Below, one piece after another: positions 1 to 64,000 of a stretch of 64,000 nt of DNA; the first letter of the stretch is position 1; the number at the start of each line of letters is the position of its first letter. Below the pieces are notes generated by a model, which ran no database searches, was not told the origin of the DNA, and saw only the letters and a list, made by a program, of their open reading frames with translations. The DNA comes from Pseudomonas grandcourensis (GTDB lineage: Bacteria; Pseudomonadota; Gammaproteobacteria; Pseudomonadales; Pseudomonadaceae): contig NZ_CP150919.1 in assembly GCF_039909015.1 (NCBI RefSeq), forward strand, positions 6,548,501-6,612,500, in the 5' to 3' direction. The translations under genes and the position numbers were made by a program.

Positions 1-282
1 CAGCGCACGCCATTGCTTGATCGCAAGGTAAACCAGATACGCCACGCCAAACCATTTGATGGCGTAGAACGCCGTGGCCGAAGCCGTGAGAATGGCGCCG
101 ACACCGGCACCGACGATGGCGATCTGCAAAGCCAGGCCCAGTTGCAGGCCCAGGGCGTTCCAGTAGCCGCGCCAGAAACCGTATTGCAGGCCGCTGGACA
201 TCGACGCAATGGCTCCGGCACCGGGGGACAGGCTGATCACCCAGCAGGCGGCAAAAAACGCCAGCCATGTTTGAAGCTCCAT
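1..282 (-). CDS. LysE/RhtB-family amino-acid exporter, N-terminal part
   Basis: This is the first 94 codons of a gene that runs off the left edge. The protein starts MELQTWLAFFAACWVISLSP and continues with the Pro-Gly-Ala stretch near residue 20 that is typical of the N-terminus of LysE/RhtB exporters. At least two hydrophobic segments follow (about residues 5-25 and 42-65). Members pump amino acids or homoserine lactone-like compounds out across the inner membrane. The ATG at 282 has an AGGTG element just upstream. The substrate cannot be told from this fragment. The family call is fairly safe from the N-terminal pattern alone. Confidence 0.75.
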   Translation of the reverse strand, partial: MELQTWLAFFAACWVISLSPGAGAIASMSSGLQYGFWRGYWNALGLQLGLALQIAIVGAGVGAILTASATAFYAIKWFGVAYLVYLAIKQWRAL

Positions 283-400
283 TGCACACCTCGACTCAGA
301 CTCGTGACAGACGTCTAAGCTAATGCGGCTTTGGGCCGATGACTACCGATTTTTTGCAGGACATGGCGACGGCCGACCAGCGTTTACAGCGGCGACCCCC

Positions 401-493
401 TTCGCGAGCAGGCTCGCTCCCACATTGGCTCTCAGGCGCTCACAAAATTTGCGTCCACTGAAGATCAACTGTGGGAGCGAGCCTGCTCGCGAA
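401..493. repeat. REPIN (two inverted REP sequences)
   Basis: A left arm (ttcgcgagcaggctcgctcc, 401-420, continuing to 423) is mirrored by a right arm (gtgggagcgagcctgctcgc, 471-490, continuing to 493). They are separated by about 47 bases. This is the common Pseudomonas REP sequence in REPIN arrangement, lying between the exporter and the MscS gene. The remainder of the gap (283-518) shows no gene. Confidence 0.85.
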
Positions 494-518
494 AGCAATC
501 TGTCAGGCAACAGAAGGC

Positions 519-1100
519 TTACTTTTCAAACCCGCTGGAAGGAAACACATCCGTCCCGCGCCAGCGCCGTACCGAACGCTGGAAGAACAAACTGTTGGGC
601 ACCTGCACCATGGCGCTGCCAGTGCCGAGTTCTTCGGCCTCGACCAGCGTGGTGTAAAGAAGATTGATCGCCACCACCCGGCCTTTGACGCCGGGCTTGT
701 CGGTGGTGTCCACCAACTCGACCACGTCACCGATGCGAAACGGGCCGACGGTAAAGATCAGGATCGCGCACAGCAGGTTCGAGAGCACGCTCCATATGGC
801 GAAAAACGCCACCGCCGCGACTGCGACGAAACCGGACAACGCGGTCCAGAGCACCGTGGCCGAGACACCGAGTCGCTCCAGGACGAAAATCAGCGCGCTG
901 CCCATGATCAGCCAGCGCAATCCGCCCCGCAGCGGCATCATCAGCTGCGGCGGGAACGGGTAGCGCTCACCGAGGCGGGTCAGGCCTTTGGCGACGAAGC
1001 GCTGGGTGAAGTAGCCGGCGAGCAGGATCAGCAGGATTTGCACGCCAAGCCAGATCGGCTCGGCCCACACCGCTGGCAGCGGCAGCTTGAAGGCGTCCAT
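519..1100 (-). CDS. Small MscS-type mechanosensitive channel
   Basis: The 193-residue protein has three or so hydrophobic segments. A glycine/alanine-rich third helix (about residues 85-110) leads into a beta domain with the MscS pattern FRIGDVVEL (about residues 118-126). MscS channels open under membrane tension and release solutes on osmotic downshift. It is shorter than E. coli MscS (286) and ends soon after the beta domain, so the C-terminal cage is missing, as in many short YbdG/YnaI-like or stand-alone MscS proteins. I chose the ATG at 1100 because it overlaps the stop of the upstream ABC-F gene in a TGATG junction, implying translational coupling. A longer frame upstream lies inside the ABC-F gene. 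Confidence 0.85.
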   Translation of the reverse strand: MDAFKLPLPAVWAEPIWLGVQILLILLAGYFTQRFVAKGLTRLGERYPFPPQLMMPLRGGLRWLIMGSALIFVLERLGVSATVLWTALSGFVAVAAVAFFAIWSVLSNLLCAILIFTVGPFRIGDVVELVDTTDKPGVKGRVVAINLLYTTLVEAEELGTGSAMVQVPNSLFFQRSVRRWRGTDVFPSSGFEK

Positions 1101-3010
1101 CAGGACAGTGCCTCCAGCTCCGCCTGCATGCTTTCCAGCAATTCCAGGGCGTCCATCCACGCTTCTTCCAGCTCCGCCTCGCGCACCTTCAGCCTGGCCT
1201 GTTCGGCCAGCAGATCACGCAATTCGTTCTTGCGCGCCTGCTCGTAGATGTCGCTGTCGCCGAGGCTGGTATCGACCTTCGCCAGCTTTTCGTGGAGCTT
1301 GCCGAGTTCGGCTTCGAGCTTGTCAGCCTCGCGCTTGTGCGGTGCCAGTTGCTCGCGCAACGCAGCAGCGGCCTGACGCTGGGCTTTCTTGTCGGTCTTG
1401 TCCGGGTTGACCGGCGTGTTGCTGACCGGGGCGTTGCGCTGGCGATACTCCACCAGCCAGCGGGTGTAGTCCTCCAGATCGCCGTCGAACTCTTCGACCT
1501 TGCCGTCCGCCACCAGATAGAAATTGTCGGTAGTGCTTTTGAGCAAGTGGCGATCGTGAGAGACCACCAATACCGCACCACTGAATTCCTGCAGGGCCAT
1601 GGTCAGCGCCAGACGCATTTCCAGGTCCAGGTGGTTGGTCGGTTCGTCGAGCAGCAACAGGTTCGGTCTATCCCAGGCGATCAAGGCCAACGCCAGGCGT
1701 GCCTTCTCGCCACCGGAGAAATTCAGTACCGGCTCGTCGATTCGCGCGCCACGGAAGTCGAAACCGCCGAGGAAGTCGCGCAGGGTCTGCTCGCGCTCGG
1801 TCGGCGCCAGGCGCTGCAAGTGCAGCAACGGGCTGGCCTTGGAGTCCAGCGAGTCCAGCTGATGCTGGGCGAAGTAACCAACGACGGTGTTCTCGCCACG
1901 GGTCAAGCGGCCAGCCAATGGCGACAGCTCACCGGCAAGGTTCTTGATCAGGGTCGATTTACCGGCGCCGTTCGGGCCGAGCAGACCGATCCGCGCACCC
2001 GGGGTCAGTTGCAGCTTGACCTTCTCCAGCACAGCTATGTCGCCGTAACCCAGGCGGGCATCGGACAGGTCGATCAGCGGGCTGGAAATTTTCTGCGATT
2101 CACGGAAAACGAAATCGAACGGCGAATCGACGTGGGCAGCGGTCAGCTCTTCCATCCGCTCCAGAGCCTTGATCCGACTCTGGGCCTGACGGGCCTTGGT
2201 GGCCTGGGCCTTGAAGCGGGCGATGTAGCTTTCCATGTGCGCACGTTGCACCTGCTGCTTCTCGTACGCCTGCTGTTGCTGGGCCAGGCGTTCGGCACGA
2301 GCGCGCTCGAAGGCGCTGTAGCCACCGCGGTACAGGGTGATCTTGCGCTGATCGACGTGGGCTATGTGGTCGACCACGGCATCGAGGAAATCCCGGTCGT
2401 GGGAGATCAACATCAAGGTGCCGGGATAACTCTTGAGCCACTCTTCGAGCCAGATGATGGCGTCGAGGTCGAGGTGGTTGGTCGGTTCGTCGAGCAGCAA
2501 CAGGTCCGATGGGCACATCAAGGCTTGCGCCAGGTTCAGGCGCATCCGCCAGCCACCGGAGAAATCCCCGACCTGACGATCCATCTGTTCGTTGGTGAAC
2601 CCAAGGCCGGCCAGCAACTTGCGCGCCCGGGCGTCGGCGGTGTAACCGTCGGCGCTGTCGAGTTCCGAGTGCAGGCGGGCCTGAGCGGCACCGTCATGGG
2701 CCGCTTCGGCTACCGCCAGGTCGCGTTGCACCTGGCGCAGGCGCAGGTCGCCATCGAGCACGTAGTCGACCGCCAGACGTTCGAGGGTGTCGACCTCCTG
2801 GCGCATGTGGGCGATACGCCAGTCGGCCGGCAGGAAGCAATCACCCGAGTCCGGGTGCAGTTCGCCCCGAAGCAAGGCGAACAGGCTCGATTTGCCGGCG
2901 CCGTTGGCACCGATGAGGCCGGCTTTCTGGCCGGCGTGCAGCGTCAGCTCGGCGTCTTCTAGCAGACGTTGCGGGCCACGCTGTAAAGTCAGGTTCTGAA
3001 GTCGAATCAT
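1100..3010 (-). CDS. yheS: ABC-F family ATPase, YheS type
   Basis: This 636-residue soluble protein has two ABC cassettes and no membrane segments. Each cassette shows a Walker A (GANGAGKS, then GPNGAGKS), a signature (FSGGW, then FSGGE) and a Walker B followed by LLLLDEPTNHLD. That double arrangement defines ABC-F proteins, which act on the ribosome rather than transport. The length and the charged C-terminal coiled coil (about residues 530-636) match YheS (637 residues in E. coli) better than EttA or Uup. YheS is thought to relieve ribosome stalling. The start MIRLQNLTLQ at 3010 is where homology begins; eleven upstream in-frame codons look unrelated. It is followed without a gap by the mechanosensitive channel. 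Confidence 0.92.
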   Translation of the reverse strand: MIRLQNLTLQRGPQRLLEDAELTLHAGQKAGLIGANGAGKSSLFALLRGELHPDSGDCFLPADWRIAHMRQEVDTLERLAVDYVLDGDLRLRQVQRDLAVAEAAHDGAAQARLHSELDSADGYTADARARKLLAGLGFTNEQMDRQVGDFSGGWRMRLNLAQALMCPSDLLLLDEPTNHLDLDAIIWLEEWLKSYPGTLMLISHDRDFLDAVVDHIAHVDQRKITLYRGGYSAFERARAERLAQQQQAYEKQQVQRAHMESYIARFKAQATKARQAQSRIKALERMEELTAAHVDSPFDFVFRESQKISSPLIDLSDARLGYGDIAVLEKVKLQLTPGARIGLLGPNGAGKSTLIKNLAGELSPLAGRLTRGENTVVGYFAQHQLDSLDSKASPLLHLQRLAPTEREQTLRDFLGGFDFRGARIDEPVLNFSGGEKARLALALIAWDRPNLLLLDEPTNHLDLEMRLALTMALQEFSGAVLVVSHDRHLLKSTTDNFYLVADGKVEEFDGDLEDYTRWLVEYRQRNAPVSNTPVNPDKTDKKAQRQAAAALREQLAPHKREADKLEAELGKLHEKLAKVDTSLGDSDIYEQARKNELRDLLAEQARLKVREAELEEAWMDALELLESMQAELEALS

Positions 3011-3060
3011 AATGGCGGCGGAGTCTACCAGCTTCGCTCGCAACTGGCGCGAGTAGCACT

Positions 3061-3525
3061 ATGTCCTCTGACCTGTGGAGCTTTTCCCTGACCACTTACG
3101 CCCGCCCGGGCGTTGAGCAGGCGTGCCTGCAATTGCAGTCGGCGGGAGTCAATGTGTGCCTGTTGCTGTGTGGTGCGTGGTTGGGACAGCGAGGGGTGGC
3201 CTGCGATGAGCAGCGCTTGCAGCAACTACGCAGCGTGGCCGTAGCCTGGGACACCGATGTCGTGCGGCCGTTACGCGCCTTGCGCACACAGTGGAAAGCC
3301 GCGGCCACGCAAGACGCCGATTTGCATACCTTGCGTGAACAAGTGAAGGCACTGGAGCTGGAAGCCGAACGGCATCTGTTGTTGCGGCTGGAGAGAGCGG
3401 CGCAGAGTTGGCCGCAAAATACCGAGACCGATCTATCGGCCTGGCTGGAAGGTGCGGCGGCTGAGGCCGCCCACCTGCACCGCGACGCGCTGCATCAGCT
3501 GCGCGTCGCGGTAACCGGCACTTAG
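3061..3525 (+). CDS. TIGR02444 family protein (DUF2390)
   Basis: The 154-residue cytoplasmic protein starts MSSDLWSFSLTTYARPGVEQ. It has the family hallmarks: an N-terminal W-x-F-S-x-x-x-Y motif, the LLLCGAWLG stretch, and an all-helical remainder. Function is unknown in the family. The gene is divergent from the ABC-F gene (about 50 bases between starts, so promoters overlap). It is convergent with algP: its TAG at 3523-3525 overlaps the algP stop. Confidence 0.85.
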   Translation: MSSDLWSFSLTTYARPGVEQACLQLQSAGVNVCLLLCGAWLGQRGVACDEQRLQQLRSVAVAWDTDVVRPLRALRTQWKAAATQDADLHTLREQVKALELEAERHLLLRLERAAQSWPQNTETDLSAWLEGAAAEAAHLHRDALHQLRVAVTGT

Positions 3526-4652
3526 GAAGCGCTGGCTGGGGTGGTTACAACACTCGAAGTTGCGGCAGGCGTTAGCGCTGGCGCAGCTGTTGAGGTAGTT
3601 GCTGCCGGAGCAGGTGCTGCTGGCGCAGCCGGAGCGGCTGGCTTGGCAACCGGTGCGGTGGCTGGCTTGGCGGCAACCGGTTTTTTCACTGCAGGCTTGG
3701 CCGCTGGTTTTGCAGCGGGTTTTGCAGCAGCCGGCTTGGCGGCGACTGGCTTGGCAGCGGCTGGCTTGGCGGCAACGGCTGGTTTAGCTGCAGCTGGTTT
3801 AGCAGCAGGTTTAGCAGCCGCTTTTACAGCAGGTTTTGCCGCTGGTTTAGCTGCCGGTTTGGCTGCCGGTTTTGCAGCGACAGGTTTTGCAGCCGGCTTG
3901 GCAGCAGGTTTCGCCGCAGCAGTGCGGGCAGCTGGTTTAGCGGCCGGTTTTACAGCTGGTTTTGCAGCTGGTTTTGCGGCGGCGGTTTTAGCCACAGCTG
4001 GTTTGGCAGCCGCAGTTTTTGCAGCGGCAGGACGTGCAGCAGCAGGACGTGCAGCGGCAGGTTTGGCAGCCGTGGTTTTAGCCGCTGGTTTTGCGGCACT
4101 GGCAGCAGCCGGTTTTCTCGCAGCAGGTTTAGCAGCAGGTTTAGCTGCGGCAGTTTTAGCGGCTGGCTTGGCAGCAGCAGGCTTGGCCGGTGCTTTTGCA
4201 GCAGCCGGTTTGGCAGCGGCTTTCTTCGCAGGTGCCGCAGCAGGTTTGGCCGCGCGCAGGGACAACACCTTGCCGACAGCCTCTTGTACACGACCGACGC
4301 CCTGGGCCAGTTTCAGGCTTTCCTGAGCATCGCGCTTGAGTTGCAGAATGTAGCCGCGGGTTTCCGATTGACGATCCTTGAGGGCATCGAGCAGCTCCTC
4401 AAGATCGGCCACTACGCCCTTGGCCTTGGCTTGTGCCTTGGCTTTTCCGGCCGCCGCAGCGTCCTGCAATTTGGTGCGGGACTTGTGCAGTTTTTCTTGC
4501 GCTTTTCCGCGCTGCTTTTCCAGTTTGGCGAGCAATTTTTCAGCATCAGCCAAGGCTTCGGAACAAGCGGTTTCCAGATGCTCGAGCAGGCTGCTCGAGA
4601 GTTGTTGGAGCAAGTGCAACGGAGTGTTTACTGGCTTCTTGGTGGCCGACAT
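3522..4652 (-). CDS. algP: AlgP (AlgR3), histone H1-like DNA-binding regulator
   Basis: The 376-residue protein has a helical N-terminal part of about 130 residues (MSATKKPVNTPLHLLQQLSS onward), rich in charged heptad-like sequence. A long low-complexity tail follows, built from KPAA/KPAAA repeats (about residues 135-330), ending in a Pro/Ala/Thr stretch. This architecture is that of AlgP of P. aeruginosa, a histone-like positive regulator of alginate genes that coats DNA through its lysine repeats. Synteny with algQ, dsbB and the hem-algR locus agrees. The ATG at 4652 is preceded by AGGAGG. The repeat tract is prone to length change, so the exact length may vary between isolates. Confidence 0.93.
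   Translation of the reverse strand: MSATKKPVNTPLHLLQQLSSSLLEHLETACSEALADAEKLLAKLEKQRGKAQEKLHKSRTKLQDAAAAGKAKAQAKAKGVVADLEELLDALKDRQSETRGYILQLKRDAQESLKLAQGVGRVQEAVGKVLSLRAAKPAAAPAKKAAAKPAAAKAPAKPAAAKPAAKTAAAKPAAKPAARKPAAASAAKPAAKTTAAKPAAARPAAARPAAAKTAAAKPAVAKTAAAKPAAKPAVKPAAKPAARTAAAKPAAKPAAKPVAAKPAAKPAAKPAAKPAVKAAAKPAAKPAAAKPAVAAKPAAAKPVAAKPAAAKPAAKPAAKPAVKKPVAAKPATAPVAKPAAPAAPAAPAPAATTSTAAPALTPAATSSVVTTPASAS
3690..4200 (-). repeat. Degenerate tandem repeat encoding KPAA units in algP
   Basis: About 500 bases consist of imperfect 12-15 base units encoding Lys-Pro-Ala-Ala(-Ala). On the plus strand the units read as variations of gcagcaggttta and ggcagcgggttt. Codon choice is varied among copies, which limits but does not abolish slippage. 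Confidence 0.85.
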
Positions 4653-4844
4653 GGTTTACCTCCTGGCTGAAGTGAGTGCGGCTCATACTAGACCTCTGCT
4701 GCAACCGCCGCTAGGGCATGTTGACACTATCGAAAGCGCTGCGTTGCAAAGGATTGAAAAACTTCTGCCTCGGCGCAAAAGCAGTTCACCGTTGCGCGCA
4801 TTCTCGCTGGCATAATCGCCCGCAATTCAGGTCGGAGAGAGCTC

Positions 4845-5510
4845 ATGTCGCGCTACCTTTTTTTATCGCTGTGCGTGTTTTTTTCTGTGGCCCAGGCCGG
4901 CGAAAAAACGCAGGAAAATGAAGCCCGTGATCTCGCTTACAGCCTGGGTGCAAGCCTTGGCGAACGCTTGCGCCAGGAGGCTCCCGACCTGCAGCTCCAG
5001 GCACTGATCGAAGGATTGCAGCAGGCCTATCAGGGCAAACCACTGGCGCTGAAGGACGAGCAGATCCAACAGATATTGGCCGAGCATGAGGCCCGGATCG
5101 CCATGCAGTCAGACGAGCCGCAAAGCGAAATGGCACTGGAAAAGGAACAGCGTTTTCTCGCCACGGAAAAAGCCAGACCCGGCGTTCGCGAACTGGATGA
5201 TGGTGTGTTGCTGACCGAGTTGACGCCAGGCACTGGCGCCAAGGCCGGACCGAACGGCAAAGTGCAGGTGCTGTACATCGGTCGTTTGCCCGACGGTACG
5301 GTGTTCGATCAGAACAGTCAGCCGCAATGGTTCAGTCTCGACAGCGTGATCGCCGGATGGCGTAGCGCGCTGCAAAACATGCCGGTTGGGGCGAAATGGC
5401 GACTGGTGATTCCATCGGCTCAAGCCTATGGCGCCGACGGTGCCGGTGACGTGATCGCTCCGTTCACTCCACTGGTGTTCGAAGTCGAATTGCGCGGCGC
5501 CACCAGCTGA
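4845..5510 (+). CDS. Secreted FKBP-type peptidyl-prolyl cis-trans isomerase
   Basis: The 221-residue protein has a signal peptide (MSRYLFLSLCVFFSVAQA, cleaved before Gly19). A helical FKBP dimerisation domain follows (about residues 25-110), then one FKBP catalytic domain (about 125-218) with VQVLYIGRLPDGTVFD and the C-terminal PFTPLVFEVEL strand. It should fold proline-containing proteins in the periplasm, like FkpA/FklB/Mip. The start has a GGAGAGAG ribosome site. It is divergent from algP and followed by a strong hairpin. Residues around the pocket look conserved, so an active enzyme is likely. Confidence 0.9.
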   Translation: MSRYLFLSLCVFFSVAQAGEKTQENEARDLAYSLGASLGERLRQEAPDLQLQALIEGLQQAYQGKPLALKDEQIQQILAEHEARIAMQSDEPQSEMALEKEQRFLATEKARPGVRELDDGVLLTELTPGTGAKAGPNGKVQVLYIGRLPDGTVFDQNSQPQWFSLDSVIAGWRSALQNMPVGAKWRLVIPSAQAYGADGAGDVIAPFTPLVFEVELRGATS

Positions 5511-5523
5511 CAACGCAAACGAA

Positions 5524-5549
5524 AAACGGCGTGCCTTGGCACGCCGTTT
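5524..5549. terminator. Bidirectional rho-independent terminator
   Basis: A 12-base perfect inverted repeat (aaacggcgtgcc / ggcacgccgttt) with a very short loop and flanking A and T runs lies between the convergent FKBP and algQ genes. It can serve both. Confidence 0.85.
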
Positions 5550-5570
5550 CGAGATCTTGCAGAAAGAGCT

Positions 5571-6029
5571 TCAGGCCTGAACCGAATCAGTTTCCTTGTG
5601 GGCGGTGTGCAGCACTTCGATCAGACAGTCTTCCAGCTCAAAGCGCTCATGCAACAGGCCGCCGAGTGTCTGGAACTCTTCGGCAACACACTTTCCTGCA
5701 TCACACAGGTCATTGAAGGCGAGCAGCTTTTCGGTGATGACGTCGATACGCGGGTAGATCGTCTCGGCGAGTTCCAGGCCACGCTGGTCGTTGAAGGCCT
5801 TGGCCTCCCCCGTCAGCTGCTCGTAGATCTCGAAGTGCCCGGCCGATACATAATCGACCAGCACGCCGCAGAATTCCTGCAAGGGCTTGCGGTTCTCGCC
5901 CAACGCCTCAGGCTTTGCGCCGAGAGCGTCATAGGCCCCGATCAGTTCGTGTCGTTCCTGCAACCAGCGATCGATCAGCAGGTGCACTCCGCCCCAGCGT
6001 TCCTGAGCATTCTGACAACTTTCGAGCAT
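5571..6029 (-). CDS. algQ: AlgQ/Rsd family anti-sigma-70 regulator
   Basis: The 152-residue all-helical protein starts [20 protein letters not shown]. AlgQ and Rsd bind the housekeeping sigma factor region 4 and shift RNA polymerase toward alternative sigma factors; in P. aeruginosa AlgQ also affects alginate and pyoverdine. The sequence shows the family's RWG...IDRWL N-terminus and the [23 protein letters not shown] core, including the Cys-x(n)-Asp-Tyr-x-Ser-x-Gly-His-Phe pattern. I chose the ATG at 6029, preceded by a GAGAGA purine tract; a longer upstream frame is not protein-like. The neighbouring algP and dsbB match the P. aeruginosa order. Confidence 0.93.
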
Positions 6030-6206
6030 GGTGATCTCTCTTCCCTTGTGGGTCAGCTGCTCTATGCCCGCTCGCCTCTTGTAACGTCGGTGGGCGGTCA
6101 GGCAGAGCGTCATCGAGCAACATAATTCCAATGACACGTGCGGGCCAGATTATGCCCGCACGACACTGGCTTCAAGGTACGCAGGCGATAAAGTTCATAC
6201 AAGTGT

Positions 6207-6758
6207 TTAATCGCCTGCAAAGGCCCGGTGCGACGACTCGCCGCTGAGTGGTCGCTGATAGCTGGTCCAGACCAGTCGCAGCGCCTGGTAAACGGCCAGA
6301 ATCATCATCGCGACGAAGAACAGCAGGCTCCACTCGGTGAGACTCAGATCGAACAGCGTCCAGGAAATTTCCACACAATCGGCAGCGCCCTTGAACATCT
6401 GCTGTACGACCGATAGCCACGGCGAATGGGCCGACAGGTCCGCCAGATGCGTCGAGCACGCTGCTGCCTGTTCCGCCGGAAGGCTTTGCAGCAGGACTTG
6501 TCGCCACGCCGTGACAGTGCCGGCCAGGCTGCAACAAAGACTGAGCAGCCAATACAGAACGTTACCGATGCGGCCGGGGCCATGGACCGAAGCCATCAGG
6601 CAGATGCCGGTAAGGAGCGCCAGGCAACCCCGCTGAACGAGACATAAGCCACAAGGTCGCAGGCCGACTGCATATTCCAGGTAGTAGGAAACGCCCATCG
6701 CCAGGGCACCCGCAATGAAAGCCATGAAAAACAAGGAGCGTGAGCAGGCCAAAGACAT
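6207..6758 (-). CDS. dsbB: Disulfide bond formation protein DsbB
   Basis: The 183-residue inner-membrane protein has four hydrophobic segments. It carries the two redox pairs of DsbB: Cys36-Gly-Leu-Cys39 in the first periplasmic loop and Cys101/Cys128 in the second. DsbB reoxidises the periplasmic dithiol oxidase DsbA and passes electrons to quinone. The loop between the second pair is long, as in the Pseudomonas DsbB/DsbH type. The start at 6758 has GGAA seven bases upstream; an upstream in-frame start lacks this. The tail after the fourth helix is short and hydrophilic. Confidence 0.9.
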   Translation of the reverse strand: MSLACSRSLFFMAFIAGALAMGVSYYLEYAVGLRPCGLCLVQRGCLALLTGICLMASVHGPGRIGNVLYWLLSLCCSLAGTVTAWRQVLLQSLPAEQAAACSTHLADLSAHSPWLSVVQQMFKGAADCVEISWTLFDLSLTEWSLLFFVAMMILAVYQALRLVWTSYQRPLSGESSHRAFAGD

Positions 6759-6950
6759 AGCTTTTCCGTAAAAGTAGTGACAGACCATTACGGTAGAGGA
6801 AAGCGCGACAGCCTTTCAAGGCAAGTGCCCACAGAGACTTCAGCGCAGGAGTAGGGAAATCCCGACGCAGGTGAGAGGATAAAATGTAGTCCCCTGTAGG
6901 ACTTTGCCTGCGACGAAATTTTGCGACTGAATTTCAACCCGTCATCGCAC

Positions 6951-7011
6951 TGCGGCGAGGGCGATTGCTCCCTCGCCGCAGGTCATCGCTCAGGCGCCGG
7001 AGCCCGGCGCC
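6951..7011. repeat. REP-like palindrome plus second hairpin downstream of hemY
   Basis: An 11-base perfect inverted repeat (tgcggcgaggg at 6951-6961 and ccctcgccgca at 6970-6980) is followed by a second hairpin (ggcgccgg / ccggcgcc, 6993-7011). Neither has a run of T, so they look like REP-type elements. They may stabilise the 3' end of the hem transcript. The rest of the 6759-7021 gap holds no gene that I can see. Confidence 0.6.
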
Positions 7012-7021
7012 AGCGAACGGG

Positions 7022-8260
7022 TCAAGCGCGGACTGGCACTGGCAGAGGGGCCGCGAGCAAGCGTTCATCCAACAACCCCAGGCCTTCCTGAAACAGCTGG
7101 TTGCTGCGCTCGGCATCGCCCATTTGCGCCAGCAAGCGTGCCAGCTCCGCACAGGCTTCCGGATTGCGTTGTATACGCAGGCTGCTTTCCAGATAGTCCC
7201 GGGCCTTGCCCCACAAGCTGTTTTGCAGGCATAGACGACCCAGTGTCAGCAGCAGGCCCGGATCGGTCGGATGGTCCTTGAGCCAGCCTTCGGCGGCCTG
7301 CAACTGGCGGGTAGGATCATTGCCGCGAACCAGTCCGTAGAGTCGTGCCAGATGACTGTCGTAGCTGCGTTTGAGCGCGGTGCGCAGCACTTCTTCGGCC
7401 TCGACCTGAGCCCCCAGTTGCCGCAACTGCTCGGCATACGCCAGCACCAGTTGCGGCTCCTGACGTTGTGCCGAAGTCAGTTGTTGCCAGGCACGTTCCA
7501 GCGATTGCTTCCCTACCGTTCCGTCTTCTTCCCGTTGCGCCGCCAGGGACAGGTTCGCCCCCCAGGCCCGACGCTCCAGCTCGGCGAGTTCGGCCGCCGG
7601 CAGGATTTTGTCCTTGCGCAGTTCCGGCAGCAGGCGAATCACTGCCGACCAGTCACCACGCTGTAGAAGCAGGCGCTGCAACTGACGCAGGGTCTGAGCG
7701 TTATGAGGATGGCGTTCACGCATGGCTTGCAGGGTGGCGAGGGCACCGTCGGTATCACCGCGATCGGTCTGCAACTGGGCGTGGCTCAAGGCGATCGCCA
7801 ACTCGGCCTGAGGCTGACGCTCCAGGGCGCGCTCCAGCAAGTTGTCGCTTTCTTCGTAATTGCCGAGTTCGTTCGCGGCACGGGCAGCGCCGAGGTAGTA
7901 AAGCAGCGGCTGGCGTTCGGCTTCGGCAGCCCGATGCAAGTGCCGTTGCGCGCTGGCCCAGCGACCCTCGGCCAAGTCCAACTGACCGTGTTCGATCGCC
8001 ACCTGCACCCGACGGCTGCGGTTACGCCGTGACCATGGGTTGACCACGCCACTGGAAGCCATCACCAGTTCGACCAGCGATTTGATGCCCCAGATCACCA
8101 GCCAGAGCACAGCCATCAGCGCCAAGGTAGCCCACAGGCTCGACTCATAGCGGAAGGTCTTGTAGGCAATCAGCACATAGCCGGAGTGTTCGGCAATCGC
8201 CAGCCCCAGCGCAGCGGCAGCGGCGATCACGAGGAACACGATCACATAGAGGCGTCTCAT
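7022..8260 (-). CDS. hemY: HemY, TPR membrane protein of the haem operon
   Basis: The 412-residue protein has two N-terminal membrane helices (about residues 5-25 and 42-62), the HemY_N domain, and then a series of TPR-like helical repeats to the end (for example LLYYLGAARAANELGNYEES). This is the proteobacterial HemY, unrelated to the Bacillus oxidase of that name. It may help late haem synthesis or act as a scaffold; its exact role is unsettled. Its ATG overlaps the hemX stop by four bases, so it is the last gene of hemC-hemD-hemX-hemY. Length is typical. Confidence 0.92.
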   Translation of the reverse strand: MRRLYVIVFLVIAAAAALGLAIAEHSGYVLIAYKTFRYESSLWATLALMAVLWLVIWGIKSLVELVMASSGVVNPWSRRNRSRRVQVAIEHGQLDLAEGRWASAQRHLHRAAEAERQPLLYYLGAARAANELGNYEESDNLLERALERQPQAELAIALSHAQLQTDRGDTDGALATLQAMRERHPHNAQTLRQLQRLLLQRGDWSAVIRLLPELRKDKILPAAELAELERRAWGANLSLAAQREEDGTVGKQSLERAWQQLTSAQRQEPQLVLAYAEQLRQLGAQVEAEEVLRTALKRSYDSHLARLYGLVRGNDPTRQLQAAEGWLKDHPTDPGLLLTLGRLCLQNSLWGKARDYLESSLRIQRNPEACAELARLLAQMGDAERSNQLFQEGLGLLDERLLAAPLPVPVRA

Positions 8261-9429
8261 GGCGTGGCCTCCGGCGCGGCGTTCGCGGCAGGCCTGGTCA
8301 GTGGCTTGACCGAATCCTCGGCGTTGACGTTGCGCCGCTCCAGATAGCCCTGCACCGCGCTCAGGGTGCCGGTCATATCCGGCGTGACGACGGTGACAGG
8401 TTGCCTGCTCAACTCGGCGACCTGCTCAAGCATGACTTTGCTTTGGGCGTTGTCCGGGTTGAAGTTGCCCTTGAGGATGTCCCGCGCTTCGTCCAGCACT
8501 TGGGAGTAAACCGCCGGCTGGCCATTGAGGGCGGCCCATTGTGCCTGCTCCAGCGCCAGGCTCAGGGCCAGGCGTACCTGGCTCAGGCTCTGGCCGGCCA
8601 GCAATGGGCGAACGTTTTTGTCGGCATTGAAATCGATACGGATGTAACGCGAGATCTGATCCCACCATTGCGCCCAGCGACTGGCACCGTCGCCATCGGA
8701 GGTCAGGCCCAGCAACGAATCGCCACGATCCTTGTACTCCGGTGCCAGCTCGGTGAGGCTGGCCACTTGATCGCGCAGCGCGCCCAGACGCAGGAACAGG
8801 CCGGTGCGATCCGGCTGTTCGGTGCTGCGCAAGGCGATCAGGGTCTTGGCCACCTGCTCGCGAGCGGCAAAGGAGCCCGGGTCGTTCTGCTCGCGCAATA
8901 TCTCGTCGGCTCCCTGGACCAGTGCCTGGGCACTGCTGATGTCCTGCAACGCTGACAGTCGCAGGCTGGCCAGACGCAGCAGGTGCTCGGCCTCGGCCAG
9001 ACGCCAGTCCTTGCGACTGGCGCCAAGTACTGTTTCCAGCCGTTGGTTCAGCCGCTGCTGATCACCTTGCAGCTGAACAACCAGACGGCTGCGCGCTTCC
9101 AGTTCATCGGCGGGAGGCAATTGTGCCAGCCGTGCGCTCAGGCGCTCCTCATTGAGCTTGAGGCTTTGTGCCTGGTCATTCAGCGCCTGCACCTGGCTCA
9201 GCTGCTGCTGATTATTGGCCTGCAGGTGACGCACCTGCCAGACACCCCAACCGCCCACGGCTACACCGGCTGCACCCAATAGCAGCGCGATGATTGCCAG
9301 ACCATTGCCTCGACGCTGCTCGGCAGCAGGTGGCGGCGGCATTTCATCAACAGGTGCATCGACAGGAGCATCAACAGGTGCATCAAGCACCGGTCGCGAG
9401 TCATCTTTAGGCAAGGCTGTTTCGCTCAC
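8257..9429 (-). CDS. hemX: HemX, membrane-anchored uroporphyrinogen methyltransferase-like protein
   Basis: The 390-residue protein has a short cytoplasmic N-terminus with a threefold Asp-Ala-Pro-Val repeat (residues 16-27). A single membrane helix follows (about 43-64), then a periplasmic coiled coil (about 68-125) and a mostly helical domain. It belongs to the HemX family of PF04375, often mis-called uroporphyrin-III C-methyltransferase although no methyltransferase motif is present. It sits between hemD and hemY with short spacings. Function within the haem pathway is not established. Confidence 0.9.
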   Translation of the reverse strand: MSETALPKDDSRPVLDAPVDAPVDAPVDEMPPPPAAEQRRGNGLAIIALLLGAAGVAVGGWGVWQVRHLQANNQQQLSQVQALNDQAQSLKLNEERLSARLAQLPPADELEARSRLVVQLQGDQQRLNQRLETVLGASRKDWRLAEAEHLLRLASLRLSALQDISSAQALVQGADEILREQNDPGSFAAREQVAKTLIALRSTEQPDRTGLFLRLGALRDQVASLTELAPEYKDRGDSLLGLTSDGDGASRWAQWWDQISRYIRIDFNADKNVRPLLAGQSLSQVRLALSLALEQAQWAALNGQPAVYSQVLDEARDILKGNFNPDNAQSKVMLEQVAELSRQPVTVVTPDMTGTLSAVQGYLERRNVNAEDSVKPLTRPAANAAPEATP

Positions 9430-9445
9430 GTATCCATCCTTTGCA

Positions 9446-10213
9446 TCAGAAAACGGGTACGGGATGCTCCCGCAACGCCGTCAGCAAGGCCGCGGCACTG
9501 GCGCCGCGACAATCCACAACTGTTTTGGCCCCGGCGGCACGCGCCATTTCGGCAACCCTGGGGCTCGGTACAAACAACGGCAACCGCGCCAACTGCGGCC
9601 AGGCATCGCCGGCCAATTGCTGCAGGTGCTCAAAACCTTGTCCACTGCTGACCACCAGCCCGTTCAGGCGTTCCGCCTGGATCCGTTGCGGCAGCAGCGT
9701 CGGCGGGTAAATCGGCAATCCCCGGCGGTACAGTTCCAGATACTCGACACTAGCACCAAGCTCACGCAAACGCTCAGCCAGCAACTCGCGCCCGCCCTCC
9801 CCGCGCAGGATCAGCACGCGCGCATCGGGTCGCGCTATAGCCTCGCGCAATCGGGAAAGTTCGAGCAAGGCTTCACTGTCATCGCCTTCTGCCGGGAAGC
9901 TCACGTCCAGCCCGTTATCCTCGAGGATCTGCGCAGTCGCCGCGCCGACGCTGAACCACTTCACACCAGGCGGTGACGACCAATATCGCTCGAGCAGTTC
10001 GACGCAGATCCGGGCGGCCGGCTTGCTGACCACAATGACGGCGCAGAACTGATCCAGGGCCTGAATCACCTGGCGCATTGTGTCAGTCGCCGCAATGGGC
10101 ATGATGTCCAAAAGCGGCAGACTGTTACTGAATATCCCCTGCTCGGCCAAAAGGCTGCTCAGCGCCTCCGCTTCTTCGGCGGGACGCGTCAGCAGCAAGC
10201 GCCAGCCGATCAC
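9446..10213 (-). CDS. hemD: Uroporphyrinogen-III synthase
   Basis: The 255-residue enzyme closes hydroxymethylbilane to uroporphyrinogen III with inversion of ring D. Start [20 protein letters not shown] carries the family's N-terminal TRP motif. Two Rossmann-like halves follow, with the conserved WFSVGAATA stretch (about residues 80-88), the ILRGEGGRE loop (about 128-136) and the [11 protein letters not shown] pattern (about 182-192). Sequence similarity in this family is low, but the gene overlaps hemC by four bases, which supports the call strongly. Confidence 0.93.
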
Positions 10214-11151
10214 TCGTGACCAGCCTCGCCATAGACCGCTTTGAGGATGGCATCGGCACCCTGGCTGAGCAGGTCTTCGGCGACTCGCACACCCAGCGCC
10301 TCGGCATCGCCGCGAGGGGCGCGGGCTTGTGCGCTGAGCAACAGGCCACCGGCTGGATCGCCCACCAGTCCGCGCAACCAGACCTGCTCGCCTTCCAGCA
10401 CGGCGTAGCAGGCAATCGGCACCTGGCAGCCGCCATTGAGGTGCTTGTTGAGGGCTCGTTCGGCAGTCACGCGGGTGGCGGTGTCCTGGTGATGCAGGGG
10501 CGCCAGCAACGCATGGATTTCACTGTCGGCGCTGCGGCATTCGATACCCACCGCGCCCTGGCCACCGGCCGGAAGGCTGTCGTCGACGCTGATGGCCGAG
10601 GTGATGCGGTCTTCGAATCCCAGGCGAATCAGGCCGGCAGCGGCGAGGATGATGGCGTCGTATTCGCCGGCATCGAGCTTGGCCAGTCGAGTGTTGACGT
10701 TGCCGCGCAGGAAGCGGATTTCCAGGTCCGGGCGACGGGTCAGTAGTTGAGCCTGGCGGCGCAGGCTGGAGGTGCCGACGATGCTGCCCTGGGGCAACTC
10801 ATCCAGGCTGGTGTAGGTGTTGGATACGAAGGCATCGCGCGGGTCTTCCCGCTCGCAGATGCAGAACAGACCGAGGCCTTCGGGGAAGTCCATCGGCACG
10901 TCCTTCATGGAGTGCACGGCGATGTCGGCTTCATTTTCCAGCAGCGCGGTTTCGAGTTCCTTGACGAACAGGCCCTTGCCGCCGATTTTCGACAGCGGTG
11001 AGTCAAGCAGCTTGTCACCACGGCTGACCATGGGGACGAGGGTCACCAGCAGGCCCGGATGAGCTGCTTCAAGACGGGCTTTGACGTATTCGGCCTGCCA
11101 CAGGGCGAGAGCGCTTTTGCGGGTGGCGATGCGGATCTGGCGAGAGGACAT
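10210..11151 (-). CDS. hemC: Porphobilinogen deaminase (hydroxymethylbilane synthase)
   Basis: The 313-residue enzyme joins four porphobilinogens into hydroxymethylbilane. It shows [13 protein letters not shown] near residue 60, the active-site region HSMKDVPMD (about 80-88), RRQAQLL and RGNVNTRL for substrate carboxylates, and Cys242 in GGCQVPI, which anchors the dipyrromethane cofactor. All expected residues are present and length is standard. It heads the hem operon; the 138-base gap to algR should contain its promoter or a read-through from algR. Confidence 0.96.
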
Positions 11152-11289
11152 GGATCAATCCGTACTGAATAGATACGGCGGATAATAACAGCTCAGCCAA
11201 ATCCACTTTGACTTGTATCAGATACTACTCGGCCTCCCTGGCCCCGGATGTCCGGCAATCGGGTGTAAAATTGGCCTGCGAACAGCTGT

Positions 11290-12036
11290 TTAAAGCTGTT
11301 GCATCATTTTGCGTACCCCAGCCACATGACGCCGGCTGACGATCAGCGCATCACCATTGAGGCCTTTGAGGAACAACTGAAAATGCCCCAGGGGTGTGCG
11401 TTGCAATCGCTCGATACGCTCGCGGGCGACCAGTGCATTGCGATGGATACGCACGAAACGGTCACCGAATTCGTCTTCGAGGGCCTTGAGCGGCTCATCG
11501 AGCAGCACTTCGCCGCTTTCGTGGCGCAAGGTCACGTATTTGTGGTCGGCAATGAAATACACCACCTGATCCAGCGGAATCAGCTCGATCCCTTTACGGG
11601 TCCGGGCGCTGATATGGCTACGCGGCCCGTTGCCGCTTTCGGCAGCAGGGCGGGTCAGGGCGGCGAGCTGGGCACGATTGGGGCGCTCGGCTCTCTTTAA
11701 TGCGTCATGTAATTGTTCAGTTCTCACAGGTTTCACCAGATAGCCTACGGCGCTGGCCTGTAAGGCTTCCACGGCAAATTCATCGGGCCCGGCGCAGAAC
11801 ACCACGGCGGGGGGAGTTTCGCGTTCGCACAACCGCGCAGCCACTTGCAGGCCATCCAGGCCGGGCATGCGGATATCGAGCAGCACGATATCCGGCTTGT
11901 GGCTGTCGATCAGTGCCAACGCCTCTTCGCCATTCGTGGCACTAGGCTCCAGGACACTGTATCCCTCGAGTTCGCCAACCATTCGGCTCAGGCGCTCGCG
12001 GGCCAAGGGTTCGTCATCAACGATCAGGACATTCAT
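11290..12036 (-). CDS. algR: AlgR, LytTR-type response regulator
   Basis: The 248-residue protein is the same length as P. aeruginosa AlgR. The receiver domain (residues 1-120) has Asp7-Asp8, the phosphoacceptor Asp54 (LLDIRMPG) and Lys102 in VGYLVKPVR. The C-terminal LytTR DNA-binding domain (about 140-245) includes the RFVRIHRNALV strand. AlgR controls alginate, twitching motility and virulence genes in P. aeruginosa, where its sensor AlgZ/FimS is encoded immediately upstream. Here no algZ lies between algR and argH. The start at 12036 (MNVLIVDDEP) is the natural receiver-domain start. Confidence 0.95.
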   Translation of the reverse strand: MNVLIVDDEPLARERLSRMVGELEGYSVLEPSATNGEEALALIDSHKPDIVLLDIRMPGLDGLQVAARLCERETPPAVVFCAGPDEFAVEALQASAVGYLVKPVRTEQLHDALKRAERPNRAQLAALTRPAAESGNGPRSHISARTRKGIELIPLDQVVYFIADHKYVTLRHESGEVLLDEPLKALEDEFGDRFVRIHRNALVARERIERLQRTPLGHFQLFLKGLNGDALIVSRRHVAGVRKMMQQL

Positions 12037-12496
12037 ATTGCGCTGGATTCCTGCGTGAGTCTCGCACAAGGATAGCGTAGACAGGTGAAGTGACATCCGT
12101 CACCGCGATCCACGCTAAGACTAGCGCGAGCGCCAAAAAGTGCCGTTGGTCCGGCGGCTAAATTTTCATCTGCCGGGCGATTGGCGGCCCAGGCCCGCGT
12201 TGGCGACGCATCGCCACAGGGTTTGCTGATACGCAATATGAACACCCCACTCTTCTTATAGTCAGCGGCTGCACCGAGAAGTGCGCTGATCCTACTGTCC
12301 AACTGTAGACGGTTGCCGGGACGATATAGCTCAATTGGAAAATATCGTTCCGCAAAAATGCGCGAGTCTTGCCCGGGCCCGGGCTCTCTCCCCCAAAAAA
12401 ACGTATCGACCAGTGTCAGCGACAGGATTGGCAACCCTGTTATTATCCGCGCCAGCGTTCCACGCCTTCTTACTTCAAGCCGATACGAGCGAATTC
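12037..12496. promoter_or_regulatory. algR-argH divergent regulatory region
   Basis: This 460-base gap holds divergent promoters and no gene. A spaced dyad (gggacgatat at 12318-12327, atatcgttcc at 12342-12351, one mismatch) surrounds a central caattg. A perfect 14-base palindrome (gcccgggcccgggc) lies at 12371-12384. A ccgttggtc at 12143-12151 differs in one base from the published AlgR site CCGTTCGTC, so autoregulation is possible but unproven. No convincing -35/-10 pair stands out. Confidence 0.45.
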
Positions 12497-13891
12497 ATGA
12501 GCACTGACAAGACCAATCAGTCCTGGGGCGGCCGCTTCAGTGAACCCGTCGACGCCTTCGTCGCCCGCTTCACCGCCTCCGTCACCTTCGACCAGCGCCT
12601 GTATCGCCACGACATCATGGGTTCGATCGCCCACGCCACCATGCTGGCCAAGGTCGGCGTGCTGACCGATGCCGAGCGCGACAGCATCATCGATGGCCTG
12701 AACACCATCCAGGGTGAAATCGAGGCCGGTCAGTTCGACTGGCGCATCGACCTCGAAGACGTTCACATGAACATCGAGGCGCGCCTGACCGACCGCATCG
12801 GCGTGACCGGTAAAAAACTGCACACCGGCCGCAGCCGTAACGATCAGGTCGCCACCGACATCCGTCTGTGGCTGCGTGACGAGATCGACCTGATCCTGGC
12901 CGAAATCACCCGCCTGCAAAAAGGCCTGCTGGAGCAGGCCGAACGCGAAGCCGCCAGCATCATGCCGGGGTTCACCCACCTGCAGACCGCACAGCCGGTG
13001 ACGTTCGGGCACCACATGCTGGCCTGGTTCGAAATGCTCAGCCGCGACTATGAACGCCTGGTCGACTGCCGCAAGCGCACCAACCGCATGCCACTGGGCA
13101 GCGCGGCGCTGGCCGGCACCACCTACCCGATCGATCGCGAATACACCGCCCAACTTCTCGGTTTCGACGCGGTTGGCGGCAATTCGCTGGACAACGTCTC
13201 CGATCGTGATTTCGCCATCGAATTCTGCTCGGCGGCCAGTATCGCGATGATGCATCTGTCGCGCTTCTCCGAAGAGCTGGTGCTGTGGACCAGCGCGCAG
13301 TTCCAGTTCATCGATCTGCCCGACCGTTTCTGCACCGGCAGCTCGATCATGCCGCAAAAGAAAAACCCGGACGTGCCGGAGCTCGTGCGTGGCAAGACCG
13401 GTCGCGTGTTCGGTGCGCTGATGGGCCTGCTGACCCTGATGAAAGGCCAGCCTCTGGCCTACAACAAGGACAACCAGGAAGACAAGGAACCGCTGTTCGA
13501 CGCCGCCGACACCCTGCGCGACTCGCTGCGGGCCTTTGCCGACATGGTGCCGGCGATCAAGCCCAAGCACGCAATGATGCGCGAAGCGGCCCTGCGCGGG
13601 TTCTCCACCGCCACCGACCTGGCCGACTATCTGGTGCGTCGCGGCCTGCCATTCCGTGATTGCCACGAAATCGTTGGCCATGCCGTGAAGTACGGCGTGG
13701 ACAGTGGCAAGGACCTGGCGGAAATGAGCCTGGAAGAACTGCGCAAGTTCAGCGATCAGATCGATCAGGACGTGTTCGCCGTGCTGACCCTGGAAGGCTC
13801 GGTCAATGCCCGTAACCACATCGGCGGCACCGCGCCGGCGCAGGTGAAGACTGCCGTGGCTCGTGGTCAGGCGTTGCTCGCCAGCCGCTGA
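12497..13891 (+). CDS. argH: Argininosuccinate lyase
   Basis: The 464-residue enzyme splits argininosuccinate into arginine and fumarate, the last step of arginine synthesis. It shows the superfamily signature [12 protein letters not shown] (about residues 279-290) with the catalytic serine loop, plus THLQTAQPV near residue 160 carrying the catalytic His region, and the N-terminal [11 protein letters not shown] chose the ATG at 12497 ([14 protein letters not shown]); a longer open frame upstream covers the regulatory region and is not conserved-looking. It is divergent from algR and ends at a strong inverted repeat. Confidence 0.97.
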
Positions 13892-13903
13892 CACGTGATG
13901 CCC

Positions 13904-13933
13904 GCGCTCGATGGTCACTCGACCATCGAGCGC
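13904..13933. terminator. Inverted repeat between convergent argH and GST genes
   Basis: A 13-base perfect stem (gcgctcgatggtc / gaccatcgagcgc) with a 4-base loop follows argH by 12 bases. There is no T tract, so it may act as an RNA 3'-end stabiliser rather than an intrinsic terminator. Confidence 0.55.
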
Positions 13934-13946
13934 AACATGTTCAACC

Positions 13947-14615
13947 CTACGTGCGACCTACCGCCCGCACCCGCTCCAGGAAAGCAGGCGCCTCAGCCAG
14001 TCTGTCGGCGGCGATTTTCTGAACATTGGGATTCTCTGCCAGGCGCTCCAGCAACGCACGGGCTTCCGGCATGTCGGACAGAAAGTCGATATCGAACAAA
14101 CGCCTCCCAACTTCCACGGCCAAATCAACGCTGTAAAGAAAATACAGATCGGCCAGGGTAAACCGCTCACCCGCCGCATACGGCTCAAACCGTGCCCGGT
14201 GCTTCAACGCAGTAAACCCCTTGACCAGGTCCCGTTCAGCCTTGGCTTTCAGCGCCTCGGGCGTCGGCCGCCCGCCAAAAAACACTTCGACGTAACAGAC
14301 TCGTGCCGGCAATTCGATGTATAGCTCGATCTCCTTGACCAACGCCCGCACACCCGCCCGTGCAAACGGCTCGCCCGGCAGCAGGGCTATGCCTGGCTGA
14401 GTCTCTTCGAGGTAATCGAGAATGGCGTCGGTTTCGCTCAGGAACCCTTGTTCCGTTTCCAGCACCGGCACTTTCCCACGAGGGCTGACAGCGAGGATTT
14501 GCGGATTCTGGCAACCATGAAAGGGCACGGTTTCAAAGGGCACACCCTTTTCTAGAAGCGCCAGTTTGACCATGTTGAAATAATTACTGGCGGCAAAACC
14601 ATAGAGTTTGAGCAT
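13947..14615 (-). CDS. Glutathione S-transferase family protein (paralogue 1)
   Basis: The 222-residue protein has a thioredoxin-like N-terminal half (residues 1-78) and an all-helical C-terminal half. Ser10-Asn-Tyr-Phe-Asn in the first loop may provide the catalytic Ser/Tyr. Val-Pro (residues 50-51, in GKVPVLE) is the cis-proline motif, and ETDAILDYLEE contains the Glu-Thr pair that binds the glutamyl group of glutathione. It is closely similar along its whole length to the next gene upstream, so the two are a tandem duplication. Substrate is unknown. Confidence 0.9.
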   Translation of the reverse strand: MLKLYGFAASNYFNMVKLALLEKGVPFETVPFHGCQNPQILAVSPRGKVPVLETEQGFLSETDAILDYLEETQPGIALLPGEPFARAGVRALVKEIELYIELPARVCYVEVFFGGRPTPEALKAKAERDLVKGFTALKHRARFEPYAAGERFTLADLYFLYSVDLAVEVGRRLFDIDFLSDMPEARALLERLAENPNVQKIAADRLAEAPAFLERVRAVGRT

Positions 14616-14797
14616 CGGTGGGTCTCCTTGACCGCGTAGGTTCGATGCTCAAGGTAACCACTGCCCGCAAACCCGGAAGGACCGGGTTGTTGCCGTATAC
14701 GACGACATCGGCTCAAGTCTCTGTCCGGCAAGGGCCCGGGCCATGTAGGTCAAAAGATTACAAATCTCCCGAACCCACGCTGGCCCCGACCGCCCGC

Positions 14798-15457
14798 TTA
14801 CTTTTTGCCAGCAATCATCGCCATGAACGCCGGCATCGCGGCCTCGCGGTCCGCCGCCACTCGCTGCACGTTCGGATTACTCCCCAAAAACTCCAGCAGC
14901 GCCTTGGCCTTCGGCATCTCGACCAACAGATCGATGCCAAACAACTTCTTGGCGACCCCACACGCCAGCGGCACGCTGAACAGGAAATACAGATCCGCCA
15001 CGCTCAAGCTGTCGCCAGCCACGTAAGGACTGAATTTGCCGTGCCTGCCCAGCGCCGCCATCCCCAGCAACAATTCGGCTTTGGTTTTTTCCTTGATCGC
15101 ATCCGGCAGGGTCATGCCGAAAAAGGCTTCGGGATAGCAGGCCCGGCCTGGCAATTCGATGTACAGCTCGATTTCCCTGGCCAGTGCCAGCACCTGCGCG
15201 CGCTCGAACGGATCGCTCGGCAGCAGCGGCGTGCCCTTCTGGCATTGCTCGATGTATTCGAGGATCACGCTGGTTTCATTGATGAAGCCCTGTTCTACCT
15301 GCAACACCGGGACCTTTCCGCGAGGGCTGATGGCTAGCGCCTCGGGGCTGGTGCCAGCGTAAAACGGTACTTCTTCGAAGGGCAGGCCTTTTTCCAGCAG
15401 CGCCAGTTTGACCATGTTGTAGTAGTTACTGACGGAGAATCCATAAAGCTTGATCAT
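14798..15457 (-). CDS. Glutathione S-transferase family protein (paralogue 2)
   Basis: The 219-residue protein is the second copy of the tandem pair. Start MIKLYGFSVSNYYNMVKLAL; cis-Pro in GKVPVLQ; glutathione-binding Glu-Thr in INETSVILEYIE. The C-terminal helical half has the same layout as paralogue 1. A GTG immediately precedes the ATG in frame, but GGAGG is seven bases upstream of the ATG at 15457, so I use that. About 180 bases separate it from paralogue 1, so independent expression is possible. Substrate unknown. Confidence 0.9.
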   Translation of the reverse strand: MIKLYGFSVSNYYNMVKLALLEKGLPFEEVPFYAGTSPEALAISPRGKVPVLQVEQGFINETSVILEYIEQCQKGTPLLPSDPFERAQVLALAREIELYIELPGRACYPEAFFGMTLPDAIKEKTKAELLLGMAALGRHGKFSPYVAGDSLSVADLYFLFSVPLACGVAKKLFGIDLLVEMPKAKALLEFLGSNPNVQRVAADREAAMPAFMAMIAGKK

Positions 15458-15581
15458 CACAAAGCCTCCAGGCCATGCGGGGTGGGCAGTGCCTGTTTAT
15501 AGAACGCTGCCGGAATTCTTGCCAGCAGCATCACGCCGCTGAATGCGGGTAAACTGGCCGCCTTTCCCTGAGGAGCCTGCC

Positions 15582-15866
15582 ATGAGCGAGCCAACCGATA
15601 TCGACAACGACGAAGAAGAGTTCGCCGAAAGCACCCTGATCCAGGCCATCGAAAACCAGATCGAAAGCGACAACCCGCCGGCTGCCAAAGCGACGTTCAA
15701 CAAGTTGACGCTGGTGGGTTACGAGCGGGAAGAAATCCTCAACCTGATGGCTCACGTTTTGGCGGTAGAAATCGACGCGATCCTCGAAGAAGACCGCGCG
15801 TTCAACACCGAATGGTACGAAGCTGCCCTGCGCGCCTTGCCCGAGTTGCCGCCGGAAAAGCAGTAA
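15582..15866 (+). CDS. Small acidic conserved protein of unknown function
   Basis: The 94-residue protein starts MSEPTDIDNDEEEFAESTLI. It is strongly acidic at the N-terminus and helical afterwards, with no signal peptide, membrane segment or metal motif. The ribosome site TGAGGAG sits seven bases before the ATG at 15582. I do not recognise a named family. Its acidic, soluble character would fit a small cytoplasmic accessory protein, but nothing in the neighbourhood points to a role. Confidence 0.75.
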   Translation: MSEPTDIDNDEEEFAESTLIQAIENQIESDNPPAAKATFNKLTLVGYEREEILNLMAHVLAVEIDAILEEDRAFNTEWYEAALRALPELPPEKQ

Positions 15867-15883
15867 GCATCGACACCGGCTCC

Positions 15884-15913
15884 TGTGGAGAGGGAGCAAG
15901 CTCCCTCTCCACA
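15884..15913. repeat. REP-like palindrome
   Basis: A perfect 13-base stem (tgtggagagggag / ctccctctccaca) around a caag loop follows the preceding gene by 17 bases. This is the second REP sequence type in the window. The remaining bases to 16117 hold no gene. Confidence 0.75.
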
Positions 15914-16117
15914 AAATGCTGCTCCTACACATTTTGTTGCCAATCCCGCCTGCCGTCCCCCGACACCTGACTACACTGGAAACACCCCGCTGCCCCACCA
16001 TCCACCGGGGGAAGGCTACCCGAGGCAAAAAACCCTGTCGCGAGCACTGGACATGCCGCGCAAGTGGGCTCACCTTAGGGGCGCTGTCGTCCAATTCCTA
16101 GAAAGTCTGGAGTCCTT

Positions 16118-16363
16118 ATGTCGCTTACCCCTGAGCTGGTTGCCGAACTGGAAATCCTCGCACTCTTCAACCTGGACAGTTCCCAGGAAGGTTTGAAAAT
16201 TCATCAGACCGCTGCCCCGAAAGCCATTGCCGCCGCCAAACGCCTCTTTGAAAAAGAACTGACCGACCAGCCTGATGGCGGTTACCTGACCAGCCTGGGT
16301 CGTGACGCCGCGCAAAATGTGCAAACCGTGCTGACCATTCTTAACGCCGAAGTAACAGCCTGA
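16118..16363 (+). CDS. TIGR02647 family protein
   Basis: The 81-residue cytoplasmic protein starts MSLTPELVAELEILALFNLD and continues with a predicted helical hairpin. It has the family features HQTAAP.AIAAAKRLFEK and GYLTSLGRDAAQNVQTVLTIL. No function is known to me for this family, which is found in Pseudomonas and relatives. TGGAG precedes the ATG at 16118 by six bases. It stands alone ahead of cyaA with about 190 bases between them. Confidence 0.8.
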   Translation: MSLTPELVAELEILALFNLDSSQEGLKIHQTAAPKAIAAAKRLFEKELTDQPDGGYLTSLGRDAAQNVQTVLTILNAEVTA

Positions 16364-16557
16364 ATTCTGCCGCATCGCCCACGGAAACCCCGATCCAGGG
16401 ATTTCCGCGGGCACACTCCCCTGATTTCTGTCTCCAGCCGTTAGAAATCTGACGCCAGAAAAACAAAATCAGCTTAAAAGTCCTCGCCTCAAGGCGCTAA
16501 ACTGCCCCTCATCCGAAGAGCCCCACGTCCGAGCCCTGCGAGCCGGTTTGAGCTGAC

Positions 16558-19401
16558 ATGACACGCACCCATGAAATCCGCCCTGATCTGGACGAGGGAA
16601 TCGACCGCAAGGTTCTCAGCCAGCTGCGCGCACGCTTTCTGAAACTCAACGAAGGACGCATGGCTCGCGCCATGGAGGGGTTGTCGACCCGCCAGCAAGG
16701 GGTCCTGACCTTGCTGCCGCTGTTTTTCCACGTTAACCATCCGCTGTTGCCCGGCTACGTTTCCGGCAGTACGCCGGCCGGGCTGTCGAATTTCGAACCG
16801 GATGCCAATGTCCTCGCTGAAGCCCAACGCCTGACCCGCTCGTTTTCCTACAAGCCGCGCCACGGCAGCAACCCGCCAAGGCCGATTCACGGACTGTTCC
16901 TGATGGGCAGCCTCGGCACCCTGGCGCAGGCCGACCAGAGCGACATGGATGTGTGGGTCTGCCATGGGCCGGACCTGACCGAAAACGAACTCGCCGAGCT
17001 GCGCAAGAAATGCCAGTTGCTGGAAGTCTGGGCCGCCAGCCAGGGCGCCGAAGCGCATTTTTTCCTGATCGACCCGAGCCGTTTTGTCCGTGGCGAGCGC
17101 GATACACAGTTGAGCTCGGAAGATTGCGGCACCACCCAGCACTACTTGTTGCTGGACGAGTTTTACCGCACCGCGATCTGGCTCGCCGGGCGCACACCGA
17201 TCTGGTGGCTGGTGCCGGTCTACGAAGAGTCGAGCTACGACCGTTACACCCACGCCTTGATCTCCAAACGCTTCATCCGTGCCGATGAAACCCTCGACCT
17301 CGGCAACCTGGCCTACATTCCGCCCGGCGAATTTATCGGTGCCGGACTCTGGCAGTTGTTCAAGGGCATCGAGTCGCCCTACAAGTCGGTACTCAAGCTG
17401 CTGCTGACGGAGGTTTACGCCAGTGAGCACCCCAGGGTCCACTGCCTGAGCCTGCGCTTCAAGCAAGCGGTGTTCGCCAACCGCCTCGACCTCGACGAGC
17501 TGGATCCGTACGTCGTGGTGTACCGGCGCATCGAGGAATACCTGATCGCCCGCAACGAACCGGAACGTCTGGAACTGGTGCGTCGCGCGCTGTACCTGAA
17601 GGTCAATCGCAAACTCACCGGCAGCAGCCGCACCCAGAGCTGGCAGCGCTCTTTGCTCGAACGCCTGGCCCACGAATGGCACTGGGACCAGCGCCAGCTG
17701 ACTCTGCTCGACAGCCGCAGCCAGTGGAAAGTCCGCCAGGTCAGCTCCGAGCGGCGGGCACTGGTCAACGAGCTGAACTACAGCTACCGCTTCCTCACTC
17801 AGTTTGCCCGTCACGAACAAACGGTCAGCCGCATCAACAAGCGCGACCTGAGTGTCCTCGGCCGTCGCCTGTACGCCGCTTTCGAGCGCAAGGCCGGCAA
17901 AGTCGAATTCATCAACCCCGGCATCGCCCCGGACCTGGCTGAAGACACCCTGACGCTGGTGCACGCACCGAACAAGAAAGAACCGGGGCAAAGCCAGTGG
18001 GGTTTGTACAACGGCAGCCTGACAGCACTGGAGTGGGAGCATTTCGCGCCGATCAAACGCAGCCGTCACTTGCTCGAACTGCTGACCTGGTGCCACCGCA
18101 ATGGCGTGATCGACAGCAGTACCCGCCTGGCCTTGCACCCCGGTACCAGCGACTTGAGCGAATTCGAACTGTTCAACCTGCTCGGCAGCCTGCAACAGAC
18201 CATCGCCCTGCCCTTGCCCACCGTCGCCGAAGAACCTCTGTTGCGCGCCAGCGTGCCGAGTGAAGTGTTGATCCTGGTGAATGTCGGCATCGATCCGCTC
18301 AAGCACCATCGCGACCTGAACATCCTCATGACTACCGAACGCACCGATTCCCTGAGCTACGCCGGTGTCCGGGAAAATCTGGTGCTGACCCTGGACCAGG
18401 TCACGCTCAACAGCTGGAACGAGGTGCTGGTCGGCCGCTACGACGGCCCCCACGCCCTGCTCGACTGCATCCGCGACTACCTCAACAACCTGCCGGCCGG
18501 GCCACAACAGCCGAAGCTGCGGGTGCGCTGCTTCTGCCATAACCGCGCGCAGTTCATTGCCCAACGGGTCGAGGAAATCCTCGATACCGCGCAGAACCTG
18601 CTGCTGAGCCGGCTCAATCATCGCTACCTGATCCAGGTCCAGCAGCACTACCACGTGCTGGAGTTGGTCCCGGGCCAGGTCCAGCACATCGCGCTGGCCA
18701 CTCTGCCAGCGTTGATCAATTACCTGGGCGAGGAAATGGCGAGTTACAGCCCGCTGCACCTCGATCCGAAGGCACTGGAAGACCACGACCTCGCGCTGTT
18801 CCTGCCAACGGGCCAGCCGGACTGCATCCAAGTGTTCTACCGGGTCAACGAAGATCAGGCTGATCTGTACGTGCTCGATGAGTTCAATGCCCTGTGGCAG
18901 CAACGCCTGCCCTGGCACGATGAGCAAAGCCTGCTGGTGCCGCTGCAGCGTTTCCTGCAGTCGATCCAGTACCGTCGCGATGCCCTGTTGCCAATGGACG
19001 CGGCCCACCCCTTGAGCCTCGACACCCTGTATTGCCAGTTGCTGCCATCAGGCCCTGGCCGGGCGCGCCGCATCGAAGCCCGGCCGGCACCGCAGACACC
19101 GGTGAACAAGCCGTTCTACGATGTGCAGGCGATCGTCGGCAAAGCCGCACCGGGTCAGGTGCAGGTGACGTTGTATTGCAATCAACGGGAGTTTTCCGAG
19201 CTGGAACATGGCGACCAGTTGTTCCGCGTGGTCGCCCGGGAAATCGTCGGGCAGCGCCGGGAAACCGAACGCTACCGCTGCTACATCACCGACCTCGACC
19301 TGTCAGGCCTGCTGGGCGAAGGGCAGAGCTCCACCCATCTGTACCTGCGCTACAAAGCCGACCTGGAGCACGCGTTGAACGAGGCGCTCGATCAGGTCTG
19401 A
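16558..19401 (+). CDS. cyaA: Class I adenylate cyclase
   Basis: The 947-residue protein makes cyclic AMP from ATP. The N-terminal catalytic domain has the nucleotidyltransferase-like pattern Gly117-Ser118 followed by the metal-binding Ser-Asp129-Met-Asp131. The large C-terminal part is regulatory, as in enterobacterial CyaA, which responds to phosphotransferase components and here probably to other signals. The length is similar to or slightly above that of P. aeruginosa CyaA. The ATG at 16558 has no strong Shine-Dalgarno, which may limit expression. cAMP would act through Vfr/Crp-type regulators elsewhere. Confidence 0.95.
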   Translation: MTRTHEIRPDLDEGIDRKVLSQLRARFLKLNEGRMARAMEGLSTRQQGVLTLLPLFFHVNHPLLPGYVSGSTPAGLSNFEPDANVLAEAQRLTRSFSYKPRHGSNPPRPIHGLFLMGSLGTLAQADQSDMDVWVCHGPDLTENELAELRKKCQLLEVWAASQGAEAHFFLIDPSRFVRGERDTQLSSEDCGTTQHYLLLDEFYRTAIWLAGRTPIWWLVPVYEESSYDRYTHALISKRFIRADETLDLGNLAYIPPGEFIGAGLWQLFKGIESPYKSVLKLLLTEVYASEHPRVHCLSLRFKQAVFANRLDLDELDPYVVVYRRIEEYLIARNEPERLELVRRALYLKVNRKLTGSSRTQSWQRSLLERLAHEWHWDQRQLTLLDSRSQWKVRQVSSERRALVNELNYSYRFLTQFARHEQTVSRINKRDLSVLGRRLYAAFERKAGKVEFINPGIAPDLAEDTLTLVHAPNKKEPGQSQWGLYNGSLTALEWEHFAPIKRSRHLLELLTWCHRNGVIDSSTRLALHPGTSDLSEFELFNLLGSLQQTIALPLPTVAEEPLLRASVPSEVLILVNVGIDPLKHHRDLNILMTTERTDSLSYAGVRENLVLTLDQVTLNSWNEVLVGRYDGPHALLDCIRDYLNNLPAGPQQPKLRVRCFCHNRAQFIAQRVEEILDTAQNLLLSRLNHRYLIQVQQHYHVLELVPGQVQHIALATLPALINYLGEEMASYSPLHLDPKALEDHDLALFLPTGQPDCIQVFYRVNEDQADLYVLDEFNALWQQRLPWHDEQSLLVPLQRFLQSIQYRRDALLPMDAAHPLSLDTLYCQLLPSGPGRARRIEARPAPQTPVNKPFYDVQAIVGKAAPGQVQVTLYCNQREFSELEHGDQLFRVVAREIVGQRRETERYRCYITDLDLSGLLGEGQSSTHLYLRYKADLEHALNEALDQV

Positions 19402-19407
19402 GGGAAA

Positions 19408-19818
19408 TCACTCCGGGAACGCGCCGCCATTGGCCGGCTGCGATTCAACTTCCAGCAGCGTCAGCTTCAGGGTCTTGCCGCCGGGAGCCGGCCAATCAAT
19501 GTGCTGGCCAACCTTCAGGCCGAGCAACGCACTGCCCACCGGCGCCAGGATCGAGACCTTGCCTTCGTCGGCGTTCGCATCCTTGGGGTACACCAAGGTC
19601 AGGTGGTAGTCCTTGCCACTGCCTTCTTCGCGGCAATGCACACGGGAATTCATGGTCACGACATCCGCCGGCACTTCATCGTGGCCGACCACGGTATCGG
19701 CGCGATCCAGTTCGGTTTGCAGCGCAATAACGCCCGGCAGCGTGTCGTCCAGGCTGTCGATCAGACGCTCCAGACGCTGGACGTCCAGACGGGTAAGGGT
19801 GATGGAAGGTGCGGTCAT
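19408..19818 (-). CDS. rnk: Rnk, regulator of nucleoside diphosphate kinase
   Basis: The 136-residue protein has the Rnk N-terminal coiled-coil region (MTAPSITLTRLDVQRLERLI) and the C-terminal GreA/GreB-type FKBP-like domain (about residues 55-130), with the VSILAPVGSALLGLKVGQ stretch. Rnk binds RNA polymerase without the acidic GreA finger and modulates Ndk and alginate-related phenotypes. The length equals the family norm. I chose the ATG at 19818; an AGGAG lies about 11 bases upstream, a long but acceptable spacing. The stop nearly meets that of the convergent cyaA. Confidence 0.92.
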   Translation of the reverse strand: MTAPSITLTRLDVQRLERLIDSLDDTLPGVIALQTELDRADTVVGHDEVPADVVTMNSRVHCREEGSGKDYHLTLVYPKDANADEGKVSILAPVGSALLGLKVGQHIDWPAPGGKTLKLTLLEVESQPANGGAFPE

Positions 19819-19855
19819 GATCTGGGCAGACTCCTTTCTTCTGCACGAAAAAAGC

Positions 19856-19884
19856 AAAACCCCGCCAGAAAAAGGCGGGGTTTT
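19856..19884 (-). terminator. Rho-independent terminator after the DUF1289 gene
   Basis: The inverted repeat aaaaccccgcc / ggcggggtttt with a 7-base loop lies between rnk and the upstream DUF1289 gene. Read on the minus strand it ends in TTTT and a further T-rich stretch, so it should stop transcripts from cyaY-DUF1289 before rnk. Confidence 0.85.
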
Positions 19885-19944
19885 CATAAGCCTCGATAGG
19901 TTGAGGCGTTTCCGGACACTATCACAGCTCAAAAAATATACAAG

Positions 19945-20169
19945 TCATGGCCCGGAGCCCAGTTTGCGCTGCGAGGCCAGCGCGCAAATCACCCGCCGAC
20001 GCTGATCATCGGCCGAACGCCACTCACGAATATCTTCGACATGACGAAAGCACCCCAGGCAGACTTTCTGCTCGTCCAGCCGGCACACTCCGCTGCAGGG
20101 CGAAGGCACCGCCGAGCTGACGTTGCTGTAGAGCGGCTTGGGCGCACGGACAGGCGCAGGCTGGGTCAC
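19945..20169 (-). CDS. DUF1289 cysteine-rich small protein
   Basis: The 74-residue protein contains the DUF1289 signature: Ser-Pro-Cys-x-Gly-Val-Cys-x-Leu-Asp, then Cys-x-Gly-Cys-x-Arg, followed by EIREW-like residues (VEDIREW). The four cysteines probably bind zinc or an iron-sulfur cluster. I use a GTG start at 20169, which lies only five bases past the cyaY stop. A longer frame would overlap cyaY completely. Its pairing with a frataxin gene makes an iron or redox link plausible but this is inference. Confidence 0.8.
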   Translation of the reverse strand: MTQPAPVRAPKPLYSNVSSAVPSPCSGVCRLDEQKVCLGCFRHVEDIREWRSADDQRRRVICALASQRKLGSGP

Positions 20170-20173
20170 GATT

Positions 20174-20506
20174 TCACAGGCCTTCGAAATCGAGCTCGAC
20201 ACCGGCCTGCTGCTGGACGATACGCTCAAGCATTTCGCCCAACTGCTCTTCGCTCTTGTCACACATCCAGCGCTCGCTTTCTTCGTCGTAGTCGAAGTGG
20301 AAACCACCGGACACCGCCGCCAGCCACAGCTGACGCAGCGGCTCCTGGCGACTGAAGATCAACTGGCTGCCGTTCTCGAACTTGACGGTCAGCACACCGG
20401 CCGAGCTTTCGAGGTCGATATCCAGGTCGCTCTCGTCAAAGATGTCCTCCAGGGTTTGCTGGGTGGCATCGACAAGGTCATGGAAACGCGCTTCGGTCAA
20501 ACTCAT
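20174..20506 (-). CDS. cyaY: CyaY, bacterial frataxin
   Basis: The 110-residue protein has the frataxin fold pattern: an acidic first helix (MSLTEARFHDLVDATQQTLE then D/E-rich), the beta-sheet core with GVLTVKFENGSQLIFSRQEP and LRQLWLAAVSGGFHFDY, and the C-terminal helix. CyaY delivers iron to or tunes the IscS-IscU machinery for iron-sulfur cluster assembly. The acidic ridge that binds iron is present in helix 1. Its promoter region faces lptM-lysA, as is usual in gammaproteobacteria. Confidence 0.95.
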   Translation of the reverse strand: MSLTEARFHDLVDATQQTLEDIFDESDLDIDLESSAGVLTVKFENGSQLIFSRQEPLRQLWLAAVSGGFHFDYDEESERWMCDKSEEQLGEMLERIVQQQAGVELDFEGL

Positions 20507-20715
20507 TACGGCAACCTCAAAAAGTGTCTGATCAGGCTCAAGCGCCGCAAGATACGACCGAGCCCCGTCGATTGCAAAGAATAACGACCTATGGGATTGC
20601 GTGATACCGGCCGGCCACGGGACAAGCCCCGCCGGACGGGCGGTCCGTTGCATAGGCAAGCTGCCGGGTGGCCGGTATACTCCGGCGCAATTAATGCATT
20701 TTCAAGGATTTCGCC

Positions 20716-20892
20716 ATGAAGCGCCTGATCTCTTCCCTTGCTGCGCTCCTCGCGGTTGCCTGCCTTGTGTCGGCCTGCGGTCAAAAAGGCCCGCTGTACC
20801 TGCCCGATGAAGACCAGGACCCTGTCGAGCAAGCCAAGTCGTCGCAGCAGCAGCCTGCTTCCAAAGCACACAAGCACGACGTCTACCAATAA
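20716..20892 (+). CDS. lptM: LptM (YifL) small lipoprotein
   Basis: The 58-residue lipoprotein starts MKRLISSLAALLAVACLVSA, with the lipobox LVSAC placing the lipidated Cys at residue 21. GQKGPLYLP follows immediately, the invariant LptM motif, and then a short charged tail. LptM binds the LptD-LptE outer-membrane complex and helps its disulfide maturation. It is the first gene of lptM-lysA-dapF-DUF484-xerC-HAD. AAGGA lies upstream of the ATG. Confidence 0.93.
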   Translation: MKRLISSLAALLAVACLVSACGQKGPLYLPDEDQDPVEQAKSSQQQPASKAHKHDVYQ

Positions 20893-20904
20893 TAAGGGAA
20901 CCTC

Positions 20905-22152
20905 ATGGACGCTTTTAACTACCGTGACGGTGAACTGTTCGCGGAAGGTGTTGCCCTGTCTGCCATCGCCAAGCGCTTTGGTACACCGACCTACGTTTAC
21001 TCGCGCGCGCACATCGAAGCCCAATACCTGGCTTACGCCGATGCACTGGCCGGCATGCCGCACCTGGTGTGCTTTGCTGTAAAGGCCAACTCCAACCTGG
21101 GCGTGCTGAATGTCCTGGCGCGCCTGGGCGCCGGTTTCGACATCGTCTCCCGTGGCGAACTGGAACGTGTACTGGCCGCTGGCGGCAGCGCCGACAAGAT
21201 CGTGTTCTCCGGTGTCGGCAAGACCCGTGACGACATGCGTCGCGCCCTGGAAGTCGGCGTGCACTGCTTCAACGTCGAATCCACCGACGAGCTGGAACGC
21301 CTGCAAGTCGTCGCCGCCGAACTGGGCGTTCGCGCGCCGATTTCGCTGCGCGTGAACCCGGACGTCGATGCCGGCACCCACCCGTACATTTCCACCGGTC
21401 TCAAAGAGAACAAGTTCGGCATCGCCATCGCCGACGCCGAAGACGTGTACGTGCGTGCTGCGCAATTGCCGAACCTGGAAGTGGTCGGCGTCGATTGCCA
21501 CATCGGTTCGCAACTGACCACCCTGCCGCCGTTCATTGACGCTCTCGACCGCCTGTTGGGCCTGGTCGATCGCCTCGGCGATTGCGGCATCTACCTGCGC
21601 CACATCGATCTCGGTGGCGGCCTGGGCGTGCGATACAAGGACGAGGAGCCGCCACTGGCTGCCGACTACATCAAGGCCGTGCGCGAGCGTCTCGACGGTC
21701 GTGACCTGGCGCTGGTGTTCGAGCCGGGCCGCTTCATCGTCGCCAACGCCGGCGTGCTGCTGACCCAGGTCGAATACCTCAAGCACACCGAACACAAAGA
21801 CTTCGCCATCGTCGACGCGGCCATGAACGACCTGATCCGCCCGGCGCTGTATCAGGCCTGGATGGACGTCACGGCCGTGCGTCCGCGCACCTCCGTTGCC
21901 CGCGCCTACGACATCGTCGGCCCGATCTGCGAAACCGGCGACTTCCTGGCCAAGGATCGTCAGCTGGCGCTGGAAGAAGGCGACCTGCTGGCCGTGCATT
22001 CGGCCGGTGCCTACGGGTTTGTCATGAGTTCCAACTACAACACCCGCGGCCGTACCGCAGAAGTGTTGGTGGACGGTGATCAGGCATTTGAAGTGCGTCG
22101 CCGTGAAACGGTAGCCGAGTTGTTTGCTGGCGAAAGCCTGCTGCCGGAGTAA
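20905..22152 (+). CDS. lysA: Diaminopimelate decarboxylase
   Basis: The 415-residue PLP enzyme converts meso-diaminopimelate to lysine. The PLP lysine is Lys60 (FAVKANSN). GGGLGVRY binds the phosphate, and the HIGSQ motif and the C-terminal [11 protein letters not shown] with the active-site Cys are all present, as is the final [18 protein letters not shown] precedes the ATG at 20905. dapF follows four bases after its stop, so the two lysine/peptidoglycan genes are co-translated. Confidence 0.97.
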
Positions 22153-22156
22153 AACC

Positions 22157-22987
22157 ATGCTGCTGCGTTTTACCAAGATGCACGGCCTGGGCAATGATTT
22201 CATGGTCCTCGACCTGGTCAGCCAGCACGCGCACATTCTGCCCAAGCATGCCAAGCAATGGGGCGACCGGCACACCGGCATCGGTTTCGACCAGTTGCTG
22301 ATCGTCGAGGCGCCGAGCAACCCGGACGTGGATTTCCGCTATCGGATCTTCAACTCCGACGGTTCCGAAGTGGAACAGTGCGGCAATGGTGCGCGCTGTT
22401 TCGCCCGTTTCGTGCTCGACAAGCGCCTGACCGCAAAACGGGTGATTCGCGTCGAGACCAAAAGCGGCATCATCGAACTGGATGTGCGCAACGACGGCCA
22501 GATCAGCGTCAACATGGGCGCTCCACGTCTGGTGCCGGCGGATATTCCGTTCCAGGCACCAGAGCAGGCCAAGAGTTATCAGGTCGACGTCGACGGCACC
22601 CCGGTCGATCTGGCTGCCGTGTCCATGGGCAACCCCCATGCCGTGCTGCGGGTCAGCGATATCAACAACGCGCCGGTGCATGAACTGGGGCCGAAAATCG
22701 AACATCACCCGCGCTTCCCGGCACGGGTCAATGTCGGTTTTCTCCAGGTCATCGACCGGAGCCGCGCGCAGTTGCGCGTCTGGGAGCGTGGAGCCGGGGA
22801 AACCCAGGCTTGCGGAACCGGCGCCTGTGCCGCCGCAGTGGCCGCGATCAGCCAGGGGTGGATGGATTCGCCGCTACTGATCGACCTGCCTGGCGGGCGC
22901 TTGTCCATCGAATGGGCAGGCCCTGGCCAACCGGTGATGATGACCGGCCCGGCAGTGCGCGTATATGAAGGACAAGTGCGTCTTTGA
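22157..22987 (+). CDS. dapF: Diaminopimelate epimerase
   Basis: The 276-residue cofactor-free epimerase interconverts LL- and meso-diaminopimelate. It uses two cysteines as acid and base: Cys75 in EQCGNGARC and Cys219 in QACGTGACA, both present. The start [15 protein letters not shown] at 22157 is the family start; an upstream in-frame start falls inside lysA. It provides the substrate of LysA and of peptidoglycan synthesis. Confidence 0.97.
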
Positions 22988-23000
22988 GTGAGCGAAATCC

Positions 23001-23726
23001 ATGACCGACAAGCCTCAGGTACCCGCACGACAAGCTGACGAATCACCGTCCGAAAGCCTGGAGGCGGCGGCTATTGCCGCGTACCTGGAGGCTCATCCGG
23101 ACTTCTTCGTCGAGCACGAAGAACTGCTGCCGTCCCTGCGTATTCCCCATCGGCGCGGCGACACCGTGTCGCTGGTGGAGCGTCAGATGACGATCCTGCG
23201 CGACCGCAACATTGAACTGCGTCATCGCCTGTCGCATTTGATGGACGTGGCCCGGGACAACGACCGACTGTTCGAAAAGACTCGTCGCCTGATCCTCGCG
23301 TTGATGGATGCTGCCAGCCTGGAAGATGTGGTGATGTGCGTCGAAGACAGCCTGCGCCAGGAGTTCCAGGTGCCCTTCGTCAGCCTCATCCTGCTCGGCG
23401 ACAACGCCATGCCGGTGGGCCGCTGGGTCACCCATGCCGAAGCTCAAGTGGCCATCGGCGGTTTGCTCTCGGAAGACAAAAGCGTCAGCGGCAGCCTGCG
23501 CGAACATGAACTGGACTTCCTGTTCGGCGAAGAACAGCGCAAGCAGATCGGCTCCACCGCGGTCGTTGCCATCAGCCACCAAGGCATCCACGGCATCCTG
23601 GCCATCGCCAGCCGTGATCCGCAGCACTATAAAAGCTCGGTGGGCACCTTGTTCCTGAGCTACATCGCTGAAGTCATGGGTCGCGTGCTGCCACGGGTCA
23701 ACAACTCCCTGCGCTCGGTACGCTGA
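23001..23726 (+). CDS. DUF484 family protein (GAF-like)
   Basis: The 241-residue protein has the DUF484 layout: an N-terminal [19 protein letters not shown] motif (about residues 30-48), a helix with [11 protein letters not shown], and a GAF-like domain (about 85-235). It almost always lies between dapF and xerC in gammaproteobacteria, as here. Its role is unknown; a sensory or regulatory role for the recombinase has been imagined but not shown. There is no membrane segment. Confidence 0.9.
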
Positions 23727-23728
23727 AC

Positions 23729-24628
23729 ATGGAACGACAACTGGACGCTTACTGCGAACACCTGCGCAGTGAGCGGCAGGTGTCGCCGCACACGCTGTCG
23801 GCCTACCGCCGCGACCTCGATAAAGTGCTGGGCTGGTGCGTCAAACAGAATATCGGCAGCTGGACGGCGCTGGACATCCAGCGCCTGCGCAGCCTGGTTG
23901 CCCGTCTGCACGCCCAGGGTCAATCGTCCCGCAGTCTGGCGCGATTGCTGTCGGCCGTTCGCGGGCTCTATCACTACCTGAACCGCGAAGGCCTGTGCGA
24001 CCACGACCCGGCCAATGGCCTTGCGCCGCCTAAAGGCGAACGCCGCCTGCCGAAAACCCTCGATACCGACCGCGCACTGCAACTGCTGGAAGGTGGTGTG
24101 GAGGATGACTTTCTGGCTCGCCGGGATCAGGCGATTCTCGAGCTTTTCTATTCCTCCGGGCTGCGGCTGTCGGAGCTGACAGGGCTCAATTTCGATCAAC
24201 TCGACCTGGCTGACGGCATGGTCCAGGTGCTCGGCAAAGGCAGCAAGACCCGTCTGCTGCCGGTAGGCAAGAAGGCCCGCGAAGCGCTGGAGCAGTGGCT
24301 GCCATTGCGGGCCATGGCCAACCCGGCGGACGATGCGGTGTTTGTCAGCCAGCAAGGCCGCCGCCTCGGCCCCCGGGCGATCCAGGTGCGGGTCAAGGCT
24401 GCCGGCGAGCGCGAACTGGGGCAGAACCTGCACCCGCACATGCTGCGGCACTCCTTCGCCAGCCATTTGCTGGAATCCTCCCAGGACCTGCGCGCGGTAC
24501 AGGAACTGCTTGGCCACTCGGACATCAAGACCACGCAGATCTACACCCACCTGGACTTCCAGCACCTGGCCACGGTCTACGACAGCGCCCACCCACGGGC
24601 CAAACGCATTAAGGGCGACGATTCATGA
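23729..24628 (+). CDS. xerC: Tyrosine recombinase XerC
   Basis: The 299-residue recombinase resolves chromosome dimers at dif with XerD and FtsK. The N-terminal SAM-like domain (residues 1-90) is followed by the catalytic domain with Arg146, Lys173, His237-x-x-Arg240, His263 and the nucleophile Tyr272, all in their expected contexts ([31 protein letters not shown]). It begins two bases after DUF484 and overlaps the HAD gene by four bases. P. aeruginosa calls the orthologue sss. Confidence 0.96.
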
Positions 24629-25332
24629 GCATTCAGTTGATCACCTTCGACCTCGACGACACCCTGTGGGATACCGCCCCCGTCATCGTCAGCGCCGAAG
24701 CCGTTTTGCGTGAATGGCTGACCGAGCACGCGCCCAATCTGGGGGCGGTGCCGGTGGAGCATTTGTGGGCCATTCGTGAGCGCATATTGAGCAACGAGCC
24801 CAGCCTCAAGCACCGCATCAGCGCCCTGCGTCGACGGGTACTGTTCCATGCACTGGAAGAGTCCGGTTATGGGCATGACGAAGCCTCGGATCTGGCGGAC
24901 AAGAGTTTTGAAGTATTCCTGCACGCTCGGCATCAGATCGAAGTATTTCCAGAGGTCGAACCGACCCTGGAAATCCTCGCCAATCATTACGCCCTCGGCG
25001 TGGTCACCAATGGCAACGCCGATGTGCGTCGGCTGGGCCTGGCGGATTACTTCAAGTTTGCGCTGTGTGCCGAAGACATCGGCATCGCCAAACCCGATGC
25101 ACGATTGTTCCATGAGGCCTTGCAGCGCGGTGGCGTGACCGCTGAATCGGCGGTGCACATTGGCGATCATCCGGGGGATGACATTGCCGGAGCGCAACAG
25201 GCGGGAATGCGGGCGATCTGGTTCAACCCGGCGGGCAAGATCTGGGAAGCCGAGCGCTTGCCCGATGCGGAGATTCGCAGCCTGACCGATTTGCCGGCGC
25301 TATTGGCGAGTTGGAACAAGGCCTCGGCCTGA
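24625..25332 (+). CDS. HAD-superfamily hydrolase, YigB-like
   Basis: The 235-residue phosphatase-like protein has the HAD motifs: I (DLDDTLWD, Asp10 and Asp12 catalytic), II (VVTNGNAD), the Lys of [11 protein letters not shown], and IV ([13 protein letters not shown]). A helical cap follows motif I. YigB of E. coli acts on flavin mononucleotide and sugar phosphates; the present substrate is uncertain. The ATG overlaps the xerC stop (ATGA), ending the lptM-xerC operon before a strong terminator. Confidence 0.9.
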
Positions 25333-25382
25333 CGAAAAAACCCGTGGGATCACCACAGGTTTCAAATTTTTGTTTCAGGCAT

Positions 25383-25413
25383 GAAAAAGCCCGCAGCGAC
25401 GGCGGGCTTTTTC
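25383..25413. terminator. Bidirectional rho-independent terminator
   Basis: The arms gaaaaagcccgc and gcgggctttttc enclose a 7-base loop, with A and T runs on both strands. It separates the convergent HAD and SutA genes. Confidence 0.9.
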
Positions 25414-25431
25414 AGCAAGCGGATAGCAGGC

Positions 25432-25752
25432 TCAGATAGGCCGGCTGCCGTACTTGTTGTCCGGCTTCTTGGGCGGATCGGCGACCACATTGGCCTCCAC
25501 TTCCTGCACCTTGCCACCTTTGGCCAAAAACTCCTCCATGGCCCGCGCGAGAGCATCGCGTTCCTTGTTCTTGGCTTCGACACTCGGCAGCTCATCGACC
25601 GATACCGCTGCCTTGGCCTTGCCTTTGGCGGTCGGAACCGGCGCATCACCGCCGTCGTCTTCAGCGACGTCTTCCGCCGCTGCTTCCAGACCTTCTTCGG
25701 TTTCGTCGTCGCCTACTTCGAGGTCGTCGTTTTCCAGATCATCGTCGCTCAT
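25432..25752 (-). CDS. sutA: SutA, RNA polymerase-associated slow-growth regulator
   Basis: The 106-residue protein has a very acidic, probably disordered N-terminus (MSDDDLENDDLEVGDDETEE), a predicted central helix (EAKNKERDALARAMEEFLAK) and a conserved basic tail ending KKPDNKYGSRPI. This pattern matches SutA of P. aeruginosa, which binds RNA polymerase and favours transcription of ribosomal and other genes during slow growth. The position near xerC and amtB-glnK agrees with my memory of P. aeruginosa. The identification rests on sequence memory and context. Confidence 0.82.
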   Translation of the reverse strand: MSDDDLENDDLEVGDDETEEGLEAAAEDVAEDDGGDAPVPTAKGKAKAAVSVDELPSVEAKNKERDALARAMEEFLAKGGKVQEVEANVVADPPKKPDNKYGSRPI

Positions 25753-25853
25753 GTTCTACCTCATGACTTGCGAAAAGCAGATTAGTTATAGCCCAGCTTT
25801 GCCCTCTGTCGAAGGCTGCAGGAAAAAATTCAACAGCCGCTGCTGACCAGCGG

Positions 25854-26279
25854 CTATGCCTCTTCACCGTGCACGGTGGCGAGGACTTTACGGGCACCGC
25901 CATGATCACGGTGCTCGCCCAGATAAACACCTTGCCAGGTCCCCAACGCCAACCGGCCTGCCGAAATCGGCAAACTGAGCTGACAGCCAAGTACGCTGGC
26001 CTTGAAGTGCGCCGGGAGGTCGTCCAGGCCTTCGTCGTTATGCTCATAGCCGTCTGTTCCTTGTGGGATCAGACGATTGAAAAATCGTTCGAAGTCGCGA
26101 CGTACCGCCGGATCGGCGTTCTCGTTGATGGTCAACGACGCCGAGGTATGCTGCAGCCACAGATGCAACAGACCAACCCGACACGCCTTGAGTTCAGGCA
26201 GGCCGGCGAGTAACTCGTCCGTTACCAGGTGAAAGCCCCGGGGCCTCGCCCGCAAGGTAATCAGAGTCTGTTGCCACAT
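25854..26279 (-). CDS. YjbQ family protein (UPF0047)
   Basis: The 141-residue protein has the YjbQ signature in HLWLQHTSASLTINENADPAVRRDFE (split across residues about 47-72), with conserved His and the Asn-Glu-Asn-Ala-Asp-Pro motif. A C-terminal LPISAGRLALGTWQGVYLGEHRD is where the family's GTWQ-x-hydrophobic motif lies. YjbQ shows secondary thiamine-phosphate synthase activity when overproduced, but its true role is unclear. GGAGA precedes the ATG at 26279. Confidence 0.9.
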   Translation of the reverse strand: MWQQTLITLRARPRGFHLVTDELLAGLPELKACRVGLLHLWLQHTSASLTINENADPAVRRDFERFFNRLIPQGTDGYEHNDEGLDDLPAHFKASVLGCQLSLPISAGRLALGTWQGVYLGEHRDHGGARKVLATVHGEEA

Positions 26280-26451
26280 ACAGTTCTCCGCACGTTCGGG
26301 GCGCATTCTAGCGCGCTCTGGGAAAAAACAAAGGCCCTAATATTCCTTCAATCCTGTAAGCCTTTGGCTGCACAAAAACACCCGACGTAAACATCGTAAA
26401 ACCTGTAGGAAAAAACCTTTCAGCTCAGCCTTCAATGACAAATTCCAGACA

Positions 26452-26483
26452 AAAAAATGCCCGGCAAGCCGGGCAGTTTTTTA
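26452..26483 (-). terminator. Rho-independent terminator after amtB
   Basis: The inverted repeat tgcccggc / gccgggca is flanked by A7 on the left and T6 on the right. It lies nine bases past the amtB stop on the minus strand. Confidence 0.88.
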
Positions 26484-26492
26484 TGCGCTTGC

Positions 26493-27830
26493 TTACAAGT
26501 TGTAGCCGCGTTCGTTGTGAAGCGCCAGATCGATGCCGACCGCTTCTTCTTCTTCGTTGATACGCAGGCCCATGACCGCATCCAGCACCTTGAGGATGAT
26601 GTATGTAGCGATCGCGGTGTAGATCACCGTGAAGCCCACGCCTTTGCACTGAATCCACACTTGTGCGGCGATGTCGGTCACGGTGCCGAAGCCACCCAGG
26701 GACGGCGCAGCGAACACACCCGTCAGGATTGCGCCGAGGATACCGCCGATACCGTGCACGCCGAACGCGTCCAGGGAGTCGTCATAGCCGAGCTTGCGCT
26801 TGAGGGTGGTGGCGCAGAAGAAGCACACCACGCCAGCCGCCAGACCGATTACCAGCGCGCCCATCGGGCCAACGGTGCCGGCAGCCGGAGTAATTGCCAC
26901 CAGACCGGCAACCACGCCCGAAGCGATGCCCAGTGCGCTAGGTTTGCCGTGTGTTAGCCACTCGGCAAACATCCAGCCCAGCGCAGCAGCGGCGGTAGCA
27001 ATCTGAGTCACCAGCATCGCCATGCCGGCGGTGCCGTTGGCCGCAGCGGCGGAACCGGCGTTGAAACCGAACCAGCCGACCCACAGCATGGCCGCGCCCA
27101 TCAGGGTGTAACCGAGGTTGTGCGGCGCCATCGGCGTGGTCGGGAAGCCCTTGCGCTTGCCCAGCACCAGGCAGGCAACCAGACCAGCCACACCGGCGTT
27201 GATATGCACCACGGTGCCACCAGCGAAATCGAGCACGCCCCAGTCCCACAGCAGACCACCGTTGCCGGACCAGACCATGTGTGCGATCGGCGCATATACC
27301 AGGGTGAACCAGATGCCCATGAACACCAGCATCGCGGAGAACTTCATCCGCTCGGCGAAGGCGCCGACGATCAGCGCCGGAGTGATGATCGCGAAAGTCA
27401 TCTGGAAGGTGACGAACACCGCCTCAGGGAACAGCGCCGCAGGCCCGGTCAGGCTGGCTGGCGTGATGCCGGCGAGGAATGCCTTGCCCATGCCGCCGAA
27501 GAACGAGTTGAAGTTGATGACGCCCTGCTCCATGCCCGTGGTGTCGAACGCGATGCTGTAGCCATAAATGACCCACAGGACGCTGATCAGACCGGTAATG
27601 GCGAAGCACTGCATCATCACGGAAAGAATGTTTTTCGACCGAACCATGCCGCCGTAGAACAGCGCGAGGCCAGGAATGGTCATGAACAGCACCAAGGCTG
27701 TCGAGGTCATCATCCAGGCGGTGTCGCCGGAGTTGAGGACTGGGGCCGCCACTTCGTCTGCCGCCAGAGCAAGGCTGGGCATTACGATGGACAACAGGGC
27801 TCCTAGCCCTGCGAGTTTACGCAGAGTCAT
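26493..27830 (-). CDS. amtB: Ammonium transporter AmtB
   Basis: The 445-residue protein has a signal peptide (MTLRKLAGLGALLSIVMPSLALA) and eleven hydrophobic segments. The twin pore histidines lie in GGTVVHINAG and in the later GVHGIGG. A phenylalanine gate region and the C-terminal cytoplasmic tail that contacts GlnK are present. It conducts ammonium across the inner membrane under nitrogen limitation. It is the second gene of glnK-amtB; 35 bases separate them. Confidence 0.96.
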   Translation of the reverse strand: MTLRKLAGLGALLSIVMPSLALAADEVAAPVLNSGDTAWMMTSTALVLFMTIPGLALFYGGMVRSKNILSVMMQCFAITGLISVLWVIYGYSIAFDTTGMEQGVINFNSFFGGMGKAFLAGITPASLTGPAALFPEAVFVTFQMTFAIITPALIVGAFAERMKFSAMLVFMGIWFTLVYAPIAHMVWSGNGGLLWDWGVLDFAGGTVVHINAGVAGLVACLVLGKRKGFPTTPMAPHNLGYTLMGAAMLWVGWFGFNAGSAAAANGTAGMAMLVTQIATAAAALGWMFAEWLTHGKPSALGIASGVVAGLVAITPAAGTVGPMGALVIGLAAGVVCFFCATTLKRKLGYDDSLDAFGVHGIGGILGAILTGVFAAPSLGGFGTVTDIAAQVWIQCKGVGFTVIYTAIATYIILKVLDAVMGLRINEEEEAVGIDLALHNERGYNL

Positions 27831-27865
27831 ATTGTTTTCTCCTGGGGCGTTGGGTTTGTGGCGGC

Positions 27866-28321
<456 letters not shown>

Positions 28322-28612
28322 TCACGAAACACTCCCCCGCTTCGCTTGGCGCACTGCGTTCGTCACAGTGACTGCATCAGTGCATGGGTCATCAGGGTCT
28401 AAGCAGAAAGCTTGCCATCTCCACAAAAACTATTGTTTTCAATCCTTTACCCGCAGATGACTGCTACTTCGCAACAACACCCGACGCGATACGCACAACA
28501 ACGGTGCGACACCGTCCGTCCCCATGCGCGAAAAGCGTGCATCACTTGCCCGCGCAAATGACTATAGACACCGCGTGATACACTGCCCGGCATTGTTTCC
28601 AGGACATTGCTC

Positions 28613-28873
28613 ATGCTCGCGCCAAAAGATTTCCTCGACGCCCTCACCGGCACCGCCTCCCGCCTCTTCAGCGGCGACACGCCTTTGCCGAAAGCAGAAA
28701 TCGAAAGCCAGTTCAAAATGTTGCTGCAGAGCGGCTTCAGCAAACTGGATCTGGTGAGCCGGGAAGAATTCGATAGCCAGATGGTTGTATTGGCACGCAC
28801 CCGGGCGCGGCTGGAGAGCCTTGAGGCGAAGGTGGCGGAGCTGGAGGCGAAGCTGAATCCGCCGACTGAATAA
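28613..28873 (+). CDS. ubiK: UbiK accessory factor of ubiquinone synthesis
   Basis: The 86-residue protein has the BMFP/YqiC-UbiK layout: an N-terminal amphipathic segment (MLAPKDFLDALTGTASRLFS) and a C-terminal coiled coil (ELEAKLNPP) reached through LVSREEFDSQMVVLARTRAR. UbiK helps the UbiJ-lipid scaffold on which late ubiquinone steps take place. I prefer the ATG at 28613 with AGGA eight bases upstream to an upstream TTG. It is divergent from glnK, and the two are neighbours in other Pseudomonas. Confidence 0.92.
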   Translation: MLAPKDFLDALTGTASRLFSGDTPLPKAEIESQFKMLLQSGFSKLDLVSREEFDSQMVVLARTRARLESLEAKVAELEAKLNPPTE

Positions 28874-28899
28874 ATTCTGATGTGAAATGCAGTCCCCTT

Positions 28900-28990
28900 G
28901 TGGGAGTGAGCCTGCTCGCGATTGAAGGTCGGAACGACCTTGCGCTTCACCTGTAGGAGCTGCCGAAGGCTGCGATCTTTTGATCGCAAG
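28900..28990. repeat. REP cluster of two sequence types
   Basis: A REP of the first type (gtgggagtgagcctgctcgc, from 28900) is followed by a short hairpin (aaggtcg / cgacctt, 28925-28941). An element of a different type then starts (ctgtaggagctgccgaaggc, 28951) and ends in gcgatcttttgatcgc. The second type recurs at 52726-52804. Confidence 0.8.
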
Positions 28991-29043
28991 CCCCGCAACA
29001 ATCCCGGCAACGTCCTACATACATCACGCCGCAGTCCGATTGC

Positions 29044-29305
29044 GTCGCCAAGTATCCAGTCTCTAAGCTCATCCCCTGCTGAATGTTCAGCATCGGGTTT
29101 GGCGACCTGGATAGCATCCGACGCACCGCGACCACGTTCGAACCGGGGAAGTAACCCATCTCGAATTATGGCAGCTGTGCGTGGGAGACCTTCGGGTCTG
29201 CCGGTTTCCGGATGCACCGGTTCGCCAACCCGCGCATAGCTGCCACCCTTTTCGTTTGGCGACGATCAGAGGCAGTTTCCTCCATTCGAATCCGGGAGCT
29301 GCACC
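29044..29305 (+). promoter_or_regulatory. Folded RNA-like leader upstream of the Bro-N gene
   Basis: Nested inverted repeats suggest a structured RNA. An outer 11-base stem (ggcagctgtgc at 29170-29180 with gcatagctgcc at 29234-29244, one mismatch) encloses two hairpins: agacc-ttcg-ggtct (29186-29199) and ccggt...accgg (29201-29220). Outside, gtcgccaa (29044-29051) can pair with ttggcgac (29099-29106), and tcgccaa (29222-29228) with ttggcga (29256-29262). The outer stem ends 61 bases before the start codon. No open frame here looks protein-like. Conservation is untested. Confidence 0.5.
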
Positions 29306-29827
29306 ATGGACGAAAACCATCTAATCCCTCACGTCTTCACCCGACACAAACTCCACCTCCACGCCCTTCTTATAGAAAACCAACCCTGGTTCAGCGCCCG
29401 CGACCTGGGCCGCCTCCTTCGCCTTTATATCGACGAACGCACCGTCCGAAAACTCGACCCAGACCAACGCCAAACCGCCCGAGCATTCATCCACGGTCAC
29501 ATCGAAAACACCCTGCTGATCAGCGAATCCGGCGTCTACGCCTTGCTGGTCTATCACTACTGCCCCGAATACCGAGCCTTACGCGAATGGCTCACCCACG
29601 AAGTTGTTCCCGCCCTGCGAGATGCCCAATACCCCACCACAACTGAACGCCCGCAACTGAGCCTGCTCAACTGGCCGGAAATGTCGTTGAGCCTGCTGCA
29701 CTGGAACAACCAGCCGTGGATCCGGTTGCAGGATGTGCCGCAGCTATTGCCTGATCAGGTTACTCCCAGGCCTGCTATCAATGCGCCTTGGTGGAAAAGA
29801 GCCGCGAAGATGCTTCACGCATTCTGA
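29306..29827 (+). CDS. Bro-N domain protein (phage antirepressor-like)
   Basis: The 173-residue protein has a BRO-N domain over residues 1-110 (for example PWFSARDLGRLL, then LLISESGVYALLVYH, and REWLTHEVVPALRD), which is typical of phage antirepressors and baculovirus Bro proteins. The C-terminal part (110-173) is not a known antirepressor C-domain; it may be a second, truncated or degenerate binding region (WIRLQDVPQLL resembles the Bro-N ARDLG segment). No other phage gene is near, so it is a lone domesticated or cargo gene. The leader before it is unusually structured. Confidence 0.82.
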   Translation: MDENHLIPHVFTRHKLHLHALLIENQPWFSARDLGRLLRLYIDERTVRKLDPDQRQTARAFIHGHIENTLLISESGVYALLVYHYCPEYRALREWLTHEVVPALRDAQYPTTTERPQLSLLNWPEMSLSLLHWNNQPWIRLQDVPQLLPDQVTPRPAINAPWWKRAAKMLHAF

Positions 29828-29833
29828 ATAAAA

Positions 29834-29858
29834 AACCCCACGCTTTCGGCGTGGGGTT
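29834..29858. terminator. Bidirectional terminator between Bro-N gene and higA
   Basis: A 10-base perfect stem (aaccccacgc / gcgtggggtt) with a tttcg loop is preceded by A's on the plus strand, giving U's for minus-strand transcripts. It separates two convergent genes. Confidence 0.8.
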
Positions 29859-29878
29859 CAATAAATCCAAGACAACAA

Positions 29879-30184
29879 TCAGGCGCAGTGCGCAAGCCGC
29901 TCGACCTGATCCCGGATCGCAGCCCCTCGTTCAATCTCGGCTTTGCGCAAATCGTAAGTCGATTGCAGGTTCAGCCAAAATTCCGGGGTCGTGTCCAGAC
30001 AGATAGATAACCTAAGAGCCATATCAGCACTGACACCCCGACGCTGGAGCACAATATCGTTCACCGTAGGTGTCGACACGTTCAACGCTCTGGCCAACGC
30101 TGCAGCCGTAAGGCTCAGAGGCTCCAGGTATTCCTCTTTGAGGATCTCGCCAGGATGAACCGGGCGCATACCATTCTTAGTCAT
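29879..30184 (-). CDS. higA: HigA antitoxin
   Basis: The 101-residue protein starts MTKNGMRPVHPGEILKEEYL, with the HigA/VapI signature HPGEIL and a helix-turn-helix (about residues 25-62; LARALNVSTPTVNDIVLQRR). HigA neutralises HigB and represses its own operon. The RRGVSADMALRLS and TPEFWLNLQ motifs are standard. It lies nine bases after higB (toxin first), the order that defines the hig family. Confidence 0.92.
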   Translation of the reverse strand: MTKNGMRPVHPGEILKEEYLEPLSLTAAALARALNVSTPTVNDIVLQRRGVSADMALRLSICLDTTPEFWLNLQSTYDLRKAEIERGAAIRDQVERLAHCA

Positions 30185-30192
30185 TACTCACC

Positions 30193-30471
30193 TCAGTGAT
30201 AATCGACGATTTCGACATTCTCTGGCCCGTTAGGACCCCAAATGAAGCAAATTCGCCATTGAGCGTTGATACGGATGCTGTACTGACCTTTTCGATTTCC
30301 CTCCAGCGCCTCTAAGCGATTACCCGGCGGGGATCGAAGGTCTATCAGCACGGCAGCAGCATCAAGCATCGTCAGCTTTCGTTCCACGACGCTCAGAATG
30401 GCTGACCACATACGGGTCTTACCGTTGCGAAACAGGTACTCGGTCTCAGAACACTTAAAGCTAACGATCAT
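30193..30471 (-). CDS. higB: HigB toxin, RelE-superfamily mRNA interferase
   Basis: The 92-residue protein has the RelE-like fold pattern: an N-terminal MIVSFKCSETEYLF, a central LIDLRSPPGNRLEAL, and the C-terminal QYSIRINAQWRICFIW strand pair, with Arg and the terminal IVDYH His as candidate catalytic residues. Such toxins cut mRNA on the ribosome. Length and order are typical, so the pair looks functional. An AT-rich promoter/operator lies immediately upstream. Confidence 0.92.
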   Translation of the reverse strand: MIVSFKCSETEYLFRNGKTRMWSAILSVVERKLTMLDAAAVLIDLRSPPGNRLEALEGNRKGQYSIRINAQWRICFIWGPNGPENVEIVDYH

Positions 30472-30479
30472 AATTTAAA

Positions 30480-30493
30480 GCTTAACGTTATGC
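30480..30493. promoter_or_regulatory. Candidate HigA operator
   Basis: The near-perfect palindrome gcttaacgttatgc has a perfect taacgtta core. It sits nine bases before the higB start inside an AT-rich stretch of about 60 bases, which contrasts with the GC-rich surroundings. The rest of the gap to comM (30494-30743) shows nothing recognisable. Confidence 0.45.
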
Positions 30494-30743
30494 ATTAATC
30501 TTGAGTGTATAAGCTGACTTGCCAAATGCAACCAAGAGGGCGTGACTCTCAGTGACCTTTCAATATTTTAGGAAAAGGACTACCAGCTCGACTCCACGAT
30601 GCCTTCATTGATCGTCTCGCACTTCAGCGCAGGCAATATCCTGCGATAGTTTCCCTACCCCTGCCGTCACGCTAAAACGCCAACACACAGCTACCCTTCA
30701 AAAGCCCGCAGGAAGCGGCCCCCGTTTAGCTCAAGGAACGACC

Positions 30744-32237
30744 ATGTCCCTCTCCATCGTCCACAGCCGCGCCCAGATTGGCGTAGATGCGCCAGCCGTT
30801 ACTGTTGAAGTCCATCTGGCCAACGGTTTGCCGTCTCTGACCATGGTCGGGCTGCCCGAGGCGGCTGTGAAGGAAAGCAAGGATCGGGTGCGCAGCGCGA
30901 TCATCAATTCCGGGCTGCAGTTTCCGGCGCGACGGATCACGTTGAATCTGGCACCCGCGGATTTGCCCAAGGATGGCGGGCGGTTCGATCTGGCGATTGC
31001 CCTGGGGATTCTCTCGGCCAGCGTGCAGGTGCCTACGTTGACGCTCGATGATGCGGAATGCCTTGGGGAGTTGGCGTTATCAGGTGCTGTGCGGGCGGTT
31101 CGCGGGGTTCTGCCGGCGGCGCTGGCGGCACGCAAGGCCGGGCGCTGGTTGATGGTGCCGCGAGCTAACGCCGAGGAAGCGTGCCTGGCCTCGGGACTGA
31201 AAGTAATTGCGGTGGATCATCTGCTTGAGGCCGTTGCGCATTTCAATGGGCATACACCGATTGAGCCTTATGTCTCCAACGGCTTGCTCTATGCCAGCAA
31301 ACCCTATCCTGACTTGAATGAAGTGCAAGGCCAACTCTCGGCCAAGCGCGCTTTGCTGATTGCAGCGGCGGGGGCTCACAATCTCCTGTTCAGCGGGCCG
31401 CCGGGGACGGGGAAAACGCTGTTGGCGAGTCGTTTACCGGGTTTGCTCCCACCGCTAGCCGAAAATGAAGCTCTAGAAGTCGCAGCCATTCAATCCGTTA
31501 CCAGTTGCGTGCCATTGAGCCAATGGCCGCAAAGACCATTCCGCCAACCCCACCACTCCGCTTCCGGGCCGGCATTGGTCGGCGGCGGCTCGAAACCGCA
31601 ACCCGGTGAAATAACCCTCGCCCATCATGGCGTTCTATTTCTCGACGAACTTCCGGAATTCGATCGCAAGGTGTTGGAGGTGTTAAGGGAGCCGCTTGAA
31701 TCCGGTCACATCGTAATCTCCCGCGCCAAGGATCGTGTCCGCTTCCCGGCCCGTTTCCAATTGGTAGCCGCGATGAACCCTTGCCCCTGTGGATATCTTG
31801 GCGAACCCAGCGGCAAATGCAGTTGTACACCGGACATGGTCCAGCGTTACCGCAACAAACTGTCGGGGCCGTTGCTGGACCGAATCGACCTGCACTTGAC
31901 CGTCGCTCGGGAAGCCACGGCGTTGAACCCTGCGCTGAAACCCGGTGATGACACCGCTACCGCCGCAGTGCTGGTTGCCGACGCCCGAGAGCGACAACAA
32001 AAACGCCAGGGCTGCGCGAACGCTTTCCTTGATCTGCCGGGCCTGCGCGAACACTGCAAGTTATCCACAACCGACGAAACCTGGCTGGAAACGGCATGTG
32101 AGCGATTGACCTTGTCGCTGCGAGCGGCCCATCGACTGCTTAAAGTCTCACGCACCCTGGCGGACCTTGAGCAAGTTGATGGCATCACCCGCGATCATCT
32201 GGCTGAGGCGCTGCAGTATCGGCCGAGCACAAACTGA
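30744..32237 (+). CDS. comM: ComM/YifB family AAA+ helicase
   Basis: The 497-residue protein has an N-terminal Lon-substrate-like domain (SLSIVHSRAQIGVDAPAVTV to about residue 165). A magnesium-chelatase-type AAA+ domain follows, with Walker A GPPGTGKT (about residue 219), Walker B LFLDELPEF and the cysteine-rich insert NPCPCGYLGEP...CSC. The helical C-terminal domain is complete. ComM is a branch-migration helicase that helps integrate incoming DNA during transformation. AAGGAACG precedes the ATG. It is convergent with the next gene, seven bases apart. Confidence 0.93.
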   Translation: MSLSIVHSRAQIGVDAPAVTVEVHLANGLPSLTMVGLPEAAVKESKDRVRSAIINSGLQFPARRITLNLAPADLPKDGGRFDLAIALGILSASVQVPTLTLDDAECLGELALSGAVRAVRGVLPAALAARKAGRWLMVPRANAEEACLASGLKVIAVDHLLEAVAHFNGHTPIEPYVSNGLLYASKPYPDLNEVQGQLSAKRALLIAAAGAHNLLFSGPPGTGKTLLASRLPGLLPPLAENEALEVAAIQSVTSCVPLSQWPQRPFRQPHHSASGPALVGGGSKPQPGEITLAHHGVLFLDELPEFDRKVLEVLREPLESGHIVISRAKDRVRFPARFQLVAAMNPCPCGYLGEPSGKCSCTPDMVQRYRNKLSGPLLDRIDLHLTVAREATALNPALKPGDDTATAAVLVADARERQQKRQGCANAFLDLPGLREHCKLSTTDETWLETACERLTLSLRAAHRLLKVSRTLADLEQVDGITRDHLAEALQYRPSTN

Positions 32238-32243
32238 CCAGAA

Positions 32244-33455
32244 TTACTCCTTGGAGAAATCAACTAACGGCGTTTGTCGTACCTCGGTTTCCCGAGCACC
32301 CTGAATCTCGCTCACCCGATGCAACGCCTTATCCACAGCCCCCTTATCCGCCAGCAAGCTGTACTTGATCTGAAACTGCTTCTGCTCTTTAACCCCAATA
32401 ATCGGCACCAAACCAAGTGGCCGCTGATACCGGCGGTTATAAGAAAAACTTGTCCCCGGCTCCAACCCGGTCACATATCCCTGCCCTTGCGTATCGGTGT
32501 TCTTCCACAACGAGAAGACAGGCAACTGCTGAGTATTAAACCCAACCGACACCCCAAGGTTCCCTGCCTTGTTATGCAGCACGGTCAACGTGTCACCTTT
32601 GGCATCGGCGTACGGCACTACGTTGTAAACCGTTTCGTCATAGTCCTTGGTCGGTCCGCGATAGGTTTGCCAGTCCGGCAAATCGCTTTTGGCTTTATCG
32701 TTGAACGGCGACACCTGTTTCACCGGCGCAGCGAAGCGGGCGCCCTGTTCCAGGAATGGGGTGCTGAAGTTACTGTGATAAAGCGCCTGGTATTCCTTCG
32801 GATAATCACCGTTGTTGGTCAGGGTGTCATTGAGGGCAAACGCGACGCTTCCGGGCTCAGTGACCAGCTCAGTCATCACCGAGAAATCGACTTTCTTGAA
32901 CGCTTGCTCTTTGAGTTCGCCGCGCAGGCTGATCGCGTAAGGCGGTTTCTCATCTATATGCAGGGTAACTTTGCTGGCCGGGATGTTGGCGGCGCGGCCA
33001 TGCAGAGTCAGCAGTTCGCCGTTGTCGATGCCGGGGTGGCCGACCCATTCGTAGCCGCAGCGGGTGACCAGTTCATTGAAGCCTTCCAGCCAGCCGAGGC
33101 CACCACGGCCGTTGAGCTCGATGAAGGACGGATTGACCACTTCCTTGACTGGCGAATCCCAGCCCATGCGCACATTACCGACCGACGCCTGCAGCACATT
33201 CATCCCGCGAGTCGGCACCACCGAGAGTTTCATCGTGCCGTTATCGATGTCGACGATGCTGACACCCTCTTGCCGACCGCCGTGCAAGGTACGAAGTGTC
33301 ACGGAGAAGGGTTGGTCGGTTTTCACACCGAGTTGCTGGCTGGTGATCTGCCAGTTTTGCGCGGCTTTGTCGCTGTCGAGCAGGACGTAATCCCAAGCCA
33401 TGGCGTGAGAGGCGGACAGCGCGCCAAGGACAACGAGGAGTTTGAGCGAGGTCAT
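32244..33455 (-). CDS. Secreted DUF4432 (aldose-epimerase-like) protein
   Basis: The 403-residue protein has a signal peptide (MTSLKLLVVLGALSASHAMA, cleavage before Trp21) and a galactose-mutarotase-like beta-sandwich. The DUF4432 motifs NPSFIELNGRGGLGWLEGFN and HGRAANIPA are clear, and PTRGMNVL fits the family's early strand. It would bind a sugar in the periplasm; an enzymatic activity is not known. The start at 33455 is chosen because the signal peptide begins there; the upstream frame is basic and unlikely. Confidence 0.85.
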   Translation of the reverse strand: MTSLKLLVVLGALSASHAMAWDYVLLDSDKAAQNWQITSQQLGVKTDQPFSVTLRTLHGGRQEGVSIVDIDNGTMKLSVVPTRGMNVLQASVGNVRMGWDSPVKEVVNPSFIELNGRGGLGWLEGFNELVTRCGYEWVGHPGIDNGELLTLHGRAANIPASKVTLHIDEKPPYAISLRGELKEQAFKKVDFSVMTELVTEPGSVAFALNDTLTNNGDYPKEYQALYHSNFSTPFLEQGARFAAPVKQVSPFNDKAKSDLPDWQTYRGPTKDYDETVYNVVPYADAKGDTLTVLHNKAGNLGVSVGFNTQQLPVFSLWKNTDTQGQGYVTGLEPGTSFSYNRRYQRPLGLVPIIGVKEQKQFQIKYSLLADKGAVDKALHRVSEIQGARETEVRQTPLVDFSKE

Positions 33456-33671
33456 GGGGAAAGCCTTTCTTGGAATTGTGCATTTTTTATAGCGCTGATT
33501 AAACGATTCAGCAAGCATAAAAAGCTTACGCCCGAGCCTTCCCAAGCCAATTAAAATTGACCTTATGCAACCTCCGCACGCTTACGTTAGTCTCATAAGG
33601 CTTGAACCTCCGGCAGATTGACGGCGATATCATGATGACATTAAGGTCGCCCGCTAAATGCAGGAGCAAGT

Positions 33672-33689
33672 ACAGACACATTTGTCTGT
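33672..33689. promoter_or_regulatory. Perfect palindrome upstream of the srf cluster
   Basis: The sequence acagaca-catt-tgtctgt is a perfect 7-base inverted repeat ending 32 bases before the srfA start and followed by atttttg. It could be an operator or a weak attenuator. A TTGACG at 33618-33623 could be a -35, but the -10 options are poor. The rest of 33456-33721 shows nothing else. Confidence 0.4.
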
Positions 33690-33721
33690 CATTTTTGCGC
33701 AACGGATCGTATGGAGTTTGA

Positions 33722-35083
33722 ATGCGCGGGGCACTATTACGCAGCGGTAAGAGCGGGTCATTCACTGCCCTCGGCGAAACAGGTCAACCGGTCTACCGGG
33801 CAGCCCTGCAATTGCGCGAAGCCATTCGCCGCAAGAACCCCGATTTGGTCGATCATCTGGCCATCCCTCAAAGCGATGAACTCGGCAACCAGATCGATTG
33901 GTACAGCGCCCTCGACGGTGATGTAATTCCGTGGAGCAGCGCGACCGAAGAAGAACGCGCCCCTGCCCGCCGCCAACTGGAAGCCCTCAAGACTGCGCTC
34001 GAGGAATTGAGCCAGCGTTTCCTGGGCACTGATTCCGGCGAACAGCAGCAAGGCGACAAAGCCGTGTTCGGCAAGCTGCTCAAGCGCGTCATTCATATCC
34101 CCGACGAAAACTTCGTGTACCTGGTGCAAGGCAAACCGGTGCTGACCTTTTGGGGTTTCGAGCACGCCGGAAGCGACCTCAATCGCGATCCCCTGCACTG
34201 CCTCTATCAGGTTCCGCCGCTGCCACCCGTGGTCGAAGCGCCTGTTGTTGCGCCCGTCGTACCGGTGGTGGCTCGTCCGTGGTGGCGTCGCTGGTGGTGG
34301 CTGTTGCTGCTGCCGCTCCTGCTGCTGCTTTTGTGGCTGTTGCTCGGCCTGCGAGGGTGCGTGCCGCTTCCGTTGGTGGCGGTAGACCTGCTGCCCAAGG
34401 GCGTCGTGCCAGTGGAAAAACAGCTGGAAGAGCCGCCACTGACCGGCAATGTCACGACGCTCAATGGCGTCCCCGTGACCGGCACCGTCGTAGGTGCTAC
34501 CAACGGCACCGGCACCGCCGCGACCGAAACACAGGGTGTGGAAGCGCAGGCCGTCGAAGGCAACGAGGCTGATGCAGCGCCAGCCGACCTGGCCAATGAC
34601 CCAGCCAAAGACCCGGCAGCCGAAAGCAAAACCACGCCACCCGAAAACAAAACCGCGCCGCCGGATGTCACATCGCCCGAAGCAGAAAAATCCGCCGCCG
34701 CAAAACCCGGCCCTCCCCTGAGCATCCCGCCAGACGCCGCCGACGGTGCCGCCAAGTTTCTCGATGGTCAGTACAGCGCAGGCGCCGGGATACAGGACCG
34801 CCGAACCGGTAAACCGCTGCGTCTGGAATACCAGCTCAAGGACGGTAAGGGCCAAGTCACCGTACACCAGGCCGACGGCACGAAATGCAGCGGGCCGGTG
34901 AGCGCTACTATGAAGGGTGGCAGCCTGGCCATTGACAGCCAAGGCCAGGCCGTTTGCGGCGATGGCAGCACTTACGACATGCCCAAGGTCAACTGCCGCA
35001 AAGGGGCGACCACGGTCGCGGACTGCACCGGCGGTTACGGAAAAGAACAATTCCCCATGTCCATGCGGCAAGTGGCCGAATAA
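33722..35083 (+). CDS. srfA: SrfA family single-pass membrane protein
   Basis: The 453-residue protein has a cytoplasmic domain (residues 1-160) and a proline/valine-rich linker (about 163-185). One very hydrophobic helix follows (about 190-212, after RPWWRRWWW), then a low-complexity Pro/Ala/Lys periplasmic spacer (about 240-340). A C-terminal module (about 345-453) has several cysteines and the DGKGQVTVHQADGTKCSG pattern. Salmonella srfA heads srfABC, an SsrB-regulated set; the position before SrfB and the length fit. Molecular role is unknown. TGGAG is seven bases before the ATG. It begins an eleven-gene cluster. Confidence 0.75.
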   Translation: MRGALLRSGKSGSFTALGETGQPVYRAALQLREAIRRKNPDLVDHLAIPQSDELGNQIDWYSALDGDVIPWSSATEEERAPARRQLEALKTALEELSQRFLGTDSGEQQQGDKAVFGKLLKRVIHIPDENFVYLVQGKPVLTFWGFEHAGSDLNRDPLHCLYQVPPLPPVVEAPVVAPVVPVVARPWWRRWWWLLLLPLLLLLLWLLLGLRGCVPLPLVAVDLLPKGVVPVEKQLEEPPLTGNVTTLNGVPVTGTVVGATNGTGTAATETQGVEAQAVEGNEADAAPADLANDPAKDPAAESKTTPPENKTAPPDVTSPEAEKSAAAKPGPPLSIPPDAADGAAKFLDGQYSAGAGIQDRRTGKPLRLEYQLKDGKGQVTVHQADGTKCSGPVSATMKGGSLAIDSQGQAVCGDGSTYDMPKVNCRKGATTVADCTGGYGKEQFPMSMRQVAE

Positions 35084-35100
35084 AAACGGAATAACCCGAC

Positions 35101-38100
35101 ATGTTGCCTGAAGTCACTCAATTCGAAGACACCGTCACGCTGGTCAGCGACACCGGCATCCAGTTCATGGATTTCGCCCTGCGCCTGGATCCCCGCAAGG
35201 AACCGGCGGGCGAGTTCGCGCCGATGATCAGCGGGCTGATCTGCCGCCTGGCGTACAACGAAGAGAAAGACTTCTTTTTCTACGAGCCCGAACCGGAAAA
35301 GGTCGAAAAAGCTAAACCTGCGTTCAGCGTCGACATGAAAAGCAGCCTCGATTTGCTCGACGGTATCTGGCTGCCGACCCCATTTTTCCGCTTCATGCCG
35401 CCGCATCGCTTCGACGAAGGCCCGACCAACTGGTCGCGCATGCGCTTGGTGAAACTGGCGACTCCCGACATCGACGGTAACACCCACCGCCTGACGATGG
35501 CGTTCGACAGCCGTGTGATGCCCAAGCGTGACGGCACTGCTTATCTGGCGCCAAACGAAGAAGACATCAGCTCCGGCGTGTCTTTCAAACTGGCGACCAA
35601 GGCCAGCGAAACCCGCTGGTTCCTGGCGCAGCCGTGGGTCAACGAGTGGTTGCTGGAAGTGTTCAACGAGGGCAATGCCCACCGTTCGCGCGCAGAGTTG
35701 GACATCGATATCCGCGCCAACTATCACCTGGCGCACTACCTCAACTTGCTCAGCCTGTTGAGCAAACCGTCGGCGGCCCAACAATCGACGGCCCGGGCGA
35801 AAGTTGAAATCCCCGAGCTGAAAGTGGTCGCCAACGACAGCAATGGCCTGGTCAAACCGATTCCCGTGGACCTGGTGCTGGACGTCGGCAACTCGCGCAC
35901 CTGCGGCATCCTGATCGAAAATCACGGTCAGGCCGGCTCCGGGCTGAAGCAGAACTACGTGCTGGAACTGCGCGACCTGATCACCCCCGAACACACCTAC
36001 AACTTGCCGTTCGAAAGCCGCGTTGAATTCGCCCAGGCGTACTTCGGCAAGGACCACTGCTCGGTCAAGAGCGGCCGTCACGATGCGTTCCAATGGGCGA
36101 CGATTGCCCGTGTCGGCAATGAGGCCAGCCGTCTGGCCAGCCGTCGTCGCGGCACCGAAGGCTCCACTGGCCTGTCCAGCCCGAAACGCTATCTGTGGGA
36201 CGAAAACGCCTATGGCCACGGCTGGCGTTTCAACTGCTCGTACATCAAGACCGACAACGAGCCGTACGCCACCGCAGCGCCGTTCTCACATCTGATCAAC
36301 GAAACCGGTGAGGCGCTGTACAGCCTCGAGGAAGACGATCGTCTGCCTGTGTTCATGCCGCGTTATTCGCGCAGCTCGCTGATGACCTTCATGCTCGCCG
36401 AAGTGCTGGCCCAGGCGCTGTCGCAAATCAACAGCCCGGCCCAACGCTCGCGTCAGGGGCACACCCGCGTGCCGCGCCAGCTCAACAGCATTACCCTGAC
36501 CGTGCCGCCGGGCATGCCACAGGCAGAGCGCAGCATCCTCAACGAACGCATGCTGCAAGCCATCGGCCTGGTGTGGAAAAGCCTCGGCTGGCATGCCGGC
36601 GAGGAAGATCCACATCAGGATCAGGCCGTCAGCCCGCGCACGCCGATTCCGAGTATCCGCGTGGAATGGGACGAAGCGTCCTGCGGCCAGTTGGTGTACC
36701 TGTACACCGAGGTCAACGAGAACTTCGCCGGTCACCCGGAGGAGTTTTTTGACACCATCGCCCGGCCGGACAAGGCCGACCGCCAACGCATCACCCTCGC
36801 GACCATCGACATCGGCGGCGGCACCACCGACCTGGTGATCACCGACTATCGCCTCGACCGCGCGGGTAATACCGGCAGCGGCAGCAACGTGCACATCGTG
36901 CCCGAACAGCGTTTTCGCGATGGCTTCAAAGTGGCCGGCGACGACATCCTGCTGGACGTGATTCAGGACTTCGTCCTGCCGAGTTTCGAAAAAGCCTTGC
37001 AGAACGCTGGCGTGAAAGCCGCGGATTCGCTGATGTCACGTCTGTGTGGCGATGAATCGGTCAGCGCCCAGGACATGATCCTGCGCCAGCAATTGAACCT
37101 GCAGGTGTTCGCACCGCTGGGTCTGGCGCTGCTCAAGGCGTACGAGCATTACGATCCGCAGGTCCCGCAAGAAGTCACCCCGCAAAGCTACCGCCAATTG
37201 CTCGGTGACAACGCAATCAGCCAGACCGTGCTCGACTACGTCAATGCCGCCGTGCGTCGCGATGTCGGCGGTCAGAGCGGTTTCGACCTGTATACCGCGC
37301 CGATCAGCTTCGACCTGCAAAAGCTCCACGCCGCGTTCCTCAACGACCAGATCAACATCACCAAGATCCTTGGTGCGCTGTGTGAAGTGGTCGCGCATTA
37401 CCCGTGTGATGTCTTGCTGCTGACCGGCCGCCCTTCGCGCCTGCCCGGCATCCAGGCGTTCATTCGCAAGGTGTTGCCGCTGCCACCGGGGCGCATTCTG
37501 GCGCTGCAAAACTACCGCACCGGCGGCTGGTATCCGTTTCACAAGAACGGCCGGATCGACGACCCGAAAAGCACCGCCTCGGTCGGCGCCATGCTCTGCC
37601 TGTTGTGCGCCAACCACAGCGTGCCGAACTTCTACTTCCGGGCATCGGCGCTCAAGCCGTATTCGACGGTCAAGCACATCGGCGTCATCGACCTGAACAA
37701 CGTAATCAAGGATGCCGACGTGCTGTACCGCGACATCCAGTCCGAAGACTACAAAATAAAGCTGCCGGAAATCGGCACGGGCGACGCCGCCGACACGCCA
37801 CAGCTTGAAATGCGCGGCGATCTGCGCCTCGGTTTCCGCCAGTTGGCCGCCGACCGCTGGGCCGCCTCGCCGCTGTACACCTTGCGGTTCACCAAGGCGG
37901 GTCGGGAGAAGTTTTCCCGCGCAATCGGTGAAAACGGCAGCGCCCCGCTTCTCAAGGTGCGGTTTGAGGTCAAACCGGCAGACAAATACACGCGCAAGCA
38001 GGATCTGGTCAGCGACCGCCTCTCGGTCCGCGACATCGAATCCAACAGCAACAACGTCAACTTCAACCCGCGCAGCGACCTCGAGCTGGAACTCAACACC

Positions 38101-38166
38101 ATGCTCGACGCCGGCCTGAGCGAGACCAAGTACTGGCTCGACAGTGGAAGTGTGAAACGCAAATGA
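35101..38166 (+). CDS. srfB: SrfB family actin/Hsp70-like ATPase
   Basis: The 1021-residue cytoplasmic protein carries the actin/Hsp70 nucleotide motifs. Phosphate-1 is Asp261-Val-Gly-Asn-Ser-Arg-Thr-Cys-Gly; phosphate-2 is Asp570-Ile-Gly-Gly-Gly-Thr-Thr-Asp577; the adenosine motif is around residues 771-783 (VLLLTGRPSRLPG). A 260-residue N-terminal region precedes the ATPase core. It matches the family called virulence protein SrfB (PF07520). Assembly into filaments or a chaperone-like cycle are both possible. It begins 17 bases after srfA and overlaps srfC by four bases, so SrfB and SrfC are probably made together. Confidence 0.88.
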   Translation: MLPEVTQFEDTVTLVSDTGIQFMDFALRLDPRKEPAGEFAPMISGLICRLAYNEEKDFFFYEPEPEKVEKAKPAFSVDMKSSLDLLDGIWLPTPFFRFMPPHRFDEGPTNWSRMRLVKLATPDIDGNTHRLTMAFDSRVMPKRDGTAYLAPNEEDISSGVSFKLATKASETRWFLAQPWVNEWLLEVFNEGNAHRSRAELDIDIRANYHLAHYLNLLSLLSKPSAAQQSTARAKVEIPELKVVANDSNGLVKPIPVDLVLDVGNSRTCGILIENHGQAGSGLKQNYVLELRDLITPEHTYNLPFESRVEFAQAYFGKDHCSVKSGRHDAFQWATIARVGNEASRLASRRRGTEGSTGLSSPKRYLWDENAYGHGWRFNCSYIKTDNEPYATAAPFSHLINETGEALYSLEEDDRLPVFMPRYSRSSLMTFMLAEVLAQALSQINSPAQRSRQGHTRVPRQLNSITLTVPPGMPQAERSILNERMLQAIGLVWKSLGWHAGEEDPHQDQAVSPRTPIPSIRVEWDEASCGQLVYLYTEVNENFAGHPEEFFDTIARPDKADRQRITLATIDIGGGTTDLVITDYRLDRAGNTGSGSNVHIVPEQRFRDGFKVAGDDILLDVIQDFVLPSFEKALQNAGVKAADSLMSRLCGDESVSAQDMILRQQLNLQVFAPLGLALLKAYEHYDPQVPQEVTPQSYRQLLGDNAISQTVLDYVNAAVRRDVGGQSGFDLYTAPISFDLQKLHAAFLNDQINITKILGALCEVVAHYPCDVLLLTGRPSRLPGIQAFIRKVLPLPPGRILALQNYRTGGWYPFHKNGRIDDPKSTASVGAMLCLLCANHSVPNFYFRASALKPYSTVKHIGVIDLNNVIKDADVLYRDIQSEDYKIKLPEIGTGDAADTPQLEMRGDLRLGFRQLAADRWAASPLYTLRFTKAGREKFSRAIGENGSAPLLKVRFEVKPADKYTRKQDLVSDRLSVRDIESNSNNVNFNPRSDLELELNTMLDAGLSETKYWLDSGSVKRK

Positions 38167-40874
38167 ATGACCTGACCCCCGATCAAACTCAGCTCTCTGC
38201 CAGTTGGGCCGCTGTTTATGAAGGCGCCGGTCAGGCGCTGGACTGGATAGGCCAGACGCGCGGCAATGCGCCGCGTCTGGACAGCGAAGCCGACAACCTG
38301 AACATCCGCCTGCATCGCGCCCGCAACCTGGCCCAAAGCCTCGGTCGCGTGGCCTGTACGCCGATGACCATTGGCTTTTTCGGCTTGTCCCAGGCCGGCA
38401 AGTCCTACCTGATTTCGGCCCTCGCCGCCGGTCAGAACGGCAAGCTGGAAACCGATTTCGGCGGCCAGCACCTGGACTTCATAAAGCACATCAACCCGGT
38501 GGGTGGTGGCAAGGAGGCCACCGGCCTGGTGACGCGCTTCAGCCGTCGAGCGACGGAAAGTCAGGATAAGGACTTCCCGGTAGAACTCACGTTGTTCAAG
38601 GAAATCGAGCTGGCGAAGATTCTCGCCAATGCCTGGTTCAAGGATTTCGACCTTGAGCGGATTTCCTACGAGATCGATGAAGAGCGCATCCAGCGCGTGC
38701 TCAAACCGTTCGAAGGTCGCGAAACCGGGCCGCTGCAAACGGGGGTCAATGCCGACGATCTGGTGTCGCTGTGGGATTACCTGCGCGACAACTTCCGCAA
38801 CTCGGTGAAGAAGCTTGAGTACCTGTACTGGCCCAAAGCGTTGCAACTTGCGCCACGCCTGAACTTCCAGGAACGGGCCGAGCTGTTTTCGATCCTCTGG
38901 GGTGAGCAAAGCGAGTTGACCCGCGCGTACCAGCAACTGGCCGGCGCGTTGCACAGGCTGGGTCTGCCCGAGACCGTGTTCGCACCATTGAAGGCCTTGG
39001 TGAGTTTCGAAAACGACACCTACAGCCAGCGCGACAGCATCATGAACGTCGACATTCTCGAACGCTTCGGCAGTCCGCTGGACTTGCCGATCGATGTTCG
39101 ACCGCTGGTTGGCGATCGCCTGCAAAACAGTCAGGCGATTGCGGTCGCGCAACTGGCGGCACTGACCGCCGAAATGACCTTCCGCCTGATCGAAGCGCCG
39201 GTGGATGACATCGTTAATCAGGTCGACCTGCTGGATTTCCCCGGTTATCGCGGGCGCCAGAAACTGCACGAGATCGCCGATGTCAACGACCCGCAATCCA
39301 CCGCCAAGGACAACTCCGTTTCCCAGCTGATCCTGCGCGGCAAGGTCGCTTACCTGTTCGAACGCTACACCGACAACCAGGAAATGAACGCGCTCGTAGT
39401 CTGCACAGGCTCGACCAAGCAGAGCGACGTCAACGACGTGGGCCCGGTGCTGACCCGCTGGATCGAAAAGACCCAGGGCGCCGACTCGGCTGCTCGCAGC
39501 AAACGCGACACCGGTCTGATCTGGGCGCTGACCATGCTCGACCTGCGCATCACCAACTCCCTGAGCCTGACACCGGATCAGTACGACGAGAGCTGGAACG
39601 GCATGGTCAAGCTGACCATGCTGGAGCGCTTCGGCAGCTTGAGCTGGATGAACGACTGGGCCGGCACACCGTTCCAGAACACCTACCTGGTGCGCAAACC
39701 GCGTATGGACGCGGCGTTCATCGGGCAGGACGCGACCGGTGCGGAAACCGGCCTCAATGCCATCTATCAGGAACGTGTCAGCGCGCTGGGCACCAGCTTC
39801 GCCAGCAACGCTCTGGTGTGCAAACACATTAAGAACCCGGCCAACGCCTGGGCAGAAATGCTGCGCAACGATGACGGTGGCATCAGCCACTTCAGCGGCA
39901 GCTTCAAAGGCGTGGCCAATATCGAATTCAAATTGCAGCGTATCCGCGAGCAATTGAGCGAATGCCTCGAGGGCCTGACCACTCACGGTCTGAGCACCTG
40001 GTACCACGCTGACGACGACGGCGCCGCAGCCGCCAAGAAAGCCAAGGCGCAAATGATTCTGACGGGCCTGGGCCGTCGCCCGGCGGTACTTGGCGAATTG
40101 ATCGATCAACTCGACATGCCGAGCGAAGAGGTGCGCGACCTGTACCTCAGCGGCGTGTACGAAACCGATGACGAGCCGGCCGTGAACGACGAACCGGTCG
40201 CCCCGACACCGAGCCAGAGCCTCTACGGAAACGACGCCGGTTTCGATTTCGATTTCAGTGACGACCTGAGCCACGACGCGCCAGTCAGCAACAAAACCGG
40301 CACCCCGGCGCCCGAGCTGCAAAGCAACGAGCACCGTTTTGCCAAAGCGGCCTTCAAGGCCTGGATTGCGCACCTGCGTGAACTGACCACCCGGCAAAGC
40401 CTGCTCAACCTCCTGGGGTTGGAAAAAGCATTGCTGGAAGCGGTGGTCGACGAACTGATCACCGCCGGCTATCGCCAGGACTTGCCGGGGCAACTGAGCC
40501 GCGCAGTCCTCAAACGCGCACAAAGCGGCGCGCGGCGCGATCAACTGGTCGAGCGCCAGGTCCTGGAAGTGCAACGGGTGCTGCGCGATTTCGTGTCCTG
40601 GTTCGGCTACCTGCAGAAGCCGGTGAGCGAGCGTCCGAACAGTCGCGCCGGAGCCAAGGCGCCGCTGTTCTCGTTCTACACCGATATTGGCCCGGGACAA
40701 GTGCCCGTGCTGCCAGCGCAACCGGCGAATCAGGCACAGCGCTATCTCGGCGACTGGCTCTCTGGCCTGGCCTACATTACGCAGGACAATGCCGGCCATG
40801 GCGCCGGGCGCGAAATTACCCCTGAACAGAACGAACGGCTGGGCCAAGTGCTCACAGCCTTCACAGCGAGATAA
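38163..40874 (+). CDS. srfC: SrfC family large GTPase
   Basis: The 903-residue protein belongs to the putative virulence factor family PF10139. It has a P-loop at residues 74-81 (GLSQAGKS), a probable switch I threonine in KEATGLVT (about 118-125) and a DxxG motif at Asp358-Phe-Pro-Gly361. An unusually long insertion thus separates G1 and G3. The TGSTKQSD stretch (about residue 417) may stand in for the base-recognition motif. A helical C-terminal half follows. The layout resembles dynamin-like or large envelope-associated GTPases. There is no membrane segment. The ATG overlaps the srfB stop. Confidence 0.85.
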   Translation: MNDLTPDQTQLSASWAAVYEGAGQALDWIGQTRGNAPRLDSEADNLNIRLHRARNLAQSLGRVACTPMTIGFFGLSQAGKSYLISALAAGQNGKLETDFGGQHLDFIKHINPVGGGKEATGLVTRFSRRATESQDKDFPVELTLFKEIELAKILANAWFKDFDLERISYEIDEERIQRVLKPFEGRETGPLQTGVNADDLVSLWDYLRDNFRNSVKKLEYLYWPKALQLAPRLNFQERAELFSILWGEQSELTRAYQQLAGALHRLGLPETVFAPLKALVSFENDTYSQRDSIMNVDILERFGSPLDLPIDVRPLVGDRLQNSQAIAVAQLAALTAEMTFRLIEAPVDDIVNQVDLLDFPGYRGRQKLHEIADVNDPQSTAKDNSVSQLILRGKVAYLFERYTDNQEMNALVVCTGSTKQSDVNDVGPVLTRWIEKTQGADSAARSKRDTGLIWALTMLDLRITNSLSLTPDQYDESWNGMVKLTMLERFGSLSWMNDWAGTPFQNTYLVRKPRMDAAFIGQDATGAETGLNAIYQERVSALGTSFASNALVCKHIKNPANAWAEMLRNDDGGISHFSGSFKGVANIEFKLQRIREQLSECLEGLTTHGLSTWYHADDDGAAAAKKAKAQMILTGLGRRPAVLGELIDQLDMPSEEVRDLYLSGVYETDDEPAVNDEPVAPTPSQSLYGNDAGFDFDFSDDLSHDAPVSNKTGTPAPELQSNEHRFAKAAFKAWIAHLRELTTRQSLLNLLGLEKALLEAVVDELITAGYRQDLPGQLSRAVLKRAQSGARRDQLVERQVLEVQRVLRDFVSWFGYLQKPVSERPNSRAGAKAPLFSFYTDIGPGQVPVLPAQPANQAQRYLGDWLSGLAYITQDNAGHGAGREITPEQNERLGQVLTAFTAR

Positions 40875-40877
40875 GCA

Positions 40878-41891
40878 ATGCCAATTCGTGTCGACCTGCT
40901 CGCGTTAGAGCCCAATGTGCCTGGCCAGGCCCGCCTCACTGTGAAGAAATGGCAGGGTGGCGAGGAACAGCTGGAGTTTTCCATTCAGCGTAACCAGGAC
41001 GGCTTTTACCTCCAGGACCACAAGGCCTGGAGCAACAATCCATTCTGGTTCAAGGTCTCGCGTTTCAACGTCACGGCCAGCGGCGAAGGCCTGGAAGCGC
41101 AGGTCGGCCCGGACGTGGTCGACCCGCTGCTGGAAGGCGGCGCCAACTCGCAATTCCAGATTGAACTACGCGAACAGAGCCAAGGGCATGCAGACAAAGG
41201 CGTGGTTCGGCCCGGCGTTGGTGTGCTGCCGTCCACGGCCGGCGGCCAGACGCGCTCGACCTACGGCGGCGCCGATCTGACGGCGCCGAGTGCACCGGCA
41301 CCGGAAACCCCGGAGCTGCCTGAACTGGTCCTGTCCACCGCCGAGCCAGAAGTGGAATTGGAGTCGGTACTCACCGAGCCCGACTACACGCCACCTCCCG
41401 CACCGGTGAAGAAAAGCAACAAAGGCCTGATCGGTCTGTTGATTGTGGTGTTGCTGCTGGCGGCTGGCGCAGGATTCTGGTTCTACAAACGTCCCCCGGC
41501 CCCTGCGGTTGCAGCCACTGCCGCCGCACCGGCCGGCGCTGACACTCAAGCCTGCACCCTCGACAGCATGAACAGCCTGCCCGAGTTGACCTTCGTCCAG
41601 ACCTGCATCAAAGCGGCACCCGACAGTGCCAGGTTGCTGGAGATCATCAACCAGGCCAAGGCCGGCAAACACTGCGGCGTCGCCCAGCGCCTGTACGCCA
41701 ACCGTGCCCAGGCCGGTGACGCGCTGATCGCCAACGCCTATGCCCGCGAATACGACCCTAAATACCTGAAGGCCAGCGAGTGCTTCCCGGCTGCGGACAA
41801 TGCCACCGCCGCCTACTGGTATGAAACCATCCTCACCCAGGACCCGAACAACGCCGAAGCCAAGCAGCGTTTCGAGGAGTTGCAGAAGTGA
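40878..41891 (+). CDS. Single-pass membrane protein with periplasmic helical domain
   Basis: The 337-residue protein has a soluble beta-rich N-terminal domain (residues 1-110; MPIRVDLLALEPNVPGQARL). An acidic proline-rich linker follows (about 130-178), one membrane helix (about 182-202), then a periplasmic domain with TPR/Sel1-like helices (about 225-337) and four or so cysteines. I do not recognise a named family. Its topology copies that of SrfA and of the last gene of the cluster. It starts three bases after srfC and shares a TGATG with the next gene. Confidence 0.75.
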   Translation: MPIRVDLLALEPNVPGQARLTVKKWQGGEEQLEFSIQRNQDGFYLQDHKAWSNNPFWFKVSRFNVTASGEGLEAQVGPDVVDPLLEGGANSQFQIELREQSQGHADKGVVRPGVGVLPSTAGGQTRSTYGGADLTAPSAPAPETPELPELVLSTAEPEVELESVLTEPDYTPPPAPVKKSNKGLIGLLIVVLLLAAGAGFWFYKRPPAPAVAATAAAPAGADTQACTLDSMNSLPELTFVQTCIKAAPDSARLLEIINQAKAGKHCGVAQRLYANRAQAGDALIANAYAREYDPKYLKASECFPAADNATAAYWYETILTQDPNNAEAKQRFEELQK

Positions 41892-43882
41892 TGCGTTCGC
41901 CCATGAGTCGATTCCTGCTGAGCAGTGCCGCATTACTGGTGCTGTGCATCTGCCCGCTGTCCCAGGCCGCTGACAAACCGCTGATTCAGGCCGGTAAAAA
42001 GACCCTGTTCCAACGTGTGCTAACCACGCCCGGCTGCAAAACAAGCCCGACAGCGGGCGGTGCCGAAGGTGACGCACAACCGGTTTTCAGCCGCTTTTAT
42101 GTATACGAGCGCGCCCAGGCAAACAACGCCGAGTGGCTGAAAGTCGGCCCCGACAGCTACGGCAAAACCATTGGCTGGCTGCCTGCCAGCTGTACCACCG
42201 ACTGGAAGATGCAACTGACTCTGGCCTTCACCAACCCGGCCAACCGCGACCGGTTGCTGTTCTTCAAGGACCGCGCCACCGTCGAAGGTATCCTCGATGC
42301 GCCGGACCCGGTCAGCAAAGTCGCGCCACTGCGGGCCACGCTGAAAAAGGGCAAACAAGCACCGGGCGTACTGGCTGAAGAACCTGAATACTTCGTCGAC
42401 CTGCAAAAGCAGTTCTACCTGCTGCCGGTGCTCAGTGGCGAAGAAGTCATGACCGAAAGCGGTTTCCGCACGCGCCTGCTCAACGTCGCCTCCGTCAGCA
42501 AGCCGGATGACAAGAACGCCAAAGGTGGTGCTGCAAACAGCGCTGCCGGCGGCAAGGAAGCCGAAGAGAAAAAGGCCAACCAGCTGAAGGAATTCAGCGC
42601 GGCCGTGGTATTTGTCATCGACTCGACGATCTCGATGGACCCCTACATCGACCGCACCCGCGAGGCGATCCGCAAGGTTTACCAGAAGGTCGAAGCGCAG
42701 AATCTCGGCAAACAGGTCAAGTTCGGCCTGGTGGCTTTCCGCTCCAACACCCAGGCGGTGCCGGGGCTGGAATACACCACCAAGATGTACGCCGACCCGA
42801 CACAGGTGAAAGACAGCGCCGACTTTTTCGCCAAGATCGCCGACCTCAAGCAGGCCACCGTGTCGAGCAGCAGCTTCGATGAAGACTCGTTTGCCGGCGT
42901 CATGGAGAGCATCGACAAGGTCGACTGGAGCCAGTTCGGCGCGCGCTACGTGGTGCTGATCACCGACGCGGGCGCCATCGAAGGCGACGACAAACTATCG
43001 AAGACCGGTTTGAGCGCCGCGCAGGTGCGTATGGAGGCCGCCAACCCGGGCGTGGCGATTTACACCCTGCACCTGAAAACCCCGGCCGGGTCCAAGGACC
43101 ACGCCAAGGCTGAAGCGCAATACAAGAACCTGTCGACTTACCCAGGCACCAACACCTCGCTGTACTACCCGGTGAACGCTGGCGATGTGCAGGAATTCGG
43201 GCGCAAGGTTGACGCCTTGGCCGGGGCGATCACTACACAAGTCAAAGCCGCCTACATGGGCGAAGACGCCATCGGCAGTGCGGCGAACGCCAAGCAGGAC
43301 CCGGCCGAGAAAAAAATGCTCGAAGACGCGGCGCTGATCGGCCACGCCATGCAACTCGCCTATCTCGGCGAGAAGACCAACAGCAAAGCCCCGCCAGTGT
43401 TCAAGGCGTGGATCACCGACCGTGACCTGATCAAGCAGAACATCCCGACCACCGACGTGCGGGTGCTGCTGACCAAGTCACAGCTCAGCGACTTGAGCGA
43501 CGTGATGAAGCAGATTCTCGATGCCGCCAACGAAGGCCTGATTTCACCCACGGAAATGTTCGATCGCCTGCGTTCCGTGGCGGCGACCATGGGCGCCGAT
43601 CCCAATCAGCTCAAACAGAACAGCAACGCCAAACTGGCGGACATGGGCGTCCTCGGTGAATACCTCACAGACCTGCCCTATCAGAGTGAAGTGCTGAACC
43701 TGGATGAAGAGACCTGGAAGAGCTGGGATGGTCTGGCACAAGAAAAATTCATCCGCACGCTGAACACCAAACTGCGGCATTACCAGCGTTACAACGCCGA
43801 TGTCGACCGTTGGGTAGCTTTAGCCAAAGACAGCGATGCACGGGACAACGTCTACCCCGTGCCACTGGAAATGATGCCTTAA
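41891..43882 (+). CDS. Secreted von Willebrand A protein, PpkA periplasmic-domain-like
   Basis: The 663-residue protein has a signal peptide (MRSPMSRFLLSSAALLVLCI then a cleavable tail to about residue 26) and an SH3-like N-terminal domain (about 30-110) with the YVYER...WLKVG...IGWL pattern. A VWA domain (about 238-440) has the site Asp244-Ser-Thr-Ile-Ser248, a variant of the usual Asp-x-Ser-x-Ser, and VVLITDAG further on. The SH3-plus-VWA layout resembles, from memory, the periplasmic half of the T6SS kinase PpkA, but no kinase or membrane anchor exists here. GAGGAG precedes the overlapping TGATG start. An in-frame GTG at 41888 is an alternative. Confidence 0.8.
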   Translation: MRSPMSRFLLSSAALLVLCICPLSQAADKPLIQAGKKTLFQRVLTTPGCKTSPTAGGAEGDAQPVFSRFYVYERAQANNAEWLKVGPDSYGKTIGWLPASCTTDWKMQLTLAFTNPANRDRLLFFKDRATVEGILDAPDPVSKVAPLRATLKKGKQAPGVLAEEPEYFVDLQKQFYLLPVLSGEEVMTESGFRTRLLNVASVSKPDDKNAKGGAANSAAGGKEAEEKKANQLKEFSAAVVFVIDSTISMDPYIDRTREAIRKVYQKVEAQNLGKQVKFGLVAFRSNTQAVPGLEYTTKMYADPTQVKDSADFFAKIADLKQATVSSSSFDEDSFAGVMESIDKVDWSQFGARYVVLITDAGAIEGDDKLSKTGLSAAQVRMEAANPGVAIYTLHLKTPAGSKDHAKAEAQYKNLSTYPGTNTSLYYPVNAGDVQEFGRKVDALAGAITTQVKAAYMGEDAIGSAANAKQDPAEKKMLEDAALIGHAMQLAYLGEKTNSKAPPVFKAWITDRDLIKQNIPTTDVRVLLTKSQLSDLSDVMKQILDAANEGLISPTEMFDRLRSVAATMGADPNQLKQNSNAKLADMGVLGEYLTDLPYQSEVLNLDEETWKSWDGLAQEKFIRTLNTKLRHYQRYNADVDRWVALAKDSDARDNVYPVPLEMMP

Positions 43883-43892
43883 AGAGACGCCA

Positions 43893-44594
43893 ATGCTCGA
43901 TATCAAGAACCTGCTGGTGCGCCGTGGTGAAGGCGCACAGGCCCATCACGTGCGACTGCCGCACTTGCAGGTCGGCGCCGGAGAAATCCTCGCCATCACC
44001 GGCGAGAGCGGCAGTGGCAAAAGCACGTTGCTCGAAGCCATCGGCCTGTTGCTCGCACCGGTGGAACTCGAGCGCTTTCGGCTGGGCCCGACGCACGCTC
44101 AGGATATCGCCCAACTGCTGGCCACTGACGACCAGCCTGCTCTTGCAGCGGTGCGTTCACGACATTTGGGCTTCATTTTGCAGAGCGGCGGCTTGCTGCC
44201 GTTCCTGAGCGTGCGAGACAACATCAGCCTGCCGCGCCGTTTGCTCGGGATGCCGGTGAAGAGCGATCACATCGACCACGCCGTTGACGTGTTGCGCCTG
44301 CAAGGGTTGCTGGATAAACAACCTCAGGCCTTGTCGATCGGCGAACGCCAGCGCGTGGCCTGCGTTCGGGCAATTGCCCATGAACCGCTGCTGCTGTTGG
44401 CCGACGAGCCGACCGCCGCGCTCGACCCTCTCAGTGCCCGGCGTTTGTTCGAGCTGCTCCTGAGCCTGGTGTCGAGCATGGGCCTGAGTGCACTCGTTGT
44501 ATCCCATGACTGGGCCTTGCTGAAGGATTTCGGCTTGCCGCGACTCGGCGCTATCAGCCATCAGGGGGAGACTCTGTTTGAACCGATGGACTGA
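43893..44594 (+). CDS. ABC transporter ATPase, LolD/MacB/TagT-like
   Basis: The 233-residue ATPase has Walker A GESGSGKST (residues 37-45), signature LSIGERQR in place of LSGGQ, Walker B LLLLADEPTAALD and a switch His in VVSHD. It is of the type that pairs with FtsX-fold permeases, which transmit ATP-driven motion through the membrane instead of moving a substrate through a pore. It overlaps the permease by 17 bases. Position between the VWA gene and the permease matches tagT after ppkA. Confidence 0.87.
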   Translation: MLDIKNLLVRRGEGAQAHHVRLPHLQVGAGEILAITGESGSGKSTLLEAIGLLLAPVELERFRLGPTHAQDIAQLLATDDQPALAAVRSRHLGFILQSGGLLPFLSVRDNISLPRRLLGMPVKSDHIDHAVDVLRLQGLLDKQPQALSIGERQRVACVRAIAHEPLLLLADEPTAALDPLSARRLFELLLSLVSSMGLSALVVSHDWALLKDFGLPRLGAISHQGETLFEPMD

Positions 44595-45801
44595 ACGCTT
44601 GCACCTGCTGGGTTCACTGGCGCTGCAAGACCTCTGGCACGACCGTAAGGTCTCGCTGTGCATCGCCGCCTCCCTGGTGGCGGTGATCGCGCCGTTGCTG
44701 CTGCTGTTTGGGCTCAAACACGGGGTGGTCAGCCAGCTGCAGGACGAACTGCTGCGCGACCCGCGCAACCTTGAAGTGAAGATGCTCAGCAACGGCAACT
44801 ACGACACGGCCTGGATCGAGCGTTTGCGCCAGCGCCCCGAGACCGGTTTTGCCCTCGGCCAGACCCGCTCTCTCAATACCCAGGCTGACCTGCTGATCGG
44901 CATGCAACGGTTTGTTGAAGGCGCGGAAATCATCGCCACTGAGCCCGGCGACCCACAACTGAACCTGGCGCCACTCAACCCCGTCGGCAATCAAGTGATC
45001 CTCAGCGCCAGTGCAGCGCAACGCTTGCAGGCCAAGGCCGGCGACAGCGTGCAGCTGCGGGCCTTGCGCCGCCTGGAAGGTGTCAATGAACGCGGCGAGA
45101 TGACGCTGACGGTACTGGCCGTGCTCGACGGTGCCCGTTTCGGTCGCGCGGCCGGGTTTGTCGCCCCGCCGCTGCTGCTGGATCTGGAGCGCTTTCGCGA
45201 CGGTTATCAGGTCAGTGGGTTCGGCGTTGACACCGGCAAGCCTCAGGGTAATCTGCAACCGCTGTATGCCCGCGCCCGCGTGTATGCGCGCGACATTGAT
45301 CAGGTCGCGCCGCTGGAACGCTGGCTCAACGAACAACACATCGAAACCTCGAGCCGGTTGGCCGACATCGACAACGTCAAAGCCATCAACCATGTGCTGG
45401 GGCTGATCTTCGGTGTGATCGCCGCGGCGGCGCTGATCGGCTGCGTGGCATCGATGGTTGGCGCGTTCCTGGCCAACATCGACCGTAAACGCAAAAGCCT
45501 GGCGGTCCTGCGTCTGCTGGGTTTCAAACGCAGGGCCGTCGGTGGTTTCGTGATTCTGCAAGCCCTTGCGCTGAGCCTGGCCGGCTACGTTGGCGGGCTG
45601 GGGTTTTATGCCGTTGGCAGTCATTTGTTCGACTACTTGCTCGGCAGCAGTCGGGCCACCGGTACCTTTGTTTGCCACATCACTGTTTGGCATGGCCTGG
45701 CCGCCCTGCTCCTGACCTTTTTGGTCGCTGCATTGGTGGCCATGATTGGTGCCCTGCGAGCCATCAACATCCAACCTGCGGAGAGTCTGCGTGAGCTATA
45801 A
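44578..45801 (+). CDS. FtsX-like ABC permease, TagS/LolC-like
   Basis: The 407-residue inner-membrane protein has one N-terminal helix (about 22-46), a large periplasmic domain (about 50-270) and three C-terminal helices with the FtsX core. The cytoplasmic coupling segment KSLAVLRLLGFKRRAVGGF and the end INIQPAESLREL are present. This is a single fused subunit of the type VII ABC class (LolCDE, MacB). The start is TTG at 44578 inside the ATPase gene, so translation is coupled. The periplasmic domain is the likely contact with the SUMF1 protein encoded next. Confidence 0.87.
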   Translation: MNRWTERLHLLGSLALQDLWHDRKVSLCIAASLVAVIAPLLLLFGLKHGVVSQLQDELLRDPRNLEVKMLSNGNYDTAWIERLRQRPETGFALGQTRSLNTQADLLIGMQRFVEGAEIIATEPGDPQLNLAPLNPVGNQVILSASAAQRLQAKAGDSVQLRALRRLEGVNERGEMTLTVLAVLDGARFGRAAGFVAPPLLLDLERFRDGYQVSGFGVDTGKPQGNLQPLYARARVYARDIDQVAPLERWLNEQHIETSSRLADIDNVKAINHVLGLIFGVIAAAALIGCVASMVGAFLANIDRKRKSLAVLRLLGFKRRAVGGFVILQALALSLAGYVGGLGFYAVGSHLFDYLLGSSRATGTFVCHITVWHGLAALLLTFLVAALVAMIGALRAINIQPAESLREL

Positions 45802-47335
45802 ACGTTTTGGCTTGCTGTTGCCCCTGAGCCTCGGCTACATGCTCGACGCCTCGGCGGCGGGCTGGGAAGAGAAGTATTACAACCCGATGCCCGAGGCTGG
45901 CGACGTCGTGCTGCCGATGCCCTGCGAAGGCTCGATGGTATTTCGCAAGGTGTTCATTCCGGTCGCCGGTCCGCTGGACGACTACCCGATCAACATCGGT
46001 CAGGACGGCGCGGAATACGGCTACGTCGAACAGACCCGTCCGACCTTTATCGCCGGCAGTTTTACCGGGGCCAAGAACGACAAATCCCGCTACTACCTGA
46101 TGGCCAAGTACGAGATGAGTCAACTGCAATACGCCGCGCTGACCGAAGCAACCTGCCCCACCGCCGCCACCAAGATGCGCTTGCCGCAAACGGCGGTGAG
46201 CTGGGTGCAAGCCATCGAAGCCGCCGACAAGTACAACCTGTGGCTGCGCAAAAACGCCGCCGGCAAGCTGCCCAAGGAAGACGGCGCGCAAGGCTTTCTG
46301 CGCCTGCCAACCGAAGTCGAGTGGGAGTTCGCCGCGCGCGGCGGGCTGGAAGTCGGTGCCGCTGAATTCCGCGACACGCACTACCCGATGCCAGAAGGCA
46401 TCAACGCCTACGAGTGGTTTGCCGGGGCGCAATCGTCCAACGGCAAAGTGCAATTGACCGGTCTGCAAAAGCCCAACCCGCTGGGCCTGCATGACATGCT
46501 CGGTAACGTCGACGAAATGATGTTCGAGCCGTTTCGCCTGAACAAACTCGACCGCCAGCATGGTCAGGCCGGCGGCTACGTCGTCCGCGGCGGCAACTAC
46601 CTGACCGCGCAGGCCGACCTGCGTACGGCATTGCGTAAAGAAGAGCCGTATTACAACGCCGAAGGCCAGGTGAAAAACAAGACCACCGGCCTTCGCTTGG
46701 TCATGGTCTCACCGACCCTCACCTCTCGCGAGCGGGTCGCCAGCATCGAAAGCAGCTGGAAGAAACTCGGCACCGGCAGCAAGGAAGCCGAATCCGCCGA
46801 CAAAGGCACCGTACAATCCCTGAACAGCCTGGCCTCGGGCGTCGAAGACAAAGCGCTCAAGGAAAAACTCCAGGCCCTGGAAAACCAGCTGCGTGCCAGC
46901 AACCAGCAGCAGGAAGAAACCCGCGACCAGGCGATTCGCGCCAGCCTCAATCTGGGCGCATTCTTGTGCACCAAGATGCTCGACGACGGCCAGTACGTGG
47001 ACTTCCTGCAAAAGAACTACAAGCTCAACTGCGAAAGCGCGGACAAAGATGCCAGTTGCGACATGCGTAAAACCAAGCTCGACGAGCAGAAGGATCGCCT
47101 GCACAAACTCAGCCGTTACTACGCCAGCAGCCTGGTGGAATCGGCAACCTTGTACGGCCAGCCACTGCTTGAAACGCAAGTCCCGGTAATGGAAGAAATC
47201 ATCAGCCGCAACAAACAGCTGCAAGACCTCAAACCTTACTTGCGCACGCACTGGGCCAATCAGAAGGCGTTTCTGCAAAAGCAGAAAATCGATACTGAAG
47301 CCTGGCTGAACAGCTGCAAAACCGTTACTCAATAA
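45791..47335 (+). CDS. Periplasmic SUMF1-fold protein lacking catalytic cysteines, TagR-like
   Basis: The 514-residue protein starts at a GTG overlapping the permease stop by 11 bases; its signal peptide (VSYKRFGLLLPLSLGYMLDA then SAA) begins there, while the upstream ATG lies inside the permease. The formylglycine-generating-enzyme fold spans residues about 60-310: RLPTEVEWEFAARGG from 171, GLHDMLGNVDEM near 232, RGGNYLT at 266-272 and a final GLRLV. In active enzymes the last block carries two cysteines; here Thr272 and non-Cys residues replace them, so it is a pseudoenzyme or binding domain. A long coiled-coil region follows (about 340-514). Its position matches tagR. Confidence 0.87.
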   Translation: MSYKRFGLLLPLSLGYMLDASAAGWEEKYYNPMPEAGDVVLPMPCEGSMVFRKVFIPVAGPLDDYPINIGQDGAEYGYVEQTRPTFIAGSFTGAKNDKSRYYLMAKYEMSQLQYAALTEATCPTAATKMRLPQTAVSWVQAIEAADKYNLWLRKNAAGKLPKEDGAQGFLRLPTEVEWEFAARGGLEVGAAEFRDTHYPMPEGINAYEWFAGAQSSNGKVQLTGLQKPNPLGLHDMLGNVDEMMFEPFRLNKLDRQHGQAGGYVVRGGNYLTAQADLRTALRKEEPYYNAEGQVKNKTTGLRLVMVSPTLTSRERVASIESSWKKLGTGSKEAESADKGTVQSLNSLASGVEDKALKEKLQALENQLRASNQQQEETRDQAIRASLNLGAFLCTKMLDDGQYVDFLQKNYKLNCESADKDASCDMRKTKLDEQKDRLHKLSRYYASSLVESATLYGQPLLETQVPVMEEIISRNKQLQDLKPYLRTHWANQKAFLQKQKIDTEAWLNSCKTVTQ

Positions 47336-47369
47336 CAATGCGTCAAAACCGTTACCTAGGAGTTTCACC

Positions 47370-48107
47370 ATGTCGCGCAGCCTTTGGACTCGCTTCAAGC
47401 TACAGATCGCTTTCGTAGTCGCCGGCAGCCTGCTAATGACCGGTTGCGCCAATACCGGCAGCTCTATGCTCGGCGAAGGCGGCGGCGACGGTGCCGACCC
47501 GCGCCTGACCCAGGGCAATGACGCAGAGTTCTTCAGCAAGTCCGGATACCAGGCCTGCGCCGTCGGCGCCGGAGTCGGCATCCTCGCTTGCGCGCTGTCC
47601 AACAGCAACAACAAAACCGTGTGCGTCATCGCCGCCGGTATTACCGCATGTGGCGTGGCCATGGGCGCCAACTATTACCTGGATCAACGTCGCAGCGAAT
47701 ACGCCGACACCACCACCCGTTTGGCGAAGATGAACAGCGACGTCCAACAAGACACGCAGAACGTGATCGCCCGTACCGCGACCGCTCAACAAGTGATCAA
47801 TGATGACCAGGCGCAAATTGCCCAGATCAAAAAGGACATCGCCAACAAGAAAGTCGACAAGAGCAGGGCTCAGGCGCAAATCGCCGGGATCGATTCGGAC
47901 ATCGCGCGCCTGCGTAAAGACCTCGCCAACATGCGTACCAAAGTCACCGAGTACAGCAAAGTGGCAGACGCCGAGCGCGCACAAGGCACCAGCGCCGAGA
48001 TGAAGCAGGTAGACATGAACATTCAGAAAATGAACCATAAAGTCGTCAGCCTGCAGAAGGAAGTCGACGCTCTGTACAGCCAACGATCCGCAATCACCCT
48101 GGGCTAA
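47370..48107 (+). CDS. Coiled-coil lipoprotein
   Basis: The 245-residue protein has a lipoprotein signal with lipobox LMTGC (lipidated Cys26). A Gly/Ala/Cys-rich hydrophobic segment follows (about 60-105: AVGAGVGILACAL and IAAGITACGVAMG), which may be a glycine-zipper. Two coiled-coil stretches make up the rest (about 110-165 and 175-240). After Cys26 comes Ala, which favours the outer membrane under the usual +2 rule. It takes the place of TagQ, the outer-membrane lipoprotein of the T6SS module, but I see no clear sequence match. AGGAG precedes the ATG. Confidence 0.78.
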   Translation: MSRSLWTRFKLQIAFVVAGSLLMTGCANTGSSMLGEGGGDGADPRLTQGNDAEFFSKSGYQACAVGAGVGILACALSNSNNKTVCVIAAGITACGVAMGANYYLDQRRSEYADTTTRLAKMNSDVQQDTQNVIARTATAQQVINDDQAQIAQIKKDIANKKVDKSRAQAQIAGIDSDIARLRKDLANMRTKVTEYSKVADAERAQGTSAEMKQVDMNIQKMNHKVVSLQKEVDALYSQRSAITLG

Positions 48108-48111
48108 GCAC

Positions 48112-48618
48112 ATGACGCTAAGACAACTGATGGTCATCACTGCCGTCCTGGCCCTGAACGGTTGCGCGGCCAAGCCTGGCGAATGCGATGCGACCAATCG
48201 CGACAGCAGCATGCTGACCAAAATGAACTGCGACTACTCCGGTGGTTACAGCGATCAGGTCAAGCAGAATGAACATGCCCTGAGCGAGTCCCGTCAGCAA
48301 AACGCAATGTTCCGTCAGGTGTACGAGAACATTCAGGCCCAACAACTCAGCACCAAGACCGATCTGGCCAGCCAGCAGAAATCCCAGGCGGCGCTGAATC
48401 AGTCACTGGCGCAACTGCTGACCTCGCTCAAGGCCCGGCGTGGCAATGAAGCCCAGGTGCAGAAGCAGATTGCCGACCTCGAGCGGCAGCTCAAGGCTCC
48501 GCAAGCGGCGCCAACGACCAAATCAACGCCCGCAACGCTGGCGGCCAAGCAGCAAGAGCTGAAAACATTGCAGAAGAAGGTCAATCAGCTGCAATTCAGC
48601 CTCGGCTACGAAGAGTAA
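48112..48618 (+). CDS. Second coiled-coil lipoprotein
   Basis: The 168-residue protein has the lipobox ALNGC with lipidated Cys18 and Ala at +2. A Cys-containing segment follows (GECDATNRDSSMLTKMNC), then a long coiled coil (about 45-165; QNEHALSESRQQN and later QKQIADLERQL). It starts four bases after the previous lipoprotein gene with no good ribosome site, so it probably depends on reinitiation. It could form a complex with the first lipoprotein. No family name is known to me. A hairpin terminator follows. Confidence 0.75.
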   Translation: MTLRQLMVITAVLALNGCAAKPGECDATNRDSSMLTKMNCDYSGGYSDQVKQNEHALSESRQQNAMFRQVYENIQAQQLSTKTDLASQQKSQAALNQSLAQLLTSLKARRGNEAQVQKQIADLERQLKAPQAAPTTKSTPATLAAKQQELKTLQKKVNQLQFSLGYEE

Positions 48619-48628
48619 CTTTTCACCC

Positions 48629-48660
48629 CGCAAGCATCCCGATGGATGCCTGCGCTTTTT
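48629..48660 (+). terminator. Intrinsic terminator inside the srf cluster
   Basis: An 11-base stem (cgcaagcatcc / ggatgcctgcg, one mismatch) around a cgat loop is followed by c and T5. It begins 11 bases after the second lipoprotein gene and ends 15 bases before the last VWA gene, so it should reduce read-through into that gene. Confidence 0.75.
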
Positions 48661-48674
48661 CAGGAATCGTCGTC

Positions 48675-50108
48675 ATGCAGCGGGTCATCAGGGATGCGCA
48701 CGCCACATCGGAGGGGATGAGTGCGCTGCAAGCCAAAGTCGCCCTCATCCAGAAACACTTTCCGCCGACCGTCGCCAGTCTGTTTGCTATCCCGCGGATG
48801 GGCAGCGGCGACGTGCTGGAATGGTGGACCGAACTGGGTGGCCAACCCACGCCCTATGCTGACCTCAACGAGGACGCGCAACGACGTTTGCTGGAAACCT
48901 ATGAAGTACGTCAGACGTCCCTCGGACTGCTGGCGGATGAACTGCAAAAACGCGGTCAACCGACGGTAGCAGATGACCTGCGCAGCCTGCTCGGCACGCC
49001 TGAGCTGGACAAACTCTACAGCCTCAACGGTGAGCCATTGGTGGTGCGCTGGAACCAGCGCCCGCCCAAGCCGATCGTGCCGCCGGTCGTGCCGGTCGTG
49101 CCGCCATCGCGTCGTGGCTGGTGGATCGCGGCGGCTTTGCTCGCGCTGCTGTTGCTGCTTCTGGCGCTGTGGCTCTGGTGGTTCCTGCACCGTGAGCCGG
49201 TTGTCGTGGTTCCGCCTGTAGCGCCTGTGGCGCCGGTGGTGACGCCGGTTGAGAAACCGGTTGAGCCTGTCCCCGAGCCTGTCGTGGAACCGGAACCCAC
49301 GCCAGAACCGGTACCGGAACCCAAGCCGGTCCCGCCACCAAAACCGGCACCGGAACCCAAGCCGATCCCGCCACCCAAACCGGTTCCACCACCAAAACCG
49401 GTAGTGGCTACCCCGCCACCAGCCCCAACGCTGGACAACTTCGCATGCCGTAAAAATGCGCCGAACGCAGAGGTCCCGCAATTCGTGGTGGTGCTCGACA
49501 CCTCGGGTTCGATGGATTTGAACATCAAGTCAGTGAAAGCCGACGAGGACTGGTTCTTCGGTCCCGACCTCAACAAGCTCCTGGACCCGAACCGCACCAT
49601 GCGGCTCACCGCCAAACCCAGCCGCATGGACGTCGCCAAGGACTCGCTGGCCAGCATGATCAACGGGCTGGACCCGAAGATCGACACACGCCTGATCACC
49701 TTCGCCGGCTGTGAAAGAACACCGGACCGGGGTGTGTTCAAGTTCGGCGACCGCCCGCGGCTGATCAACGGGATTCGAGGTCTGGTTCCCGACGACGGCA
49801 CACCGCTGGCCGACAGCCTGGCCCGCGCGGCGAGTACCGTCGACGGGCGCAATAACGATGCGGTTATCGTGATGTTTGTCGACGGAGAAGATGGTTGCGG
49901 GCAGGACGTTTGCGCGGTATCCCGTCGAATCGCCAGGGAACAACCGCGCCTGCGGGTCAACGTGGTGAAAATCGGTGCTGGCGGCCCGTCACGCTGCATC
50001 GCTGAAAACACCGGCGGCCGGGTTTACAACAGCACCAATGCGGCTGAGTTGAGTAACCAGTTGAAACAGGCGAGCAAGGAAGTATCCAGCAGTGCCAAGT
50101 GCGATTAG
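48675..50108 (+). CDS. Membrane-anchored von Willebrand A protein
   Basis: The 477-residue protein has a cytoplasmic domain (1-140), a Pro/Val linker, one membrane helix (about 147-172), a long Pro-Lys-Glu repeat spacer (about 175-255) and a C-terminal periplasmic VWA domain (about 265-470). The metal site is canonical, Asp275-Thr-Ser-Gly-Ser279, and VIVMFVDGEDGCG follows. The cytoplasmic end (LNGEPLVVRW) resembles that of SrfA (VQGKPVLTFW). I chose the ATG at 48675 with CAGGAA upstream; another in-frame ATG at 48642 falls inside the terminator hairpin. It ends the cluster. Confidence 0.83.
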   Translation: MQRVIRDAHATSEGMSALQAKVALIQKHFPPTVASLFAIPRMGSGDVLEWWTELGGQPTPYADLNEDAQRRLLETYEVRQTSLGLLADELQKRGQPTVADDLRSLLGTPELDKLYSLNGEPLVVRWNQRPPKPIVPPVVPVVPPSRRGWWIAAALLALLLLLLALWLWWFLHREPVVVVPPVAPVAPVVTPVEKPVEPVPEPVVEPEPTPEPVPEPKPVPPPKPAPEPKPIPPPKPVPPPKPVVATPPPAPTLDNFACRKNAPNAEVPQFVVVLDTSGSMDLNIKSVKADEDWFFGPDLNKLLDPNRTMRLTAKPSRMDVAKDSLASMINGLDPKIDTRLITFAGCERTPDRGVFKFGDRPRLINGIRGLVPDDGTPLADSLARAASTVDGRNNDAVIVMFVDGEDGCGQDVCAVSRRIAREQPRLRVNVVKIGAGGPSRCIAENTGGRVYNSTNAAELSNQLKQASKEVSSSAKCD

Positions 50109-50140
50109 CTTGAGGACTGATCCGAAATTGAAGTGAGCCC

Positions 50141-50247
50141 ATCGCGGGCAAGCCTGCTCCCACAAGGTTTGTGTCATTCACAAGAGGGTGGAACGACACA
50201 TAACCTGCGAGAGCGTGCAGTGCGGCGATCCGACTTGCCCGCGATGA
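50141..50247. repeat. REPIN-like pair after the srf cluster
   Basis: A left arm (atcgcgggcaagcctgctcc, from 50141) faces a partial right arm (gacttgcccgcgatgat, 50231-50247). Only part of the right arm is preserved. No T-rich terminator is evident between the VWA gene and the LysR gene. Confidence 0.7.
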
Positions 50248-50248
50248 T

Positions 50249-51169
50249 TCAGCTCAGGTGCTCGACCGCCGGTAACTCCATGGCCCGAACCTCACCCAAG
50301 AGGAAAACGCTGAGGCGGCGCAAACGCTCACCTCCGGGGCGGGTTTTCGGCCAGACCAGGTAATAATTCTCACCGCTGGCGACCGCCGTCGGCCACGGCA
50401 AACTCAGACGTCCCTGCGCAACATCCTCAGCCACCATCAACAAATCGCCCATGGACACACCATAGCCTCGGGCGGCCGCGATCATCCCCAACTCCAGCGT
50501 GTCGAACACCTGGCCGCCCTTGAGTGAAACTTGATCGGTCAGGCCCATGCGTTCCAGCCAACTGCGCCAGTCGCGACGGTCGGGCGTTGGGTGTAGCAGT
50601 TCGGTGCTGGCCAGGCGTGCGACGTCCCAAGGCTGATCGTTCAAAAGATCCGGCGCGCCCACCGGAATCAGTTCCTCTGGAAATAACAAAGTAGCCTCCC
50701 AGTCCGGCGGGAAATTCCCGTTGCTGAGGATTACGGCGCAATCGAACGGTTCCTGATTGAAGTCCACCGAGTCGATGTCCATCCAGGCGCTGGTCAGCTG
50801 CACTTCATTGCCCGGTTGAAGGTGCCGAAAACGACTGAGGCGCGCCAACAACCAGCGCATGGTCAGGGTCGACGGGGCTTTCATGCGCAGGATGTCGTCT
50901 TCGGCGCGCAAGGTATTACAGGCACGTTCAAGTGCAGTGAAACCGTCACGAATGCCCGGCAACAGCAAACGGGCCGACTCGGTCAGTTGCAGGTTGCGGC
51001 CACTGCGGTGAAATAAGCGGCAGGCAAAATGCTCTTCGAGCGTACGAATATGTCGGCTGACCGCGCTTTGGGTAATCGACAGTTCTTCGGCCGCACGGGT
51101 AAACGAGCTATGCCGCGCCGCCGCTTCGAATGCTCGAAGGGCATACAAGGGAGGAAGACGACGAGACAT
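50249..51169 (-). CDS. LysR-type regulator, GcvA-like
   Basis: The 306-residue regulator starts MSRRLPPLYALRAFEAAARH, the GcvA/AmpR subgroup opening, with the winged helix-turn-helix (about residues 20-42; FTRAAEELSITQSAVSRHIR). The effector domain (about 90-300) includes FDCAVILSNG and the GMIAAARGYGVSMGD stretch typical of the subgroup. It is divergent from the MATE exporter (about 150 bases between starts), so it may regulate that gene and itself, but the inducer is unknown. Confidence 0.92.
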   Translation of the reverse strand: MSRRLPPLYALRAFEAAARHSSFTRAAEELSITQSAVSRHIRTLEEHFACRLFHRSGRNLQLTESARLLLPGIRDGFTALERACNTLRAEDDILRMKAPSTLTMRWLLARLSRFRHLQPGNEVQLTSAWMDIDSVDFNQEPFDCAVILSNGNFPPDWEATLLFPEELIPVGAPDLLNDQPWDVARLASTELLHPTPDRRDWRSWLERMGLTDQVSLKGGQVFDTLELGMIAAARGYGVSMGDLLMVAEDVAQGRLSLPWPTAVASGENYYLVWPKTRPGGERLRRLSVFLLGEVRAMELPAVEHLS

Positions 51170-51321
51170 CAGGAAAGCTCCTACAGCGCGATTGCTTCAG
51201 CTTATCGGAAACTCTCTCACATGAGTTTTAATCATGCCACCCATCCTTTTTATCCCTTTGTGCAAACCGCGCAGAGCGCCGAGAATCGGTGCTTTCCTGT
51301 TCCCTTTGATAATCGAGCGTG

Positions 51322-52725
51322 ATGACCATGCAGCATCCAGCACGTACTGAACTCTGGGCCATCCTGCGGTTGGCGGGGCCGCTGATTGCCTCGCAGTTGG
51401 CGCACATGCTGATGGTCCTCACCGACACCCTGATGATGGCGCGCCTGAGTCCCGAGGCCCTGGCCGGTGGCGGGCTCGGTGCGGCGACCTATTCGTTCGT
51501 GTCGATTTTCTGCATCGGCGTGATCGCAGCGGTAGGTACGCTGGTGGCGATCCGTCAGGGGGCCGGCGATATTGTCGGGGCTACCCGGCTGACCCAGGCC
51601 GGGCTGTGGCTGGCATGGTTGATGGCGCTGGCCGCCGGTTTGCTGCTGTGGAACCTCAAACCGGTGCTGCTGCTGTTCGGCCAGACCGAAACCAACGTCA
51701 ACGCAGCCGGGCAGTTTTTGATCTTCCTGCCGTTCGCCCTGCCCGGCTACCTGAGCTTCATGGCCCTGCGCGGGTTCACCAGCGCCATTGGCCGTGCGAC
51801 GCCGGTGATGGTCATCAGCCTGGGCGGAACGGTGGCCAACTTCCTGCTCAACTATGCGCTGATTACCGGGATGTTCGGTCTGCCGAAACTGGGGCTGATG
51901 GGTATCGGGCTCGTGACTGCGATTGTCGCCAACCTCATGGCGCTTGCGCTGGCGTGGCACATTCGTCGGCATCCGGCGTATGACGCCTATCCGCTGTGCC
52001 AGGGCCTGTCGCGGCTGAACCGCCAGTACCTGAAGGAGCTGTGGCGCCTGGGCCTGCCGATTGGCGGCACCTACGCAGTGGAAGTCGGGCTGTTTGCCTT
52101 CGCCGCGCTATGCATGGGCACCATGGGCAGCACGCAACTGGGCGCGCACCAGATCGCCCTGCAAATCGTTTCGGTGGCGTTCATGGTCCCGGCGGGGATT
52201 TCTTATGCGATCACCATGCGCATCGGCCAGCACTACGGCGCCGGGCAACTGCTGGATGCGCGGCTGGCCGGACGGGTCGGCATTGCGTTCGGGGCGGCGG
52301 CGATGCTGTGTTTCGCCATGGTCTTCTGGCTGTTGCCAAACCAGTTGGTCGGCCTGTTTCTCGACCACAACGACCCGGCGTTTCGCGATGTCATCAACCT
52401 TGCCGTGAGCCTGCTGGCGGTGGCGGCATGGTTTGAGCTGTTCGACGGCGTGCAAACCATTGCCATGGGCTGCATTCGCGGACTCAAGGATGCCAAGACC
52501 ACTTTCCTCGTCGGCTTGGGTTGCTATTGGCTGATTGGCGCACCGGCGGCGTGGTGGATGGCGTTTCACCTGGACTGGGGGCCAACGGGTGTCTGGTGGG
52601 GTCTGGCGCTGGGGCTGGCGTGTGCGGCGGTGAGCCTGACGCTGGGGTTTGAGTGGAAGATGAAGCGGATGATTCGGCGGGAGCCTTCGGCACAAGGCAG
52701 TTTTCAGGTGATTCAGCCGGATTAG
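51322..52725 (+). CDS. MATE-family efflux transporter
   Basis: The protein of about 467 residues has twelve membrane segments in two six-helix halves, each beginning with the MATE pattern (AGPLIASQLAHMLMVLTDTL in the first half; GLPIGGTYAVEVGLFAF in the second). It exports cationic drugs or dyes in exchange for H+ or Na+, as in NorM/PmpM. Three in-frame starts crowd the 5' end (GTG 51319, ATG 51322, ATG 51328) with a weak ribosome site, so the exact start is open. The substrate is not predictable. Its divergent LysR neighbour is a candidate regulator. Confidence 0.92.
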   Translation: MTMQHPARTELWAILRLAGPLIASQLAHMLMVLTDTLMMARLSPEALAGGGLGAATYSFVSIFCIGVIAAVGTLVAIRQGAGDIVGATRLTQAGLWLAWLMALAAGLLLWNLKPVLLLFGQTETNVNAAGQFLIFLPFALPGYLSFMALRGFTSAIGRATPVMVISLGGTVANFLLNYALITGMFGLPKLGLMGIGLVTAIVANLMALALAWHIRRHPAYDAYPLCQGLSRLNRQYLKELWRLGLPIGGTYAVEVGLFAFAALCMGTMGSTQLGAHQIALQIVSVAFMVPAGISYAITMRIGQHYGAGQLLDARLAGRVGIAFGAAAMLCFAMVFWLLPNQLVGLFLDHNDPAFRDVINLAVSLLAVAAWFELFDGVQTIAMGCIRGLKDAKTTFLVGLGCYWLIGAPAAWWMAFHLDWGPTGVWWGLALGLACAAVSLTLGFEWKMKRMIRREPSAQGSFQVIQPD

Positions 52726-52804
52726 GATCAAAAGATCGCAGCCTTCGGCAGTTCCTACAGGGTTAACACATTCCCATGTAGGAGCTGCCGCAGGCTGCGA
52801 TCCT
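52726..52804. repeat. REPIN of the third sequence type
   Basis: The arms gatcaaaagatcgcagcctt (from 52726, through to 52760) and tgtaggagctgccgcaggct (from 52777, to 52804) are inverted copies. The element fills the whole space between the convergent MATE and phosphodiesterase stop codons. A single copy of this type occurs at 28951-28990. Confidence 0.85.
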
Positions 52805-54475
52805 TTAAATGGCCTCGACGATGCTCTGCTCGCCGGAACCAAACGTCAGATATTCCACCAACTCAACCAGCGGCAATGGCTTGCTGATCAAATACCCCTG
52901 CACCTGATCGCATTCAAACCCGCGCAGCAGATCCAGTTGCTCCGGCGTTTCCACACCTTCTGCGACCACCTCAAGGTTGAGGTTGTGCGCCAGGTTGATC
53001 ATCGCGTGGACCAGTTTGCGGTTTTCCTCGCGCTGCTCCATGCCGCCGACAAAGCTCTTGTCGATCTTCAGCAAGGTGATCGGCAGGCTGTTGAGGTGCA
53101 CGAACGACGAGAACCCGGTGCCGAAGTCGTCCAGGGAGAAGCGCACACCGAGGCGCCCGAGGGCGTCCATGGTCTGCTTGACCAGATCGCTGCGGCGCAT
53201 CACGGCGGTTTCGGTCAGCTCGAACTCCAGCCACTGCGCTTCGACACCGCGCTCGGCAATCAGGCGGCTGAGGGTCGACAGCAACTGGCTGTCCTGGAAC
53301 TGCCGGAACGACAGGTTGATCGCCATGTGCAACGGCGGCAAACCCAGCTCAAGCAGCGCCTGCATGTCGCGCAAGGCCCGGGAAATCACCCAGTAACCCA
53401 GCGGCACAATCAGACCACTTTGCTCGGCCAGCGGCACGAATTCACTCGGTGCTAGCAAGCCGCGCTCGGCATGCCGCCAGCGCACCAACGCTTCGAGGCC
53501 GACGATTTGCCCGTCTTCGAGGTTCAGCCGTGGCTGGTAGTGCAATTCCAGCTCATCGCGGCGCAGCGCCCGGCGCAGCTCGGTTTCGAGGTCGGCGATG
53601 CTGCGGGCATTGCGGTTGATGCGCTCGTTGAAAATGTGAAAGGTGCAGCCCTGAGTGCTTTTGGCCTGCTGCATGGCGATGTGCGCGTGCCACATCAGCG
53701 GGTCCGCACCGGCCTGGGCCCGGGCGTGGGCGATGCCCAGACTGGAACCGATCAGCAGGCTTTCGCCATCGACCCAATAAGGCTCGGCCAGTGCTTCGCT
53801 GATGCGCTCGGCCATCCACTCGGCACGCTGGGGAGCGCGACGGGTGTCGATCAGCAGAGCGAATTCATCGCTGCCCAGGCGTGCCAGTTGATCGCCGACC
53901 TCAAGTTGATTCTTGAGCCGTGCCACCACTTGCAGGATCAGGCGGTCACCGGCCTGATGGCCAAGGGCGTCGTTGGCATAACGAAAGTTGTCGAGGTCGA
54001 GATGACCGAGGGCCAGGCCGCGACCGTCGTTTTCCGCCAGACGCGCCGTCAGCAGGGTCTGGAAACCCTGGCGGTTGGCGATGCCGGTCAGCGGATCTTG
54101 CTCGGCCAGGCGTTGCAGAGTGTTTTCCAGGACGCCACGTTCGCGCACATGCCGCAGGCAGCGGCGCAACATGCCGGTATCGAGCAGATCGCGCACCAGC
54201 CAGTCACTCACGCCGTCGGGCGGAATCAGCGGCTCATGGTCGAGCAACAACACCGTCGGCAGGCTGCAACGGCCCGGCGCCGGTTGAAGTTGCGGGATGG
54301 TCAATAACACCGCGCTGCGGTTGTCATCGAACAGGCTGCTGACCGACTCCCAACTCGGCGCGCTGATGAGCACGGCCGAGCTCCCCATAGGAGCCAGACA
54401 CTCGCGCAACAACGCTGCCCACGCTGGCTCTTCGGCCAGTAGCAGCAAACGCAAGGGTTCGACAGGCGTAGACAA
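52805..54475 (-). CDS. c-di-GMP phosphodiesterase with degenerate GGDEF, ProE-like
   Basis: The 556-residue protein has a receiver-like N-terminal domain (about 5-115) without the phosphoacceptor Asp, a GGDEF domain (about 125-285) and an EAL domain (about 295-545). The cyclase signature reads Gly-Ser-Asp-Glu-Phe, so cyclase activity is doubtful. The EAL residues look complete (EALVRW, DDFGTGFSS, KIDKSFV, EGVET). It should degrade c-di-GMP. The P. aeruginosa gene next to rep is, as I recall, PA5295 (ProE), an EPS-controlling phosphodiesterase. Divergent from rep across 264 bases, in which I see no other feature. Confidence 0.9.
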   Translation of the reverse strand: MSTPVEPLRLLLLAEEPAWAALLRECLAPMGSSAVLISAPSWESVSSLFDDNRSAVLLTIPQLQPAPGRCSLPTVLLLDHEPLIPPDGVSDWLVRDLLDTGMLRRCLRHVRERGVLENTLQRLAEQDPLTGIANRQGFQTLLTARLAENDGRGLALGHLDLDNFRYANDALGHQAGDRLILQVVARLKNQLEVGDQLARLGSDEFALLIDTRRAPQRAEWMAERISEALAEPYWVDGESLLIGSSLGIAHARAQAGADPLMWHAHIAMQQAKSTQGCTFHIFNERINRNARSIADLETELRRALRRDELELHYQPRLNLEDGQIVGLEALVRWRHAERGLLAPSEFVPLAEQSGLIVPLGYWVISRALRDMQALLELGLPPLHMAINLSFRQFQDSQLLSTLSRLIAERGVEAQWLEFELTETAVMRRSDLVKQTMDALGRLGVRFSLDDFGTGFSSFVHLNSLPITLLKIDKSFVGGMEQREENRKLVHAMINLAHNLNLEVVAEGVETPEQLDLLRGFECDQVQGYLISKPLPLVELVEYLTFGSGEQSIVEAI

Positions 54476-54739
54476 GCTAGCTCCCTAGACTCTGCAAAGA
54501 TGTAGGCGACGGGCATTATGCCGTTCCGATGACCAATGACAATGACATCAGTGAGCAAAACCAGCCCTTTGTATCCGGAATTACGAACATTAGCCGCAAA
54601 TTCGTTGCGCATCCTGCGTGAAAGTAACAAAACCGGCAATTACAGATAGCGTGGTACGTCACAAGTCGGACAGAGCAGCACAATTCGCTGAGCCTGTTAA
54701 AATGCCGGCCCATTTCGTGACTGACTCCTGAATTTACGT

Positions 54740-57377
<2,638 letters not shown>

Positions 57378-57397
57378 GCCGGGACGCAGTAATACCC

Positions 57398-57489
57398 CTG
57401 TAGGAGCGAGCCTGCTCGCGATTGCATAGTGTCAGCCGACATAGTCATTGGCTGATACACCGCTATCGCGAGCAGGCTCACTCCTACAG
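57398..57489. repeat. REPIN with inner hairpin
   Basis: The outer arms (ctgtaggagcgagcctgctc from 57398 and its inverted copy ending at 57489) match over about 25 bases with one mismatch. The centre has a second inverted repeat (gtgtcagcc / ggctgatacac). The whole 92 bases can fold into one long hairpin between convergent xpt and the CoA-transferase gene. Confidence 0.88.
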
Positions 57490-57507
57490 TTGTTTTTGGG
57501 CGAGCAG

Positions 57508-59430
57508 TTACTGTGCGGTGGCCTTGAGGCCTGTGAGCAGCAGGCGCTGATACAAATCCTCCTTCATCCCCTCCGGGCTGGCCAATTGCATGCGCTGCAG
57601 ATGCTCCTGGAACAACGCAGGCTCCGGTGCATCCAGCGCTGCCTTGCCCAATTCCAGCACCTCGCTCAGCTTGAACTTGCTCTTGAGCCAGTTCAGCGCC
57701 CGCAACAGATCCCGCTCCACCTCGGTGAAATCACAGCCCAGCGGATACTCCGGAAACAGCTGCGGATGCCGCGCCTGAATCTCCTGCAAACGCTGCGGAC
57801 TGTTATCGGTAAAGCGCGGATCGAGACGGAAGTCCTTGGGCAGTTTGCCGACTTTCTGCGCCTGCTCGATCAATCCCGGCTGAAAACGCGAGTCACTGAT
57901 ATTGAGCAAGGCCTCGATCACTGCTGCATCAGTCTTGCCGCGAAGATCGGCGATGCCGTATTCGGTGACCACGATGTCCCGCAAGTGCCGGGGAATCGTG
58001 CAGTGACCGTATACCCAGACGATGTTCGAGCTGACATCGCCGCCAGACTCGCGCCAACTGCGCAGCAGCAACACCGAGCGCGCGCCTTGCAGTGCATGAC
58101 CCTGCACCACGAAGTTGTACTGCCCGCCTACGCCGCTGAGCACACGCCCGTCTTCCAGCTGATCCGCCACCGCCGCACCGAGCAAGGTCACGGTGAATGC
58201 GGTGTTGATGAACCGCGCATCCAGGCGCTGCAAGCGCTTGAGTTCTTCCTGGCCGTAGAGCTCGTTGATGTAGCTGATGCGGGTCATGTTGAATGCAAGC
58301 CGCTCGTTTTGCGGCAATTCGCGCAAGCGTTCGTAGTAGCTGCGCGGACCGAGGAAGAATCCGCCGTGCACCGAGATGCCATCGGTTTGCGCAGTCTCGT
58401 CGAGGGTGCCGGCATCCGCCTGCTGTTGGGTCGCCACGTCCGGATAAACCTTGCGCCGCACGATCCCGGCATCGGCCAGCACCAGCAAGCCGTTGACGAA
58501 CATTTCGCTGCAACCGTACAAGCCCTTGGCGAAGGGTTCGATGCCGCCTTCGCGCTCGATCAGTTGCGCCCAGTGGCTGAGGTTTACGTCTGCCAGCAAA
58601 GCGCTGTATCCGTCGTTGTCGGTTTGCCGCGCCAGCAGCGCCGCCGTCAGCGCATCGCCCATGGAACCGATGCCGATCTGCAAGGTGCCGCCGTCACGCA
58701 CCAGGGTGCTGGCGTGCAGGCCAATGAAATGGTCCTGACACCCCACCGGCATGTTCGGCGTGGAAAATAGCGTGGTGTTGTCCTTCTCATCGATCAGCAG
58801 GTCAAAGGTGTCGATGCCGAGTTCCGCATCGCCGGCCATGTAGGGCAGATCGTTGTGTACCTGGCCGATCAGCAGGATGGTTTCTCCGGCGGCGCGGCGC
58901 TTGGCGATCATCGGCAACAGGTCGAGGGTGATGTCCGGGTTGCAGCTCAGGCTCAAGCGGTCGGGATGTTCGGCATCGCTGGCCACCAGTTGCGCCACCA
59001 GATTCAACCCGGCGGCATTGATGTCCCGCGCCGCATGGCTGTAATTGCTGCTGACGTAATCCTGTTGCGCCGTGGCACTGTTGAGCAGGCTGCCGGGCTG
59101 CATGAAGAACTGCTGGATGTGGATGTTGCCCGGCAGGCCATCGCGGCGCAGGTCGGCGAGAAATTCCAGCTCCGGATAATCGCCGAACACCCGCTCGACA
59201 AAGGGTTCGAGAAATCGCGTCTGCAAACCATCGCCCAAGGGTGGGCGGCCCAGACACAACGCGGTGTAGATCGTCAGCCGTCGCTCGGGCGACTGTGCGA
59301 TTCGCCGATACAGCGCGTTGACGAAGTGATTGGGTTTGCCCAACCCCAGAGGCAGGCCCATGTGGATATGCGCCGGCAACCGTGCCAAGACGTCATCGAC
59401 TGCCTGTTCGATAGAGCACAGCTGAACCAT
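57508..59430 (-). CDS. Acetyl-CoA hydrolase/transferase family protein
   Basis: The 640-residue protein has the two CoA-transferase halves. The N-terminal half (MVQLCSIEQAVDDVLARLPA to about residue 260) includes the HIHMGLPLGLGKPN and SLSCNPDITLDLLP segments. The C-terminal acetyl-CoA hydrolase half (about 330-520) includes RFINTAFTVTLLGAAVADQ and VGGQYNFVVQGHALQGARS. It is about 100 residues longer than Cat1-type enzymes because of an extension at the C-terminus. It may move CoA between short acyl groups; the substrates are unknown. GGAGG precedes the ATG at 59430. Confidence 0.85.
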   Translation of the reverse strand: MVQLCSIEQAVDDVLARLPAHIHMGLPLGLGKPNHFVNALYRRIAQSPERRLTIYTALCLGRPPLGDGLQTRFLEPFVERVFGDYPELEFLADLRRDGLPGNIHIQQFFMQPGSLLNSATAQQDYVSSNYSHAARDINAAGLNLVAQLVASDAEHPDRLSLSCNPDITLDLLPMIAKRRAAGETILLIGQVHNDLPYMAGDAELGIDTFDLLIDEKDNTTLFSTPNMPVGCQDHFIGLHASTLVRDGGTLQIGIGSMGDALTAALLARQTDNDGYSALLADVNLSHWAQLIEREGGIEPFAKGLYGCSEMFVNGLLVLADAGIVRRKVYPDVATQQQADAGTLDETAQTDGISVHGGFFLGPRSYYERLRELPQNERLAFNMTRISYINELYGQEELKRLQRLDARFINTAFTVTLLGAAVADQLEDGRVLSGVGGQYNFVVQGHALQGARSVLLLRSWRESGGDVSSNIVWVYGHCTIPRHLRDIVVTEYGIADLRGKTDAAVIEALLNISDSRFQPGLIEQAQKVGKLPKDFRLDPRFTDNSPQRLQEIQARHPQLFPEYPLGCDFTEVERDLLRALNWLKSKFKLSEVLELGKAALDAPEPALFQEHLQRMQLASPEGMKEDLYQRLLLTGLKATAQ

Positions 59431-59525
59431 CGGATCCTCCCTCACGTTCCATGACTTGGGCCTGGACCGAGCTTGCCGTGTCTTTGCTGCAATGAACAGC
59501 CACCCGGGTCAAATCACAGGCACAA

Positions 59526-59549
59526 AAAAGCCGCTCGAAAGCGGCTTTT
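59526..59549 (-). terminator. Rho-independent terminator after the cytochrome c5 gene
   Basis: The stem gccgct / agcggc with a cgaa loop is flanked by A6 on the left, which becomes U6 for minus-strand transcripts, and by T4 on the right. It lies about 18 bases past the cytochrome stop. Confidence 0.85.
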
Positions 59550-59567
59550 CACCAGCAAGACTCAGGC

Positions 59568-60002
59568 TTATTTCAAGCCGGACATCTTCTGGATGGCGCC
59601 TTTGAGCTCGGCGTCGGAGCAATCGGCACAAGTGCCTTTAGGCGGCATCGAGTTGATACCGGTAATGGCTTTGGCCAGGATGCCATCGAGGCCACCCTGG
59701 TGATCGGCACGTTCTTTCCAGGCAGCGGCATCACCGATTTTCGGCGCGCCCAACAGGCCTGAACCGTGGCAAGCGTTGCAATGTTTTGCAATCACATCAT
59801 CCGGAGTTTTCGCACCACCACCGCCGCCGGCGGCAGTGGCCACTTCCATCCCTTTGCACTCTTTACCCTGAACACAAACCTGGCCGACTGGCTCAAGGCG
59901 TTTGGCGATATCGTCGTTGGTCGCAGCCTGAGCGCTGACACTGACAGCCCATAGGGCCAATACGGTTGCTGGTGCAGCCAGCATTTTCATAATTAGGTTC
60001 AC
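59568..60002 (-). CDS. Cytochrome c5 family protein
   Basis: The 144-residue periplasmic protein has a signal peptide (to about residue 27, ending VSVSAQA), a Gly5 linker (about 59-63) and a single haem site Cys-Asn-Ala-Cys-His at about residues 75-79. The axial methionine is probably in INSMPPKGTC, followed by the second cysteine pair (GTCADCSD) typical of cytochrome c5. It carries electrons to terminal oxidases. The GTG at 60002 has GAGGG eight bases upstream; an in-frame ATG at 59990 is the alternative. Confidence 0.9.
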   Translation of the reverse strand: MNLIMKMLAAPATVLALWAVSVSAQAATNDDIAKRLEPVGQVCVQGKECKGMEVATAAGGGGGAKTPDDVIAKHCNACHGSGLLGAPKIGDAAAWKERADHQGGLDGILAKAITGINSMPPKGTCADCSDAELKGAIQKMSGLK

Positions 60003-60172
60003 GCGTTCACCCTCAATGGTGGCTAGTCACGCCTACGGCCACGGTTCGCAGGCGGGCGCAAGTATAGCGGTAAGCCCGTCGCACTGAAACAACCCCAAAG
60101 TCGGAGGGGTCTTAGGCCGCGACGGAAATACAGCCCGGGCGCCTCTGCGATGCTGGCAGGACGCCTCTTTTC

Positions 60173-60721
60173 TTAGAAATTCGCCGGTGTGGCTGCGCTG
60201 ATTAGTCGCGCCGGCACATCGAACGGATTACGGAAACGGTGTGGCTTGGTACTTTCAAAGTAGTAGCTATCGCCGGCTTCGAGGACAAAAGTTTCGAGAC
60301 CGACCACCAGTTCCAGTTTTCCTTCGACCAGGATGCCGGTTTCCTCGCCCTCATGGGTGAGCATCTCGTCACCGGTGTCGGCGCCTGGCGGATAGATTTC
60401 ATTGAGGAATGCGATAGCCCGGCTCGGGTGCGCCCGACCGACCAGCTTCATGGTCACCGCGCCATCGGAAATATCGATCAGCTCGTTGGCCTTGTAGACG
60501 ATCTGGGTCGGTTTTTCCTGCAGGATTTCTTCGGAAAAGAACTCGACCATGGACATGGGAATTCCGCCCAGCACTTTGCGCAGCGAACTGATCGAGGGGC
60601 TGACGCTGTTCTTCTCGATCATCGAGATCGTGCTGTTGGTGACCCCCGCCCGTTTGGCGAGCTCACGCTGGGAAAGGCCTTTGAGCCTACGGATGGATTG
60701 CAGTCGTTCACCGACGTCCAA
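60173..60721 (-). CDS. pauR: PauR-type XRE-cupin repressor
   Basis: The 182-residue regulator has an N-terminal XRE helix-turn-helix (about 5-60; LSQRELAKRAGVTNSTISMI) and a C-terminal cupin domain (about 105-180; EGEETGILVEGKLELVVG and GDSYYFESTKPHRFRNP). P. aeruginosa PauR has this architecture, represses polyamine catabolism genes, and sits next to dadX, as here. Polyamines are the expected ligand. Its ATG lies about 130 bases from the dadX stop, so it has its own promoter. Confidence 0.85.
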   Translation of the reverse strand: MDVGERLQSIRRLKGLSQRELAKRAGVTNSTISMIEKNSVSPSISSLRKVLGGIPMSMVEFFSEEILQEKPTQIVYKANELIDISDGAVTMKLVGRAHPSRAIAFLNEIYPPGADTGDEMLTHEGEETGILVEGKLELVVGLETFVLEAGDSYYFESTKPHRFRNPFDVPARLISAATPANF

Positions 60722-60848
60722 AGCTTGCGCCTCCAGGATTCAGATTGTTGGAATAGTGAGCGTTATCATGGCGACAGCGTTCAGTATTTACAACACCTTG
60801 ACCTGAATCCTGCTCAGCGAGGCGACTTCCGGTCCTGAGCCCTGTGCA

Positions 60849-61922
60849 CTAAGCCCCGGAATAGAGCAGTGGCACTCGGCGCAGGTTGCAGAAGATCTGG
60901 TAAGGAATCGTGCCGGCAGCCATGGCCACATCACTGGCGAGGATGTTTTTGCCCCACAACTCGACGGTCGAACCGAGGCCGGCCTGCGGCACATCGGTCA
61001 GGTCGATGCAGAGCATGTCCATCGATACCCGGCCGATCAGCTGGCTGCGCTGCCCGGCAACCAGCACTGGCGTGCCGGTCGGAGCCAGACGCGGGTAGCC
61101 GTCGGCGTAACCCATGGCCACGACGCCAATGCGCATCGGTTTCGGGGTGATGAATTTGGCGCCGTAGCCGACGGGCTCACCGGCCGGCAACTCGCGCACA
61201 CTGATCACCTTCGACTCCAGGGTCATGACCGGTTGCAGGCGCGATGCTGTTTCGTTGGCTTCTTCGAAGGGCGTGGCGCCGTAGAGCATGATGCCCGGGC
61301 GCACCCAATCACTCGGAATCTGCGGCCAACCGAGCACCGCCGGCGAGTTGCGCAGGCTGACCTCGGCGGACAAGCCCTTGCGCGCCGCTTCAAACACCGC
61401 CACCTGATCGGCACTCGCTTGTTCGTGCAGTTCGTCGGCACGCGCAAAGTGGCTCATCAGCACCACTTTCGCGACTTTGCCGCTAGCTAGCAGCCGTTGA
61501 TAGGCCGCCTGATAATCCGCCGGGTGCAGACCCACGCGGTGCATGCCCGAATCGAGCTTCAGCCACACGGTGATCGGCTTGCTCAACGTCGCTTTCTCGA
61601 TGGCTTCGAGCTGCCACAGCGAATGCACCACGCACCAGAAATCATGCTCGACAATCAGCGCCAGCTCATCGGCTTCGAAAAAACCTTCCAGCAGCAGGAT
61701 CGGCGCACGAATGCCCGCCGCCCGCAGTTCCAACGCCTCTTCGATGCAGGCCACGGCAAACCCGTCCGCCTCGGCTTCCAGCGCCTGGGCGCAACGCACC
61801 GCGCCATGGCCATAGGCATCAGCCTTGATCACCGCGAGGGCTTTGGCCCCCGTGAGTTCACGGGCGATTCGGTAGTTGTTGCGCAGGGCTTGAAGGTCGA
61901 TCAGGGCACGGGCAGGACGCAT
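60849..61922 (-). CDS. dadX: Catabolic alanine racemase
   Basis: The 357-residue PLP enzyme interconverts L- and D-alanine, feeding D-alanine to DadA. Lys33 in [11 protein letters not shown] binds PLP, and the second catalytic base Tyr lies in GYGAKF (about residue 254). The MGYADGYPR and [13 protein letters not shown] blocks are typical. Position after dadA and ridA makes it DadX rather than the biosynthetic Alr. About 100 bases separate it from ridA. Confidence 0.95.
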
Positions 61923-62019
61923 GGCGGCAGACTTCTGGTCGGGTTATCGGGAAGAAAAACCGGCGCTGGCTGACGACGTGAACCGCCAACAGCACCGGGA
62001 GAGGGATCTGTCTGAAAGC

Positions 62020-62373
62020 TTATGGCAGAGCGGCGACAACCGACAGCTCGACCAGGATTTCCGGTTCGCACAGTTTCGATTCAACGGTGGCACGAGCCGG
62101 GGCGACGCCTTTTGGCAGCCACTTGTCCCACACCGCGTTCATGCCTTCGAAATGCGCGTCGATGTCTTTCAGGTAAATCGTCACCGACAAAAGATTGTTT
62201 TTGTCGGTGCCGGCCAGATCGAGCAAACGCTCGATGTTGGCCAGGGTTTCACGGGTCTGCTGTTCAATCCCGGCGTTCATGTCGTCGCCGACCTGCCCGG
62301 CCAGGTACACCGTGCCGTTATGGGTGACGATCTGACTCATGCGCTCATTGGTGAGCTGGCGCTGGACTAACAT
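62020..62373 (-). CDS. RidA family enamine/imine deaminase
   Basis: The 117-residue protein has the RidA/YjgF core: [21 protein letters not shown], then [17 protein letters not shown], and a late [12 protein letters not shown] stretch with the Arg that binds the substrate carboxylate and a Cys. It removes reactive imines; here it probably clears 2-iminopropionate formed by DadA on D-alanine. Its start lies inside the dadA end (29-base overlap), supporting co-expression. AGGAG lies about ten bases upstream. Confidence 0.92.
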
Positions 62374-63649
62374 GCTTTGCAGACTCCTGGATTTTTTTGC
62401 CGTAACGGGAAATATCGAGACCTTCGGCGCTGATCTGCGGCTTTTTCTTCGCCATCAGATCAGCCAGCAAGCGACCGGAGCCACAGGCCATGGTCCAGCC
62501 GAGCGTGCCGTGACCGGTGTTCAGGAACAGGTTCTTGAACGGGGTGGCGCCAACAATCGGGGTGCCGTCCGGAGTGGTCGGACGCAGGCCAGTCCAGAAA
62601 TCGGCCTGGGCCAGATCGCCGCCCTGAGGATAAAGGTCGTTGACGATCATCTCCAGGGTTTCGCGGCGACGCGGATTCAGCGACAGGTCAAAACCGGCGA
62701 TCTCGGCCATGCCGCCAACGCGGATGCGGTTGTCGAAACGGGTGATCGCGACCTTGTAGGTCTCGTCGAGAATGGTCGAAGTCGGGGCCATCGCCGGGTT
62801 GGTGATCGGCACGGTCAGGGAGTAGCCCTTGAGCGGGTATACCGGCGCCTTGATCCCCAGCGGCTTGAGCAGTTGCGGCGAGTAGCTGCCGAGGGCCAGC
62901 ACGTAGCGGTCGGCGGTTTCCAGCTTGCCGTCGATCCACACACCGTTGATGCGATCACCGGCGAAGTCGAGGTGCTGAATGTCCTGACCGAAACGGAATT
63001 GCACACCGAGGTTTGCGGCCATCTCGGCGAGCTTGGTGGTGAACATCTGGCAGTCGCCAGTCTGGTCGTTCGGCAGACGCAGAGCACCGGCGAGGATGTC
63101 AGTGACGCTTGCCAGCGCCGGCTCAACGCGGGCAATACCGTCGCGGTCGAGCAGCTCGAACGGCACACCGGATTCTTTCAGCACGGCGATGTCTTTCGCG
63201 GCGCCGTCCAGTTGAGCCTGGGTGCGGAACAGTTGGGTGGTGCCGAGGCTGCGGCCTTCGTAGGCAATGCCCGTTTCGGCGCGCAGTTCGTCGAGGCAGT
63301 CACGGCTGTACTCGGACAGACGAACCATGCGCTCCTTGTTCACCGCGTAACGGCTGGCGGTGCAGTTGCGCAGCATCTGTGCCATCCACAGGTACTGGTC
63401 GATGTCGGCAGTGGCCTTGATCGCCAAAGGCGCGTGGCGCTGCAACAGCCACTTGATGGCCTTGAGCGGCACGCCCGGCGCGGCCCACGGCGAGGCATAA
63501 CCCGGCGAGACCTGCCCGGCGTTGGCGAAACTGGTCTCCATGGCAGCAGCCGGCTGCCGGTCCACAACCACCACTTCAAACCCGGCACGGGCCAGATAGT
63601 AAGCACTGGTGGTACCGATAACGCCGCTACCCAAGACCATGACGCGCAT
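62345..63649 (-). CDS. dadA: D-amino acid dehydrogenase small subunit
   Basis: The 434-residue flavoenzyme oxidises D-alanine to pyruvate and ammonia with electrons going to the respiratory chain. The dinucleotide-binding motif Gly-x-Gly-x-x-Gly is at the very start ([19 protein letters not shown]), and the C-terminal FAD-binding [14 protein letters not shown] and [15 protein letters not shown] are standard. I chose MRVMVLGSG at 63649 because GAGGG is eight bases upstream; an ATG two codons earlier is too close to it. It heads dadA-ridA-dadX. Confidence 0.96.
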
Positions 63650-63739
63650 TTTCATATCCCTCATCGCGGCTAACCGCTGACGTTTGTTATTCAGAGCTTT
63701 AGATGCGCGCAGTGTAAAAAAGATTTGCCAGTGCTTTTC

Positions 63740-63768
63740 ACTATATAAGCGCCTATATTTGGCGACAA
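63740..63768 (-). promoter_or_regulatory. Candidate sigma-70 promoter of dadA with possible DadR site
   Basis: Read on the minus strand, TTGTCG (63768-63763) and TATAGT (63745-63740) are separated by exactly 17 bases. That spacing, with four and five matches to consensus, suggests a promoter with a leader of about 85 bases before dadA. A small dyad (cgcc at 63750-63753 and ggcg at 63761-63764) lies in the spacer where DadR could bind. Confidence 0.5.
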
Positions 63769-63806
63769 TTCTCGGCAAAAACCCTTTTCACGGAGGCGCA
63801 TCCCCT

Positions 63807-64000
63807 ATGCGTACCAACACTCAGACCAAACGTGAGCTGGACAAGATCGACCGCAACATCCTGCGGATCCTGCAAGCGGACGGGCGGATTTCATTTACGG
63901 AGCTAGGAGAAAAGGTCGGGCTCTCGACCACGCCCTGTACTGAGCGGGTCCGGCGTCTGGAGCGCGAAGGGATCATCATGGGCTACAACGCCAGGCTCAA
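63807..64000 (+). CDS. dadR: Lrp/AsnC family regulator DadR, N-terminal part
   Basis: The first 64 codons are visible before the window ends. They encode the DNA-binding half of an Lrp/AsnC regulator: MRTNTQTKRELDKIDRNILR followed by the helix-turn-helix ISFTELGEKVGLSTTPCTER. Divergent orientation from dadA matches P. aeruginosa dadR, which senses alanine and activates dadAX. GGAGG lies about ten bases before the ATG. The effector-binding domain is outside the window. Confidence 0.9.
   Translation, partial: MRTNTQTKRELDKIDRNILRILQADGRISFTELGEKVGLSTTPCTERVRRLEREGIIMGYNARL

What the first reader, a model, noticed from the sequence alone, without database searches (positions are those of the whole stretch)
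33722..50108. SrfABC cluster joined to a kinase-less PpkA-TagT-TagS-TagR-TagQ-like envelope module
Eleven genes run in one direction, nearly all overlapping or within a few dozen bases. The stretch secreted VWA protein, ABC ATPase, FtsX-type permease, SUMF1-fold protein, lipoprotein has the same order as ppkA-tagT-tagS-tagR-tagQ of the P. aeruginosa H1 type VI system, where it senses an envelope signal and controls a threonine kinase. Here the kinase domain is absent and no T6SS gene is in the window. Instead the module follows SrfA, an actin/Hsp70-like ATPase (SrfB) and a large GTPase (SrfC). This suggests the envelope-sensing half of the T6SS pathway has been re-used, or originated, as the periplasmic arm of a different trans-envelope machine. 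SrfABC is known from Salmonella and Xenorhabdus as virulence-linked with unclear mechanism; I do not know of a description of this combined system.
Basis: partly seen in the sequence, partly recalled or inferred. Interest (0 to 1): 0.92.

Follow-up and report, generated by a model that had tools for sequence, protein, structure and literature searches.

The report
Damage sensor joined to chaperone-dynamin pair
A Pseudomonas-like bacterium carries eleven linked genes in which a cell-envelope sensor, best known for triggering a bacterial spear gun, is joined instead to a chaperone-like and a membrane-bending-like protein whose role has long been unclear.

Summary
Eleven same-strand genes (33722-50108) encode SrfA, SrfB, SrfC, a one-TM protein (G4), kinase-less homologues of PpkA's periplasmic part, TagT, TagS, TagR and TagQ in that order, a second lipoprotein and a SrfA-like/VWA protein. 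Homology exceeds fold level: 36-39% (PpkA C-terminus), 44-48% (TagT), 35-38% (TagS), 29-31% identity (TagR); TagQ by profile only. The pairing is already in print (2013; one sentence in 2019), without the missing kinase or a mechanism.

New here: (1) eight-gene order identical in 74 of 83 SrfB loci; (2) the sensor core also occurs in T6SS (kinase fused on) and stand-alone, without SrfABC or kinase; (3) the three-gene SrfABC of 12 enterobacterial genomes nests among module-bearing lineages, so it most likely lost the module, and there SrfC's GTPase motifs decay (P-loop in 4 of 12, versus 78 of 78); (4) predicted folds: SrfC dynamin-like, SrfB Hsp70-like.

Most likely an outer-membrane-damage sensor driving a chaperone/dynamin-type inner-membrane machine: anatomy near certain, mechanism inferred (0.4). 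A T6SS is not required: 9 of 21 module-bearing genomes tested lack TssB.

The parts
33722..35083 (+). SrfA: cytoplasmic N-terminal domain, one TM (192-210), periplasmic linker and small C-terminal domain (orientation inferred)
   Evidence: NF040486 434.9 bits; TM scan
35101..38166 (+). SrfB: Hsp70-like ATPase, presumably cytosolic; N-terminal domain about 1-250, nucleotide-binding domain about 254-845, then a beta region
38163..40874 (+). SrfC: dynamin-like GTPase, presumably cytosolic
40878..41891 (+). G4: cytoplasmic domain (about 1-125), Pro-rich linker, one TM (184-202), periplasmic TPR/Sel1-like domain (orientation inferred)
   Evidence: alignment A3; TM; weak TPR/Sel1 profile matches
41888..43882 (+). 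VWA1: exported protein, kinase-less homologue of the periplasmic part of PpkA
   Evidence: aligns to the C-terminal 610-640 residues of PpkA at 36-39% identity, 12 of 12 T6SS loci tested; VWA; signal-peptide-like start
43893..44594 (+). TagT-like ABC ATPase
   Evidence: 44-48% to TagT; best hit of 10 of 10 TagT over 19 own-genome ABC ATPases
44578..45801 (+). TagS-like FtsX-type permease, four predicted TM
   Evidence: 35-38% to TagS; FtsX 46.7 bits; one other, weak match in the genome
45791..47335 (+). TagR-like SUMF1-fold protein, presumably periplasmic, without an FGE-type cysteine pair (ORF open from 45746; GTG start inferred)
   Evidence: 29-31% to TagR; PF03781 108 bits; no C-x3-5-C in residues 250-340 in 74 of 74; start codon
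47370..48107 (+). Lip1: TagQ-like lipoprotein, glycine-rich segment plus coiled coil
   Evidence: NF041250 E 3.2e-5; profile-profile 99.3%, E 1.2e-19 against 12 T6SS TagQ; lipobox
48112..48618 (+). Lip2: second small lipoprotein, coiled coil
   Evidence: lipobox-like LNGC at residues 15-18 (sequence); no family over cut-off
48642..50108 (+). VWA2: SrfA-like cytoplasmic domain, one TM, Pro-rich linker, periplasmic VWA with DTSGS
   Evidence: NF040486 on residues 27-137 at E 8e-9; VWA_2 36.3 bits; TM 164-182 and DTSGS; a D-x-[ST]-x-[ST] in 17 of 25 homologues, the stricter pattern in 6 of 25

Best explanation
A fixed trans-envelope system. Outer-membrane lipoproteins (TagQ-like Lip1, Lip2) and the TagR-like protein sense outer-membrane damage; the TagS-TagT-like ABC pair, which looks built for mechanical signalling rather than transport, and VWA1 pass it to the periplasmic face of three one-TM proteins (G4, SrfA, VWA2). 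Their cytoplasmic domains then control SrfB (Hsp70-like ATPase) and SrfC (dynamin-like GTPase), which assemble on or remodel the inner membrane, most simply to repair or reinforce it at the damaged place. Shown: homology, order, topology signals, nucleotide motifs, co-conservation; folds by prediction. Inferred: the damage signal (by analogy with T6SS TagQRST-PpkA), lipoprotein placement in the outer membrane, the route through G4, and the repair output.
For: Homology and order. T6SS TagQRST-PpkA responds to outer-membrane damage (PMC11881912, passages). SrfC dynamin-like, SrfB Hsp70-like, by predicted models. Order conserved in 74 of 83 loci. In stand-alone modules the G4 homologue lacks the cytoplasmic domain: 16 of 18 loci matched, none before model position 145; the Srf version has it (23 aligned). 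SrfC keeps P-loop and G3 in 78 of 78 loci where SrfC was found, all 78 with G4 in the locus; in the clade without G4 and module the P-loop stays in 4 of 12 and G3 in 3 of 12. SrfA, SrfB and SrfC form a complex (Xenorhabdus stockiae, PMC6950479, abstract). Surface-type phenotypes: srfC mutant and srfABC deletion affect swarming (Salmonella, PMC4219756, passage); silencing srfB is listed among changes giving phage resistance with moderate to high swimming (PMC11797060, passage).
Confidence: 0.4

Rival explanations
1. SrfABC is a protein toxin acting on animal cells, and the Tag-like module controls or exports it.
For: Xenorhabdus SrfABC reported cytotoxic and insecticidal (PMC6950479, abstract and introduction); the same paper notes T6SS control genes beside it.
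Against: SrfA, G4 and VWA2 carry a TM, and SrfB and SrfC show no N-terminal hydrophobic stretch in a simple scan; present in Pseudomonas, Halomonas, Aeromonas and others not named as pathogens; nucleotide sites strongly conserved.
Confidence: 0.12
2. The module still triggers a T6SS in trans, through a kinase encoded elsewhere.
For: 12 of 21 module-bearing Srf genomes tested, this one included, have TssB.
Against: 9 of those 21 have none (completeness is not told for the nine genomes reached through loci, four of which are among the nine without), while 6 of 6 kinase-fused PpkA genomes have it; T6SS and Srf modules are separate clades; no TagQ over the family cut-off in this genome.
Confidence: 0.1
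3. An accessory anti-phage or anti-competitor defence acting at the membrane.
For: Patchy: SrfB in 4 of 57 genomes of relatives, own included; dynamin- and chaperone-like parts.
Against: No PADLOC match beyond ABC ATPase and coiled-coil hits, 10 of 11 proteins scanned; comM lies near the cluster in 13 of 83 loci, which speaks for a stable site in near relatives; silencing srfB gave resistance, not sensitivity, to a jumbo phage.
Confidence: 0.15
4. An envelope transport or lipoprotein-trafficking machine (LolCDE/MacB-like) with ATPase and GTPase helpers.
For: The best NCBIfam matches of the ABC ATPase are LolD and DevA, far below their cut-offs; lipoproteins are encoded beside it.
Against: TagT is clearly closer than the 19 own-genome ABC ATPases tested; TagR- and PpkA-like partners fit a signalling unit.
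Confidence: 0.13

Closest known systems
TagQRST-PpkA threonine phosphorylation pathway of the H1-type T6SS
   Same: Homologues of all five sensor parts in the same order
   Different: No kinase, VWA1 not fused to a TM, extra G4, Lip2 and VWA2; the partners are SrfA, SrfB and SrfC; no linked T6SS
srfABC-tagQRST-ppkA neighbourhood of host-associated Deltaproteobacteria (PMC3608642, section read) and Xenorhabdus stockiae (PMC6950479, introduction read)
   Same: Apparently the same neighbourhood; my comparison rests on text and legend, figures are not held
   Different: There 'PpkA' is treated as a kinase and SrfC as a possible exported effector; no folds, no stand-alone core and no loss of the module in what I read
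Three-gene srfABC (Salmonella type by the literature)
   Same: SrfA, SrfB, SrfC
   Different: No module; SrfC GTPase motifs decayed in most of 12 unnamed enterobacterial loci
Bacterial dynamin-like proteins (BDLP, SynDLP; also IniA, LeoA)
   Same: Predicted fold and G motifs of SrfC
   Different: About 10% identity; the four titles holding both SrfC and dynamin look unrelated

Membership tests
[quoted passage not shown]
   TagQ by profile only
TagQRST-PpkA pathway | Ser/Thr kinase domain on PpkA | tested here: not met
   none in VWA1; present in both T6SS PpkA scanned
TagQRST-PpkA pathway | Linked T6SS core, PppA and Fha | tested here: not met
   no such family among the eleven proteins and 13 other window proteins scanned; nearest TssB about 2.4 Mb off
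TagQRST-PpkA pathway | Activation by outer-membrane damage | not testable with these tools
   known for T6SS only
SrfABC | SrfA, SrfB, SrfC adjacent and over curated cut-offs | tested here: met
Dynamin-like GTPase (SrfC) | Dynamin-type fold | tested here: met
Dynamin-like GTPase (SrfC) | P-loop and G3 | tested here: met
   78 of 78 loci of the survey
Dynamin-like GTPase (SrfC) | GTP-driven assembly on membrane | not testable with these tools
   none
Hsp70-like ATPase (SrfB) | Hsp70 nucleotide-binding fold and motifs | tested here: met
   predicted model only; two phosphate motifs in 82 of 82, third in 81 of 82
Hsp70-like ATPase (SrfB) | Substrate binding and J-protein partner | not tested
   none
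Known anti-phage systems (PADLOC) | Match to a system's specific proteins | tested here: inconclusive
   only ABC-ATPase and coiled-coil matches, 10 of 11 proteins scanned

The most novel reading that the evidence does not exclude
SrfABC is the cytoplasmic half of an outer-membrane-damage response in which a dedicated Hsp70 works a dedicated dynamin at the inner membrane. The T6SS trigger is a sister of the same sensor with its output swapped for a kinase, and the three-gene srfABC of enteric bacteria is a remnant that lost its sensor and, mostly, its GTPase.
Probability: 0.38. Interest if true: 0.88.

Novelty: new variant of a known kind. Interest (0 to 1): 0.66.

Why it matters
SrfABC is called a virulence factor or toxin, with its function still described as unclear (PMC3608642). 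If the three-gene form is a reduced one, the function should be sought in module-bearing bacteria, many of them not known as pathogens. One sensor core with different outputs (kinase and T6SS, chaperone and dynamin, none known) would also show how bacteria rewire envelope sensing, and give a second system in which to study how TagQRST reads damage.

Tried and rejected
A G4-VWA1 fusion (like kinase-TM-VWA1 in PpkA) seemed present in L153; the long ORF looks like an out-of-frame extension and a separate G4 ORF lies there: dropped. A switch-I motif count was dropped because 21 of 78 otherwise intact loci do not match the pattern. A first impression that SrfABC always carries the module was wrong: the 80 loci are the best of 582 confirmed; the wider sample showed module-less loci. 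A first ABC comparison had picked wrong frames for some paralogues; it was redone, same outcome. Sequence profiles against solved structures: none for SrfB, only weak matches for SrfC and VWA1. The two flanking genes scanned from stand-alone modules are unlike each other. PHROGs: only the SUMF1-fold and Lip1 proteins matched, by fold or coiled coil (9 of 11 proteins). Promoter scan: no sigma-70-like site; not pursued. No row titled as actin family is listed for SrfB, which does not exclude distant kinship.

Limits: trees are quick maximum likelihood, midpoint-rooted, with long-branch warnings for L151, L166 and for L146, L171, L169, L170. In one search four of 62 VWA1 rows lacked a separate ABC or FtsX and were left out; one fetched T6SS region (L175) was not used. 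Of 83 SrfB loci 9 lack some or all of the four core genes: L056 in part (flank ends), five cut by contig ends (L064, L066, L067, L086, L089), three lacking them locally (L063, L092, L093). 'Enterobacterial' for the module-less clade rests on a genome of the same family whose SrfB is identical to that of Xenorhabdus griffiniae.

Full report
What is there. The window lies in a 6.76 Mb genome whose nearest SrfB loci are Pseudomonas. Eleven genes on + fill 33722-50108 with almost no gaps. Family searches name SrfA, SrfB and SrfC well over cut-offs, an ABC ATPase, an FtsX permease, a SUMF1-fold protein and two VWA proteins. A simple hydrophobicity scan gives one TM each in SrfA, G4 and VWA2, a signal-like start in VWA1, four TM in the permease and a lipobox in Lip1; Lip2 has a lipobox-like LNGC. 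VWA2 repeats the SrfA cytoplasmic domain (E 8e-9) and adds a VWA with DTSGS; that motif is not strict among its relatives (6 of 25; looser form 17 of 25).

Homology to the T6SS sensor. True TagQ (over cut-off) was found in 10 of 57 relatives' genomes. Regions of 9 of these 10 and of four more PpkA-type genomes were fetched. In the first five, the window's VWA1, ABC, FtsX and SUMF proteins match PpkA, TagT, TagS and TagR at 37-39, 44-48, 35-38 and 29-31% identity, E 2e-46 or better, in the same order. VWA1 aligns with PpkA from about 360-550 to its end in 12 of 12 T6SS loci tested; the two PpkA scanned have a kinase domain within their first 255 residues, VWA1 has none. All 10 TagT tested pick the window's ABC over the 19 best-ranked own-genome ABC ATPases (162-183 against at most 112 bits). 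Lip1 against TagQ: hhalign 99.3%, E 1.2e-19; Lip2 against TagQ 14.4%; but Lip1 against Lip2 also gives 97.0%, so the TagQ link is the weakest of the five, helped by place and order.

How fixed it is. Of these 83, 74 carry all four core genes, and all 74 show SrfA-SrfB-SrfC-G4-VWA1-ABC-FtsX-SUMF on one strand. They span Pseudomonas, Halomonas, Aeromonas, Erwinia, Pasteurella, Proteus, Gilliamella, Xenorhabdus, Alcaligenaceae and alphaproteobacteria. Lip1 was seen in 54, VWA2 in 25 and Lip2 in 10 of 83, limited by 10 kb flanks; Lip1 lies downstream in 47 and upstream in 7. All eleven were found in L095-L097, L152 and L167.

Where the sensor core occurs. In 369 gammaproteobacterial genomes 37 have a VWA1 match, 26 of them strong (E below 1e-50, my count); 4 of the 26 also have SrfB. 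Gene maps of 19 of the other 22 show VWA1 with the ABC and/or FtsX gene and no Srf gene; some contigs are short. A SUMF1 gene stands beside it in one of the 19 (G149), and G190 has a second, unlike locus with one. Two flanking genes scanned are unrelated (GGDEF-EAL, beta-propeller). In 16 of 18 such loci a G4 homologue was found, matching only the TM and periplasmic half of the model. In 398 genomes of the phylum 15 have VWA1: 8 with SrfB, 6 with a 1017-1189 residue frame (PpkA type), and G435, a further arrangement. The two samples share some genomes. In a tree of VWA1+ABC+FtsX from 58 loci the T6SS (9), stand-alone (15) and two odd loci each form one supported group; the Srf loci form one group of 30 plus a deep pair, L169 and L170.

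Loss in enteric bacteria. In the phylum sample 21 of 398 genomes have SrfB over cut-off; 13 of the 21 have no VWA1 match. Twelve of these belong to one family, show only SrfA-SrfB-SrfC, and form one clade (support 100) inside module-bearing SrfB, next to Proteus, Xenorhabdus and Silvania. The simplest reading is one loss. In those 12, SrfC's P-loop survives in 4 and the G3 glycine in 3, while SrfB's motifs remain, with an Arg-to-His change. Outside the clade both SrfC motifs are intact in 78 of 78 survey loci and in 8 of 9 further loci; the ninth, L172, has a short SrfC without G3. The thirteenth module-less genome, L166, has G4 and an intact SrfC; L092 is alike locally. L151 has an intact SrfC with no G4 seen, but its contig ends there. 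In the class sample three more SrfB genomes (G116, G124, G255) lack VWA1; two of them have neither SrfA, SrfC nor G4 nearby. So the closest companion of an intact SrfC is G4, which points to G4's cytoplasmic domain as its contact. This is one event and an inference.

T6SS. This genome has three TssB genes. Of 21 Srf-plus-module genomes tested 12 have TssB and 9 do not; of 19 genomes with a stand-alone module 5 have it; of 6 PpkA-type genomes all 6; G435 has none (grouping mine; four of the nine without are genomes of untold completeness). So the Srf-linked module does not depend on a T6SS.

Literature. PMC3608642 (passages and one section read) describes srfABC, a Hap-like and a LigA-like gene with tagQ, ppkA and mostly tagR, tagS, tagT in host-associated Deltaproteobacteria, only one of which had T6SS machinery genes. 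PMC6950479 (abstract and introduction read) notes T6SS control genes near srfABC in Xenorhabdus stockiae. A search for SrfB with TagR found only the first; SrfC with PpkA found it and one title that looks unrelated; SrfC with dynamin gave four titles that look unrelated. In the listings of my ten searches I saw no paper that proposes the present reading; subscription journals are mostly not held. PMC11881912 (passages) shows that TagQRST-PpkA answers outer-membrane damage. PMC4219756 and PMC11797060 (passages) give swarming and phage phenotypes for srf genes.

Verdict. Observation right; homology right; novelty of the pairing overstated; its meaning larger than stated, since SrfABC looks ancestrally tied to the sensor and the well-known three-gene form looks reduced.

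Noticed in passing
L134-L145, L147, L148, L182-L187: Stand-alone kinase-less module (G4-like, VWA1, ABC, FtsX) in gammaproteobacteria without SrfABC, 14 of 19 genomes without TssB; function unknown.
   Followed up: partly
L171 (8520-17684) and L146: A further arrangement: VWA1, ABC, FtsX, SUMF1 and, in L171, two lipoproteins and an S41 peptidase, without Srf genes; deep in a midpoint-rooted tree.
   Followed up: partly
L063 13778-20715: In Azomonas agilis SrfC and the module are missing from the stretch and genes that look like a type I restriction system follow SrfB (by eye, not searched).
   Followed up: no
L084: A bin named Stygiobacter (Ignavibacteriota) carries a copy nearest to that of Insolitispirillum: transfer or a mis-binned contig.
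   Followed up: no
window 30744-32237 and 51319-52725: The cluster lies between a comM/yifB-type gene and a NorM-type MATE gene; comM is also near the cluster in 13 of 83 loci.
   Followed up: partly
window 32244-33545, minus strand: A DUF4432 protein with a signal-like start next to srfA, divergent from it; a homologue lies in 8 of 83 loci.
   Followed up: no
window 29306-29827: A BRO-N domain protein, a domain often seen in phage genes (recalled), about 4 kb upstream of srfA.
   Followed up: no
L149 and L150: Distant SrfB homologues without SrfA, SrfC or G4 nearby: SrfB may have other partners.
   Followed up: no
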